A stretch of DNA of 64,000 nucleotides, taken from assembly GCA_963682025.1 (NCBI GenBank), contig OY821517.1, forward strand, positions 104,968,472 to 105,032,471, given 5' to 3'. Source of the DNA: Cordilura impudica (taxonomy: Eukaryota; Arthropoda; Insecta; Diptera; Scathophagidae). The translations under genes and the position numbers were made by a program. Below the pieces are notes generated by a model that was not told the origin of the DNA, ran no database searches, and saw nothing but the letters and a program-made list of their open reading frames with translations. Shown here piece after piece: positions 1 to 64,000 of this stretch (position 1 is the first letter of the stretch; every line of letters begins with the position of its first letter).

Positions 1-600
1 ATGTATACAGCTCTAAGGAATACAATTTTTTATTACGTCATTGTGGAAAAGTGTTAATTTTGTTTAACACTTTTTGCATAATTTCTGATCTTTTCGAGTA
101 GTTGTCTCCACACGCTAACAATATTATCGGAATGCTTTGAAATTTTTAAAACATAATCTCTACAGATATACAAATTGAAATACTAATAGTTTTTCGAAGT
201 GTTCTTGAATTTTTTTTTAATAGATATTGAACATATACTAAGAACATAATTTCATACATTTGATTGGAAAGTAACTGATCTTTTTCGAGTAGTAGTTAGC
301 CCACTCCACAGTTTTTTTTTTTATATCAGAATGCTTCAATATTTCAAGGAATCTATTGATACAACTGAGTGGAAAACATAAACCATGGGTACCATGTATT
401 TTTGGAAATTTTTTTTAAATGATTTCAAACATCTATGAAGTCAATATTTTCATACATTTATATGGAAAGTGGTCGAGCTTTTAAGAGTAGTAGTTTGCCC
501 CCCCCCCCCAGAGGGACATTCTGATTCAAGTGTTTCCTGATATTTGTGGGATTCCAAAAAGTACATATTTGTTATACTAAATACTTATAGTTATCTTTTT
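1..600. repeat. Degenerate ~190-bp tandem repeat, three copies
   Basis: A recognisable block (CTGATCTTTTCGAGTAGT and relatives) recurs at about 85, 275 and 472, spacing 190 and 197 bp. Each block is followed by a T/A-rich stretch and a copy of CATACATTTRWWTGGAAAGT. Similarity has decayed and the third copy is interrupted by a run of Cs near 500. No coding potential is visible. It is probably the edge of a larger local tandem array beginning left of the window. Confidence 0.6.
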
Positions 601-2480
601 ACATGCTTTCAAACATGAAATATTTAAGTTGCCATTACTCAGGCTACTCGTTCGGATCGCATGTCTCATTTACTACACGAGCTTCGAGCTACTCGAGTAG
701 CTTGGGTAGGCTCTAGTAGAAATCTTCCTTAAGATGTATCTTTCCAATGTATCCATGGTAAAAAGTTCATAATTCAAAATATTTTATTAACATTTTTATA
801 AATTTTTAAAATTTTCATCTTCAAGTGTACGGTTACTTTTTCTAGCAATTGTATGTATATCTCTAGGCAACAAGTATATGACAATCTTATTTAAATTTAG
901 TTTATGTTTATTTTGTATGTTCGTGCGTCTATTAATGACATCACCATATTTTGTTGGAAGCTAACATTAGACCTTCTCCCGAAACACATGGTGTAGTTTA
1001 TTCGATAGTCGGCTTAGACCAGTTATAACGTTGCTACTTGTTGTTTTTAATGCTGTTCATATGGAAACACAATAAACACTTAAGTTGTTTGGCTGCTGTA
1101 GTTACTTATTTATTGTGTGACATAATTTTCCTACAGAAATAAATGTTAAATCCACGGTCGAATCGCTACTCAAATTGCTGCTTTGTTTATGTTTTTCACT
1201 TTTTTTTTTTAAAAGAAATAAACGATTATTATTGTCACGTAACATGCATGCACCACAAAATACTCGTATACTCGTACATACATATATAAATTTTATAGAG
1301 AAACCGTCAGTAGACAATTAGGTGAAGTTCAAAATTATTACATTTTGTTTTGTGTTGGTACTTAACACGTTCAACTCAAATACACGCATAGAAACTTGTT
1401 TGTTAGAGATCATTTCATGTTTTCATTAGACTTAATAAATCACATTGTTGATGCTAGGTCTTCTAAGTATGATGTGTCAAGAGATGAGTTTCGTTTGAAT
1501 AGATTTATGAAAGCTAAACCCCAACCAACCACACCTTAAAGTTAAGATCTAAACAAGTGCTATGTTTTTGAATTTTTTTTTCATATGTGGCTTAATTGAT
1601 AAGTTTATGTAATTAGATAATTATATTTTCAATATTGTTTATGCTTTTACAAAGAAAATTGTGGTGTCGTCTGCATTTTGGATTTCGCCTTCAAAACCAT
1701 CGGCGGTGGCGGTTCAAAATGAGTGATTTTGACTAAATTAAAATTATTTACCGCATATGAGCGTTATATAAAATAGAAATGACATTTCTCAAAACCTAAC
1801 CATAATTGTTGTCCGTTTTTACAATTTCTTATTTTTTTACAAAAAGAATAATGTTTTTTTTTGTTTTCAAAGAAAGAATTATCTTCTATCTGAAAAAATT
1901 CATTATTTTTATATTATTAGAGTAGATCATGGGTAAATGAGAAAAGAAATCGGCTATACCTTACTACGATTAAAAAACAGATGTTCGTCTATAACAATTT
2001 TAAGTTGGTTAAAATATTTAGAAAAAAACGCAAGATATTTTTTATTTGCAGTAATTTTAATGTCAATACGTTAATTTAAATAAAAATGAAAAATTAAGAT
2101 GGTTAATTCGGCAGGCAAATATTAGATGAACCCTGCCGCCTACTTCTGCGGCGGCTTCGGCACTAACAAAAGAGTCGACGGCAGCGGAAATCCGAAATTA
2201 AATCGCATGACTTCAACCTCTGGACGCATGGAGTATAACCATATATATACAATCATAAAGCAAATGCTACAAACACAACTACCACATCAACAATTACAGC
2301 TATCACCCACAAGAAACAAATTGTAGAATAACATTAATAACAAAAAAACATATTTTTTCAAGAGTTTTTTTTACATTTTCATTGAAATCTTGGGACCAAT
2401 TAGGCCATTTTGATCATTTTAAATAGCAAACTACTCAGGATGCCAATGAATCATTTTTATAACAAATCAAGGTTCAGAAA
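601..2480. other. AT-rich non-coding stretch, presumed scrib intron 1
   Basis: No gene is recognisable here. A 14-bp perfect palindrome (GCTACTCGAGTAGC) lies at 688-701. Positions 988-1050 resemble the 3' terminus of the dispersed repeat found at 60041-60825 (TAGTCGGCTTAGACC followed by ACTTGTT). A small GC-richer island lies at 2100-2240; its 66-codon open frame has no family resemblance that I recognise. Confidence 0.5.
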
Positions 2481-3006
2481 ATACACACATCAAACACAAT
2501 GTTCTGTTCTAAAGCAGCCAACACATATTTTTATTTTCATATCAATTATGTGTGTTTTTAACTGCTAATGAATTATTTTAGATTTTTTTAAATATATTTG
2601 GTTGAAACAATTGTTGTCGTTATTATAGGGTATCATAGTGTATCTGATTTTTCTGATCGCGAGTGGATATTGTTTTAAAATTTAGATGAACGCGTTCAAG
2701 AATATGTTCTGTGTTTTTAGCAGAACACGTGCAAGAACACGAACTTAAAATAAAGCTACACTCGAACATGTGTGGTTTATATGTGTTCGAAACAAAAAAT
2801 ACGTGATAGAAACATGTTCGTGTACATAACGAAATATTAAAACGTAACACAATCATGATTGTGTTCGGCACCGTACAAAATTTAGAAACACACATAATTG
2901 ATAAAAAAAAAAAATAAAAAGATGTGTTTGTTGGTCTGAGCTATGTTTATTTACATATATGTACGAATTTTTTATTCGGTGGTGTTTTTTTCTGAACTCT
3001 GCTAAA
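2481..3006. repeat. Foldback/MITE-like repeat, copy A
   Basis: This roughly 525-bp unit is shared with 55826-56602. Positions 2560-2900 match 56200-56540 in direct orientation, while 2885-3006 match the reverse complement of 55826-55950 and 2481-2560 match the reverse complement of 56520-56602. The element therefore has sub-terminal inverted repeats, and copy A has lost most of one arm. The similar apparent proteins read from both copies are by-products of the shared DNA; I see no conserved protein domain. Superfamily is unknown. Confidence 0.65.
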
Positions 3007-3157
3007 AATAAACAACCCAGCTGATCTACTAAGGGCGTGATCTTGATTTCAACAGGCGGACAGACGGACATCGCTATATCAACTCCGCTTGTTATAAGGA
3101 TCAAGAACATATATTTAGTTTATGGGCTCCAGAGTTTTTTCTAATTATAAAATTATA

Positions 3158-4095
3158 CAGTGGGTGACAATACAATGGAAACTTTTAACAAAATATATTT
3201 TGCATCCACATGGCTGTGTAGGAAGATTCGTGCGAAGTAACATTAAGCGGAAAAAGAAAGCAGGAATATGACAACTGCAAATAATTAAAATTATGTTAAC
3301 TTTATAAAGGAATTTAAAAATTTGAGAGAGTTATAGGACATTTCTTCTAAAAAATATAAAAATAACAATCTAAGAAAAAAAGCATATGAACAATTAAAAA
3401 GGAATATAATATCATTGATGAAAATGCTACAGTGGATACGGTGAAAACAGAATTCAAAACATGTAATATTCAATTTTACTTTTCTTCCGCTTGTTCTTTT
3501 CTGTACCACAGCTACACACAGTACTGAGGTTGCCACGTGTGTATTGAACAAACAAAACACGTTGCTACAACAGGTGTAGCAACAAAACACAACACAAAAA
3601 AATTGGATCATGAAATTAAAAAGTTGTATGTTGTATTTATTTAAAAAAGAAAAAATATTAATATAAAATAGCATAACTTCAGAAAAAAAAGAACAAAACC
3701 TAATAAAAGTATTCATTTGCACAAAAAATATAAACATCAAAATGAAACCAGGTTCGCAATTGTGATTCAGAGAGCGAATCAAGTGGTTAATTTTGCCGTC
3801 TGAACATGCTATTTTCTTTTGCTTTAGACCAGCAGTAAAATTATCTCTTATTCTGGCATTTAATACTTCACAAAACTTTATTCTTGCCATTATTTTAGAA
3901 TAATTAGCTATAAGAATTAAACATTGAAAAATAGAATTACGTTTAAAAAATAGTTGAAAGAAAACGACAGAAACTATAATATTTAAATAACGGTTAAGAT
4001 TTTATAGATTTTCTTTACCATCTTCAATTTATATTGTTTGAATCAACTTTGGTAAAGAAGTTTAAAAGTTTCCATTGTTTTAGCATCACTAAAAA
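3158..4095 (-). mobile_element. Decayed Tc1-like transposon
   Basis: After a TA at 3156-3157 the sequence begins CAGTGGGTGACAATACAATG, nearly identical to the left tip of the Tc1-like element at 58970. About 0.9 kb away (4068-4092) the reverse complement ACAATGGAAACTTTTAAA recurs in an imperfect right tip. On the minus strand a frame opening at 3890 begins MARIKFCEVLNARIRDNF, which resembles the first helix of Tc1-type DNA-binding domains; downstream the frame is not recognisable, apart from a basic RTSGRKVKLN-like stretch. This is a relic without a usable transposase. The right boundary and the coding assignment are tentative. Confidence 0.5.
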
Positions 4096-4610
4096 AAATA
4101 TTTTTGTTTTCGTTTATCTAATTTTTTAATTGTATATTTTGTAACAAATTTATAATCTTTCGATAGAGAACACAACAAATAGTGATTTCGTAAAAAAAAA
4201 ATGTATAAACAAATTGCCAAATTCAGAATTTTGTAAAACTTTTCAATGTATTTTCACCCGCTGTATGAAAATTATTATTATTTCTGAAAAATTATTAATA
4301 TTAAGACGTGAAGGAAAATTTTGTATTTCCTTAAGCAAAATGCGGGCACGCATCAGTGTGCAATTTGGCATAATTATAGTTCATATAGAGGAGAAGCGAA
4401 GGGAGAGTGATAAAATTAATGTATGTTTTAAAAATATATTAAAATGAATAAAATAAAATATTTATAATAATTCGTTACGCCCTGTTAATGTGAATGATTT
4501 AAATTGTATATCACACGCCCTGTGTTGAATTGTAAATTGCTAAAATTGATTAGCATACCTTTGGGCTCATTTAAATACTCATAATTTTTTATATATATAA
4601 GGTATGATTT
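4096..4610. other. AT-rich stretch without recognisable features
   Basis: This 515-bp stretch lies between the Tc1 relic and the inverted-repeat-bounded block. Its only open frame, 77 codons at 4214-4447, is lysine and isoleucine rich as expected of AT-rich DNA, and has no recognisable domain. Confidence 0.4.
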
Positions 4611-4639
4611 ACATGATGATTTTTAATGACGTCGTTTTT
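4611..4639 (+). repeat. Left copy of a 29-bp inverted repeat
   Basis: It starts ACATGATGATTTTTAA and continues into GACGTCGTTTTT. The reverse complement occurs at 8841-8869 with a single mismatch. The pair brackets the Transib insertion and the Penelope-like hairpins, and may be the terminal repeats of an older element about 4.26 kb long. No clear target duplication was found outside it. Confidence 0.65.
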
Positions 4640-4791
4640 CGACGTCTTTTTTTGTTTGTGGGCGAACGGTGCAGAGAAGCAAGGTAAACAAAAAGACAGA
4701 TACAATTGTTTTTTATGTATTTCTGGTTGTTTCGAGCTTACTGGTCGATTTTGAATATGCAAATAAAACGGAGTTTATTTCATAGGTGTCT

Positions 4792-4796
4792 CAACG
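4792..4796. repeat. Left 5-bp target-site duplication of Transib (CAACG)
   Basis: CAACG directly precedes the CACAGTG terminus and is repeated at 7773-7777 directly after the opposite terminus. A GC-rich 5-bp duplication is the known Transib signature. Confidence 0.9.
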
Positions 4797-7772
4797 CACA
4801 GTGGCGCCATTTGAGTTTTTTCGTTTCAAAAATCATATCTTTTGAACCGAATAACATAATTGAACAGTTTAAACAGCATATGATAGATAACTGTTCAGCT
4901 TATGAAATGAGCGCTTGGAAAGGGTGCTACGCTTTGTAGGGGCCTACTTATGGGTTATCAAAGTTAAAATTTGTAGAAAAATCAATTTTATGGTAACTAA
5001 AAAAAATTATTTTTACATTTTTAGATTGCTTTTATTTTTTTTCTTTAGGGTTTTATGTTTTAAACAAATTAAAAAAAATTACTTCGTTTTTAAATTTATT
5101 TTTTCAATTTTCTGTAAAATATTCATCACAATTCGTAAGAGAAGGTATATCTAAAAGACTAATCATTTCTAAACTATAATTATTTTCTAACTCTATTCGT
5201 GACTTCACATGCCGCAGGGAAGAAATAAGTGGATCGGAAGATGCTGCCAACATGTTGAAGAGGTCTTCATTTTGCCTTACCCTTGATGCTTTGAATGTGT
5301 TCTGCAATCTATATTTTTTATAAAATTTGTTAAGAGACTTCTTCCTGTGCTTCTTCAGAAAGCTCTCCAATTTCAAGAAATCTCCTAGAAGTGTTTCCAT
5401 CGTTTGAGTTACCGTATCCGTGCTTGGGACAGTCTACTTTTAGTCCAACTTGTTTAAAAAAAAGCGTCCTGTATTTGCTTCTTTCTGATCTTTTCCTTAT
5501 CCTTTATTGATGTATTTTCATCGAAGTTTTCCTCCTCTTATCCTTGCGTGCAATGGTGACATTCCATATTCGTAATTCTCCTCGTTTGTAGAATCGTTTA
5601 AATTACCAAAGTTCTTCTGACTCTTTTTGCAAATCGGGCATGACAATGTTGAGGTTGTTCCTGTCAGTTCGTTTACGACTTTTCCGTCAACCATGGTCAG
5701 GTGGAACTCGTAATTGCATTCAATATATTTTCCTTCTCCAATTTGCAGCTTTGTAGGCTTAATCTTGCTTATTTGTTCTTCAATGTCCTTCACCGTGGTC
5801 CTTATGAGTTCCCTTGCAAACTGAAACATTATTGGTCGGCAATAATGCACTGATGACGGACGTGGATTTTTCCAGTGTAGGGAAACATCAGATTTTAGCC
5901 GCAAAGGAACAACAGATGCCATAAACATATTTACGTCCGATATTGTAGCGTCATCGGAAGATATCCTTTGCTTATAAACGCTTTGTCCGGATGATCCATC
6001 GCAGCCCCATTTGCTGATCAATGTCAGTTTCTCAGGAAGAATTTTCGCCTCATTTTCAGGAAGACTCTCCAACAACCGTGTTGCTGTATGGCCCATGAGA
6101 TCCTGCAGATTGGCTTTCACAGAGACTTCCGTAAACTCCGTATGCAGTGGTCGTGATTTTATTTTGGCTTGCGTAATATGCTTGTATCCTGGTAAAACGT
6201 CAGCTCCGTGTCGCATCAAGGATGCCCGTAGTATCTCATATTTTTCTTTGGAAAGTTGTAAGTCCATAAACAAGGCCAAGGCTTCTTCGGAACCATACTT
6301 TTTAATGTGTGCGTTTGTTGGCGTGGGAATGCTTTCCTTAATCCTTTTTAGTCGCAGTGGGCTTGCATCAGCAACAGATTTTGTAATCTGCGACTTAACT
6401 CTTTCACTATCCTTTGTATATGTAATAGACAGCGCGTCCGATTAATGCTTCGTGGTCAAGTCATTGGTGGCATCGGCAAGTTTCCTCTTTCTTGTGAAAA
6501 TTGGATACTCCTCAATACTTTTTTTGGCCTTCCTTTTGCTCCTCTGGTTGATGTGGTGGGTTTATCTACTGCCAATATATCCAGGATGGTGTCTTCATTA
6601 AGCCAGTCCTCGTATTTGGAGTTGAAGTTCTGAATGGTTCGATTAGATTTCACCCATTTTGCCTTAATATTTGCATATATCAGATAAAAATTATTTTTTA
6701 TAATTTCGCTTCTCTCAATATTTCCGTATAAGCTATCAAGTTCTTCTAAAGCAGCTTCCGTGAAAAACTTTGGTGTGGTTGACCTTCTAAACAGTTCAAA
6801 TAATTTTAAATTGTTCAACGCCATGTTTTCAGTACTTAAATTGTTTAACGCCATGGTTTCAATACTTGTTGCGCCAACTTTCAGTCGTAGACTAATCCAG
6901 GCATTATGCTTATTTTGCAATATATAGGCTTATGCTACCATGCCTAAAAATTTACCTGTTCCCTGCATACATATGGATTTAGGCTGAATTATGCCTACCT
7001 GGAGGGACCATAAGTCAATATTGTTCTTGACCATTTGTACTCCAAAGTAATTTTTAAGTGAGGTGCGTACCTGCGAATTTCAATGAGTAGTTTTTTGTGC
7101 ATCCTGTGTCTGTAACAGAATATTGGGAGTAGACTTTGAGAGAGGCTCACAGGTAGACAACCGACTTAAAATGCAATTTTCAAACTATTAGATCAAACTA
7201 CTGTCAGTCAAAACATGTAAGGGATGCACGCCATACAATTTCTGCAACCATGTCTTTTTAACCTTTTTTACCTCTAGAAGCCAAACGGGCACGTACGGGC
7301 AGATAAAACCTTTTGAATTATGTAAAGAAATAATCAAAGAATATGTTTTGCAAATATGGCAAATATAGAAAAATATAGATTTTTTTTATTTTCCGTCAAA
7401 GTTGAAAAATAGTGAAAAAACGGATAGTTTTTAAATAGTGATTTACCAGGAAACAGTTAATTTTTTTTTTATCATTATACATTTAATAAATACATCAATC
7501 AATACAAACAAAAAATAAGGCGATTCGTTACCTATTTTTCGTGATATTACACCTGAAATCGCAACAAATTGACTAAAAATTGTGTGTTTTTTTTTTTTGA
7601 AAACCGGAAGTCGGTCAACTTTGAACGGTTATATCTTCTAAACTAAAATTGTGATATTATTAAGAGTAGCATATTTGAAAAGTTTCCTATAATATGGGTT
7701 TATTCAAAACTTCGTCGGCGCACATGAAAGTTTTGATTTTGCAACCTCGTTTGCTCTACGGGCGCCACTGTG
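4797..7772 (-). mobile_element. Transib DNA transposon, internally deleted
   Basis: A 2976-bp element bounded by perfect 12-bp terminal inverted repeats, CACAGTGGCGCC at 4797-4808 and its reverse complement at 7761-7772, and flanked by the 5-bp duplication CAACG. Transib elements are the relatives of RAG1; their tips begin with the same CACAGTG heptamer as V(D)J recombination signals, as seen here. Inside, on the minus strand, is a broken transposase (5104-6920). The ends look intact, so the copy could in principle be mobilised in trans, but it cannot encode a complete transposase. The region 6921-7760 between the transposase start and the right tip is AT-rich non-coding DNA. Confidence 0.92.
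5104..6920 (-). pseudogene. Transib (RAG1-related) DDE transposase, broken
   Basis: The reading runs from 6920 downward. The N-terminal part (6456-6920) ends with an AT-hook-like GAKGRPKK. A frameshift lies near 6460-6470 and an in-frame stop at 6442-6444. The core then reads through SDALSITYTKDSERVKSQ and ALFMDLQLSKEKY to WGCDGSSGQS, which carries the first catalytic Asp, then NPRPSS, a CPIC cysteine pair, and SPLHARIR near 5530. There about 70 bp of the normal family sequence is missing, with a frame change. The next segment reads GLKVDCPKHGYGNSNDGNT, with the second catalytic Asp at 5399-5401. After SRRFLEIGELSEEAQE a larger part is missing, including the region expected to hold the catalytic Glu. 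A further frameshift leads to the C-terminal YRLQNTFKASR and SSDPLISSLR motifs. Family assignment rests on these motifs from memory, not on a search. Confidence 0.88.
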
Positions 7773-8040
7773 CAACGTTTCGTCGGTCTATGCCGACTTC
7801 TTCAGAGTTAATTTTTTTATTATTTTGAAATTCATTTAACAATTATAATTTACTTCGGAAATGGTCGTCCAGTATTAATTAAATAAATATCCCAAAAGGC
7901 GGTTGTCAAAGTTGTAAAATTGAAAATAGAACGCAGCCAACTGAAGACGCTTTTCAACTCCGCGCTGTAATTACAGAGCTATAAATTATTGTCCTGAAGA
8001 TGAACAGCGAAGCTGTTCGAAATATTGAAAATATAATAAA
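7773..8040. mobile_element. Penelope-like element remnant with two inverted hairpin motifs
   Basis: On the minus strand, 7807 down to 7773 reads CTGAAGAAG, then GTCGG, a short loop, CCGAC, then GAAACGTTG. On the plus strand, 7994-8025 reads CTGAAGATG, AACAGC, GAA, GCTGTT, CGAAAT. Both have the layout of the CTGAAGA-stem-loop-CGAAA motif found in the terminal repeats of Penelope-like retroelements, where it relates to hammerhead ribozymes. The two face each other about 190 bp apart. No reverse transcriptase or GIY-YIG coding sequence is visible. The Transib target duplication CAACG is the last five bases of the first motif, so Transib jumped into this unit. Confidence 0.45.
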
Positions 8041-8840
8041 ATTAAAAATTAAAACATTTGTGTTGTTCGTTAATTTTTAACTTCATGGCCTCATGCCAAA
8101 CAAAAGCCATCACACAACAACAATAAAGGTCAACAATAATTCTTTTTAACATTAAAAAATATAATAATAAATAAAACTTGCACAAATAATTATTACACTA
8201 ATATCACAGTTGCTACAATACTAAAGTATAAACAGAATTTGTGTCGTTTTTATCTTCTTTTGTGTTCATAGAAAATTCTACTTTTTGTTTTATCCTAAGG
8301 CTTTCCAACGTCAGTCTTTTATTTTCCCTCCTCTCAATATCTAAAATTTTTATGTTGGTGAAATCCGCTCTGTGGTTATTCTCCTGGTTTCTGTTTTTGG
8401 AGACATTTTTCATATTTCTCTTTAAATTCATTTTTTTTTTGATACGTTTTATTCTTAATTTGAAGTGACCACTTTCAGTGAGAACAAGAATCGCTTACAT
8501 TTTTATTTATTTTTTAGGTTAAGCTTAAACTTTTAAATTTTGATACGTTCTGCTATTTGATTAGATATTCTAAACATTCTACTCTTAATAAATTAAATAT
8601 TAACAAGGTTTTTGTATATAGTTTTAATAATTATTATTAAGTACAAAAAGATTAAATCTTATAATGAAATAATGTAGATAATATTTAACAAATAACTAAA
8701 TTGAATTGAACAATAAAATATATAATTTGAATTTACATTAATTCATATTTTTTTTTATTTTTATTAATGCGAAAAATAAACTAAAGCAGATTAACAATAT
8801 AAGACATGGTTTTTGGTACCAGCTTCAAAAAAGAATTAAG
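8041..8840. other. AT-rich stretch, no recognisable gene
   Basis: It is continuous with the block bounded by the 29-bp inverted repeat. Two overlapping open frames at 8213-8468 run on opposite strands over the same low-complexity sequence and look like chance frames. Nothing else is recognisable. Confidence 0.4.
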
Positions 8841-8869
8841 AAAAACGACGTCGTTAAAAATCATCATGT
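8841..8869 (-). repeat. Right copy of the 29-bp inverted repeat
   Basis: Reverse complement of 4611-4639 with one mismatch, and the outer limit of the bracketed block. It is followed by GAATTGGGCC rather than by an obvious target duplication. Confidence 0.65.
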
Positions 8870-8889
8870 GAATTGGGCCTAAGTAGTTT

Positions 8890-8976
8890 AAAAAACATTG
8901 AAAAAAAAATTTAATGAAAAAATAATATTTTCTAGAATTTGCATTCGAATTTCGAATGCTGGGCTATACTAGTTAA
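8890..8976 (+). repeat. Inverted repeat arm (partner 10932-11025)
   Basis: The stretch contains TTTTCTAGAATTTGCATTCG followed by AATTTCGAATGCTGGGCT. The partner at 10932-11025 carries the reverse complement with scattered substitutions and a few small indels over about 85 bp. The arms span about 2.1 kb and could be the ends of an old element. Confidence 0.6.
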
Positions 8977-11728
8977 TACAGAATCAGTAAAATAAATGGT
9001 AACACCTAGTACACAATTTGTATTTATCACAAAGCACTTAGAGAACTTTAACTTCAACACAATCAAACTAATTTGAATCTTTCATTGTTCAAAACTCTTC
9101 TGAATTTTTCATTAGAATTATTCTTAGAAAAAACTTAATAGATGATCTCAATTTATTTAAAGTTTTTAATTTAAATTTTTTAAATAAAAAAAATTTACTG
9201 GAATATTTTTAAATCTCTCTTTATTTAAAAATATAAAATATTATCTTAATTCCTTTTAATTTAAGTTTTTGGATTATTTGTATGAATGTTTTTCAATATT
9301 TTATGTCTGAAATATTTTTAAATCTCTATTTAATTCGTTATTCATTAATCGAAGAAATTTCAAAACCTGATCACTTGATCGATGAATAAAACTATTATTG
9401 AATTTTTAATCGACCAAAGTAAAAACCCGTACAATTAACAACACTATTTGTTATCTTTACCGTTTTGATTTACATATTTCTAGTGACTTTCCAATTGTAC
9501 CACACATGCAGACTATTGTCGATCGTACAGCATTAAACAGTAGATGAAACGACGACAACACCTTAAATTGTTTTTTTTCTCTCTCTCTTTTTATTCATAT
9601 CATTATGTTACATGTTGTTCATAAAAATCACATAAATATTTAGATCTAAAATAAATCACTTTTATTATTATCATTATTACGAGTCAATCTTTATTTTGAT
9701 CTATGATATTATAAAGTCAAAAAGGTGTGTCATTTTTTACAATGTTCTGCTCTTGTTTTTATATTTTTAATTCTTCTCTCGGTTTTTATATTTTTAATTC
9801 AAAAGTTTTAACTACATGAATGAGTGGCTAAAGAATGAAATGTATAAAAAAAAAGAATGTAATGAATATAAAGAAGAGGAAATAAGTTTTATTACTTTTT
9901 GGAATGAATTAACCCATTGTCACCACTTCCGTGATTTATGTATATTATAAAACAAAATAAAATAGTAAAAAATAATTATCACACTGGACGACCTCAAAAT
10001 CATCTGTGTAAATCAAATTTGTTATGGTCAACTAATTTGTTGTCGATCGAGTTATGCGGTTGCTGGATGGATAATAAATCTCAAATTTAAAAAAAATCAT
10101 GTGAGTCCGATCACAGGGGAGATGTGTAAACATCTAGTAATTAAAGATTTTTTTAAAATCAAACAGAAAGCGTCATCTATTTATCACTTATATACTTGTG
10201 GGGTTGTTGAATTATGTATATGTTATACATTTATACGTTTTACAGCAAAGGGTTGTTGAATTAGCTGAAACAATTTTATATCATAACTTTTTCATCAATA
10301 CAATCATAAGTCACACCGATTTGTCTTACGGCTCACAGCGTAACATGTTACGCTCACATGTTACGCTATTTTTGTGATTGTATTGTGAAATATAAATTTA
10401 CTCCCCTGCGCGTATAGATGTTTACACATCAAAAATATATATATATAGCTTTTGGATACTTTTTTCTCTTACGTGGTGACATTGCTGTTGAGTTAGTTAA
10501 TGATAAGTGAGAAACCGTAATCAAAATAGATTTTAGATATATAGATTATATTTTAGGAAAACATTAAATCCATCATGCTTATAAATAGTACTGTCATGGG
10601 GATAACAACTTCGCCTTAGGGTTAGATTTTCGTAGGGAGGGATTGGGATATATTACAATATCAGGGATTTTACTCAAATTTTGTTCTTTTTTTGAGGATT
10701 TGAAATTTCGTAATGGTTTTTACACATTTCTAAACTAATAAAGATAAATAAAAATTTATTAGAAAAAATGTGGAAATTTCAAGTTTTTTATCCTTTTATG
10801 TTTTGTTTTTGATGTTTTAATAAATAATGAAAGTTTTGATAAGTTTCACAATCGCTTCATATAATTGTTCCTTGAACTTGACTATTAATTTCATAAAATG
10901 ACGTTTGCTTTGTTTTTTGAAGTTTAATAATTCATACTAGCAGAGCCCAGAACTCGAAATTCGAGTGCAAATTCTAGAAAATTTTATTTTTTTTCATTCA
11001 ATTTGTTTTTCTTTCAATGTTTTTTTTAATTTATATATGTATAAAAAATGTATGAATATTTAAATAAAATTTATTAAATTGTGAATTTTTCAATAAAATT
11101 CATTAAATTTCATTATAAATATTTGTTGAACACACAAAAGATATATAAATGGGGTTGTTAATAAATAATTTTATAAGAGCCTAAAGGTATGGTAATTAAT
11201 TTTAGTCAATTCACACACACAGCATTATAATTTTTTTTATTTGAAGCTTAAATATACGTTTTATGAAAGTTTTAGTATCAACTCCAAAAAAAAAATGTAC
11301 CATATGGTGCACATAAGTAAAGATGGTGCACATCTGTAAAGAAGTAGCTTTCAAATGTTATATTTTTTGTCAAAATCGGTCGGTAACTGAGAGTTTAGGA
11401 GATGTCACAATAAATCGCCTTGCCTATTAAAATTATAGATAAACATTTATCTATTGAATAATTTTGGGAAAAACTTCATTGGGGACAAATTTGAGGCTTT
11501 CATATTCTAGTTTGGAGACACAAGGCAGCACTGCTGAGACATGACCCTTGGAAATAAATGTTACTTAACTTTTGAGTAAAAATCCTAACAAAATTTGAAA
11601 AAAGCGTTAAACAGCGTATGTGCACATTTTGTGTTAAATAAGTAAAAGCAAATTGCTATTTTATTAATATTTTGGCCAGTATTTATCGTTCTTCGATATA
11701 TTTAGTAGATTTACTTTCTGAAGGGGTC
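8977..11728. other. AT-rich intronic stretch with short palindromes
   Basis: No coding sequence is recognisable. A 16-bp inverted repeat (GATGTGTAAACATCTA near 10120 and its reverse complement near 10413-10428) surrounds a perfect 18-bp palindrome, AGCGTAACATGTTACGCT, at 10337-10354. CAGGGGAG, or its complement, sits beside both 16-bp arms. The partner arm of the 8890-8976 repeat is at 10932-11025. Confidence 0.5.
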
Positions 11729-11737
11729 GTTTATGTG
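11729..11737. repeat. Left 9-bp target-site duplication of giant foldback element
   Basis: GTTTATGTG immediately precedes the inverted terminus AAGGGTGTGAAGTTAGC. The same nine bases directly follow the other terminus at 39632-39640. Confidence 0.9.
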
Positions 11738-12061
11738 AAGGGTGTGAAGTTAGCGACGAAAGTTAACTACGTTTTTCAAAAATAACTTAACAGAGGCTGT
11801 TAAATTAACAGAATTTTTGTGAAGATAACTACGAAAGTTAAATACGTTCTACAAAATGTTATGTATATAGAGAATGTTGAACTAATATGTTTGTATGTTT
11901 TTTTTGAAGATAACTACGGAAATTAAATACGTTTTACAAATAAGTTGAGGGATTTAGCCATATAGTGGCATTTGTAGATTAGGACTAGTAAATTATAAAA
12001 AAAATAAAAATAAATTGAATTTTACGAAAAGATCAAAGTACGAAATATCATTTTAAAAAAA
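11738..12061 (+). repeat. Left terminal (non-satellite) segment of the giant foldback element
   Basis: It begins AAGGGTGTGAAGTTAGCGAC. A motif of the type GAAGNTANCTACGRAARTTAA recurs at 11746, 11821 and 11906, so the tip is itself built from short degenerate repeats. From about 11950 the sequence is a strongly diverged 179-bp unit (GATTTAGCCATATAG and GATTAGGACTAGTAAATT where the array has GGCTTAGCC and GATTAGGACTACTAGTTT). It then grades into the homogeneous array. Confidence 0.8.
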
Positions 12062-15000
12062 CATATGAAATTTTTTTATACTACTATATGAGAAAATGAA
12101 ATGGCAAAATTGGACGAAACGGTTCGAGGAGGGGCTTAGCCTTATATGACAGTTTATAGATTAGGACTACTAGTTTAGAAAAAGAGCAAAAATATGAAAA
12201 TCGTTAGTAACGTTTTTAAGAAATATCGTTTTAAAAAAAACATATGAAATTTTTTTATACTACTATATGAGAAAATTAAATGGCAAAATTGGACCAAATG
12301 GTTCGAGGAGGGGCTTAGCCCCATATGACAGTTTATAGATTAGGACTACTAGTTTAGAAAAAGAGCAAAAATATGAAAATCGTTAGTAACGTTTTTAAGA
12401 AATATCGTTTTAAAAAAAACATATGAAATTTTTTTATACTACTATATGAGAAAATTAAATGGCAAAATTGGACCAAATGGTTCGAGGAGGGGCTTAGCCC
12501 TATATGACAGTTTATAGATTAGGACTACTAGTTTACAAAAAGAGCAAAAATATGAAAATCGTTAGTAACGTTTTTAAGAAATATCGTTTTAAAAAAAACA
12601 TATGAAATTTTTTTATACTACTATATGAGAAAATTAAATGGCAAAATTGGACCAAATGGTTCGAGGAGGGGCTTAGCCCTATATGACAGTTTATAGATTA
12701 GGACTACTAGTTTAGAAAAAGAGCAAAAATATGAAAATCGTTAGTAACGTTTTTAAGAAATATCGTTTTAAAAAAAACATATGAAATTTTTTTATACTAC
12801 TATATGAGAAAATTAAATGGCAAAATTGGACGAAACGGTTCGAGGAGGGGCTTAGCCTTATATGACAGTTTATAGATTAGGACTACTAGTTTAGAAAAAG
12901 AGCAAAAATATGAAAATCGTTAGTAACGTTTTTAAGAAATATCGTTTTAAAAAAAACATATGAAATTTTTTTATACTACTATATGAGAAAATGAAATGGC
13001 AAAATTGGACGAAACGGTTCGAGGAGGGGCTTAGCCTTATATGACAGTTTATAGATTAGGACTACTAGTTTAGAAAAAGAGCAAAAATATGAAAATCGTT
13101 AGTAACGTTTTTAAGAAATATCGTTTTAAAAAAAACATATGAAATTTTTTTATACTACTATATGAGAAAATTAAATGGCAAAATTGGACCAAATGGTTCG
13201 AGGAGGGGCTTAGCCCTATATGACAGTTTATAGATTAGGACTACTAGTTTAGAAAAAGAGCAAAAATATGAAAATCGTTAGTAACGTTTTTAAGAAATAT
13301 CGTTTTAAAAAAAACATATGAAATTTTTTTATACTACTATATGAGAAAATGAAATGGCAAAATTGGACGAAACGGTTCGAGGAGGGGCTTAGCCTTATAT
13401 GACAGTTTATAGATTAGGACTACTAGTTTAGAAAAAGAGCAAAAATATGAAAATCGTTAGTAACGTTTTTAAGAAATATCGTTTTAAAAAAAACATATGA
13501 AATTTTTTTATACTACTATATGAGAAAATTAAATGGCAAAATTGGACCAAATGGTTCGAGGAGGGGCTTAGCCCTATATGACAGTTTATAGATTAGGACT
13601 ACTAGTTTAGAAAAAGAGCAAAAATATGAAAATCGTTAGTAACGTTTTTAAGAAATATCGTTTTAAAAAAAACATATGAAATTTTTTTATACTACTATAT
13701 GAGAAAATTAAATGGCAAAATTGGACGAAACGGTTCGAGGAGGGGCCTAGCCTTATATGACAGTTTATAGATTAGGACTACTAGTTTAGAAAAAGAGCAA
13801 AAATATGAAAATCGTTAGTAACGTTTTTAAGAAATATCGTTTTAAAAAAAACATATGAAATTTTTTTATACTACTATATGAGAAAATGAAATGGCAAAAT
13901 TGGACGAAACGGTTCGAGGAGGGGCTTAGCCTTATATGACAGTTTATAGATTAGGACTACTAGTTTAGAAAAAGAGCAAAAATATGAAAATCGTTAGTAA
14001 CGTTTTTAAGAAATATCGTTTTAAAAAAAACATATGAAATTTTTTTATACTACTATATGAGAAAATTAAATGGCAAAATTGGACCAAATGGTTCGAGGAG
14101 GGGCTTAGCCCTATATGACAGTTTATAGATGAGGACTACTAGTTTAGAAAAAGAGCAAAAATATGAAAATCGTTAGTAACGTTTTTAAGAAATATCGTTT
14201 TAAAAAAAACATATGAAATTTTTTTATACTACTATATGAGAAAATGAAATGGCAAAATTGGACGAAACGGTTCGAGGAGGGGCTTAGCCTTATATGACAG
14301 TTTATAGATTAGGACTACTAGTTTAGAAAAAGAGCAAAAATATGAAAATCGTTAGTAACGTTTTTAAGAAATATCGTTTTAAAAAAAACATATGAAATTT
14401 TTTTATACTACTATATGAGAAAATGAAATGGCAAAATTGGACGAAACGGTTCGAGGAGGGGCTTAGCCTTATATGACAGTTTATAGATTAGGACTACTAG
14501 TTTAGAAAAAGAGCAAAAATATGAAAATCGTTAGTATCGTTTTTAAGAAATATCGTTTTAAAAAAAACATATGAAATTTTTTTATACTACTATATGAGAA
14601 AATTAAATGGCAAAATTGGACCAAATGGTTCGAGGAGGGGCTTAGCCTTATATGACAGTTTATAGATTAGGACTACTAGTTTAGAAAAAGAGCAAAAATA
14701 TGAAAATCGTTAGTAACGTTTTTAAGAAATATCGTTTTAAAAAAAACATATGAAATTTTTTTATACTACTATATGAGAAAATTAAATGGCAAAATTGGAC
14801 CAAATGGTTCGAGGAGGGGCTTAGCCCTATATGACAGTTTATAGATTAGGACTACTAGTTTACAAAAAGAGCAAAAATATGAAAATCGTTAGTAACGTTT
14901 TTAAGAAATATCGTTTTAAAAAAAACATATGAAATTTTTTTATACTACTATATGAGAAAATTAAATGGCAAAATTGGACCAAATGGTTCGAGGAGGGGCT

Positions 15001-18000
15001 TAGCCCTATATGACAGTTTATAGATTAGGACTACTAGTTTAGAAAAAGAGCAAAAATATGAAAATCGTTAGTAACGTTTTTAAGAAATATCGTTTTAAAA
15101 AAAACATATGAAATTTTTTTATACTACTATATGAGAAAATGAAATGGCAAAATTGGACGAAACGGTTCGAGGAGGGGCTTAGCCTTATATGACAGTTTAT
15201 AGATTAGGACTACTAGTTTAGAAAAAGAGCAAAAATATGAAAATCGTTAGTAACGTTTTTAAGAAATATCGTTTTAAAAAAAACATATGAAATTTTTTTA
15301 TACTACTATATGAGAAAATGAAATGGCAAAATTGGACGAAACGGTTCGAGGAGGGGCTTAGCCTTATATGACAGTTTATAGATTAGGACTACTAGTTTAG
15401 AAAAAGAGCAAAAATATGAAAATCGTTAGTAACGTTTTTAAGAAATATCGTTTTAAAAAAAACATATGAAATTTTTTTATACTACTATATGAGAAAATTA
15501 AATGGCAAAATTGGACCAAATGGTTCGAGGAGGGGCTTAGCCCTATATGACAGTTTATAGATTAGGACTACTAGTTTAGAAAAAGAGCAAAAATATGAAA
15601 ATCGTTAGTAACGTTTTTAAGAAATATCGTTTTAAAAAAAACATATGAAATTTTTTTATACTACTATATGAGAAAATGAAATGGCAAAATTGGACGAAAC
15701 GGTTCGAGGAGGGGCTTAGCCTTATATGACAGTTTATAGATTAGGACTACTAGTTTAGAAAAAGAGCAAAAATATGAAAATCGTTAGTAACGTTTTTAAG
15801 AAATATCGTTTTAAAAAAAACATATGAAATTTTTTTATACTACTATATGAGAAAATTAAATGGCAAAATTGGACCAAATGGTTCGAGGAGGGGCTTAGCC
15901 CTATATGACAGTTTATAGATTAGGACTACTAGTTTAGAAAAAGAGCAAAAATATGAAAATCGTTAGTAACGTTTTTAAGAAATATCGTTTTAAAAAAAAC
16001 ATATGAAATTTTTTTATACTACTATATGAGAAAATTAAATGGCAAAATTGGACGAAACGGTTCGAGGAGGGGCCTAGCCTTATATGACAGTTTATAGATT
16101 AGGACTACTAGTTTACAAAAAGAGCAAAAATATGAAAATCGTTAGTAACGTTTTTAAGAAATATCGTTTTAAAAAAAACATATGAAATTTTTTTATACTA
16201 CTATATGAGAAAATGAAATGGCAAAATTGGACGAAACGGTTCGAGGAGGGGCTTAGCCTTATATGACAGTTTATAGATTAGGACTACTAGTTTAGAAAAA
16301 GAGCAAAAATATGAAAATCGTTAGTAACGTTTTTAAGAAATATCGTTTTAAAAAAAACATATGAAATTTTTTTATACTACTATATGAGAAAATTAAATGG
16401 CAAAATTGGACCAAATGGTTCGAGGAGGGGCTTAGCCCTATATGACAGTTTATAGATGAGGACTACTAGTTTAGAAAAAGAGCAAAAATATGAAAATCGT
16501 TAGTAACGTTTTTAAGAAATATCGTTTTAAAAAAAACATATGAAATTTTTTTATACTACTATATGAGAAAATGAAATGGCAAAATTGGACGAAACGGTTC
16601 GAGGAGGGGCTTAGCCTTATATGACAGTTTATAGATTAGGACTACTAGTTTAGAAAAAGAGCAAAAATATGAAAATCGTTAGTAACGTTTTTAAGAAATA
16701 TCGTTTTAAAAAAAACATATGAAATTTTTTTATACTACTATATGAGAAAATGAAATGGCAAAATTGGACGAAACGGTTCGAGGAGGGGCTTAGCCTTATA
16801 TGACAGTTTATAGATTAGGACTACTAGTTTAGAAAAAGAGCAAAAATATGAAAATCGTTAGTATCGTTTTTAAGAAATATCGTTTTAAAAAAAACATATG
16901 AAATTTTTTTATACTACTATATGAGAAAATTAAATGGCAAAATTGGACCAAATGGTTCGAGGAGGGGCTTAGCCTTATATGACAGTTTATAGATTAGGAC
17001 TACTAGTTTAGAAAAAGAGCAAAAATATGAAAATCGTTAGTAACGTTTTTAAGAAATATCGTTTTAAAAAAAACATATGAAATTTTTTTATACTACTATA
17101 TGAGAAAATTAAATGGCAAAATTGGACCAAATGGTTCGAGGAGGGGCTTAGCCCTATATGACAGTTTATAGATTAGGACTACTAGTTTACAAAAAGAGCA
17201 AAAATATGAAAATCGTTAGTAACGTTTTTAAGAAATATCGTTTTAAAAAAAACATATGAAATTTTTTTATACTACTATATGAGAAAATGAAATGGCAAAA
17301 TTGGACGAAACGGTTCGAGGAGGGGCTTAGCCTTATATGACAGTTTATAGATTAGGACTACTAGTTTAGAAAAAGAGCAAAAATATGAAAATCGTTAGTA
17401 ACGTTTTTAAGAAATATCGTTTTAAAAAAAACATATGAAATTTTTTTATACTACTATATGAGAAAATTAAATGGCAAAATTGGACCAAATGGTTCGAGGA
17501 GGGGCTTAGCCCTATATGACAGTTTATAGATTAGGACTACTAGTTTAGAAAAAGAGCAAAAATATGAAAATCGTTAGTAACGTTTTTAAGAAATATCGTT
17601 TTAAAAAAAACATATGAAATTTTTTTATACTACTATATGAGAAAATTAAATGGCAAAATTGGACCAAATGGTTCGAGGAGGGGCTTAGCCCTATATGACA
17701 GTTTATAGATTAGGACTACTAGTTTAGAAAAAGAGCAAAAATATGAAAATCGTTAGTAACGTTTTTAAGAAATATCGTTTTAAAAAAAACATATGAAATT
17801 TTTTTATACTACTATATGAGAAAATGAAATGGCAAAATTGGACGAAACGGTTCGAGGAGGGGCTTAGCCTTATATGACAGTTTATAGATTAGGACTACTA
17901 GTTTAGAAAAAGAGCAAAAATATGAAAATCGTTAGTAACGTTTTTAAGAAATATCGTTTTAAAAAAAACATATGAAATTTTTTTATACTACTATATGAGA

Positions 18001-20215
18001 AAATTAAATGGCAAAATTGGACCAAATGGTTCGAGGAGGGGCTTAGCCCTATATGACAGTTTATAGATTAGGACTACTAGTTTACAAAAAGAGCAAAAAT
18101 ATGAAAATCGTTAGTAACGTTTTTAAGAAATATCGTTTTAAAAAAAACATATGAAATTTTTTTATACTACTATATGAGAAAATTAAATGGCAAAATTGGA
18201 CCAAATGGTTCGAGGAGGGGCTTAGCCCTATATGACAGTTTATAGATTAGGACTACTAGTTTACAAAAAGAGCAAAAATATGAAAATCGTTAGTAACGTT
18301 TTTAAGAAATATCGTTTTAAAAAAAACATATGAAATTTTTTTATACTACTATATGAGAAAATTAAATGGCAAAATTGGACCAAATGGTTCGAGGAGGGGC
18401 TTAGCCCTATATGACAGTTTATAGATTAGGACTACTAGTTTACAAAAAGAGCAAAAATATGAAAATCGTTAGTAACGTTTTTAAGAAATATCGTTTTAAA
18501 AAAAACATATGAAATTTTTTTATACTACTATATGAGAAAATTAAATGGCAAAATTGGACCAAATGGTTCGAGGAGGGGCTTAGCCCTATATGACAGTTTA
18601 TAGATTAGGACTACTAGTTTACAAAAAGAGCAAAAATATGAAAATCGTTAGTAACGTTTTTAAGAAATATCGTTTTAAAAAAAACATATGAAATTTTTTT
18701 ATACTACTATATGAGAAAATTAAATGGCAAAATTGGACCAAATGGTTCGAGGAGGGGCTTAGCCCTATATGACAGTTTATAGATTAGGACTACTAGTTTA
18801 GAAAAAGAGCAAAAATATGAAAATCGTTAGTAACGTTTTTAAGAAATATCGTTTTAAAAAAAACATATGAAATTTTTTTATACTACTATATGAGAAAATG
18901 AAATGGCAAAATTGGACGAAACGGTTCGAGGAGGGGCTTAGCCTTATATGACAGTTTATAGATTAGGACTACTAGTTTAGAAAAAGAGCAAAAATATGAA
19001 AATCGTTAGTAACGTTTTTAAGAAATATCGTTTTAAAAAAAACATATGAAATTTTTTTATACTACTATATGAGAAAATTAAATGGCAAAATTGGACCAAA
19101 TGGTTCGAGGAGGGGCTTAGCCCTATATGACAGTTTATAGATTAGGACTACTAGTTTAGAAAAAGAGCAAAAATATGAAAATCGTTAGTAACGTTTTTAA
19201 GAAATATCGTTTTAAAAAAAACATATGAAATTTTTTTATACTACTATATGAGAAAATGAAATGGCAAAATTGGACGAAACGGTTCGAGGAGGGGCTTAGC
19301 CTTATATGACAGTTTATAGATTAGGACTACTAGTTTAGAAAAAGAGCAAAAATATGAAAATCGTTAGTAACGTTTTTAAGAAATATCGTTTTAAAAAAAA
19401 CATATGAAATTTTTTTATACTACTATATGAGAAAATGAAATGGCAAAATTGGACGAAACGGTTCGAGGAGGGGCTTAGCCTTATATGACAGTTTATAGAT
19501 TAGGACTACTAGTTTAGAAAAAGAGCAAAAATATGAAAATCGTTAGTATCGTTTTTAAGAAATATCGTTTTAAAAAAAACATATGAAATTTTTTTATACT
19601 ACTATATGAGAAAATTAAATGGCAAAATTGGACCAAATGGTTCGAGGAGGGGCTTAGCCCTATATGACAGTTTATAGATTAGGACTACTAGTTTAGAAAA
19701 AGAGCAAAAATATGAAAATCGTTAGTAACGTTTTTAAGAAATATCGTTTTAAAAAAAACATATGAAATTTTTTTATACTACTATATGAGAAAATGAAATG
19801 GCAAAATTGGACGAAACGGTTCGAGGAGGGGCTTAGCCTTATATGACAGTTTATAGATTAGGACTACTAGTTTAGAAAAAGAGCAAAAATATGAAAATCG
19901 TTAGTAACGTTTTTAAGAAATATCGTTTTAAAAAAAACATATGAAATTTTTTTATACTACTATATGAGAAAATTAAATGGCAAAATTGGACCAATTGGTT
20001 CGAGGAGGGGCTTAGCCCTATATGACAGTTTATAGATTAGGACTACTAGTTTAGAAAAAGAGCAAAAATATGAAAATCGTTAGTAACGTTTTTAAGAAAT
20101 ATCGTTTTAAAAAAAACATATGAAATTTTTTTATACTACTATATGAGAAAATGAAATGGCAAAATTGGACCAAATGGTTCGAGGAGGGGCTTAGCCCTAT
20201 ATGACAGTTTATAGA
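12062..20215 (+). repeat. Left arm: tandem 179-bp satellite, about 45 units
   Basis: The period is exactly 179 bp, measured at the GGTTCGAGG block (12121, 12300, 12479 and so on). Every unit carries ACTAGT and CATATG. Two unit types alternate irregularly. One has ATGAAATGG, GACGAAACGG and CCTTATATG; the other has TTAAATGG, GACCAAATGG and CCCTATATG. Rarer variants are TTTACAAAAAG for TTTAGAAAAAG, TAGATGAGG for TAGATTAGG, and GTATCG for GTAACG. No coding potential. Similarity between units is very high. Confidence 0.95.
12750..17250 (+). repeat. 13-unit higher-order repeat (2327 bp) in the left arm, two copies
   Basis: Private variants recur exactly 2327 bp apart, which is 13 units of 179. GGCCTAG is at 13744 and 16071; the TAGATGAGG variant is at 14131 and 16458; GTATCG is near 14532 and 16861. 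The order of the two unit types over twelve successive units from 12828 is repeated from 15155. Outer limits are approximate. Confidence 0.85.
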
Positions 20216-20250
20216 TTAAACAGTTTATAGATTAAACTGTCATATAGGGC
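20191..20250. repeat. Centre of the giant palindrome
   Basis: The left arm ends CCCTATATGACAGTTTA and the right arm starts TAAACTGTCATATAGGG, separated by about 21 bp. The spacer contains a second copy of ACAGTTTATAGATTA (20206-20220 and again 20220-20234), so the turn-around point carries a short direct repeat at the junction. This is the only place where unit orientation changes. Confidence 0.9.
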
Positions 20251-23200
20251 TAAGCCCCTCCTCGAACCATTTGGTCCAATTTTGCCATTTAATTTTCTCA
20301 TATAGTAGTATAAAAAAATTTCATATGTTTTTTTTAAAACGATATTTCTTAAAAACGTTACTAACGATTTTCATATTTTTGCTCTTTTTCTAAACTAGTA
20401 GTCCTAATCTATAAACTGTCATATAAGGCTAAGCCCCTCCTTGAACCGTTTCGTCCAATTTTGCCATTTCATTTTCTCATATAGTAGTATAAAAAAATTT
20501 CATATGTTTTTTTTAAAACGATATTTCTTAAAAACGTTACTAACGATTTTCATATTTTTGCTCTTTTTCTAAACTAGTAGTCCTAATCTATAAACTGTCA
20601 TATAGGGCTAAGCCCCTCCTCGAACCATTTGGTCCAATTTTGCCATTTAATTTTCTCATATAGTAGTATAAAAAAATTTCATATGTTTTTTTTAAAACGA
20701 TATTTCTTAAAAACGTTACTAACGATTTTCATATTTTTGCTCTTTTTCTAAACTAGTAGTCCTAATCTATAAACTGTCATATAAGGCTAAGCCCCTCCTC
20801 GAACCGTTTCGTCCAATTTTGCCATTTCATTTTCTCATTTAGTAGTATAAAAAAATTTCATATGTTTTTTTTAAAACGATATTTCTTAAAAACGTTACTA
20901 ACGATTTTCATATTTTTGCTCTTTTTGTAAACTAGTAGTCCTAATCTATAAACTGTCATATAGGGCTAAGCCCCTCCTCGAACCATTTGGTCCAATTTTG
21001 CCATTTAATTTTCTCATATAGTAGTATAAAAAAATTTCATATGTTTTTTTTAAAACGATATTTCTTAAAAACGTTACTAACGATTTTCATATTTTTGCTC
21101 TTTTTCTAAACTAGTAGTCCTAATCTATAAACTGTCATATAGGGCTAAGCCCCTCCTCGAACCATTTGGTCCAATTTTGCCATTTAATTTTCTCATATAG
21201 TAGTATAAAAAAATTTCATATGTTTTTTTTAAAACGATATTTCTTAAAAACGTTACTAACGATTTTCATATTTTTGCTCTTTTTCTAAACTAGTAGTCCT
21301 AATCTATAAACTGTCATATAGGGCTAAGCCCCTCCTCGAACCATTTGGTCCAATTTTGCCATTTAATTTTCTCATATAGTAGTATAAAAAAATTTCATAT
21401 GTTTTTTTTAAAACGATATTTCTTAAAAACGTTACTAACGATTTTCATATTTTTGCTCTTTTTCTAAACTAGTAGTCCTAATCTATAAACTGTCATATAA
21501 GGCTAAGCCCCTCCTCGAACCGTTTCGTCCAATTTTGCCATTTCATTTTCTCATTTAGTAGTATAAAAAAATTTCATATGTTTTTTTTAAAACGATATTT
21601 CTTAAAAACGTTACTAACGATTTTCATATTTTTGCTCTTTTTCTAAACTAGTAGTCCTAATCTATAAACTGTCATATAAGGCTAAGCCCCTCCTCGAACC
21701 GTTTCGTCCAATTTTGCCATTTCATTTTCTCATATAGTAGTATAAAAAAATTTCATATGTTTTTTTTAAAACGATATTTCTTAAAAACGTTACTAACGAT
21801 TTTCATATTTTTGCTCTTTTTCTAAACTAGTAGTCCTAATCTATAAACTGTCATATAGGGCTAAGCCCCTCCTCGAACCATTTGGTCCAATTTTGCCATT
21901 TAATTTTCTCATATAGTAGTATAAAAAAATTTCATATGTTTTTTTTAAAACGATATTTCTTAAAAACGTTACTAACGATTTTCATATTTTTGCTCTTTTT
22001 GTAAACTAGTAGTCCTAATCTATAAACTGTCATATAGGGCTAAGCCCCTCCTCGAACCATTTGGTCCAATTTTGCCATTTAATTTTCTCATATAGTAGTA
22101 TAAAAAAATTTCATATGTTTTTTTTAAAACGATATTTCTTAAAAACGTTACTAACGATTTTCATATTTTTGCTCTTTTTCTAAACTAGTAGTCCTAATCT
22201 ATAAACTGTCATATAAGGCTAAGCCCCTCCTTGAACCGTTTCGTCCAATTTTGCCATTTCATTTTCTCATATAGTAGTATAAAAAAATTTCATATGTTTT
22301 TTTTAAAACGATATTTCTTAAAAACGTTACTAACGATTTTCATATTTTTGCTCTTTTTCTAAACTAGTAGTCCTAATCTATAAACTGTCATATAGGGCTA
22401 AGCCCCTCCTCGAACCATTTGGTCCAATTTTGCCATTTAATTTTCTCATATAGTAGTATAAAAAAATTTCATATGTTTTTTTTAAAACGATATTTCTTAA
22501 AAACGTTACTAACGATTTTCATATTTTTGCTCTTTTTCTAAACTAGTAGTCCTAATCTATAAACTGTCATATAAGGCTAAGCCCCTCCTCGAACCGTTTC
22601 GTCCAATTTTGCCATTTCATTTTCTCATATAGTAGTATAAAAAAATTTCATATGTTTTTTTTAAAACGATATTTCTTAAAAACGTTACTAACGATTTTCA
22701 TATGTTTGCTCTTTTTCTAAACTAGTAGTCCTAATCTATAAACTGTCATATAAGGCTAAGCCCCTCCTCGAACCGTTTCGTCCAATTTTGCCATTTCATT
22801 TTCTCATTTAGTAGTATAAAAAAATTTCATATGTTTTTTTTAAAACGATATTTCTTAAAAACGTTACTAACGATTTTCATATTTTTGCTCTTTTTGTAAA
22901 CTAGTAGTCCTAATCTATAAACTGTCATATAGGGCTAAGCCCCTCCTCGAACCATTTGGTCCAATTTTGCCATTTAATTTTCTCATATAGTAGTATAAAA
23001 AAATTTCATATGTTTTTTTTAAAACGATATTTCTTAAAAACGTTACTAACGATTTTCATATTTTTGCTCTTTTTCTAAACTAGTAGTCCTAATCTATAAA
23101 CTGTCATATAGGGCTAAGCCCCTCCTCGAACCATTTGGTCCAATTTTGCCATTTAATTTTCTCATATAGTAGTATAAAAAAATTTCATATGTTTTTTTTA

Positions 23201-26200
23201 AAACGATATTTCTTAAAAACGTTACTAACGATTTTCATATTTTTGCTCTTTTTCTAAACTAGTAGTCCTAATCTATAAACTGTCATATAGGGCTAAGCCC
23301 CTCCTCGAACCATTTGGTCCAATTTTGCCATTTAATTTTCTCATATAGTAGTATAAAAAAATTTCATATGTTTTTTTTAAAACGATATTTCTTAAAAACG
23401 TTACTAACGATTTTCATATTTTTGCTCTTTTTCTAAACTAGTAGTCCTAATCTATAAACTGTCATATAAGGCTAAGCCCCTCCTCGAACCGTTTCGTCCA
23501 ATTTTGCCATTTCATTTTCTCATTTAGTAGTATAAAAAAATTTCATATGTTTTTTTTAAAACGATATTTCTTAAAAACGTTACTAACGATTTTCATATTT
23601 TTGCTCTTTTTCTAAACTAGTAGTCCTAATCTATAAACTGTCATATAAGGCTAAGCCCCTCCTCGAACCGTTTCGTCCAATTTTGCCATTTCATTTTCTC
23701 ATATAGTAGTATAAAAAAATTTCATATGTTTTTTTTAAAACGATATTTCTTAAAAACGTTACTAACGATTTTCATATTTTTGCTCTTTTTCTAAACTAGT
23801 AGTCCTAATCTATAAACTGTCATATAGGGCTAAGCCCCTCCTCGAACCATTTGGTCCAATTTTGCCATTTAATTTTCTCATATAGTAGTATAAAAAAATT
23901 TCATATGTTTTTTTTAAAACGATATTTCTTAAAAACGTTACTAACGATTTTCATATTTTTGCTCTTTTTCTAAACTAGTAGTCCTAATCTATAAACTGTC
24001 ATATAGGGCTAAGCTCCTCCTCGAACCATTTGGTCCAATTTTGCCATTTAATTTTCTCATATAGTAGTATAAAAAAATTTCATATGTTTTTTTTAAAACG
24101 ATATTTCTTAAAAACGTTACTAACGATTTTCATATTTTTGCTCTTTTTCTAAACTAGTAGTCCTAATCTATAAACTGTCATATAAGGCTAAGCCCCTCCT
24201 CGAACCGTTTCGTCCAATTTTGCCATTTCATTTTCTCATATAGTAGTATAAAAAAATTTCATATGTTTTTTTTAAAACGATATTTCTTAAAAACGTTACT
24301 AACGATTTTCATATTTTTACTCTTTTTCTAAACTAGTAGTCCTAATCTATAAACTGTCATATAGGGCTAAGCCCCTCCTCGAACCATTTGGTCCAATTTT
24401 GCCATTTAATTTTCTCATATAGTAGTATAAAAAAATTTCATATGTTTTTTTTAAAACGATATTTCTTAAAAACGTTACTAACGATTTTCATATTTTTGCT
24501 CTTTTTGTAAACTAGTAGTCCTAATCTACAAACTCTCATATAGGGCTAAGCCCCTCCTCGAACCATTTGGTCCAATTTTGCCATTTAATTTTCTCATATA
24601 GTAGTATAAAAAAATTTCATATGTTTTTTTTAAAACGATATTTCTTAAAAACGTTACTAACGATTTTCATATTTTTGCTCTTTTTCTAAACTAGTAGTCC
24701 TAATCTATAAACTGTCATATAAGGCTAAGCCCCTCCTCGAACCGTTTCGTCCAATTTTGCCATTTCATTTTCTCATTTAGTAGTATAAAAAAATTTCATA
24801 TGTTTTTTTTAAAACGATATTTCTTAAAAACGTTACTAACGATTTTCATATTTTTGCTCTTTTTGTAAACTAGTAGTCCTAATCTATAAACTGTCATATA
24901 AGGCTAAGCCCCTCCTCGAACCATTTGGTCCAATTTTGCCATTTAATTTTCTCATATAGTAGTATAAAAAAATTTCATATGTTTTTTTTAAAACGATATT
25001 TCTTAAAAACGTTACTAACGATTTTCATATTTTTGCTCTTTTTCTAAACTAGTAGTCCTAATCTATAAACTGTCATATAAGGCTAAGCCCCTCCTCGAAC
25101 CGTTTCGTCCAATTTTGCCATTTCATTTTCTCATATAGTAGTATAAAAAAATTTCATATGTTTTTTTTAAAACGATATTTCTTAAAAACGTTACTAACGA
25201 TTTTCATATTTTTGCTCTTTTTCTAAACTAGTAGTCCTAATCTATAAACTGTCATATAGGGCTAAGCCCCTCCTCGAACCATTTGGTCCAATTTTGCCAT
25301 TTAATTTTCTCATATAGTAGTATAAAAAAATTTCATATGTTTTTTTTAAAACGACATTTCTTAAAAACGTTACTAACGATTTTCATATTTTTGCTCTTTT
25401 TCTAAACTAGTAGTCCTAATCTATAAACTGTCATATAGGGCTAAGCCCCTCCTCGAACCATTTGGTCCAATTTTGCCATTTAATTTTCTCATATAGTAGT
25501 ATAAAAAAATTTCATATGTTTTTTTTAAAACGATATTTCTTAAAAACGATACTAACGATTTTCATATTTTTGCTCTTTTTCTAAACTAGTAGTCCTAATC
25601 TATAAACTGTCATATAAGGCTAAGCCCCTCCTCGAACCGTTTCGTCCAATTTTGCCATTTCATTTTCTCATATAGTAGTATAAAAAAATTTCATATGTTT
25701 TTTTTAAAACGATATTTCTTAAAAACGTTACTAACGATTTTCATATTTTTGCTCTTTTTCTAAACTAGTAGTCCTAATCTATAAACTGTCATATAAGGCT
25801 AAGCCCCTCCTCGAACCGTTTCGTCCAATTTTGCCATTTCATTTTCTCATATAGTAGTATAAAAAAATTTCATATGTTTTTTTTAAAACGATATTTCTTA
25901 AAAACGTTACTAACGATTTTCATATTTTTGCTCTTTTTCTAAACTAGTAGTCCTCATCTATAAACTGTCATATAGGGCTAAGCCCCTCCTCGAACCATTT
26001 GGTCCAATTTTGCCATTTAATTTTCTCATATAGTAGTATAAAAAAATTTCATATGTTTTTTTTAAAACGATATTTCTTAAAAACGTTACTAACGATTTTC
26101 ATATTTTTGCTCTTTTTCTAAACTAGTAGTCCTAATCTATAAACTGTCATATAAGGCTAAGCCCCTCCTCGAACCGTTTCGTCCAATTTTGCCATTTCAT

Positions 26201-29200
26201 TTTCTCATATAGTAGTATAAAAAAATTTCATATGTTTTTTTTAAAACGATATTTCTTAAAAACGTTACTAACGATTTTCATATTTTTGCTCTTTTTCTAA
26301 ACTAGTAGTCCTAATCTATAAACTGTCATATAGGGATAAGCTCCTCCTCGAACCATTTGGTCCAATTTTGCCATTTAATTTTCTCATATAGTAGTATAAA
26401 AAAATTTCATATGTTTTTTTTAAAACGATATTTCTTAAAAACGTTACTAACGATTTTCATATTTTTGCTCTTTTTCTAAACTAGTAGTCCTAATCTATAA
26501 ACTGTCATATAAGGCTAAGCCCCTCCTCGAACCGTTTCGTCCAATTTTGCCATTTCATTTTCTCATATAGTAGTATAAAAAAATTTCATATGTTTTTTTT
26601 AAAACGATATTTCTTAAAAACGTTACTAACGATTTTCATATTTTTGCTCTTTTTCTAAACTAGTAGTCCTAATCTATAAACTGTCATATAGGGCTAAGCC
26701 CCTCCTCGAACCATTTGGTCCAATTTTGCCATTTAATTTTCTCATATAGTAGTATAAAAAAATTTCATATGTTTTTTTTAAAACGATATTTCTTAAAAAC
26801 GTTACTAACGATTTTCATATTTTTGCTCTTTTTCTAAACTAGTAGTCCTAATCTATAAACTGTCATATAAGGCTAAGCCCCTCCTCGAACCGTTTCGTCC
26901 AATTTTGCCATTTCATTTTCTCATATAGTAGTATAAAAAAATTTCATATGTTTTTTTTAAAACGATATTTCTTAAAAACGTTACTAACGATTTTCATATG
27001 TTTGCTCTTTTTCTAAACTAGTAGTCCTAATCTATAAACTGTCATATAAGGCTAAGCCCCTCCTCGAACCGTTTCGTCCAATTTTGCCATTTCATTTTCT
27101 CATTTAGTAGTATAAAAAAATTTCATATGTTTTTTTTAAAACGATATTTCTTAAAAACGTTACTAACGATTTTCATATTTTTGCTCTTTTTGTAAACTAG
27201 TAGTCCTAATCTATAAACTGTCATATAGGGCTAAGCCCCTCCTCGAACCATTTGGTCCAATTTTGCCATTTAATTTTCTCATATAGTAGTATAAAAAAAT
27301 TTCATATGTTTTTTTTAAAACGATATTTCTTAAAAACGTTACTAACGATTTTCATATTTTTGCTCTTTTTCTAAACTAGTAGTCCTAATCTATAAACTGT
27401 CATATAGGGCTAAGCCCCTCCTCGAACCATTTGGTCCAATTTTGCCATTTAATTTTCTCATATAGTAGTATAAAAAAATTTCATATGTTTTTTTTAAAAC
27501 GATATTTCTTAAAAACGTTACTAACGATTTTCATATTTTTGCTCTTTTTCTAAACTAGTAGTCCTAATCTATAAACTGTCATATAAGGCTAAGCCCCTCC
27601 TCGAACCGTTTCGTCCAATTTTGCCATTTCATTTTCTCATTTAGTAGTATAAAAAAATTTCATATGTTTTTTTTAAAACGATATTTCTTAAAAACGTTAC
27701 TAACGATTTTCATATTTTTGCTCTTTTTCTAAACTAGTAGTCCTAATCTATAAACTGTCATATAAGGCTAAGCCCCTCCTCGAACCGTTTCGTCCAATTT
27801 TGCCATTTCATTTTCTCATATAGTAGTATAAAAAAATTTCATATGTTTTTTTTAAAACGATATTTCTTAAAAACGTTACTAACGATTTTCATATTTTTGC
27901 TCTTTTTCTAAACTAGTAGTCCTAATCTATAAACTGTCATATAGGGCTAAGCCCCTCCTCGAACCATTTGGTCCAATTTTGCCATTTAATTTTCTCATAT
28001 AGTAGTATAAAAAAATTTCATATGTTTTTTTTAAAACGATATTTCTTAAAAACGTTACTAACGATTTTCATATTTTTGCTCTTTTTCTAAACTAGTAGTC
28101 CTAATCTATAAACTGTCATATAGGGCTAAGCTCCTCCTCGAACCATTTGGTCCAATTTTGCCATTTAATTTTCTCATATAGTAGTATAAAAAAATTTCAT
28201 ATGTTTTTTTTAAAACGATATTTCTTAAAAACGTTACTAACGATTTTCATATTTTTGCTCTTTTTCTAAACTAGTAGTCCTAATCTATAAACTGTCATAT
28301 AAGGCTAAGCCCCTCCTCGAACCGTTTCGTCCAATTTTGCCATTTCATTTTCTCATTTAGTAGTATAAAAAAATTTCATATGTTTTTTTTAAAACGATAT
28401 TTCTTAAAAACGTTACTAACGATTTTCATATTTTTGCTCTTTTTCTAAACTAGTAGTCCTAATCTATAAACTGTCATATAAGGCTAAGCCCCTCCTCGAA
28501 CCGTTTCGTCCAATTTTGCCATTTCATTTTCTCATATAGTAGTATAAAAAAATTTCATATGTTTTTTTTAAAACGATATTTCTTAAAAACGTTACTAACG
28601 ATTTTCATATTTTTGCTCTTTTTCTAAACTAGTAGTCCTAATCTATAAACTGTCATATAAGGCTAAGCCCCTCCTCGAACCGTTTCGTCCAATTTTGCCA
28701 TTTCATTTTCTCATATAGTAGTATAAAAAAATTTCATATGTTTTTTTTAAAACGATATTTCTTAAAAACGTTACTAACGATTTTCATATTTTTACTCTTT
28801 TTCTAAACTAGTAGTCCTAATCTATAAACTGTCATATAGGGCTAAGCCCCTCCTCGAACCATTTGGTCCAATTTTGCCATTTAATTTTCTCATATAGTAG
28901 TATAAAAAAATTTCATATGTTTTTTTTAAAACGATATTTCTTAAAAACGTTACTAACGATTTTCATATTTTTGCTCTTTTTGTAAACTAGTAGTCGTAAT
29001 CTACAAACTCTCATATAGGGCTAAGCCCCTCCTCGAACCATTTGGTCCAATTTTGCCATTTAATTTTCTCATATAGTAGTATAAAAAAATTTCATATGTT
29101 TTTTTTAAAACGATATTTCTTAAAAACGTTACTAACGATTTTCATATTTTTGCTCTTTTTCTAAACTAGTAGTCCTAATCTATAAACTGTCATATAAGGC

Positions 29201-32200
29201 TAAGCCCCTCCTCGAACCGTTTCGTCCAATTTTGCCATTTCATTTTCTCATTTAGTAGTATAAAAAAATTTCATATGTTTTTTTTAAAACGATATTTCTT
29301 AAAAACGTTACTAACGATTTTCATATTTTTGCTCTTTTTGTAAACTAGTAGTCCTAATCTATAAACTGTCATATAAGGCTAAGCCCCTCCTCGAACCATT
29401 TGGTCCAATTTTGCCATTTAATTTTCTCATATAGTAGTATAAAAAAATTTCATATGTTTTTTTTAAAACGATATTTCTTAAAAACGTTACTAACGATTTT
29501 CATATTTTTGCTCTTTTTCTAAACTAGTAGTCCTAATCTATAAACTGTCATATAAGGCTAAGCCCCTCCTCGAACCGTTTCGTCCAATTTTGCCATTTCA
29601 TTTTCTCATATAGTAGTATAAAAAAATTTCATATGTTTTTTTTAAAACGATATTTCTTAAAAACGTTACTAACGATTTTCATATTTTTGCTCTTTTTCTA
29701 AACTAGTAGTCCTAATCTATAAACTGTCATATAGGGCTAAGCCCCTCCTCGAACCATTTGGTCCAATTTTGCCATTTAATTTTCTCATATAGTAGTATAA
29801 AAAAATTTCATATGTTTTTTTTAAAACGATATTTCTTAAAAACGTTACTAACGATTTTCATATTTTTGCTCTTTTTCTAAACTAGTAGTCCTAATCTATA
29901 AACTGTCATATAGGGCTAAGCCCCTCCTCGAACCATTTGGTCCAATTTTGCCATTTAATTTTCTCATATAGTAGTATAAAAAAATTTCATATGTTTTTTT
30001 TAAAACGATATTTCTTAAAAACGTTACTAACGATTTTCATATTTTTGCTCTTTTTCTAAACTAGTAGTCCTAATCTATAAACTGTCATATAAGGCTAAGC
30101 CCCTCCTCGAACCGTTTCGTCCAATTTTGCCATTTCATTTTCTCATATAGTAGTATAAAAAAATTTCATATGTTTTTTTTAAAACGATATTTCTTAAAAA
30201 CGTTACTAACGATTTTCATATTTTTGCTCTTTTTCTAAACTAGTAGTCCTAATCTATAAACTGTCATATAGGGCTAAGCCCCTCCTCGAACCATTTGGTC
30301 CAATTTTGCCATTTAATTTTCTCATATAGTAGTATAAAAAAATTTCATATGTTTTTTTTAAAACGATATTTCTTAAAAACGTTACTAACGATTTTCATAT
30401 TTTTGCTCTTTTTCTAAACTAGTAGTCCTAATCTATAAACTGTCATATAGGGCTAAGCTCCTCCTCGAACCATTTGGTCCAATTTTGCCATTTAATTTTC
30501 TCATATAGTAGTATAAAAAAATTTCATATGTTTTTTTTAAAACGATATTTCTTAAAAACGTTACTAACGATTTTCATATTTTTGCTCTTTTTCTAAACTA
30601 GTAGTCCTAATCTATAAACTGTCATATAAGGCTAAGCCCCTCCTCGAACCGTTTCGTCCAATTTTGCCATTTCATTTTCTCATATAGTAGTATAAAAAAA
30701 TTTCATATGTTTTTTTTAAAACGATATTTCTTAAAAACGTTACTAACGATTTTCATATTTTTACTCTTTTTCTAAACTAGTAGTCCTAATCTATAAACTG
30801 TCATATAGGGCTAAGCCCCTCCTCGAACCATTTGGTCCAATTTTGCCATTTAATTTTCTCATATAGTAGTATAAAAAAATTTCATATGTTTTTTTTAAAA
30901 CGATATTTCTTAAAAACGTTACTAACGATTTTCATATTTTTGCTCTTTTTGTAAACTAGTAGTCCTAATCTACAAACTCTCATATAGGGCTAAGCCCCTC
31001 CTCGAACCATTTGGTCCAATTTTGCCATTTAATTTTCTCATATAGTAGTATAAAAAAATTTCATATGTTTTTTTTAAAACGATATTTCTTAAAAACGTTA
31101 CTAACGATTTTCATATTTTTGCTCTTTTTCTAAACTAGTAGTCCTAATCTATAAACTGTCATATAAGGCTAAGCCCCTCCTCGAACCGTTTCGTCCAATT
31201 TTGCCATTTCATTTTCTCATTTAGTAGTATAAAAAAATTTCATATGTTTTTTTTAAAACGATATTTCTTAAAAACGTTACTAACGATTTTCATATTTTTG
31301 CTCTTTTTGTAAACTAGTAGTCCTAATCTATAAACTGTCATATAAGGCTAAGCCCCTCCTCGAACCATTTGGTCCAATTTTGCCATTTAATTTTCTCATA
31401 TAGTAGTATAAAAAAATTTCATATGTTTTTTTTAAAACGATATTTCTTAAAAACGTTACTAACGATTTTCATATTTTTGCTCTTTTTCTAAACTAGTAGT
31501 CCTAATCTATAAACTGTCATATAAGGCTAAGCCCCTCCTCGAACCGTTTCGTCCAATTTTGCCATTTCATTTTCTCATATAGTAGTATAAAAAAATTTCA
31601 TATGTTTTTTTTAAAACGATATTTCTTAAAAACGTTACTAACGATTTTCATATTTTTGCTCTTTTTCTAAACTAGTAGTCCTAATCTATAAACTGTCATA
31701 TAGGGCTAAGCCCCTCCTCGAACCATTTGGTCCAATTTTGCCATTTAATTTTCTCATATAGTAGTATAAAAAAATTTCATATGTTTTTTTTAAAACGACA
31801 TTTCTTAAAAACGTTACTAACGATTTTCATATTTTTGCTCTTTTTCTAAACTAGTAGTCCTAATCTATAAACTGTCATATAGGGCTAAGCCCCTCCTCGA
31901 ACCATTTGGTCCAATTTTGCCATTTAATTTTCTCATATAGTAGTATAAAAAAATTTCATATGTTTTTTTTAAAACGATATTTCTTAAAAACGATACTAAC
32001 GATTTTCATATTTTTGCTCTTTTTCTAAACTAGTAGTCCTAATCTATAAACTGTCATATAAGGCTAAGCCCCTCCTCGAACCGTTTCGTCCAATTTTGCC
32101 ATTTCATTTTCTCATATAGTAGTATAAAAAAATTTCATATGTTTTTTTTAAAACGATATTTCTTAAAAACGTTACTAACGATTTTCATATTTTTGCTCTT

Positions 32201-35200
32201 TTTCTAAACTAGTAGTCCTAATCTATAAACTGTCATATAAGGCTAAGCCCCTCCTCGAACCGTTTCGTCCAATTTTGCCATTTCATTTTCTCATATAGTA
32301 GTATAAAAAAATTTCATATGTTTTTTTTAAAACGATATTTCTTAAAAACGTTACTAACGATTTTCATATTTTTGCTCTTTTTCTAAACTAGTAGTCCTCA
32401 TCTATAAACTGTCATATAGGGCTAAGCCCCTCCTCGAACCATTTGGTCCAATTTTGCCATTTAATTTTCTCATATAGTAGTATAAAAAAATTTCATATGT
32501 TTTTTTTAAAACGATATTTCTTAAAAACGTTACTAACGATTTTCATATTTTTGCTCTTTTTCTAAACTAGTAGTCCTAATCTATAAACTGTCATATAAGG
32601 CTAAGCCCCTCCTCGAACCGTTTCGTCCAATTTTGCCATTTCATTTTCTCATATAGTAGTATAAAAAAATTTCATATGTTTTTTTTAAAACGATATTTCT
32701 TAAAAACGTTACTAACGATTTTCATATTTTTGCTCTTTTTCTAAACTAGTAGTCCTAATCTATAAACTGTCATATAGGGATAAGCTCCTCCTCGAACCAT
32801 TTGGTCCAATTTTGCCATTTAATTTTCTCATATAGTAGTATAAAAAAATTTCATATGTTTTTTTTAAAACGATATTTCTTAAAAACGTTACTAACGATTT
32901 TCATATTTTTGCTCTTTTTCTAAACTAGTAGTCCTAATCTATAAACTGTCATATAAGGCTAAGCCCCTCCTCGAACCGTTTCGTCCAATTTTGCCATTTC
33001 ATTTTCTCATATAGTAGTATAAAAAAATTTCATATGTTTTTTTTAAAACGATATTTCTTAAAAACGTTACTAACGATTTTCATATTTTTGCTCTTTTTCT
33101 AAACTAGTAGTCCTAATCTATAAACTGTCATATAGGGCTAAGCCCCTCCTCGAACCATTTGGTCCAATTTTGCCATTTAATTTTCTCATATAGTAGTATA
33201 AAAAAATTTCATATGTTTTTTTTAAAACGATATTTCTTAAAAACGTTACTAACGATTTTCATATTTTTGCTCTTTTTCTAAACTAGTAGTCCTAATCTAT
33301 AAACTGTCATATAAGGCTAAGCCCCTCCTCGAACCGTTTCGTCCAATTTTGCCATTTCATTTTCTCATATAGTAGTATAAAAAAATTTCATATGTTTTTT
33401 TTAAAACGATATTTCTTAAAAACGTTACTAACGATTTTCATATGTTTGCTCTTTTTCTAAACTAGTAGTCCTAATCTATAAACTGTCATATAAGGCTAAG
33501 CCCCTCCTCGAACCGTTTCGTCCAATTTTGCCATTTCATTTTCTCATTTAGTAGTATAAAAAAATTTCATATGTTTTTTTTAAAACGATATTTCTTAAAA
33601 ACGTTACTAACGATTTTCATATTTTTGCTCTTTTTGTAAACTAGTAGTCCTAATCTATAAACTGTCATATAGGGCTAAGCCCCTCCTCGAACCATTTGGT
33701 CCAATTTTGCCATTTAATTTTCTCATATAGTAGTATAAAAAAATTTCATATGTTTTTTTTAAAACGATATTTCTTAAAAACGTTACTAACGATTTTCATA
33801 TTTTTGCTCTTTTTCTAAACTAGTAGTCCTAATCTATAAACTGTCATATAGGGCTAAGCCCCTCCTCGAACCATTTGGTCCAATTTTGCCATTTAATTTT
33901 CTCATATAGTAGTATAAAAAAATTTCATATGTTTTTTTTAAAACGATATTTCTTAAAAACGTTACTAACGATTTTCATATTTTTGCTCTTTTTCTAAACT
34001 AGTAGTCCTAATCTATAAACTGTCATATAAGGCTAAGCCCCTCCTCGAACCGTTTCGTCCAATTTTGCCATTTCATTTTCTCATTTAGTAGTATAAAAAA
34101 ATTTCATATGTTTTTTTTAAAACGATATTTCTTAAAAACGTTACTAACGATTTTCATATTTTTGCTCTTTTTCTAAACTAGTAGTCCTAATCTATAAACT
34201 GTCATATAAGGCTAAGCCCCTCCTCGAACCGTTTCGTCCAATTTTGCCATTTCATTTTCTCATATAGTAGTATAAAAAAATTTCATATGTTTTTTTTAAA
34301 ACGATATTTCTTAAAAACGTTACTAACGATTTTCATATTTTTGCTCTTTTTCTAAACTAGTAGTCCTAATCTATAAACTGTCATATAGGGCTAAGCCCCT
34401 CCTCGAACCATTTGGTCCAATTTTGCCATTTAATTTTCTCATATAGTAGTATAAAAAAATTTCATATGTTTTTTTTAAAACGATATTTCTTAAAAACGTT
34501 ACTAACGATTTTCATATTTTTGCTCTTTTTCTAAACTAGTAGTCCTAATCTATAAACTGTCATATAGGGCTAAGCTCCTCCTCGAACCATTTGGTCCAAT
34601 TTTGCCATTTAATTTTCTCATATAGTAGTATAAAAAAATTTCATATGTTTTTTTTAAAACGATATTTCTTAAAAACGTTACTAACGATTTTCATATTTTT
34701 GCTCTTTTTCTAAACTAGTAGTCCTAATCTATAAACTGTCATATAAGGCTAAGCCCCTCCTCGAACCGTTTCGTCCAATTTTGCCATTTCATTTTCTCAT
34801 TTAGTAGTATAAAAAAATTTCATATGTTTTTTTTAAAACGATATTTCTTAAAAACGTTACTAACGATTTTCATATTTTTGCTCTTTTTCTAAACTAGTAG
34901 TCCTAATCTATAAACTGTCATATAAGGCTAAGCCCCTCCTCGAACCGTTTCGTCCAATTTTGCCATTTCATTTTCTCATATAGTAGTATAAAAAAATTTC
35001 ATATGTTTTTTTTAAAACGATATTTCTTAAAAACGTTACTAACGATTTTCATATTTTTGCTCTTTTTCTAAACTAGTAGTCCTAATCTATAAACTGTCAT
35101 ATAAGGCTAAGCCCCTCCTCGAACCGTTTCGTCCAATTTTGCCATTTCATTTTCTCATATAGTAGTATAAAAAAATTTCATATGTTTTTTTTAAAACGAT

Positions 35201-38200
35201 ATTTCTTAAAAACGTTACTAACGATTTTCATATTTTTACTCTTTTTCTAAACTAGTAGTCCTAATCTATAAACTGTCATATAGGGCTAAGCCCCTCCTCG
35301 AACCATTTGGTCCAATTTTGCCATTTAATTTTCTCATATAGTAGTATAAAAAAATTTCATATGTTTTTTTTAAAACGATATTTCTTAAAAACGTTACTAA
35401 CGATTTTCATATTTTTGCTCTTTTTGTAAACTAGTAGTCGTAATCTACAAACTCTCATATAGGGCTAAGCCCCTCCTCGAACCATTTGGTCCAATTTTGC
35501 CATTTAATTTTCTCATATAGTAGTATAAAAAAATTTCATATGTTTTTTTTAAAACGATATTTCTTAAAAACGTTACTAACGATTTTCATATTTTTGCTCT
35601 TTTTCTAAACTAGTAGTCCTAATCTATAAACTGTCATATAAGGCTAAGCCCCTCCTCGAACCGTTTCGTCCAATTTTGCCATTTCATTTTCTCATTTAGT
35701 AGTATAAAAAAATTTCATATGTTTTTTTTAAAACGATATTTCTTAAAAACGTTACTAACGATTTTCATATTTTTGCTCTTTTTGTAAACTAGTAGTCCTA
35801 ATCTATAAACTGTCATATAAGGCTAAGCCCCTCCTCGAACCATTTGGTCCAATTTTGCCATTTAATTTTCTCATATAGTAGTATAAAAAAATTTCATATG
35901 TTTTTTTTAAAACGATATTTCTTAAAAACGTTACTAACGATTTTCATATTTTTGCTCTTTTTCTAAACTAGTAGTCCTAATCTATAAACTGTCATATAAG
36001 GCTAAGCCCCTCCTCGAACCGTTTCGTCCAATTTTGCCATTTCATTTTCTCATATAGTAGTATAAAAAAATTTCATATGTTTTTTTTAAAACGATATTTC
36101 TTAAAAACGTTACTAACGATTTTCATATTTTTGCTCTTTTTCTAAACTAGTAGTCCTAATCTATAAACTGTCATATAGGGCTAAGCCCCTCCTCGAACCA
36201 TTTGGTCCAATTTTGCCATTTAATTTTCTCATATAGTAGTATAAAAAAATTTCATATGTTTTTTTTAAAACGATATTTCTTAAAAACGTTACTAACGATT
36301 TTCATATTTTTGCTCTTTTTCTAAACTAGTAGTCCTAATCTATAAACTGTCATATAGGGCTAAGCCCCTCCTCGAACCATTTGGTCCAATTTTGCCATTT
36401 AATTTTCTCATATAGTAGTATAAAAAAATTTCATATGTTTTTTTTAAAACGATATTTCTTAAAAACGATACTAACGATTTTCATATTTTTGCTCTTTTTC
36501 TAAACTAGTAGTCCTAATCTATAAACTGTCATATAAGGCTAAGCCCCTCCTCGAACCGTTTCGTCCAATTTTGCCATTTCATTTTCTCATATAGTAGTAT
36601 AAAAAAATTTCATATGTTTTTTTTAAAACGATATTTCTTAAAAACGTTACTAACGATTTTCATATTTTTGCTCTTTTTCTAAACTAGTAGTCCTAATCTA
36701 TAAACTGTCATATAAGGCTAAGCCCCTCCTCGAACCGTTTCGTCCAATTTTGCCATTTCATTTTCTCATATAGTAGTATAAAAAAATTTCATATGTTTTT
36801 TTTAAAACGATATTTCTTAAAAACGTTACTAACGATTTTCATATTTTTGCTCTTTTTCTAAACCAGTAGTCCTCATCTATAAACTGTCATATAGGGCTAA
36901 GCCCCTCCTCGAACCATTTGGTCCAATTTTGCCATTTAATTTTCTCATATAGTAGTATAAAAAAATTTCATATGTTTTTTTTAAAACGATATTTCTTAAA
37001 AACGTTACTAACGATTTTCATATTTTTGCTCTTTTTCTAAACTAGTAGTCCTAATCTATAAACTGTCATATAAGGCTAAGCCCCTCCTCGAACCGTTTCG
37101 TCCAATTTTGCCATTTCATTTTCTCATATAGTAGTATAAAAAAATTTCATATGTTTTTTTTAAAACGATATTTCTTAAAAACGTTACTAACGATTTTCAT
37201 ATTTTTGCTCTTTTTCTAAACTAGTAGTCCTAATCTATAAACTGTCATATAAGGCTAGGCCCCTCCTCGAACCGTTTCGTCCAATTTTGCCATTTAATTT
37301 TCTCATATAGTAGTATAAAAAAATTTCATATGTTTTTTTTAAAACGATATTTCTTAAAAACGTTACTAACGATTTTCATATTTTTGCTCTTTTTCTAAAC
37401 TAGTAGTCCTAATCTATAAACTGTCATATAGGGCTAAGCCCCTCCTCGAACCATTTGGTCCAATTTTGCCATTTAATTTTCTCATATAGTAGTATAAAAA
37501 AATTTCATATGTTTTTTTTAAAACGATATTTCTTAAAAACGTTACTAACGATTTTCATATTTTTGCTCTTTTTCTAAACTAGTAGTCCTAATCTATAAAC
37601 TGTCATATAAGGCTAAGCCCCTCCTCGAACCGTTTCGTCCAATTTTGCCATTTCATTTTCTCATATAGTAGTATAAAAAAATTTCATATGTTTTTTTTAA
37701 AACGATATTTCTTAAAAACGTTACTAACGATTTTCATATTTTTGCTCTTTTTCTAAACTAGTAGTCCTAATCTATAAACTGTCATATAAGGCTAGGCCCC
37801 TCCTCGAACCGTTTCGTCCAATTTTGCCATTTAATTTTCTCATATAGTAGTATAAAAAAATTTCATATGTTTTTTTTAAAACGATATTTCTTAAAAACGT
37901 TACTAACGATTTTCATATTTTTGCTCTTTTTCTAAACTAGTAGTCCTAATCTATAAACTGTCATATAGGGCTAAGCCCCTCCTCGAACCATTTGGTCCAA
38001 TTTTGCCATTTAATTTTCTCATATAGTAGTATAAAAAAATTTCATATGTTTTTTTTAAAACGATATTTCTTAAAAACGTTACTAACGATTTTCATATTTT
38101 TGCTCTTTTTCTAAACTAGTAGTCCTAATCTATAAACTGTCATATAAGGCTAAGCCCCTCCTCGAACCGTTTCGTCCAATTTTGCCATTTCATTTTCTCA

Positions 38201-39303
38201 TATAGTAGTATAAAAAAATTTCATATGTTTTTTTTAAAACGATATTTCTTAAAAACGTTACTAACGATTTTCATATTTTTGCTCTTTTTCTAAACTAGTA
38301 GTCCTAATCTATAAACTGTCATATAAGGCTAAGCCCCTCCTCGAACCGTTTCGTCCAATTTTGCCATTTAATTTTTTCATATAGTAGTATAAAAAAATTT
38401 CATATGTTTTTTTTAAAACGATATTTCTTAAAAACGTTACTAACGATTTTCATATTTTTGCTCTTTTTCTAAACTAGTAGTCCTAATCTATAAACTGTCA
38501 TATAGGGCTAAGCCCCTCCTCGAACCATTTGGTCCAATTTTGCCATTTAATTTTCTCATATAGTAGTATAAAAAAATTTCATATGTTTTTTTTTAAACGA
38601 TATTTCTTAAAAACGTTACTAACGATTTTCATATTTTTGCTCTTTTTGTAAACTAGTAGTCCTAATCTATAAACTGTCATATAGGGCTAAGCCCCTCCTC
38701 GAACCATTTGGTCCAATTTTGCCATTTAATTTTCTCATATAGTAGTATAAAAAAATTTCATATGTTTTTTTTAAAACGATATTTCTTAAAAACGTTACTA
38801 ACGATTTTCATATTTTTGCTCTTTTTGTAAACTAGTAGTCCTAATCTATAAACTGTCATATAGGGCTAAGCCCCTCCTCGAACCATTTGGTCCAATTTTG
38901 CCATTTAATTTTCTCATATAGTAGTATAAAAAAATTTCATATGTTTTTTTTAAAACGATATTTCTTAAAAACGTTACTAACGATTTTCATATTTTTGCTC
39001 TTTTTCTAAACTAGTAGTCCTAATCTATAAACTGTCATATGGGGCTAAGCCCCTCCTCGAACCATTTGGTCCAATTTTGCCATTTAATTTTCTCATATAG
39101 TAGTATAAAAAAATTTCATATGTTTTTTTTAAAACGATATTTCTTAAAAACGTTACTAACGATTTTCATATTTTTGCTCTTTTTCTAAACTAGTAGTCCT
39201 AATCTATAAACTGTCATATAAGGCTAAGCCCCTCCTCGAACCGTTTCGTCCAATTTTGCCATTTCATTTTCTCATATAGTAGTATAAAAAAATTTCATAT
39301 GTT
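20226..39303 (-). repeat. Right arm: tandem 179-bp satellite in inverted orientation, about 106 units
   Basis: It holds the same two unit types as the left arm, reverse-complemented, in about 19.1 kb. Additional private variants include TTTCTCATTTAGTAG, GCTCCTCCTCG, CATATGTTTGCTC and CTACAAACTCTC. The arm is about 2.3 times longer than the left arm, as expected if it grew by local amplification after the foldback formed. Confidence 0.95.
23000..35500 (-). repeat. 36-unit higher-order repeat (6444 bp) in the right arm
   Basis: Private variants recur exactly 6444 bp apart, which is 36 units of 179. TCCTCATC is at 25951 and 32395; AAAAACGATA at 25542 and 31986; the TCGTAATCTACAAAC variant at 28994 and 35438. 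GCTCCTCC at about 24013, 26340 and 28130 recurs near 30456, 32785 and 34575. The shift does not hold for the variant near 22702, so the duplication starts after that. AAAAACGATA also recurs at 36461, 4475 bp (25 units) further on, indicating a later partial duplication. Confidence 0.85.
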
Positions 39304-39631
39304 TTTTTAAAATGATATTTCGTACTTTGATCTTTTCGTAAAATTCAATTTATTTTTATTTTTTTTATAATTTACTAGTCCTAATCTACAAATGCCACTA
39401 TATGGCTAAATCCCTCAACTTATTTGTAAAACGTATTTAATTTCCGTAGTTATCTTCAAAAAAAACATACAAACATATTAGTTCAACATTTTCTATATAC
39501 ATAACATTTTGTAGAACGTATTTAACTTTCGTAGTTATCTTCACAAAAATTCTGTTAATTTAACAGCCTCTGTTAAGTTTTTAACATTTTTGAAAAACGT
39601 AGTTAACTTTCGTCGCTAACTTCACACCCTT
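39304..39631 (-). repeat. Right terminal segment of the giant foldback element
   Basis: Reverse complement of 11738-12061, with a small indel (about 6 bp) next to CAAAAAT and a few substitutions. The outermost 40 or so bases are identical to the left tip in inverted orientation. Confidence 0.88.
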
Positions 39632-39640
39632 GTTTATGTG
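39632..39640. repeat. Right 9-bp target-site duplication of giant foldback element
   Basis: GTTTATGTG, identical to 11729-11737, lies immediately outside the inverted terminus. Confidence 0.9.
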
Positions 39641-40437
39641 ATCTGTTGATAAATATAGAAAATTGTTATTGTATTCTTTAATTAATAATATATCATTAAA
39701 TTCTTACGTATCTGCTATTCTTAAGTAATGTATAGAATTTTAGTGAAATCGTTTGACGAAATGTCTCTGCAAAAAGAATTATGTAGGCATATTTTATGTG
39801 CAGAATCTAATTAACGAATTAACTAGATTTCTAATTTATTTCTTACATTTCATTTTCATATTTCGTTTTTCTTTTTTTTTTTGTCATAAAAAATACAAAA
39901 CCAGGAGACCTCACTTGTAAGACAAGATTCACTATATCATACGTTTCCATTTGTAAAAGTTTACTTATGTAAAATTATTAAATTTTTTTAACCATACTAT
40001 ATTATCAATATTAAATACTGATTTTATTTTAAAATGAAGGAAAAGTACGTGAAAAAATAGTTAGAATTTTTAATAAAAATTCGAAGCGGAACATTAAAAC
40101 AATCACTTTTAAGGCAAAAGTTTCTCAGTGAAGAGAAATACTATTAGGATAAACACGGGAAGTGAACGAAAAAGGGCTATGCCAACCCTAACAGGGTTAG
40201 AAACATAAGGGAGAAAAGCAAATCCAATTCGCGGGAACTTTCGTAAGAAAAATTAAAAAGGTAGGCAGGACTCAAATCAAATACACTACAGTAGGTGCCG
40301 TATCTAAGCTCCAAAGAGGATATCGAGGCAAAAGAACGTAATTTCATCAACAAGTACGAATGCTTCATTATGGACGATAAAACATATTAGCTTCACAAAT
40401 TCTGTTAGCTAACAGGAGGGAATTTTTATGTTTTGTA
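39641..40437. other. AT-rich intronic stretch without recognisable genes
   Basis: Nothing coding is recognised. A perfect 12-bp palindrome, TGTTAGCTAACA, lies near 40404-40415, downstream of the Tc1 pseudogene stop, and may be part of a decayed transposon tip. Confidence 0.4.
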
Positions 40438-41167
40438 TTAGTAGAAAGTAAAACCGCATTTGGCTTGAATGACTTTCTGAAGACGCCGTGGTACTGAATC
40501 TACTAAAGATTGAAGAACTACAGTAGGGACCTCGTTGCAAAGATCATGAACTTCAGAAATGATTTCTTCTTTGGTTTGATTCAATGAAATATTTCTCTTA
40601 CGTTTTATATAGTAATCCCGCACATTTTCAATAACGTTCAAGTCCGAACTTTGAGGTGGACAATCCAATATGATATGTCCAGTATTTCTTATGAAGTTTT
40701 TGAATAATGTACTCATATGCCATGGAGCATTATCAAACTGGTTCTCCTATCAGTTTGTCATCTGAGGCAAATATTAACTTCGGTTCGTGGAACCGGTGAT
40801 CGGTGCATCCCCATAGCTAACTTTTTAACTTGTCTTTGAAATTGTGGAAGTCTTATATAAATCTGCTTTTTCGATGAATTGTATTCGCATGAGCTTCTAT
40901 CAGTTCAAAGAACTGTTCTCCAATACTGTTCCAGCTTTTGATCATGTGCATTAACAAAAGCTAAACGTTTGAGTTTGTTTGGTTCTGACATGCATGGAAT
41001 CTCTCTTGCTGCATATGTCTAAAAATTGCTGCTCTCAAGCGTCGCCGAATAGTCCTCTCACTAATTGAAGTCCTGGATGACTTACTCGTATTTAATTCAT
41101 CTGCAGCATCTTTAGGTGACATTTGAACGTCTAATTTAAAATTTTCGCAATATGATTTGGTCTTCAA
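40438..41167 (-). pseudogene. Tc1-type transposase pseudogene
   Basis: Reading downward from 41167, the N-terminal part contains a helix-turn-helix-like segment with SERTIRRRLRAA. After a frameshift near 40970 the frame continues PNKLKRLAFVNAHDQKLEQY, the segment just before the first catalytic Asp in Tc1 transposases. A damaged stretch (about 40730-40910) follows in which no single frame stays open and the region of the first Asp is not recognisable. The C-terminal part reads DNAPWHMSTLF (second Asp), then PPQSSDLNVIENV with the final acidic residues, and ends CGFTFY at 40438. Assignment to the Tc1/mariner superfamily is firm, but the subfamily is not determined. It lies inside the presumed first intron of scrib, in the same orientation as scrib. 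Confidence 0.8.
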
Positions 41168-41304
41168 GAAAGAAAAAATTGTTCCGGCGACTGTAGCGGT
41201 AATTTTTATTAAAATCGTTTAATTCGTTTAAAATTTATTGCGATTTATTTGGTACAATATATGCGCAATCCTTTTTTAACTTGCTTTGAACTTGTAAGGC
41301 AAAC

Positions 41305-41400
41305 AATAAATAATTACGGCTTTCTCTCTCTCTATCTCGTTCTCTCTCCCTCTCTATCTTGCTCTCTATCTATCTCTCTCCCGCTCTTGTTAGACGGATA
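41305..41400 (+). repeat. CT-rich microsatellite
   Basis: Imperfect pyrimidine repeat made of CTCTCT and CTAT words, with interruptions such as TCGTTCTCTC and CTTGCTCTC. No other function is evident. Confidence 0.8.
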
Positions 41401-43164
41401 TAAAAATTAGAATATTCCTCTACCATATTCTTCGGTATGGCAGAAGAGAATAATTACCGATGAATTGGTGATTTGACATGGATTTCAAATTAGTGTAAAA
41501 CATAAATTTGAGAGTCCTAATTGCTTTGTTCTAAACAATTACTAGAAAACCTGGCCGAGCTTAATGCAACTGACTTGGTGAAGCCTGCACGAAATAGATA
41601 GCCTGTACAATAATATGTACCTTGTTACTTTTCATTAATGGCAAGTTGTCACTTAATTTTCTTACTTTATAGTATATAAATTAATTTCGAAATTTTTTTA
41701 AATAGAAAAGATAAAGAAATTCCTTTTAAACAAACTATACATACAAACATATATATTTATGTAAGTGATTAAAAAGACATGTCATTTTGAATTAGTACAA
41801 TATTTTAGTCGGCTTTTAAAAGTGAAAAACAAATTAATTTAAACATTTTTCAATTAAAATAGCCGCAAGCGGCATACAACATAAATTCATTCGAGCATCT
41901 GTAATTGCCGTTTACTGGACTGTCAGCCAGAGTAGTACAAGTATGCAATATTTTGAAAGTATGGTTGGTGTTCGAGACGACTCTGTGGTGCTTTGACTTT
42001 ATTAACACTGATTGCATACTTTTGTTGCTGTTAAAATTGAAGTTATAATTGAACATTTCCGTTTCACTTTTCAAAATTATAAAAAGACTAGAGAAATTCT
42101 TCATGAAAAACAGAAAAGCAAAGTTCAAACCATTTGGCAGACAAATAGGAAATTGTGTTACATTTGAGTGATAAAAAAAATAAGAAAAGCAGTTAATTTT
42201 GTTATGAAAATAACTTCCTTTTCACACAACAGTTTCAGACACACAAAATTCAATTAACCCCCGAAAAGTGTGTTACTTGAAAAGGAATTTAATCTTCTGT
42301 ACACAGGCAGACACATTAAAGGATAAATTTGTACGACTTCTTTGTAAACAACCCTTAATGTGGAAATTTTAATATTTTGTGCGAAAGTGACACAAACTCT
42401 TGAGTTTGTCCTTGAAGAAATTTTTACACATGTATAGAGTTCCTAAGAAAAATGCATATGAATGACCAGGCATAGATTCGAATAATCCATTTTTTCCCCT
42501 TTTTTTCTTCAATAAATTGTATTATATGTACATTGACCTTTGCACTGCATTGTCTGCAGAAACAAAATTCAGTTTTATAGTTCATGAAATTCTTAATTCT
42601 TAAACAAAAAAAGGTGTTATATTAAAACTATATGCCACGAAGTAATCGAAAAAATCGTTTAGACATAGAAGCAGACTCTTCACCCAAGGACTCTTTGGTA
42701 TAATGTCGTGATAAACAAACTGCTCCTTTTTCCGCATGTCCAAATAACCAGTAAAACTAAAAAATGTTTGTCTTTTGCGACAGATATGGCAACATCGATT
42801 TGTTTCTTGTATTATCCTTTAGAAAGGAGTGAAAAACGTTTTTAGCCCTAATTGTTAAGTGTTAAAGCGAAAGAAATTATTTTGAAATCAAAATGATGAT
42901 GTCCTTATTGCATAGCATAACAATATTTTTAATTGTTTTTATACATTATTTTATCTTTTCTTATTGGTACGGGTGGCATTGCAATCAGAGTTTGAAGCGG
43001 TTTCTCTTAAGAAGACAATTCATTTGTAAGCTTTCTCTGCATCAGTTATACCCAAATTGTCCGTCATTCTTTAGTAAAATGTTGAACATTGTTCAAACTC
43101 GTCAAAACGTATGTCATGACACTTTTGCCTCTTTTGTAAGCCGTTTTTATTTTTCATTTTTTTT
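41401..43164. other. AT-rich intronic stretch without recognisable genes
   Basis: Open frames at 41850-42128 and 42893-43180 are short, phenylalanine/asparagine rich and have no recognisable domain. I see no transposon ends, tRNA or conserved exon here. Confidence 0.4.
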
Positions 43165-43895
43165 TTTTTTTTCAACGTAATCTCCTCAAAATATGCTTCT
43201 GTTGCAGATGTTACCTCTTCATTCGACTCGAAACTTTTTCTTCCTAGCCACTTTTTTAAGCGGCAAAAAGTCGCTGAGACCCAAATCTAGAGTATAAGGT
43301 GGGCGCGGTAAAAATTCTTGCATTTTTGCCATCGAAACTACGCAAGTGTGCACCCGAGCATTACCTTGATGGAAGATTACTTTTTTCTTGGCTAAAAGGA
43401 GGGAGTGTTTTTCTTGATTTCTTTGCTTAATTGGCCCAATAATGATGAATAATATTATCCTTTTATTGTTTTTCATTACATATTGCAAAAAACCGTAGCC
43501 AGAATCTTACCAGAAGTTTACACTGTATTTCTTCAGAGCAGATTCAGCTGGTGAAATTCATCACTTTGCCAGTTTTTTTTTTAAATTTCTGATGTATAGT
43601 AGTGAATCCATGTTGTTTCATCAACGGCAAAAAAATCATCATGATCGATACAGTAAAGCTCTAAACTAGCTACTGAATCATTCACAAGATTGCGTTTAAT
43701 CTCGAAATCATGAGTTTTGCCCCGGGCCTCAACTAATTCATGAACTTTCACCCCTCGGTCATTCAAAACTAAATCGTAGATATTTTCAAAGATTTCCGAA
43801 GTAACTGCCTGAACTGGAATTGTCCAGAGTGAGGTACATTTCTGGATGTACGGCCATGGACCCATCTTCGATTTTTTAGGTGTTTTGCCATGCAA
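43165..43895 (-). pseudogene. mariner-type transposase pseudogene
   Basis: From 43895 downward the frame reads VLNDRGVKVHELVEARGKTH, the DNA-binding half. It then jumps to KRNLVNDSVASLELY, so about 25 residues of the usual sequence are missing. VDETTWIHYYT carries the first catalytic Asp with one extra residue. After a broken stretch (43489-43580) it continues FHQGNARVHTC, where the usual second Asp (HQDNAR) is replaced by Gly, then PPYTLDLGLSDF with the final Asp. A frameshift near 43220 precedes SNEEVTSATEAYFEEI, the usual C-terminal region. Several independent lesions make this an old, dead copy. Family assignment is from motifs. Confidence 0.85.
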
Positions 43896-44640
43896 GTAAA
43901 AGTGTTTGATGAATACTTGAAATTAATTTTTTTTCCTTTTTCAAAAATAGCAAAAGTTGTCTCAACCGACTGATTCTTTAAAAAAAACTGAATGCTGAAT
44001 TGGCCTAAAAATTTGCTACTCGTCTTTTGGAACTTGAAATTTTTCAGGAACCTTTTTTTTTTATGATAAATGCTTCTTTTACAATAGTTTTGTAAGCTAT
44101 ACTGGAAACAACAAAAAGTCTCTTCTGTATATGGAAAATAAGTAGTGAGATCGAAAAATCGTAACACGCGTTTTCACTCTTAACTTTTTTCGCAACATAA
44201 TGGAAGTGTTTACGGAACAGGTTCATAAGTCCATAATTAGTGATTAGATATATAAAAATGATCTTTTTTGGATCTGGCCTATTTTCACCCAAAATTAACG
44301 CACAAATGAACTGTGTATTGTTTTCATTTCCCAATAAACTTTCAATTTTCTATTTTAATTGACAGGTGCGGTCTATCCAACCATACCCCTTGAGCTATAG
44401 AACTCTTGAGCTTTTTAAAAATGATTTTTTCGAAGAATATTCGTCGGAGAAAACATACGTCAAACTCCGAACTTACTTTCCATAATTCAATTTATAATGA
44501 AGCTCCCACAATCAGTGAGGAAAAATTGAACGTAATGGTTGGAAAAAATTCGGGCCAATTCGGTATTCAAGATGATACCAAACACATATATATTTTTGAT
44601 CAGTCTTGACGTAATTCAGAAGAGAAGGGACTGTGAGTAG
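43896..44640. other. AT-rich intronic stretch without recognisable genes
   Basis: Overlapping open frames on both strands at 43769-44609 show no recognisable motif beyond the mariner part. The 5' end of the mariner copy may extend into this stretch, but no terminal repeat was identified. Confidence 0.35.
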
Positions 44641-44649
44641 AGCGATTTC

Positions 44650-44750
44650 TGCTTCCCGATCTTCACTCAAATCTATCAAAAGACAAAAAATGATTTTACA
44701 TAGATTTTAATCAAATTTAATTTCTATATGTTTTTGAAAATATAAGTGAT
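44650..44750 (+). repeat. Fragment of the dispersed repeat seen at 60041-60825
   Basis: TGCTTCCCGATCTTCACT, followed by an AAATCTAT and AAAGACAAAA type sequence, matches 60485-60590 closely, including the T-rich continuation ATATGTTTTTGAAAATA. Neither end of the full repeat is present here. Confidence 0.6.
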
Positions 44751-44948
44751 TTTTTGATTTAGTCCTCATTAAAAGTAGCATCTGGTAAAAAGTTTTTTAT
44801 ATCTGCTGGCCACAAATTGAAAATAACTTTAAAGAATTTAGAAAAGTTTATCCCTGTGCCCTATATTCTTTTTAATTATTTTTTTCAAAATTCTACTCCA
44901 CTCAAATCAAAAGAGTACGAAAAATCACTAAATTTACAAATATGTTGC

Positions 44949-45155
44949 AGTGTGATCGAATGATCCAATTAGTGTTCACGCCGATAATGCCAGTGTGCAC
45001 AATGTTTAACCAACTAAACAAACAATTATGTTTGCACATCGCCCAGATTTAGCACTCAATCGTTAAATTGTATTCCCCAGCATAAAAGATAAATGCGTGA
45101 AATACTATCTCTAATGCCTGAAGAGGCAGTAGAAGCATTCAAAACTCATGGATTA
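44949..45155 (+). pseudogene. Decayed mariner transposase C-terminal fragment
   Basis: Scattered plus-strand frames give HADNASVHN (compare the HxDNAxxH motif around the second catalytic Asp), DLALN, and, near the end, MREILSLMPEEAVEAFKTHG, which resembles the C-terminal PEEAVEAFKTHV segment of one mariner lineage. Stops and frameshifts break it. It lies about 75 bp beyond the scrib exon 1 donor, in the opposite orientation to scrib, and is a different mariner lineage from the copy at 43165-43895. Confidence 0.65.
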
Positions 45156-45163
45156 ATACATTA

Positions 45164-46634
<1,471 letters not shown>

Positions 46635-46643
46635 GTAGCTTAG
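46635..46643. repeat. Left 9-bp target-site duplication of small foldback element
   Basis: GTAGCTTAG; the identical nine bases are at 48011-48019, just outside the inverted termini GTGTCTGTGAAG. Confidence 0.88.
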
Positions 46644-48010
46644 GTGTCTGTGAAGTTGGCATCTCAAATGTTAGCATCTCACTAAAAACATGCAAATTTG
46701 CTTGCATCCAGCATAGTTCTATAGTTCCTGCAGTAGTTCTTCAATAGTTCTATTGATTTGACCTTAAAATCGCGATTTAAAGATTTAAGGGTATGAGATG
46801 CCAACTTCGCAAAAAAAAATCTCAGCATCTCATCAGATTTTGAATATATATACCCTTAGAAAAGTTGCACCCAGCATAGTTCTATAGTCTCCGATGGTTT
46901 TAACAATAGTTCTGCTGATTCTGCCTTAAAATCGCGATTTGAAGGTATGAGATGCCAAGTTCGCAAAAAAAAATCTCAGCATCTCATCAGATTTTGAATA
47001 TATACCCTTAGAAAAGTTGCACCCAGCACAGTTCTATAGTCTCCGATGGTTTTAACAATAGTTCTGCTGATTCTGCCTTAAAATCGCGATTTGAAGGTAT
47101 GTGATGCTAACTTCGCAAAAAAATCTCAGCATCTCATCAGATTTTGAATATATGACCTTAGAGAAGTTGCATCCAGCATAGTTCTATAGTCTCCGATGGT
47201 TTTAACAATAGTTCTGCCGATTCTGCCTTAATATCGCGATTTGAAGGTATGAGATGGTAACTTCGCAAAAAAAATCTCAGCATCTCATCCGATTTTGAAT
47301 ATCCATTGTCTGACTCTGCATGACTTTAACTAAAGGGGAAAGCTTTTGGAAATCAGATATTAAGGGGGGTAAAAACGGCCCTGGGTACCTGTTTGTATGC
47401 AACATCTCTAAGGTCATATATTCAAAATCTGATGAGATGCTGAAATTTTTTTGCGAAGTTAGCATCACATACCTTCAAATCGCGATTTTAAGGCAGAATC
47501 AGCAGAACTATTGTTAAAACCATCGGAGACTATAGAACTATGCTGGGTGCAACTTTTCTATGGATATATATTCAAAATCTGATGAGATGCTGAGATTTTT
47601 TTTGCGAAGTTTGCATCTCATACCTTCAAATCGCGATTTTAAGGCAGAATCAGCAGAACTATTGTTAAAACCATCGGAGACTATAGAACTATGCTGGGTG
47701 CAACTTTTCTAAGGGTATATATTCAAAATCTGATGAGATGCTGAGATTTTTTTTGCGAAGTTGGCATCTCATACCTTCAAATCGCGATTTTAAGGCAGAA
47801 TCAGCAGAACTATTGTTAAAACCATCGGAGACTATAGAACTATGCGAAGTTGGCATCTCATACCCTTAAATCTTTAAATCGCGATTTTAAGGTCAAATCA
47901 ATAGAACTATTGAAGAACTATTGCAGGAACTATAGAACTATGCTGGATGCAAGTAAATTTGCATGTTTTTAGTGAGATGCTAAAATTTGAGATGCCAACT
48001 TCACAGACAC
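46644..48010. mobile_element. Foldback transposon with tandem-repeat arms (1367 bp)
   Basis: The element starts GTGTCTGTGAAGTTGGCATC and ends with its reverse complement, and is flanked by a perfect 9-bp duplication. The left arm (46644 to about 47300) has tandem units centred on GCATAGTTCTATAG at 46711, 46874, 47026 and 47176, spacing 163, 152 and 150 bp. The right arm (about 47412-48010) holds the same units inverted. About 110 bp of single-copy sequence (47300-47412) lies between. Outer units differ from inner units in the same way on both sides (GACCTTAAAATCGCG outside, TGCCTTAAAATCGCG inside). No transposase is encoded. It matches the FB class of Drosophila in architecture and duplication length. 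It lies about 1.25 kb upstream of scrib exon 1. Confidence 0.88.
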
Positions 48011-48019
48011 GTAGCTTAG
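48011..48019. repeat. Right 9-bp target-site duplication of small foldback element
   Basis: GTAGCTTAG, identical to 46635-46643. Confidence 0.88.
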
Positions 48020-48924
48020 ACACAATTTTTCAACAAGATCGGTCAAATACTCTATGAGTTAGTGGGGGTCAAAATTTGAGTTTTGACCAAACAGGTGTTT
48101 TTTCTCATCCATGTAACTTTTTACCTATTGTTCTTAGCAAAATTTGTCCCAAATAGTTTAGATAGCTATTTCTTCAGTCTTTCGGGAAAAAAAAATTTGT
48201 TGACTTGTTTTCAAAATCAAAATTTTTTTTTTACTTTTTTTCAATACCATGCTTTTATACCGCTTGTCGATGGAAGACCCAAGTTTTCTGCCTCCACTCA
48301 ATGCGAGTTCTTTCTAAAACCAAAAAAGAAAAGATTGGCAAAAAAGCAGCAAATAAAGGCGATTAATAAGCTGGATGAAAGAATGTACAAAACTTAAATA
48401 ATTCATCAGCTACAATAAATTAATTAAAAAAATAGTTATGTTATAAATGTACCTAATGTGATTACGATAAAATTTTATTAAATTCTTTATTTTTTTATTA
48501 TTATTATTATTACATATTAAATTAATTATTATTATAAATAAATAAAAAACAATAATTTTTCAACATTTCTATAGAAAAAAAGTAATTTTTTTCCTGAGGT
48601 TAACATACTGCGGGTATTACAGTATCGAAGGTATGAAATTTTAGTTAGGTATGTTACATACCGTCGGAAAGGTTAATTTGTCTAGTTTCTCAGTGTATGC
48701 TTTTTTTAAGGTTTTGGAAACACTTACACGCTAATAGGAAAAAATTCAAATTAGTGCATATGCTAAAAATTGAAAAACCGTTGTCTTGAGTTACAAAACA
48801 TTTTTTTTTTTTTTTTTTATAGATATCCCACTCGCATCCCACTAAGCGACCAAAAAGCTCTTAAAGGAAGAAACCTAACCTCTCTTTTGAGCCCAAAAAA
48901 AAGAAAATTTGCTTCTTTGAAAAA
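48020..48924. other. Stretch without a recognisable gene
   Basis: An open frame at 48083-48397 ends in a lysine-rich tail, and another frame covers 48770-48964 with a T-rich run near 48800 and a basic PKKRKFASLKKK segment. The second is cut by the LINE insertion at 48934. I recognise neither; they may be remains of an older element into which the LINE inserted. Confidence 0.35.
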
Positions 48925-48934
48925 AAAAGTCCAA

Positions 48935-51757
48935 CACTCATTCTATGATTCGTACAATTGGTAAACAAAAGGAAGGTTTAAAAATTTGTTACATAAATGC
49001 TCAAAGTCTTTTTTGTAAATTTGATGAATTTCGATACATTTTTGAAAACTCAGGAATTGATGTAATTTGTATATCTGAAACATGGTTCAATCCGAATAAG
49101 ATAAAAAACTTTCAGGTCAAAATAGACCTAGATATTATTCTTTCTGGAGACCTAAATGGAAATTTGCTCATTGATTCTGATCTAATTTCACTTTTCCAAC
49201 CGATTGGGCTTATAGCTATAAACACTACTATCCCCACTCACTTCACTTCAATGAGTAGTACCCTTATTGACGTGTTCTTTGTCTCAGATATTAGAAAAGT
49301 TATTTTGCATGACCAGTTTTCTTCTCCTAATTTCTCAAAACATGACGTCATTTATGTGACCTTTAATCTTCCTTATTTTAAACATGAAAAACCACAGCAT
49401 ATTACTTTCCGTGATTACAAGAATATTAACTATGATGCTCTTTTAAATAAAATTAATATAATCAATTGGACCAGTATCTACAGTAATCCTGATTTAAACC
49501 AACAGATACCCTTTTTTTATGAAGCTACCACATACCTATACGACAAATACGTACCGGTTAGAAAGAAAACTGTTAAATCTTCTACTAAGCCTTGGTTTAA
49601 TCAAAATATTTGTGATTTAATAGTTAAAAGAAATTCTGCTTACGATAAGTGGAAAAGATATAAAACTACACAGTCAAATGAAATTTTTAAATCACTACGT
49701 AGATCTGTTACTAGGGAAGTAAAGTTAGCTAAGCAACGCTATTATAGTCGTGTATTTTCAGAGGCTATGGATACTAAAAATATGTGGAAAGAGATAAAGA
49801 AAATTGGTTATAAAGATGAAAGTGAATCGGTAAATCTTTCCACTTTTGAACTAAATGAATTGAATAGACAATTTACTTCAAATGACTCAACTCCTCTTCG
49901 TTCTGACTCTTATGCAAATCTACCAGATTGCAATCTGGATTCTTTATTTAGTTTTTCCTGCGTTAACCAGGAGGATGTTCTGGAAGCTTTTCTTTCCATA
50001 AAATCAAAATCAATTGGTCTAGACGGCATGAATCCAATATTTATTAAAGCTATTTTACCACAGGTTTTACCCTATATCACTCATATTTTTAACACTATTT
50101 TTACAAAATCTATTTTCCCCGATTTGTAGAAATGTGCAAAAGTAATTTTGCCGAAATCTAATAAAGAATACAGGCCAATTTCCGTACTTCCTTTTCTTTC
50201 GAAAGTTTTCGCAAAATTATGAGCAAACAAATGAATGAACATATATCCAATAATAATCTTTTATCATCTAAGCAATCTGGTTTTCGCAGGAAAAGAGGGT
50301 GTATCACTACTTTAATTGATGTATCGGAAGATCTTCGTTATATCGTTGACAATGGTAATATTGCTTTTTTGACTTTATTGGACCACTCTAAAGCTTTTGA
50401 CTCAGTAGACCATGATATTCTTTTTAAAAAGCTTAAAAATATTTTTGGTTATTCTGAAACCTCCTTTAAATTGATTAGCTCTTACCTTCGGAATAGAGAG
50501 CAAGTAGTTGTCTCTAAAGACAAGTCGTCTACCTCTGCGTCTTTAAGTAGGGGTGTTCCGCAGGGGTCTATACTTGGCCCTCTTCTGTTTTCTATTTACA
50601 TAAATGATCTACCACGTGTAATTAATTCATGCCAAATGCACATGTACGCTGATGACGTTCAGTTATACACATCATGTAACGTACGAGATGTGGAAAATTG
50701 TGTACAGAACCTGAATACTGAACTGAACCACGTATTTGAATGGGCTAAGTTGAATTGTCTTACCTTAAATCAGAAAAAATCTCAGTGCCTTGTTATTTTT
50801 AAAAAGATATATGATACCACTTGTCTTCCGAAAGTTAGTATTAATGGAGTGGATATTCCCTACGTTGCGAATGCTAAAAACCTTGGAATGATTTTTAATA
50901 ATACCCTAACGTGGAATGATCAAATTAACAAAGCGTCTGGAAAAGTTTATAGTATTTCCGTAGTCTTTGGTCTTCTCAGTATTTCACACCGCAGAAAATT
51001 AGATTTGTTCTTGCAAAATCGTTTATCTTACCTACGCTTTTATATGGTTGTGAATTGTTGTCAAGTTGTGATAGTGCAGACATGGGTAAACTTACACGCG
51101 TCTTTAAAAGTGTAGTTAGATATGTTTACGGTTTACGCAAATATGATAGTATCTCCGCTTTTCTAAATAAAATTTATGGCATTTCATTCGAAGACTATCT
51201 TAAATTTAGAACTTTACTTATGGTTCATAAAATTATTTTCACTAAAGAACCCGTTTACCTTTTCGAGCGATTACTATTTACAAGATCTAACCGTAATAAC
51301 TGTCTTGTACCAATATTGTACAATAGACTAATATCCGAAAGACACTTTTTTGTAAATGGCATACGTCTTTGGAACTCGTTACATACTTTAAATAATCAAC
51401 TTCACAAAATATCAAATACAGCATCTTTTAAGAAAGAACTATTTAAACTTTTTCTCAATTGATTTTTAATACTTCATTTTAATTTCTTTAGTTAATTTAA
51501 TTTTAATTTCTATATAATTTTTACCTGCTGTGCAGGATATTTTTACACTTTATTTTTACATTTTTATTTTATTTTTTTATATATTTTATATTATATTTTA
51601 TTTTATATTATTCTTCTAATTTTAATTATAAATTAAACTTACATACATTCTTCTTATTGAAAATTAATTTGTTATGACTAATGTTGATTTATAAGATTTT
51701 AATCTTGTTACATTAGGATTTTCATTAATAAAAATAAATAATAATAATAATAATAAT
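48935..51757 (+). mobile_element. 5'-truncated non-LTR retrotransposon (LINE)
   Basis: The inserted unit begins inside ORF2 and ends in a run of AAT triplets (51733-51757). It is flanked by the 10-bp direct repeat AAAAGTCCAA (48925-48934 and 51758-51767), the expected target duplication of target-primed insertion. Content is an apurinic-type endonuclease followed by a reverse transcriptase. The clade was not resolved; the CR1/Jockey/I neighbourhood is likely. The 3' non-coding region (51463-51732) is AT-rich. Confidence 0.88.
48945..51462 (+). pseudogene. LINE ORF2: endonuclease-reverse transcriptase, broken
   Basis: The endonuclease starts LKICYINAQSL with ISETW (catalytic Glu). It then passes after only about 20 residues to SGDLNGN, normally about 90-100 residues away, so the middle of the domain is deleted. 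SKHDVIYVTF is the C-terminal His motif. An in-frame TAG follows FPDL at 50127-50129, and the frame resumes KCAKVILPKSNKEYRPISVL. A frameshift at about 50215 leads into the reverse transcriptase: GFRRKRG, TLLDHSKAFDSVDH with the first Asp, GVPQGSILGPLLF, then MYADDVQLY with the YADD active site. A second frameshift near 51050 leads to the C-terminal LINE tail, ending KKELFKLFLN at 51462. Catalytic residues of the reverse transcriptase are present, but the stop, two frameshifts and the endonuclease deletion make the copy inactive. Confidence 0.9.
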
Positions 51758-51767
51758 AAAAGTCCAA

Positions 51768-54023
51768 AAAATTTTTGATTTTGCAAAAAAAAAAGCAAAA
51801 AAATATATATATATGTTTCCGTCGTTCCTATAAGAAGCATAGGGCCTCATGTTAAATTGATTCATTGACATCCTGAGCAGGTTGCTATTAAAAATCAATA
51901 AAATCGGTTCAATATGTCCCGAGATTTCAATGAAAATGTGAAAAACTGTTGTTTTTGTTATTGTTGTTATTCAAAATTTTTAATTTGTGTGTCACATATA
52001 AACTAAAATAGAATTAACACAACAGCTATTAAAATGTTCATTAAAAATAGTAATATTAATATATAACACAAATTTTCGGAACCTGGACATTCACTAATTC
52101 AAAAAGTGGACGCCTACTCTGTGGTGGCAAATAAAATAGACTTTAGAGATGCCCCATTTTCAAAAATAAAAGTGATGGTGTATAAGAAGTCTGATGAATT
52201 CAACCGTATTTTTAAAAAATCTTCCAGGGATAAAGAATTTCAAACCGTTTTTTTAAATTGTTTTAAAAATTGTTTTAAAACACCGCAAAATATTTTTGAA
52301 CAGAAGCTAAATGTTTTGAAGGAGGTTAGTATTTGAAATGACAACAAAAAGGATATCAAAGATTTACTTATATTCCTTCCAAATACAGAAAGAGTGTACT
52401 TACAAAATTTGCTTAAAATTTAAGGCCAACTGATATTTTTAAATTTTATATTACTTATTTTTTATTTAGTGTGGTATTCTGAAGGCCGTCTCTTTAAAAA
52501 AAATGTGTTATCTATAATATTAATAGGGTAGGCGATTTCTTGTGGCCGATGTTTTGTTCTACCGTTTTATCCCGATTTTGGCGAAACGTATATTATTTGA
52601 AAGATATTTCTTTTTAGCACATAGAAAAGGCTTTGTGAAATCAAAACAAATGCCCTTTTTTCTACTAAGCAGGTCTTAAGAGATAAAAAAGCTAATTGAT
52701 ATTTAAACTCTAACATGTTTTTTATTGAACCTTGTCATTATTTTAAAAAATTAGACATTAATTTTATGAAAAAAAAAACGATTTTAAAAAACGTATACAT
52801 TTTGTGCTGATTTAAAAAAAAAAACTCGTAATCAGTAGTCAATGTTAATAAAACACACTTTTGGAGATGATGTTGTTCTATAACTATAATAAAAACTTTT
52901 TATTTGCACAATTTATTTTCCATTATAATTTTTCCAATTATAACATAGATTCTTTATGTACTAATTATTACGAATAAAGGAATTTAAAATAATATTTCAC
53001 TCAAATCACATATTTTTATTTTTTTTTTGCATATGACTGCCACAACTTTGTTTATGTTCGAAACAGTAGTGATGCCAGTCAAATCCAATTTATTTGAATT
53101 TCGAATTTTCTTTGGTGATGCCTAACTTATTTCAAAAAGAGAAGTCATTCTTAATTGAATGAAATTGAAGAATAAAAACAATTAAATGAACAAGTAAATT
53201 GTTATTTTAAAAGAAAATATTTTTTTTTACTTTCTGCAAAAATTACTTAAGGTTTTTTGTGGAAGTGACTAAAGAACCATATGGCCCTTGGTTTCTAGAT
53301 AACATATGGTTCTGAAGCTAAACCATATGTTTCATGTCATGTCATTTGATAATAAAAAATATGATTTCGAAAAATACTTCGAAAATATAAAATTTGTGTT
53401 TTCAAGAAACCCAAAATTTCAATTTCATGTTATTTCAAATTCATTCTTATTCAAATAACAACGTTTCAAGAACAGGGCTGTATATATTTTATAAAATGTA
53501 TTAAATACTAAATCATAACAGTAGAACTGTTTATTTTTTGTTAATTTTTCAAATTAACAAGAAAAAATAAAAATGTAACGTTTTTTTTTTCTTTTAATAT
53601 TTAAAAAAAAATATATGGATGTAGAGCAGAAAAAGTCAATTTCATAAAAAAGTTTGATATGGAGCACAAAACAATAATTATAATTTTCGAGAAAACTTAA
53701 TAACTTGTGACTTATTGTATATAAAAGCATGAAAACTTTTATCTTTGTTTAAAATATATGAAACTATTCATTGACAACATAAAATATATTATGAGAAAAA
53801 TTAACTTAAGCCTTTCACGTTTTTCTCCTTACATACTTTTTGGCATATGTGCTAAACCAATTCTGATGCGACGATATAACGAAATTGATTCCGAAATTAT
53901 TTTTCTTCCAACAGATATTCCTTAATATTTCATGTTATCTGAAATTCAATTGATACTTTCTGAAAATCAATTGATATTTTCTGAAATATAATTGGATAAG
54001 ATGTAGTCAAACTTGTTATATTG
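51768..54023. other. AT-rich stretch; possible transposase-derived fragment at 52080-52336
   Basis: The plus strand from 52080 reads EPGHSLIQKVDAYSVVANKI and continues as an open frame to 52336 (76 codons from the first Met). The PGHS-x-x-x-x-D pattern resembles the motif around a catalytic Asp in some insect transposase-like proteins that I cannot name with confidence. The rest of the stretch is AT-rich without recognisable features. Confidence 0.4.
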
Positions 54024-54101
54024 AAGAGTCGGAGTCGAAGTCGGATTTGGGGTCGACGTCGGAGTCGGTAGTTTGATTGTCGACTACGGAGCCTTGGCTG
54101 T
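54024..54101 (+). repeat. GAGTCG-type minisatellite
   Basis: Irregular hexamer repeats (GAGTCG, AAGTCG, GACGTCG, GAGTCG) over about 45 bp, followed by GTCGACTACGGAGCC. Such GTCGGA tracts are frequent in arthropod genomes. They are not part of a recognisable gene here. Confidence 0.6.
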
Positions 54102-55825
54102 AATCAATAAAAATATTCTAAATTCCATTATACCAACTGAATATCATACAATCATACAATCGAATTAATTTAAAGAAATAATCAGTTGCCTTATACCTAC
54201 ATCGTATGGTAATTATTAAAATATAATTCAGTAATCACAACAGAATAAAGTGACTACATACATTCAGTTGCCAACTATTTCGGTTGGTACACCGAATCCG
54301 TCACCGTGTGTAGCTTTCTAAAATCCAACTGATCATTAAAATCGAAATCACAGAACCATATAATATGACAATGGCTTCAATTTTCTCTCTCAAATCTTTT
54401 TCTACAGGTAAAAAGATAAAAGATTGCTGAATAAAAAAGAGATTCAGATAATTTTAATAGTTTATGCTTTGTATGTTATGAGATTCATTTCCTATTATAT
54501 TTTAATGTTAAAATAATTAATAATGGTATATGTATTTTGGTTGGTATAAGGGTGTTATTTGTTTTTTTTTTAACTTTTTTTATTCAAATTAATGATGAAT
54601 AGACTATAAAAACATGTTTGATGATAAAAAATAAAAAAAAAAACAAAAATGATGCTGGTTATGGGAATTGTTGCTTTTAATGTGAATTTTATTCGAGAAA
54701 TAGGTAAGATATTAAGAAAACACAACAACAACATTAATAAGAATCTAAGAAATTCATGGTTATAACAAAATGTAAGATAATATACATACATACATACATA
54801 GTTTGGTCGAACACAAGGAATCAAGATATGAAATAGCATCTCAATGACACAACAACCGCACAACTCAACTGGGCTAAAAACAGAAATGTGGTTACAAAAG
54901 CAATATCACGATAAATATAAGCTACAAAGCAGAAATTGTATAAAAATAACTACGGCGGAATTTTTAAGACCAAAAACTAAAAAAGAGAACAAAAAAACAG
55001 TTCTACGTGAAGGTATGACGTCGTCACCGCCACTACATACTACGATGACAACAACGACTTGTACTTTTATTATTCTCTTTATATGGACAGACTGTAACTT
55101 TATATAAACGTTTGTAAAACGTTGTCGTACAATTCTCATGTTGCCGTTCGTACAACTCGTTGTTTTTGTTGATTTTTGGAGTGTTGTCAACTGTTTGTAA
55201 AAGAAGCCGGTTAAAACAGCTAGATGAAAAATATTTTTGATTAAATTCGAATTTATTTTTTAAAATATTCATAGATTGATAATTTATCTGAAATAACTGT
55301 GTAGGAATTTCACAAAATATTTTAATTTGTTTGCCTTTTTAAAGTTATGTCTAAAGTAGTGGCATGTTTATTTAGCAGGATATATAAGTGAATTTATTTT
55401 AAAAAATATTACTGTAGAATAAAAATGCCTTAATACGGCACATTTTGAAGTTGAAATAATTTAAGATATAGTATTTTCCATTTATAAGCAACGAAAATGT
55501 AATTTTTTTTTTTGAAAATGTCAAAAGTTATAATCATAAAATCTTTGTTTTGTGAAAGTAGTTATATCGCGAAAAGTGATATTATTAAAATTAAAAAAAA
55601 TATATTAATATGACACTGCTGATAATATATTACTCACTTGTGCAAAATTTAATGAATGAATTGTAATTGGTTCCTGAGTTACAAATAAAAATTCAAAAAC
55701 AATTTAATATTTAAAAGAAAAAAGAAAATTTAAAATTGTTATTTTAGATTTTATAAAATAAAAAGTAGTTGTTAAAGCTCAATTTTTCATTATTTGAAAT
55801 TTTTAAGTTGCGAAACGAAATGTTT
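54102..55825. other. AT-rich stretch without recognisable genes
   Basis: Short open frames on both strands between 54570 and 55272 overlap each other and are asparagine, threonine and lysine rich; none has a domain that I recognise. A TACA microsatellite lies near 54782-54800. Confidence 0.4.
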
Positions 55826-56602
55826 AACAGAGTTCAGAAAAAAACACACACTGAATAAAAATCTCGTACATATATGTAAACAAACATATGTAGCTGAGAC
55901 CAACAAACGCTTATTTTTATTTTCATCAATCAATTATGTGTGTTTCTAAAATTTGTTCGGTGCCGAACACAATCATGACTGTGTTTCGTTTTAATATTTC
56001 GTTATGTACACGAACATGTTTCTATCACGTATTTAATAATAATAATAATAAAGATAATAATAAAAATAAAAAAAAAAATAAAATTAAAAAAATAATAAAA
56101 AAAACGAAATTAAGTCATAAACAACATATAAAATTTCTCTGTTTTCTATTTTATTACTATCTTTTTATTTATTTTTATTTTTTTTATTTTTATTTTTTTA
56201 TAACTGCTAATGAATTATGTTGGATTTTTTTAAAATAAATTTGGTTGAAACAATTGTTGTCGTTATTATAGGGGTATATCAGATTTTTTCCGATCGCGAG
56301 TGGATAATGTTTTAATTTTTAGATGTACGCGTTCAAGAACATGTTCTGTTTTTTTTAGCAGTACAAGTGCAAGAACACGAACTTAAAATAAAGCTGCACT
56401 CGAATCTGTATGGTTTATGTGTGTTCGAAACAAAAAATACGTGATAGAAATATGTTGGTGTGCGTAGTGAAATATTAAAACGAAAAACAGTCATGATTGT
56501 GTTCGGCACCGTACAAAATTTAGAAACGCACATAATTGATATGAAAATAAAAATATATGTTGGCTGCTTTCGAACAGAACATTATGTGTTTGATGTGTGT
56601 AT
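55826..56602. repeat. Foldback/MITE-like repeat, copy B
   Basis: This is the fuller copy of the repeat at 2481-3006. The left arm (55826-56035) and right arm (about 56400-56560) share a related sequence in inverted orientation (TGTGTTTCTAAAATTTG and its complement), and the middle contains AACTGCTAATGAATTATG and CCGATCGCGAGTGGATA. Simple AAT/AAAAT repeats occupy about 56035-56200. The two outermost tips differ from each other. Confidence 0.65.
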
Positions 56603-57490
56603 GTTTAACCAAATAAAAAAAATTTAAATGAAATTTAAAAAACGTCTATATAATTTTATTGTTTTATTTATAAAAAAAAAATCACTCCTTACATTTACGA
56701 CAAGTGCAAAGAACACATTCATTAAAAATATATGTATGTACATATATATATTATTTATTTAATTTTAAAAATATCATAAAATGTTGATCATGTGTGGTAA
56801 TGACCTTTGGCCTTTCACAATTTAAATTTAGACCAATGTTATTGTAAAGGATATCTCAATACCTTTCAAAAAAAGGTTAGCGTTATAGGTTAACAAGTTT
56901 TGTAAATAAACATATTTATTAAAGAGCACTACATTGAGTTTTATTTATAAATTTTTAACTCATCAGGAACTGAGTTAGAGGTCCAAAATTTTGAATGTGA
57001 CTTACTTTAGGATACGGCCGAAAAAGCTAAATTTCGGAGTTAATTATAAATTGAACCCAGTTATAAAACTTGGTACATGGAGTTCAAACTGAAAATTAAT
57101 TTATTTTTTCTGGTAGAAAATAATATTTTTAACAGTTTTTTTATGCGATTATCTCAATAGGATCTTGAAATTTACCACACAAATTAATATCTCAACAATG
57201 GCCAAGATTTTCGAATATCGCAAATCGTATCTGAGTTTGTGGCCTTTTTCTAGTTTTGGACTAAATTCGACACCACATTTAATAATAATAATAGAAATAA
57301 ATCCATCATGCATAGGTCCGCATATGGTAGAGGTTACTCATCCCTGGTACGAACCACGGGATAAGATCTGTAGCAGTATAAGCTGTAGGAACTATGTTTT
57401 TGGAATTATTTATTAATTTTATTTATCAGTATTTTTAATACTTTTAATGTTCACAATGTTTACATATTTAAAAAATAGTTTAATTTTCAA
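56603..57490. other. AT-rich stretch without recognisable genes
   Basis: An 83-codon open frame at 57165-57416 contains a cluster of less AT-rich codons but no recognisable domain. No transposon ends were identified. Confidence 0.35.
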
Positions 57491-57511
57491 TTTTAGCTCT
57501 ACAAAAACACA

Positions 57512-57877
57512 TTATTTATTATAAATTTTACACATTCTAAAGACACATTCATTTCTCTTAATTTTCATATTATTTGGAATTAAGTTATATAATTTAAGTC
57601 CTTTGTAGAAAAGTGATCGCTGCATTGCCGTTGTGGCGACTCGTTGTATTCTAAAATTTTCGGCATTTCTTAGTCTATACGGCTGTACATCTCCTACATA
57701 ATTTAGTTGCTCGCTTAAATATTCTCGCGCATTACCATTTCTTATTTTTAGTATAAACATTAAAGTATTTAATTCCAATCTTTGCTTTATAATCATCCAC
57801 TTGAGTACATCTAACATTATAGCTAATGGTGTATACCTGTTGCATCTTAGAATTGTCCGCATTGCCTTATTTTGCAA
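57512..57877 (-). pseudogene. LINE ORF2 C-terminal fragment
   Basis: The minus-strand frame (121 codons) starts MQNKAMRTILRCNRYTPLA and contains NGNAREYLSEQL, DVQPYRLRNAENFRI and MQRSLFYKGLKLYN, ending at 57512. This is the characteristic tail after the reverse transcriptase of one insect LINE family (LQNKAMRxIL...YTP...LFYKGLxLxN). The reverse transcriptase itself is absent, consistent with a short 5'-truncated insertion. It belongs to a different family from the LINE at 48935-51757, whose tail reads differently. Confidence 0.75.
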
Positions 57878-58039
57878 TCTTATATATTAAAAGAATTTAT
57901 GAAAGAACTTTGCATTCAAATTTTTTTTCAATATTTTTCTTCTCTCAAACCTCTATAACTAGAGTTCTAATTAACGTAGGCTGTTGACATAGGTCTAAGA
58001 ACACTCAGTGGAACAAGCTCCTTCTTTTGAGCTATAAAC

Positions 58040-58265
58040 TTCGTTGGGTTTGAGGAAAGTTATGCTTGGAGAATCAACTTTGCTTTTACTGTACGTTGAC
58101 TTCTCTTGACAAAATTTGGTATTACTGTACGTTAACTTCTCTTGGCAAATTCGTTGGGTTTAAGGAAAGTTATGCGTGGACTTTACTTTTAATGTACGTT
58201 AACTTCTCTTGGCATATTTTGGCATTACTGTACGTTAACTTCTCTTGGCAAATTTTGGTATTATA
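58040..58265 (+). repeat. Short nested tandem repeat (103 bp with 36-bp subunits)
   Basis: TTACTGTACGTTAACTTCTC-type blocks begin at 58086, 58122, 58189 and 58225. Pairs are 36 bp apart, and the pair recurs at 103 bp, separated by TCGTTGGGTTTAAGG. Confidence 0.7.
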
Positions 58266-58967
58266 TTATAAAAATTAATACAATATAATATAATGCGGAG
58301 CAGCAGGGGTCCTCTAGTTTTTTATAAAAAAGATTTTTAGTAAAGTCTTGAGATTTCAAACCAAATGTAAAAGCACTATTAGATAAGATATAAATAAAGT
58401 AAACAAGGTTGATAGTGAGCATTTTCACTAGGATTCTAATTTTGATCGTTTACATGGCATTTTGAGAGATTTGGACAAAAAAACATCTGCTTTCATACAA
58501 AATTAAAGCTAAAAATGCAGATTTTTTAGAAACAATTTTGAATAATGATTTTTGTACATTTTTTAAATATTTAAATCATTTGCATAAATGAAACTAACTG
58601 TAATAAAATTATAATAATCTTTACATTTTTTAACAAAAATTGCCACGGTATGTAATAGTACAATAGTAGTCTAAAAAAGGCAGAGTTGTCGTCATGGTCG
58701 TATAGAATAATATTATTTTTTGTAGTAGATTAGTGACAATTCTCGTAGACTGGTAGTTGTCAATTTGTATTACAAATTTTCCAGATTAGAACTAGATTAT
58801 ATTTAAACAAGATTAGTATAATTTTTGATTCCACGTTACTCTTGTTCTGAGAGTGCCCAAGTGTAAAATGATGTCTGTTTGTCTGCTAAGGACTCCTACT
58901 TATTATTAACTGATTTTAGTGAACGGAAATATGTTCACAATAGGTACGACATCAGTGTTTATGTATA
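58266..58967. other. AT-rich stretch without recognisable genes
   Basis: Nothing coding or structural is recognised between the tandem repeat and the Tc1-like element. Confidence 0.35.
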
Positions 58968-58969
58968 TA

Positions 58970-59791
58970 CAGTGGGTGACAATACATTGGAAGCTTTCAC
59001 AAAATTCTGAATATGTTAATTTTGTTTTTTTTAATAATTTTGCGTCCTAAAATTATGGATTTTGTGCGAAATCACACTTTGGTATGTTCTCTCTCCAAGG
59101 ATAACAAATTTGTTGTAAAAAATGCAAAAAAAAAAAAAAAGATAGCTAATGAGGTCATTAACAATCTGAAAGTAAAAATATGTGCTCAAACTGTTTCGCG
59201 ACGCGCAATTTAGGCTGATCTTGGTTGTTATCGTCGTGTGAAAAAAACACTGACAAATTTTGCTAAAGAATACAACTGGTCAGGATGGAATTGGTATACT
59301 ATTCCCTTTTCAGTGGGTCCATGACGGAAGAACATGTGTACGAGTACGACAGGGAAAAAGACTAGACCCAAAATATACAAGTAAAACAGTTAAGTTTAGC
59401 GGTGCAATATTATAGTATAGGGTTGCCTTTCGGGCCAAGGAATGGGTCTAATTCATGTAGTAGAAGATAATCTAACTGGAATTGGATACAGACAAATAGT
59501 AAATAGCGTAATTTATCCATATGCGGTGGAATATATGCCCCTGGCCTGGAAGTTCCAACTTGACAATGTCGGATACGCAAATAATATATTGAAACCAAAA
59601 ATAGAGGGAAAGATTTCTATTATTGTATATAAAGGGTTTCCAATGTTTTGTCAACAGCATAAAATTTAATACTTTTAAGTTTTATTTTTTCTGAAGTTAA
59701 GCTATTTTATTTTAATATTTTTTTCTTTTTAAATGAATAACATATAAAAAATTTTGTTTGTTAAAAGTGTCCATTGTATTGTCATTCATTG
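58970..59791 (+). mobile_element. Tc1-like transposon with intact ends, internally deleted
   Basis: The element is preceded by TA (58968-58969) and followed by TA (59792-59793), the expected target duplication. The left tip is CAGTGGGTGACAATACATTG and the right tip is the complement of CAATGAATGACAATACAATG, so the inverted repeats match with a few changes. At 822 bp it is about half the usual length. The plus-strand transposase remnant reads IANEVINNLKVKICAQTVSR, then LGCYRRVKK in another frame, FAKEYNWS, and GMGLIHVVEDNLTGIGYRQI through PYAVEYMPLAWKFQLDN. There QLDN stands at the place of the QxDN motif holding the second catalytic Asp. Everything C-terminal of that is lost or scrambled. Confidence 0.85.
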
Positions 59792-60040
59792 TATAGTCCA
59801 ATTTTTAGTAAGATCTATGTATGCAAATTAAGAATGCATGTACTATTGTACTATTTTTAATAGCGAAAGCCACAAAGTTTATCATAACATATCATACATA
59901 TCGCTATCGTGCAAAAGGAATGACCCGACATCGCCAGCTCGTTCTATTTTGTAAGAAACTATATTTCGAAACAATTAGCTAATTCAATTTAATACCCCTA
60001 ACATGTACTTAGGAATTCTAAAGAACTAATTAATTGATTT

Positions 60041-60825
60041 TTATACCCTATACCACTATGTGGTTTGGGTATAATGACTTTGTGCTGCTGTTTGTAACAA
60101 CCAAAAATATTTGACCTAGACCCATCTTTAATTATACCGATCGAATCAGAATCACTTTTTGAGTTGATTTAACAATGTCCGTCCGTCCGTCCGTCTGTGT
60201 GTCCATGTAAACCTTGTAATCAAACTGCAGGTCGCAAATCTGAATATATTTTGATGAAATTTGGTATATAAGCTTTTATCGGCCATGGGATGAACGCTAT
60301 TGAAATTGGTGAGAATCGGTCCATGTTCAGACCTAGCCCCCATACAAATTACCCCTATGAAATCGACATAAATTGCAATAAGATCCAAATTGTCATATAG
60401 ATTTTACTCAAATTGGGTTTGTATGTGTTCATTACATCCATTAATGAGTAGTCCAAAAATGATACCTTCGGCCCCATATAGAGCTGCTTCCCGATCTTCA
60501 CTTAAATCTATTAAAAAACAAAAATATTGCACTGATTCTTCTCAAATTTTGTTTGTATATATTTTTGGAAAATACAAGAGACTTTACCAAACAAGATCAG
60601 GATCGGTCCATTTTTGGACCTAGTCTCCATATAGATATAGCATCCGATATGAACTTTTTCATATCTAAAACCAAAAAAATTAATAAAAATCCCACTCAAA
60701 TTTGGTTTTTGCTTATTTTCTATGTCCAGTTAGTTGGGCCTAAGAGATAGGGTTTCTAAACGCATGGTATAGGGTATCGTATAGTCGGTCTAGACCGACT
60801 ATAATTTTCTTACTTGTTTTTATTT
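60041..60825. repeat. Dispersed fly repeat (TATACCCTATACCAC...)
   Basis: It begins TATACCCTATACCACTATG, has a GTCCGTCCGTCCGTCTG tract at 60178-60194, and repeats of the theme AAATTTGGTATATAAG and CGGTCCATNTTCAGACC. It ends GGTATAGGGTATCG, then a perfect 22-bp palindrome (half-site ATAGTCGGTCT, 60781-60802) and CTTACTTGTTTTT. The same style of repeat is very common in calyptrate fly genomes; I cannot assign its class. Its ends include a short inverted match (ATACCCTATACC and GGTATAGGGTAT). Fragments also occur at 988-1050 and 44650-44750. Confidence 0.65.
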
Positions 60826-61005
60826 AAAAATCCGTAAAAATAAATAATGGCGCCAAACGCGGGAAGGTCGGCCCTTTCTAAATGACACATTTAATTTGTT
60901 ATGCCTGGTTGTCACTATGTTATATAAACTGGCAACAAACAATTGACGCCACTGACATCTCGTCAGTTTCTATTAATTACGCTTGTATTACATCTTATAA
61001 ACTAA

Positions 61006-61506
61006 AGCTGCGTTCACACTACGTGTTTTGCTCGTGTTTTTCTTATTTTTTTAGCACGTGTAATACGTGTACACATAGTGTGAAGCCTTTCAAACATTGT
61101 TTATGTACAACACATTTTGCAAGACATATGTAAATTGTTCAATTGGAGCAGGTTCTATTTTGGCAAGATAATTATATGAAAATACAACACTGCTTGTGGC
61201 GAAAGAAAAACAGAGTAAATTATAAAGATTAATATTGAGAGAAAATAAATTGTTTAATATTAATTAACAATTAAAAAATATATAAAATATATAACTTTAT
61301 TTTTAACAATAATTTTTTGTAAATTCACAAATTAAATCAGCTGTTGTTTACATTTAGAATTATGTCATACGGAAATAAATATGTAAGTTTGAACGCAAAA
61401 ATTATGAATCGTATGTAAAACGGCAATTTTGACACACACACGGAATTACGTATGGATCGTAAAACTGAATTTACACATGGAAAATACACAGAGTGTAAAC
61501 ACACCT
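61006..61506 (+). mobile_element. PIF/Harbinger-type MITE, copy 1
   Basis: 501 bp flanked by TAA (61003-61005 and 61507-61509). The outer tips (AGCTGCGTTCACACTACGTG and the complement of AGGTGTGTTTACACTCTGTG) are diverged relative to copies 2 and 3, but the interior is clearly the same: GCTTGTGGCGAAAGAAAAAC, CAGCTGTTGTTTACATTTAG and TATGTCATACGGAAATA in the same order. The 3-bp TWA duplication is the hallmark of PIF/Harbinger elements. There is no coding capacity. Confidence 0.75.
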
Positions 61507-61555
61507 TAACAAAAAAAATCCGGCTGTCAAACAAAAACAAATTACCAACATGTTA

Positions 61556-62538
61556 AGGTGCTATTACACGATGTACTGTATGTACTGTCACTTTTTTATC
61601 CATATGAAATTCCGCATGTCTGTCAAAATTGTCTTTTACATACGATTCATAATTTTTGCTATCACACGTGCATATGTATTTCCGTAAGACATAACCTCTA
61701 AAGGTGCTATTACATGATGTGTTTTTTACATATGTACTGTCAAATTTTCCCACAACAAAAGTTGTACACATCGTGTGATACATATAAAACATTGTTTATG
61801 TACAATACATGAGGAAAGTCACATGTACATTTTTCAATTAGAACAGGTTCTATTTTTGCATGACAAACAAGTGAAAATACAACACTGCTTGTGGCGAAAG
61901 AAAAACAGAATACATTTTAAAGATTAATATTGAAAGAAAAATAAATTGTTTAGTATTAATTAACAATTAAAAAATACATAACCTTTTTTTTAACAACAAA
62001 TTTTTGTAAATTCACATATTAAATCAGCTGTTGTTTACATTTAGAGGTTATGTCATACGGAAATACATACGCACGTGTGATAGCAAAAATTATGAATCGT
62101 ATGTAAAAGACAATTTTGACAGACATGAAGAATTTCATATGGATAAAAAAAGTGACAGTACATATGTAAAAAACATTTCGTGTAATAGCACCTTAAATGT
62201 AAACAACAGCTGATTTAATTTGTGAATTTACAAATATTTATTGTTAAAAAAGAGATATATATTTTTTAATTGTTAATTTATACTAAACAATTTATTTTTC
62301 TTTCAATATTAATCTGTAAAATTTACTCTGTTTTTCTTTCGCCACAAGCAGTGTTGTATTTTCATATGTTTGCCATGCAAATATAGAACCTGTTCTAATT
62401 GAAAAATGTACATGTGACTTTCCTCATGTATTGTACATAAACAATGTTTCATATGTATCACACGATGTGTACAACTTTTGTTGTGGGAAAATTTGACAGT
62501 ACATACATATGTAAAAAACACATCATGTAATAGCACCT
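61556..62538 (-). mobile_element. PIF/Harbinger-type MITE, copy 3 (host of a nested copy)
   Basis: The tips are AGGTGCTATTACACGATG at 61556 and the complement of AGGTGCTATTACATGATG at 62538, flanked by TTA (61553-61555 and 62539-62541). The element lies in minus orientation. It is split into 61556-61701 and 62197-62538 by copy 2; without that insertion it is 488 bp, the same size as the other copies. Confidence 0.85.
61702..62193 (+). mobile_element. PIF/Harbinger-type MITE, copy 2 (nested in copy 3)
   Basis: 492 bp with tips AGGTGCTATTACATGATG and the complement of AGGTGCTATTACACGAAA, flanked by TAA (61699-61701 and 62194-62196). It was inserted into copy 3 in the opposite orientation, so the pair forms a nested inverted structure. 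Interior landmarks match copies 1 and 3. The small open frames seen here on both strands are products of the shared repeat and not genes. Confidence 0.87.
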
Positions 62539-62541
62539 TTA

Positions 62542-64000
62542 GCAATTTCATTTTTGATGACAAATGTGCCAGGGGTTGGAAATGACAAGACATTACAACC
62601 CGTTTTCAGACAACTGACAATAGACATTGAAAATGACATACTGAAAAACAGGCATTGCAAACATCGTCATACTGTATTTGTTTTTTATATGAGTCCAGAG
62701 AGTATTTATTTTTATATTTTTTTTTTTTTTATTTAAGTACTTTACTGTAAAATTTTATATTAATTTTGTTTATTAAAATCTCTGTATTCTCTAACAAAAG
62801 CACTGAAATTGACAGCACTCGTTCGTTTGTTGTATTGGTAGTGGTAGTATTAGAAGAGGTTGGAGCAGTTGTATTTGGTGCGCAAACAATATTCTATTGT
62901 CTAGTGTAATTTGTTTTTTGTGTTATTCTGTTAACAGGCAAGGTGTACGTTTTGTTGGGAATTAAAATATGAGAAGGGAATTAAAATATATTCTGAACAA
63001 AACCTTGGATTAAAGCCAAACTTTAAAAAAATAAAATGGAAACCACACAAAAATGTCGAATCTATTTTTTTAAGTAATTAATTTTGTAAATCACGACACA
63101 CCCAAAAAGGAGTAAATTTAATGATCTATTCGTAATGCAATTAAATTCCAATAAAAAAAAATAAACAAAATATCATTGAAATTATTGTATAAAAGCGGCT
63201 CATTTAATTTTTGCTCAAATCTACAATAGTTTACACTTGACCACATTTGTTAACATTCTTTAGTATTTTTTTTATTTTTAATTCTCTACTTTTTATTTGT
63301 TTACACTCATTTTAACATTTTATAACTCGTTTTTAACTTTAAACATTGTTAAAATTCTGTTCTTTTTGTTTTTTATTTCCACTTCGTCATCCATCCATGG
63401 GAGCAATATCTCCTCATCACCGTTTTATTTACTGAACAACACTTTACAATTAGAATATTAGCAAACTTAATTTATAAATGCACCTTGCTTTCAAGACTAA
63501 ATTTGTTTTCTAATTTTTTTGTTTTATTTTAAAATTGTATAATTACTTTTATTTAAACGCGTTTTATTTCATTCGTTTTTTGTTACTTTTATTACCTTTT
63601 TTTCTTGTTAAGAAAAAAAATTAAAATTTCCAACAAAAAATAAATAACGAAACTATAGCGACGCTTCCGTTTTTTTCATTAAACAACAACACCTCTCGAC
63701 GAAGAAACACTCACTAAACGGAATTTGCAAAAATCGTACATATTTTTTTGTTATTCCCTTTTCTCTACACATTTGTAGCTCTTGATTAGCATTGCCAGTT
63801 GAAAATATTATTGACTATGTAGCATGGTTGTATTTACTAATGGAACTGCCAGATCTATGTTGTATAACAAGTCAGGGGTTGGTTGCACAATGCAATATTA
63901 TAGTACTTTTAGATATCATTTCCTGAAAAATATTTAAAAATAATTAATTGTAAGCAAAACGATTAACAATACTTGACAACAATAAGTTTTAAATCAATTC
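62542..64000. other. AT-rich stretch without recognisable genes
   Basis: A less AT-rich patch at 62800-62945 contains GGTAGTGGTAGTATTAG, followed by TTCTGTTAACAG, which could be a splice acceptor or chance. No exon of a known gene is recognised, and the remainder is AT-rich with T and A runs. Confidence 0.4.

Follow-up and report, generated by a model that had tools for sequence, protein, structure and literature searches.

Structure of the element in the window

The window is the whole stretch of 64,000 nucleotides from Cordilura impudica that was analysed here. It contains a foldback element of about 28 kb at positions 11738–39631, hereafter WIN, whose tandem array is confined entirely between two tips. 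Its features are as follows:

11729..11737, plus strand: left 9-bp target-site duplication GTTTATGTG
11738..11946, plus strand: left tip, unique part, with internal subrepeats (GAAGATAACTACGAAAGTTAAATACG-like)
11947..12061, plus strand: divergent array-unit fragment of the left tip, 73% identical to the unit, with a counterpart in the right tip
12062..20207, plus strand: left arm, ~46 units of 179 bp
12062..14925, plus strand: outer 16 units of the left arm, variant order aligning (gapped) to the outer right-arm units (coordinates computed)
20208..20236, no strand: loop between the arms, 29 nt, without spacer
20237..39301, minus strand: right arm, ~107 units of 179 bp
23550..29993, minus strand: 36-unit block, inner copy of the right-arm tandem duplication (from unit index)
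29994..36437, minus strand: 36-unit block, outer copy of the right-arm tandem duplication (from unit index)
36438..39301, minus strand: outer 16 units of the right arm, order aligning with the left arm (coordinates computed)
39302..39416, minus strand: divergent unit fragment of the right tip
39417..39631, minus strand: right tip, unique part, exceeding the left tip by 6 bp
39632..39640, plus strand: right 9-bp target-site duplication GTTTATGTG

A search of the window places the tip sequence AAGGGTGTGAAGTTAGCGAC on the plus strand at 11738 and on the minus strand at 39612–39631. The perfect 9-bp direct repeat predicted outside the tips is present at 11729 and 39632, and a third copy of GTTTATGTG occurs in the window at 56413. 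The original prediction also described the inverted tips as identical and non-satellite. Inverted tips are found at both ends, but they are near-identical only, since their alignment (97.7% over 311 bp) contains one 6-bp gap and one substitution. Their outer part is unique, whereas the inner part (~11947–12061) is a divergent fragment of the array unit, so that the tips are not wholly non-satellite.

The predicted tandem array of 179-bp units is borne out by 46 unit anchors on the plus strand and 107 on the minus strand, spaced exactly 179 bp apart throughout. Counted in one assembly, the array comprises 151 full units of 24 types with a mean pairwise identity of 98.3%. The units are AT-rich and satellite-like in appearance (179-bp tandem repeats, 98% identity). 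The arms are inverted relative to each other, align left to right at 98.4% over 8,476 bp and meet at ~20207/20237. This junction with its loop and the unit fragment within the tips had gone unmentioned in the original prediction.

A dispersed foldback family with 9-bp target-site duplications

Exact copies of the tip occur 297 times in the 1.49 Gb assembly (154 and 143 by strand), compared with none for the reversed control. The pairing analysis took in the 268 tips with listed positions, 162 of which form 81 inward-facing pairs of 294–32,177 bp, versus a mean of 22 and a maximum of 35 in 1000 strand shuffles. WIN is the second in length among these 81 listed pairs. Identical 9-bp target-site duplications flank 38 of the 42 pairs read at both ends; three others match at 8/9 positions and one (L017) is shifted by one base. 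The pairs read do not include the C3 25.3-kb, C3 14.4-kb and C4 17.6-kb pairs. They do include the 32.2-kb C4 element at C4:109484064–109516240, which has both tips and an 8/9 duplication, and the less clear C2 22.7-kb pair, with an 8/9 duplication and non-unit sequence at its left end. The duplications are AT-rich with no fixed motif seen, and 33 distinct ones were counted among the first 35 pairs, which supplies the further tip-bounded copies with different duplications that the original prediction proposed to look for. For three elements (L045, L025 and L013), matches to paralogous empty sites cross the junction of the joined flanks, and the L045 alignment shows a single 9-bp copy. An empty site with one GTTTATGTG was sought for WIN with its flanks and was not found in the assembly. 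These flanks differ from each other, match only themselves and each end at the duplication.

Because of the inward tip pairs, the identical 9-bp duplications and the paralogous empty sites, WIN is a member of a genuine foldback family, dispersed through the genome and sharing its tips, and the prediction of a single foldback-type insertion holds. Three features of an FB-type foldback are found, namely long terminal inverted repeats, tandem-repeat arms and a target-site duplication at dispersed sites. A blind scan of the window for 9-bp direct repeats beside 14-bp inverted ends (≤ 2 mismatches, 150–30,000 bp apart) yielded two matches, WIN and 46644–48010, and by itself proves nothing because 40 windows from a dinucleotide model gave 0–4 matches each (mean 0.8). 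Proof that WIN is a real element comes instead from its long terminal repeats and from the pairing of tips across the genome.

In their 9-bp length, the duplications are compatible with a transposase of the Mutator type. They agree with the duplications of the Mutator superfamily (MULE), which are of 8–10 bp, usually 9 bp, without a strong motif, and duplications of 9 bp are likewise produced by a multicopy Mutator-like element of this genome (MULE copies L052, L053 and L055). None of the 145 matches to the Mutator domain PF10551 that were compared (150 reported, 427 candidates) lies between paired tips among the 268 of 297 tips listed, a comparison that leaves aside diverged tips, unlisted tips and unscored matches. 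Inspection of frames in 15 larger elements, in the cores of six and in L078–L083 revealed no transposase of the family's own, and two open frames of L010 have no Pfam match. A 647-aa frame in L079 was rejected as the family transposase: it belongs to a hAT element (PF05699) that sits inside the left tip and has an 8-bp duplication of its own, GTATATAG. Since the outer duplication is 9 bp and this hAT is nested, the family was not assigned to the hAT superfamily. The P superfamily, including Galileo, makes 7–8-bp duplications, and was likewise rejected on the 9-bp length. Frames in L041, L039 and L082 resemble nested retroelements, as judged by eye. Among the protein neighbours of a LINE and of a transposase relic are sequences from the flies Haematobia and Eurosta, together with one from a moth.

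Drosophila FB/FB-NOF elements have inverted arms of tandem repeats and 9-bp duplications, but are usually a few kb long, with arm repeats much shorter than the 179-bp units of WIN. By description, WIN is like them in its arms and duplications, and is larger with longer units. Satellites emerging inside foldbacks are already known from Tetris, a non-autonomous foldback of Drosophila virilis with a flanking domain and ~220-bp tandem units in its arms (Dias et al. 2014, PMC4079207). The passages of that paper on element structure give duplications of 8–10 bp, a stretch common to the TIR-220 unit and the flanking domain, TIR-220 arrays with as many as 66 copies, arrays in fibre-FISH that lie between two flanking domains, and one allele pair differing by one unit. 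By these descriptions the family resembles Tetris in its foldback form, its flanking or tip domain, its tandem units in the arms and its duplications. Tetris terminal repeats reach 1,735 bp there, the long arrays being seen on contigs or by fibre-FISH, whereas in the present family the sequence itself shows elements of 10–32 kb complete with two tips and target duplications; many have no spacer, unit types are largely private and the arms align in unit order.

Muta1 and other Mutator-like elements of Aedes aegypti make 8–9-bp duplications with no apparent preference, and have terminal repeats with subterminal tandem repeats and many non-autonomous derivatives (PMC5225508). They differ from WIN in their 9–15 bp subterminal repeats and 3.2-kb length with transposase, and no satellite-length arms are found in the relevant sections of that paper. 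In the Tm1 Mutator/foldback family of root-knot nematodes, the terminal repeats are composite and vary in length, most duplications are of 9 bp and one group of copies has a transposase, but the arm repeats measure ~14 bp and the outer motifs are asymmetric, according to the passages describing it (PMC3169594). Drosophila Galileo, as portrayed in parts of PMC3573991, has long repetitive terminal repeats that can hold different numbers of units in the two arms of a single copy, the longest arms being those of non-autonomous copies; unlike WIN, it belongs to the P superfamily and has 2–3 repeats of ~210 bp and terminal repeats of up to ~1.26 kb.

Unit types and the order of units in the arms

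Compared with the 36 other elements from which units were extracted, 20 of the 24 unit types of WIN, comprising 100 of its 151 units, are private. The other four types (51 units) are common to the C4 element and two of them also to L037, so that some array predates the separation of these copies; for C4, read in pieces, the comparison concerns types and not runs of types. The longest type run common to WIN and L037 is two units, no more than in shuffles, and a long array travelling between these two was therefore rejected. In a tree, units cluster by element. Elements with near-identical tips range from 1.3 to 27.9 kb (~20-fold) and have amplified different units, their tips being backed by A-type or B-type arrays. 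In sister elements, an apparent A-to-B switch was observed within the first unit. L022 and L023 go back to a single insertion that was duplicated: their flanks match at 100% and 99.75%, and their interiors differ solely by 354 bp, exactly two units.

Exact 29-mers of the unit number 522 in the assembly, 138 of them within WIN, and judging by the copies placed, the unit lacks the appearance of a satellite spread freely through the genome. Placed in read loci were 260 (besides WIN, L037 and L038 with 50, L043 and L044 with 15, L028 and L082 with one each, and the sampled parts of C4 with 55), while 262 remain unplaced. Together with the private types and the different units amplified by sisters, these counts lend no support to the suggestion that satellite DNA travels as foldback termini. 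Comparison with related copies suggests that arrays may grow within the element, as an example of how satellite DNA originates.

The two arms of WIN contain common private types, and their type order aligns from the tips inward. For the outer 16 units, the alignment score was reached by none of 1000 shuffles, a significance that holds only for the gapped, tip-anchored alignment: the longest exact run common to both arms is only four units, a length reached by 275 of 300 shuffles. As the outer units align in order, the arms probably copied one another.

Proposed growth of the array and a possible origin of satellite DNA

We consider it likely that WIN is a ~28-kb non-autonomous foldback DNA transposon whose arms swelled to satellite-length arrays within its own lineage. 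A short element with few units per arm would have been inserted by a transposase of the Mutator superfamily acting in trans. Its units may then have multiplied in the WIN lineage as tandem units exchanged out of register or were copied from each other during repair, inverted pairing could have allowed one arm to serve as template for the other, beginning at the tip, and later growth would have been separate in the inner arms, mainly in the right arm. The main growth would have taken place after insertion at the present site, or before it, while the lineage occupied another site. More tentatively, and with some doubt on our part, foldbacks may be satellite nurseries in general: after insertion, an arm would be rewritten tip-inward by inverted pairing combined with explosive unit multiplication, and near-identical sisters would raise independent private satellites of up to 32 kb from different seed units, without any need for array movement.

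The original prediction had the 28-kb array itself transpose, full-grown at a donor site and moved to the present one as a single unit. Intact tips, a perfect duplication, arms that seem to have been ~16 units long at the time of mutual copying and the unit types common to the similarly long C4 element would agree with this, yet we regard it as unlikely given the mostly private types, the short WIN–L037 runs, the sisters with nearly identical tips that start at 1.3 kb and the unequal unit number in the two copies of the L022/L023 insertion. Quite improbable, too, is the recombination of rolling-circle copies of the unit (extrachromosomal circles) into a pre-existing short element. The tandem 36-unit block would fit the insertion of a pre-formed block and the apparent A-to-B switch would also fit, but block duplication also arises by ordinary unequal exchange and each element has mainly its own unit types. 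Near-perfect palindromes readily give rise to artefacts, and a single assembly is the source here; chimeric reads of foldback type or an array assembled at the wrong size nevertheless seem very improbable with two distinct, self-matching flanks that each end at the duplication, arms of unequal length and the same anatomy at many loci with different duplications. An artefact might change the copy number of WIN, but hardly its anatomy or flanks. An ordinary satellite array whose boundary features arose by chance, a reading for which the look of the units would speak, is already contradicted by the genome-wide inward pairing of tips, the inverted arms of WIN and the position of all unit copies placed so far in read loci of the foldback family, and its probability is negligible.

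The near-perfect palindrome of ~17 kb in WIN would be fragile and could drive rearrangement. The origin of satellite DNA is usually inferred from old remains, whereas in this genome, with 81 listed tip-bounded pairs of 0.3–32 kb and intact duplications at 38 of the 42 read at both ends, the birth and growth of arrays can be traced locus by locus. The private unit types and the ordered arms allow tests of whether an array grows where it stands or moves, and of whether copying takes place between inverted arms.

Anatomy and dispersal of the foldback family

The inverted tips and outer 9-bp duplication that the original prediction had placed at the ends of window 11738-39631 were found there. The array between them consists of 179-bp tandem units, though not in a single tandem run: 46 units in plus orientation are followed by 107 in minus orientation, at exactly 179-bp spacing throughout, and these two inverted arms meet at a loop of 29 nt. 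Read from the tips inward, the left and right arms are 98.4% identical across 8,476 bp. The tips had been described as non-satellite, which holds for their outer 209-215 bp, containing subrepeats of their own, and fails for the next ~115 bp, a divergent fragment of the 179-bp unit; there is thus a sequence relationship between the array and the subterminal part of the element.

The exact outermost 20 bp of the tip occurs in 154 + 143 copies in the host assembly (1.49 Gb, 855 contigs, with the window on C1; reversed control, 0), of which 268 of 297 were located by splitting on the preceding base. Among these, 162 tips form 81 inward-facing neighbour pairs less than 40 kb apart, versus a mean of 22 and a maximum of 35 in 1000 strand shuffles, and only 8 other neighbour arrangements occur within that distance. 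The remaining 106 tips lack an exact partner within 40 kb, perhaps through mutation or loss of the partner. Pair lengths range from 294 to 32,177 bp (median 1,691; 12 of the 81 pairs exceed 10 kb), and the window element (27,894 bp) is the second-longest. The longest, on contig C4 (32,177 bp), was sampled at its two ends and at five places in between; its array is of type A, one of three unit types (A, B and C, consensus sequences 80-87% alike), with units covering three interior stretches fully and the other two to 67% and 87%. The window element thus belongs to a dispersed transposon family.

Target duplications and empty sites

Further copies with 9-bp duplications, which the original prediction proposed to look for, were recovered. 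The first 100 tip places comprise 35 pairs, 33 of them with identical 9-bp duplications (exceptions: L016, one base different; L017, offset). Three further large pairs yielded one perfect duplication and two matching at 8 of 9 positions, and all four additional pairs were perfect. Overall, duplications are identical in 38 of 42 pairs, counting both L022 (C1:211884814) and L023 (C1:211896835), which represent one foldback insertion present twice, 12 kb apart: either a duplicated insertion or two alleles placed end to end by the assembler.

Within the sequence already read, paralogous empty sites, i.e. matches (79-97% identical) running through the joined-flank junction, were identified for three elements:

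L045 (11.5 kb): empty site in L035 and L039, joined-flank match
L025: empty site in L039, joined-flank match
L013: empty site in L001, L016, L026 and window 60515-60824 (the last 84.6% identical), joined-flank match

The L045-L035 comparison, the one case displayed as an alignment, has a single 9-bp copy at the empty site. The empty site proposed for the window element itself did not emerge: the joined-flank query hit only its own two flanks, whose matches overlap over the 9-bp duplication, and one short stretch of 55 bases.

Probable array growth and similarity between arms

The unit is not clearly a free satellite. An exact A-unit 29-mer has 522 copies in the assembly, 138 of them inside the window element and none on C1 ahead of it (first 105 Mb); 260 copies fall in loci read and the other 262 have no assigned place, so tip-less arrays may also exist.

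The left tip of the window element is 99.5% identical over ~215 bp (gaps uncounted) to the tips of seven elements of 1.3-12.9 kb (L047, L037, L033, L029, L028, L021 and L011). A units are present in the window element, L037 and L028, and B units in L011, L029, L033, L021 and L047, behind a first unit that starts A-like and appears to switch from A to B in both arms. Since nearly the same tip carries A or B arrays, different seeds were amplified. Of 24 sequence variants (unit types) in the window element, two are common to L037, four to the sampled parts of the C4 element, and none to L043, L036 or the C5 element. Compared with 36 other elements with extracted units, four types recur (51 of 151 units) and 20 (100 units) are absent. 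A tree built from the units places those of L043 in one group and those of L036 in another, while units of the window element and L037 are intermixed. The interiors of L022 and L023 differ by 354 bp, exactly two units. Because unit types are mostly private, seeds differ and L022 and L023 differ by two units, we read the arrays as having grown within each element's lineage, at its present or an earlier site.

Seven unit types are common to both arms of the window element. Five of the seven are absent from every other element compared, and these five account for 22 of the 45 left units and 37 of the 106 right units. Type order was compared by gapped alignment anchored at the tips, against 1000 shuffles. 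Scores reached 18.9 for 16 units (shuffle maximum 10.4) and 19.0 for 20 units (maximum 9.6); for 6 units, one shuffle reached the score. At the inner ends, type order aligns no better than shuffles. Counting against the ordering, the longest exact run common to the arms is only four units, a length reached by 275 of 300 shuffles. Thirteen types (39 units) are confined to the right arm, which also contains a 36-unit block twice. Probably, the outer parts were copied from one arm to the other and the inner parts grew separately. Only one to three types are common to both arms in L037, the C5 element, L043, L045 and L047, and arm ordering is therefore not claimed family-wide. By eye, the inversion point falls at different unit positions in several spacerless elements compared.

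Transposition machinery, neighbouring features and known systems

Duplication length and architecture point to the Mutator superfamily; the assignment uses only these two features because none of the 145 Mutator (PF10551) matches compared, from at least 150 in the host genome, lies inside a listed tip pair, and the ends of a multicopy Mutator-like family (L052-L056) differ from those studied here. In three of its members (L052, L053 and L055), each at a site of its own, the 9-bp duplication is perfect; the same script found none at L054. Its copies (~2.37 kb) are 99.65-99.87% alike, and the element was probably active recently. Three Mutator-domain matches (G000:C1:143015394, 143018994 and 143022594), exactly 3,600 bp apart, may reflect tandem repetition of a unit that carries a transposase. 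A hAT element (L079, 190-2922) with a 647-aa open frame and its own 8-bp duplication, GTATATAG, lies inside a foldback tip.

The window contains further mobile-element features:

5518-6279 (-): transposase-like frame, structure match
6456-6920 (-): neighbouring frame
46644-48010: second foldback, with GTAGCTTAG as its 9-bp duplication and GTGTCTGTGAAGTTGGCATCTC as its perfect end
48945-51462 (+): LINE-like retroelement of three frames, the central one matching reverse transcriptase (PF00078)

The first frame matches the solved DNA-mediated transposase 6pqn (E 4.5e-37), a Transib; its neighbour, searched against Pfam only, had no match and may belong to the same relic. The second foldback has arms of ~150-bp tandem units and a short spacer; its end has TGTGAAGTT in common with the main element, and the following bases match with one change. 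A cluster of inverted and tandem repeats at 61068-62542 (longer matches 83-94% alike) yielded no 7-11-bp duplication with inverted ends.

This kind of system is already known. In Tetris of Drosophila virilis, foldback arm repeats turned into satellite-like arrays of up to 66 copies, fibre-FISH showed arrays with a flanking domain on either side, and two alleles differ by one unit (PMC4079207). A 2025 review outlines a general scheme of array expansion inside small transposons (PMC12628747), and Galileo terminal repeats contain two or three internal repeats (PMC3573991). Among the open-access titles and abstracts searched, none reported foldbacks as long as those described here. What is added here is sequence-resolved, tip-bounded elements of 10-32 kb, largely private units amplified in parallel next to tips that are almost the same, and, in one element, two arms that resemble each other in unit order.
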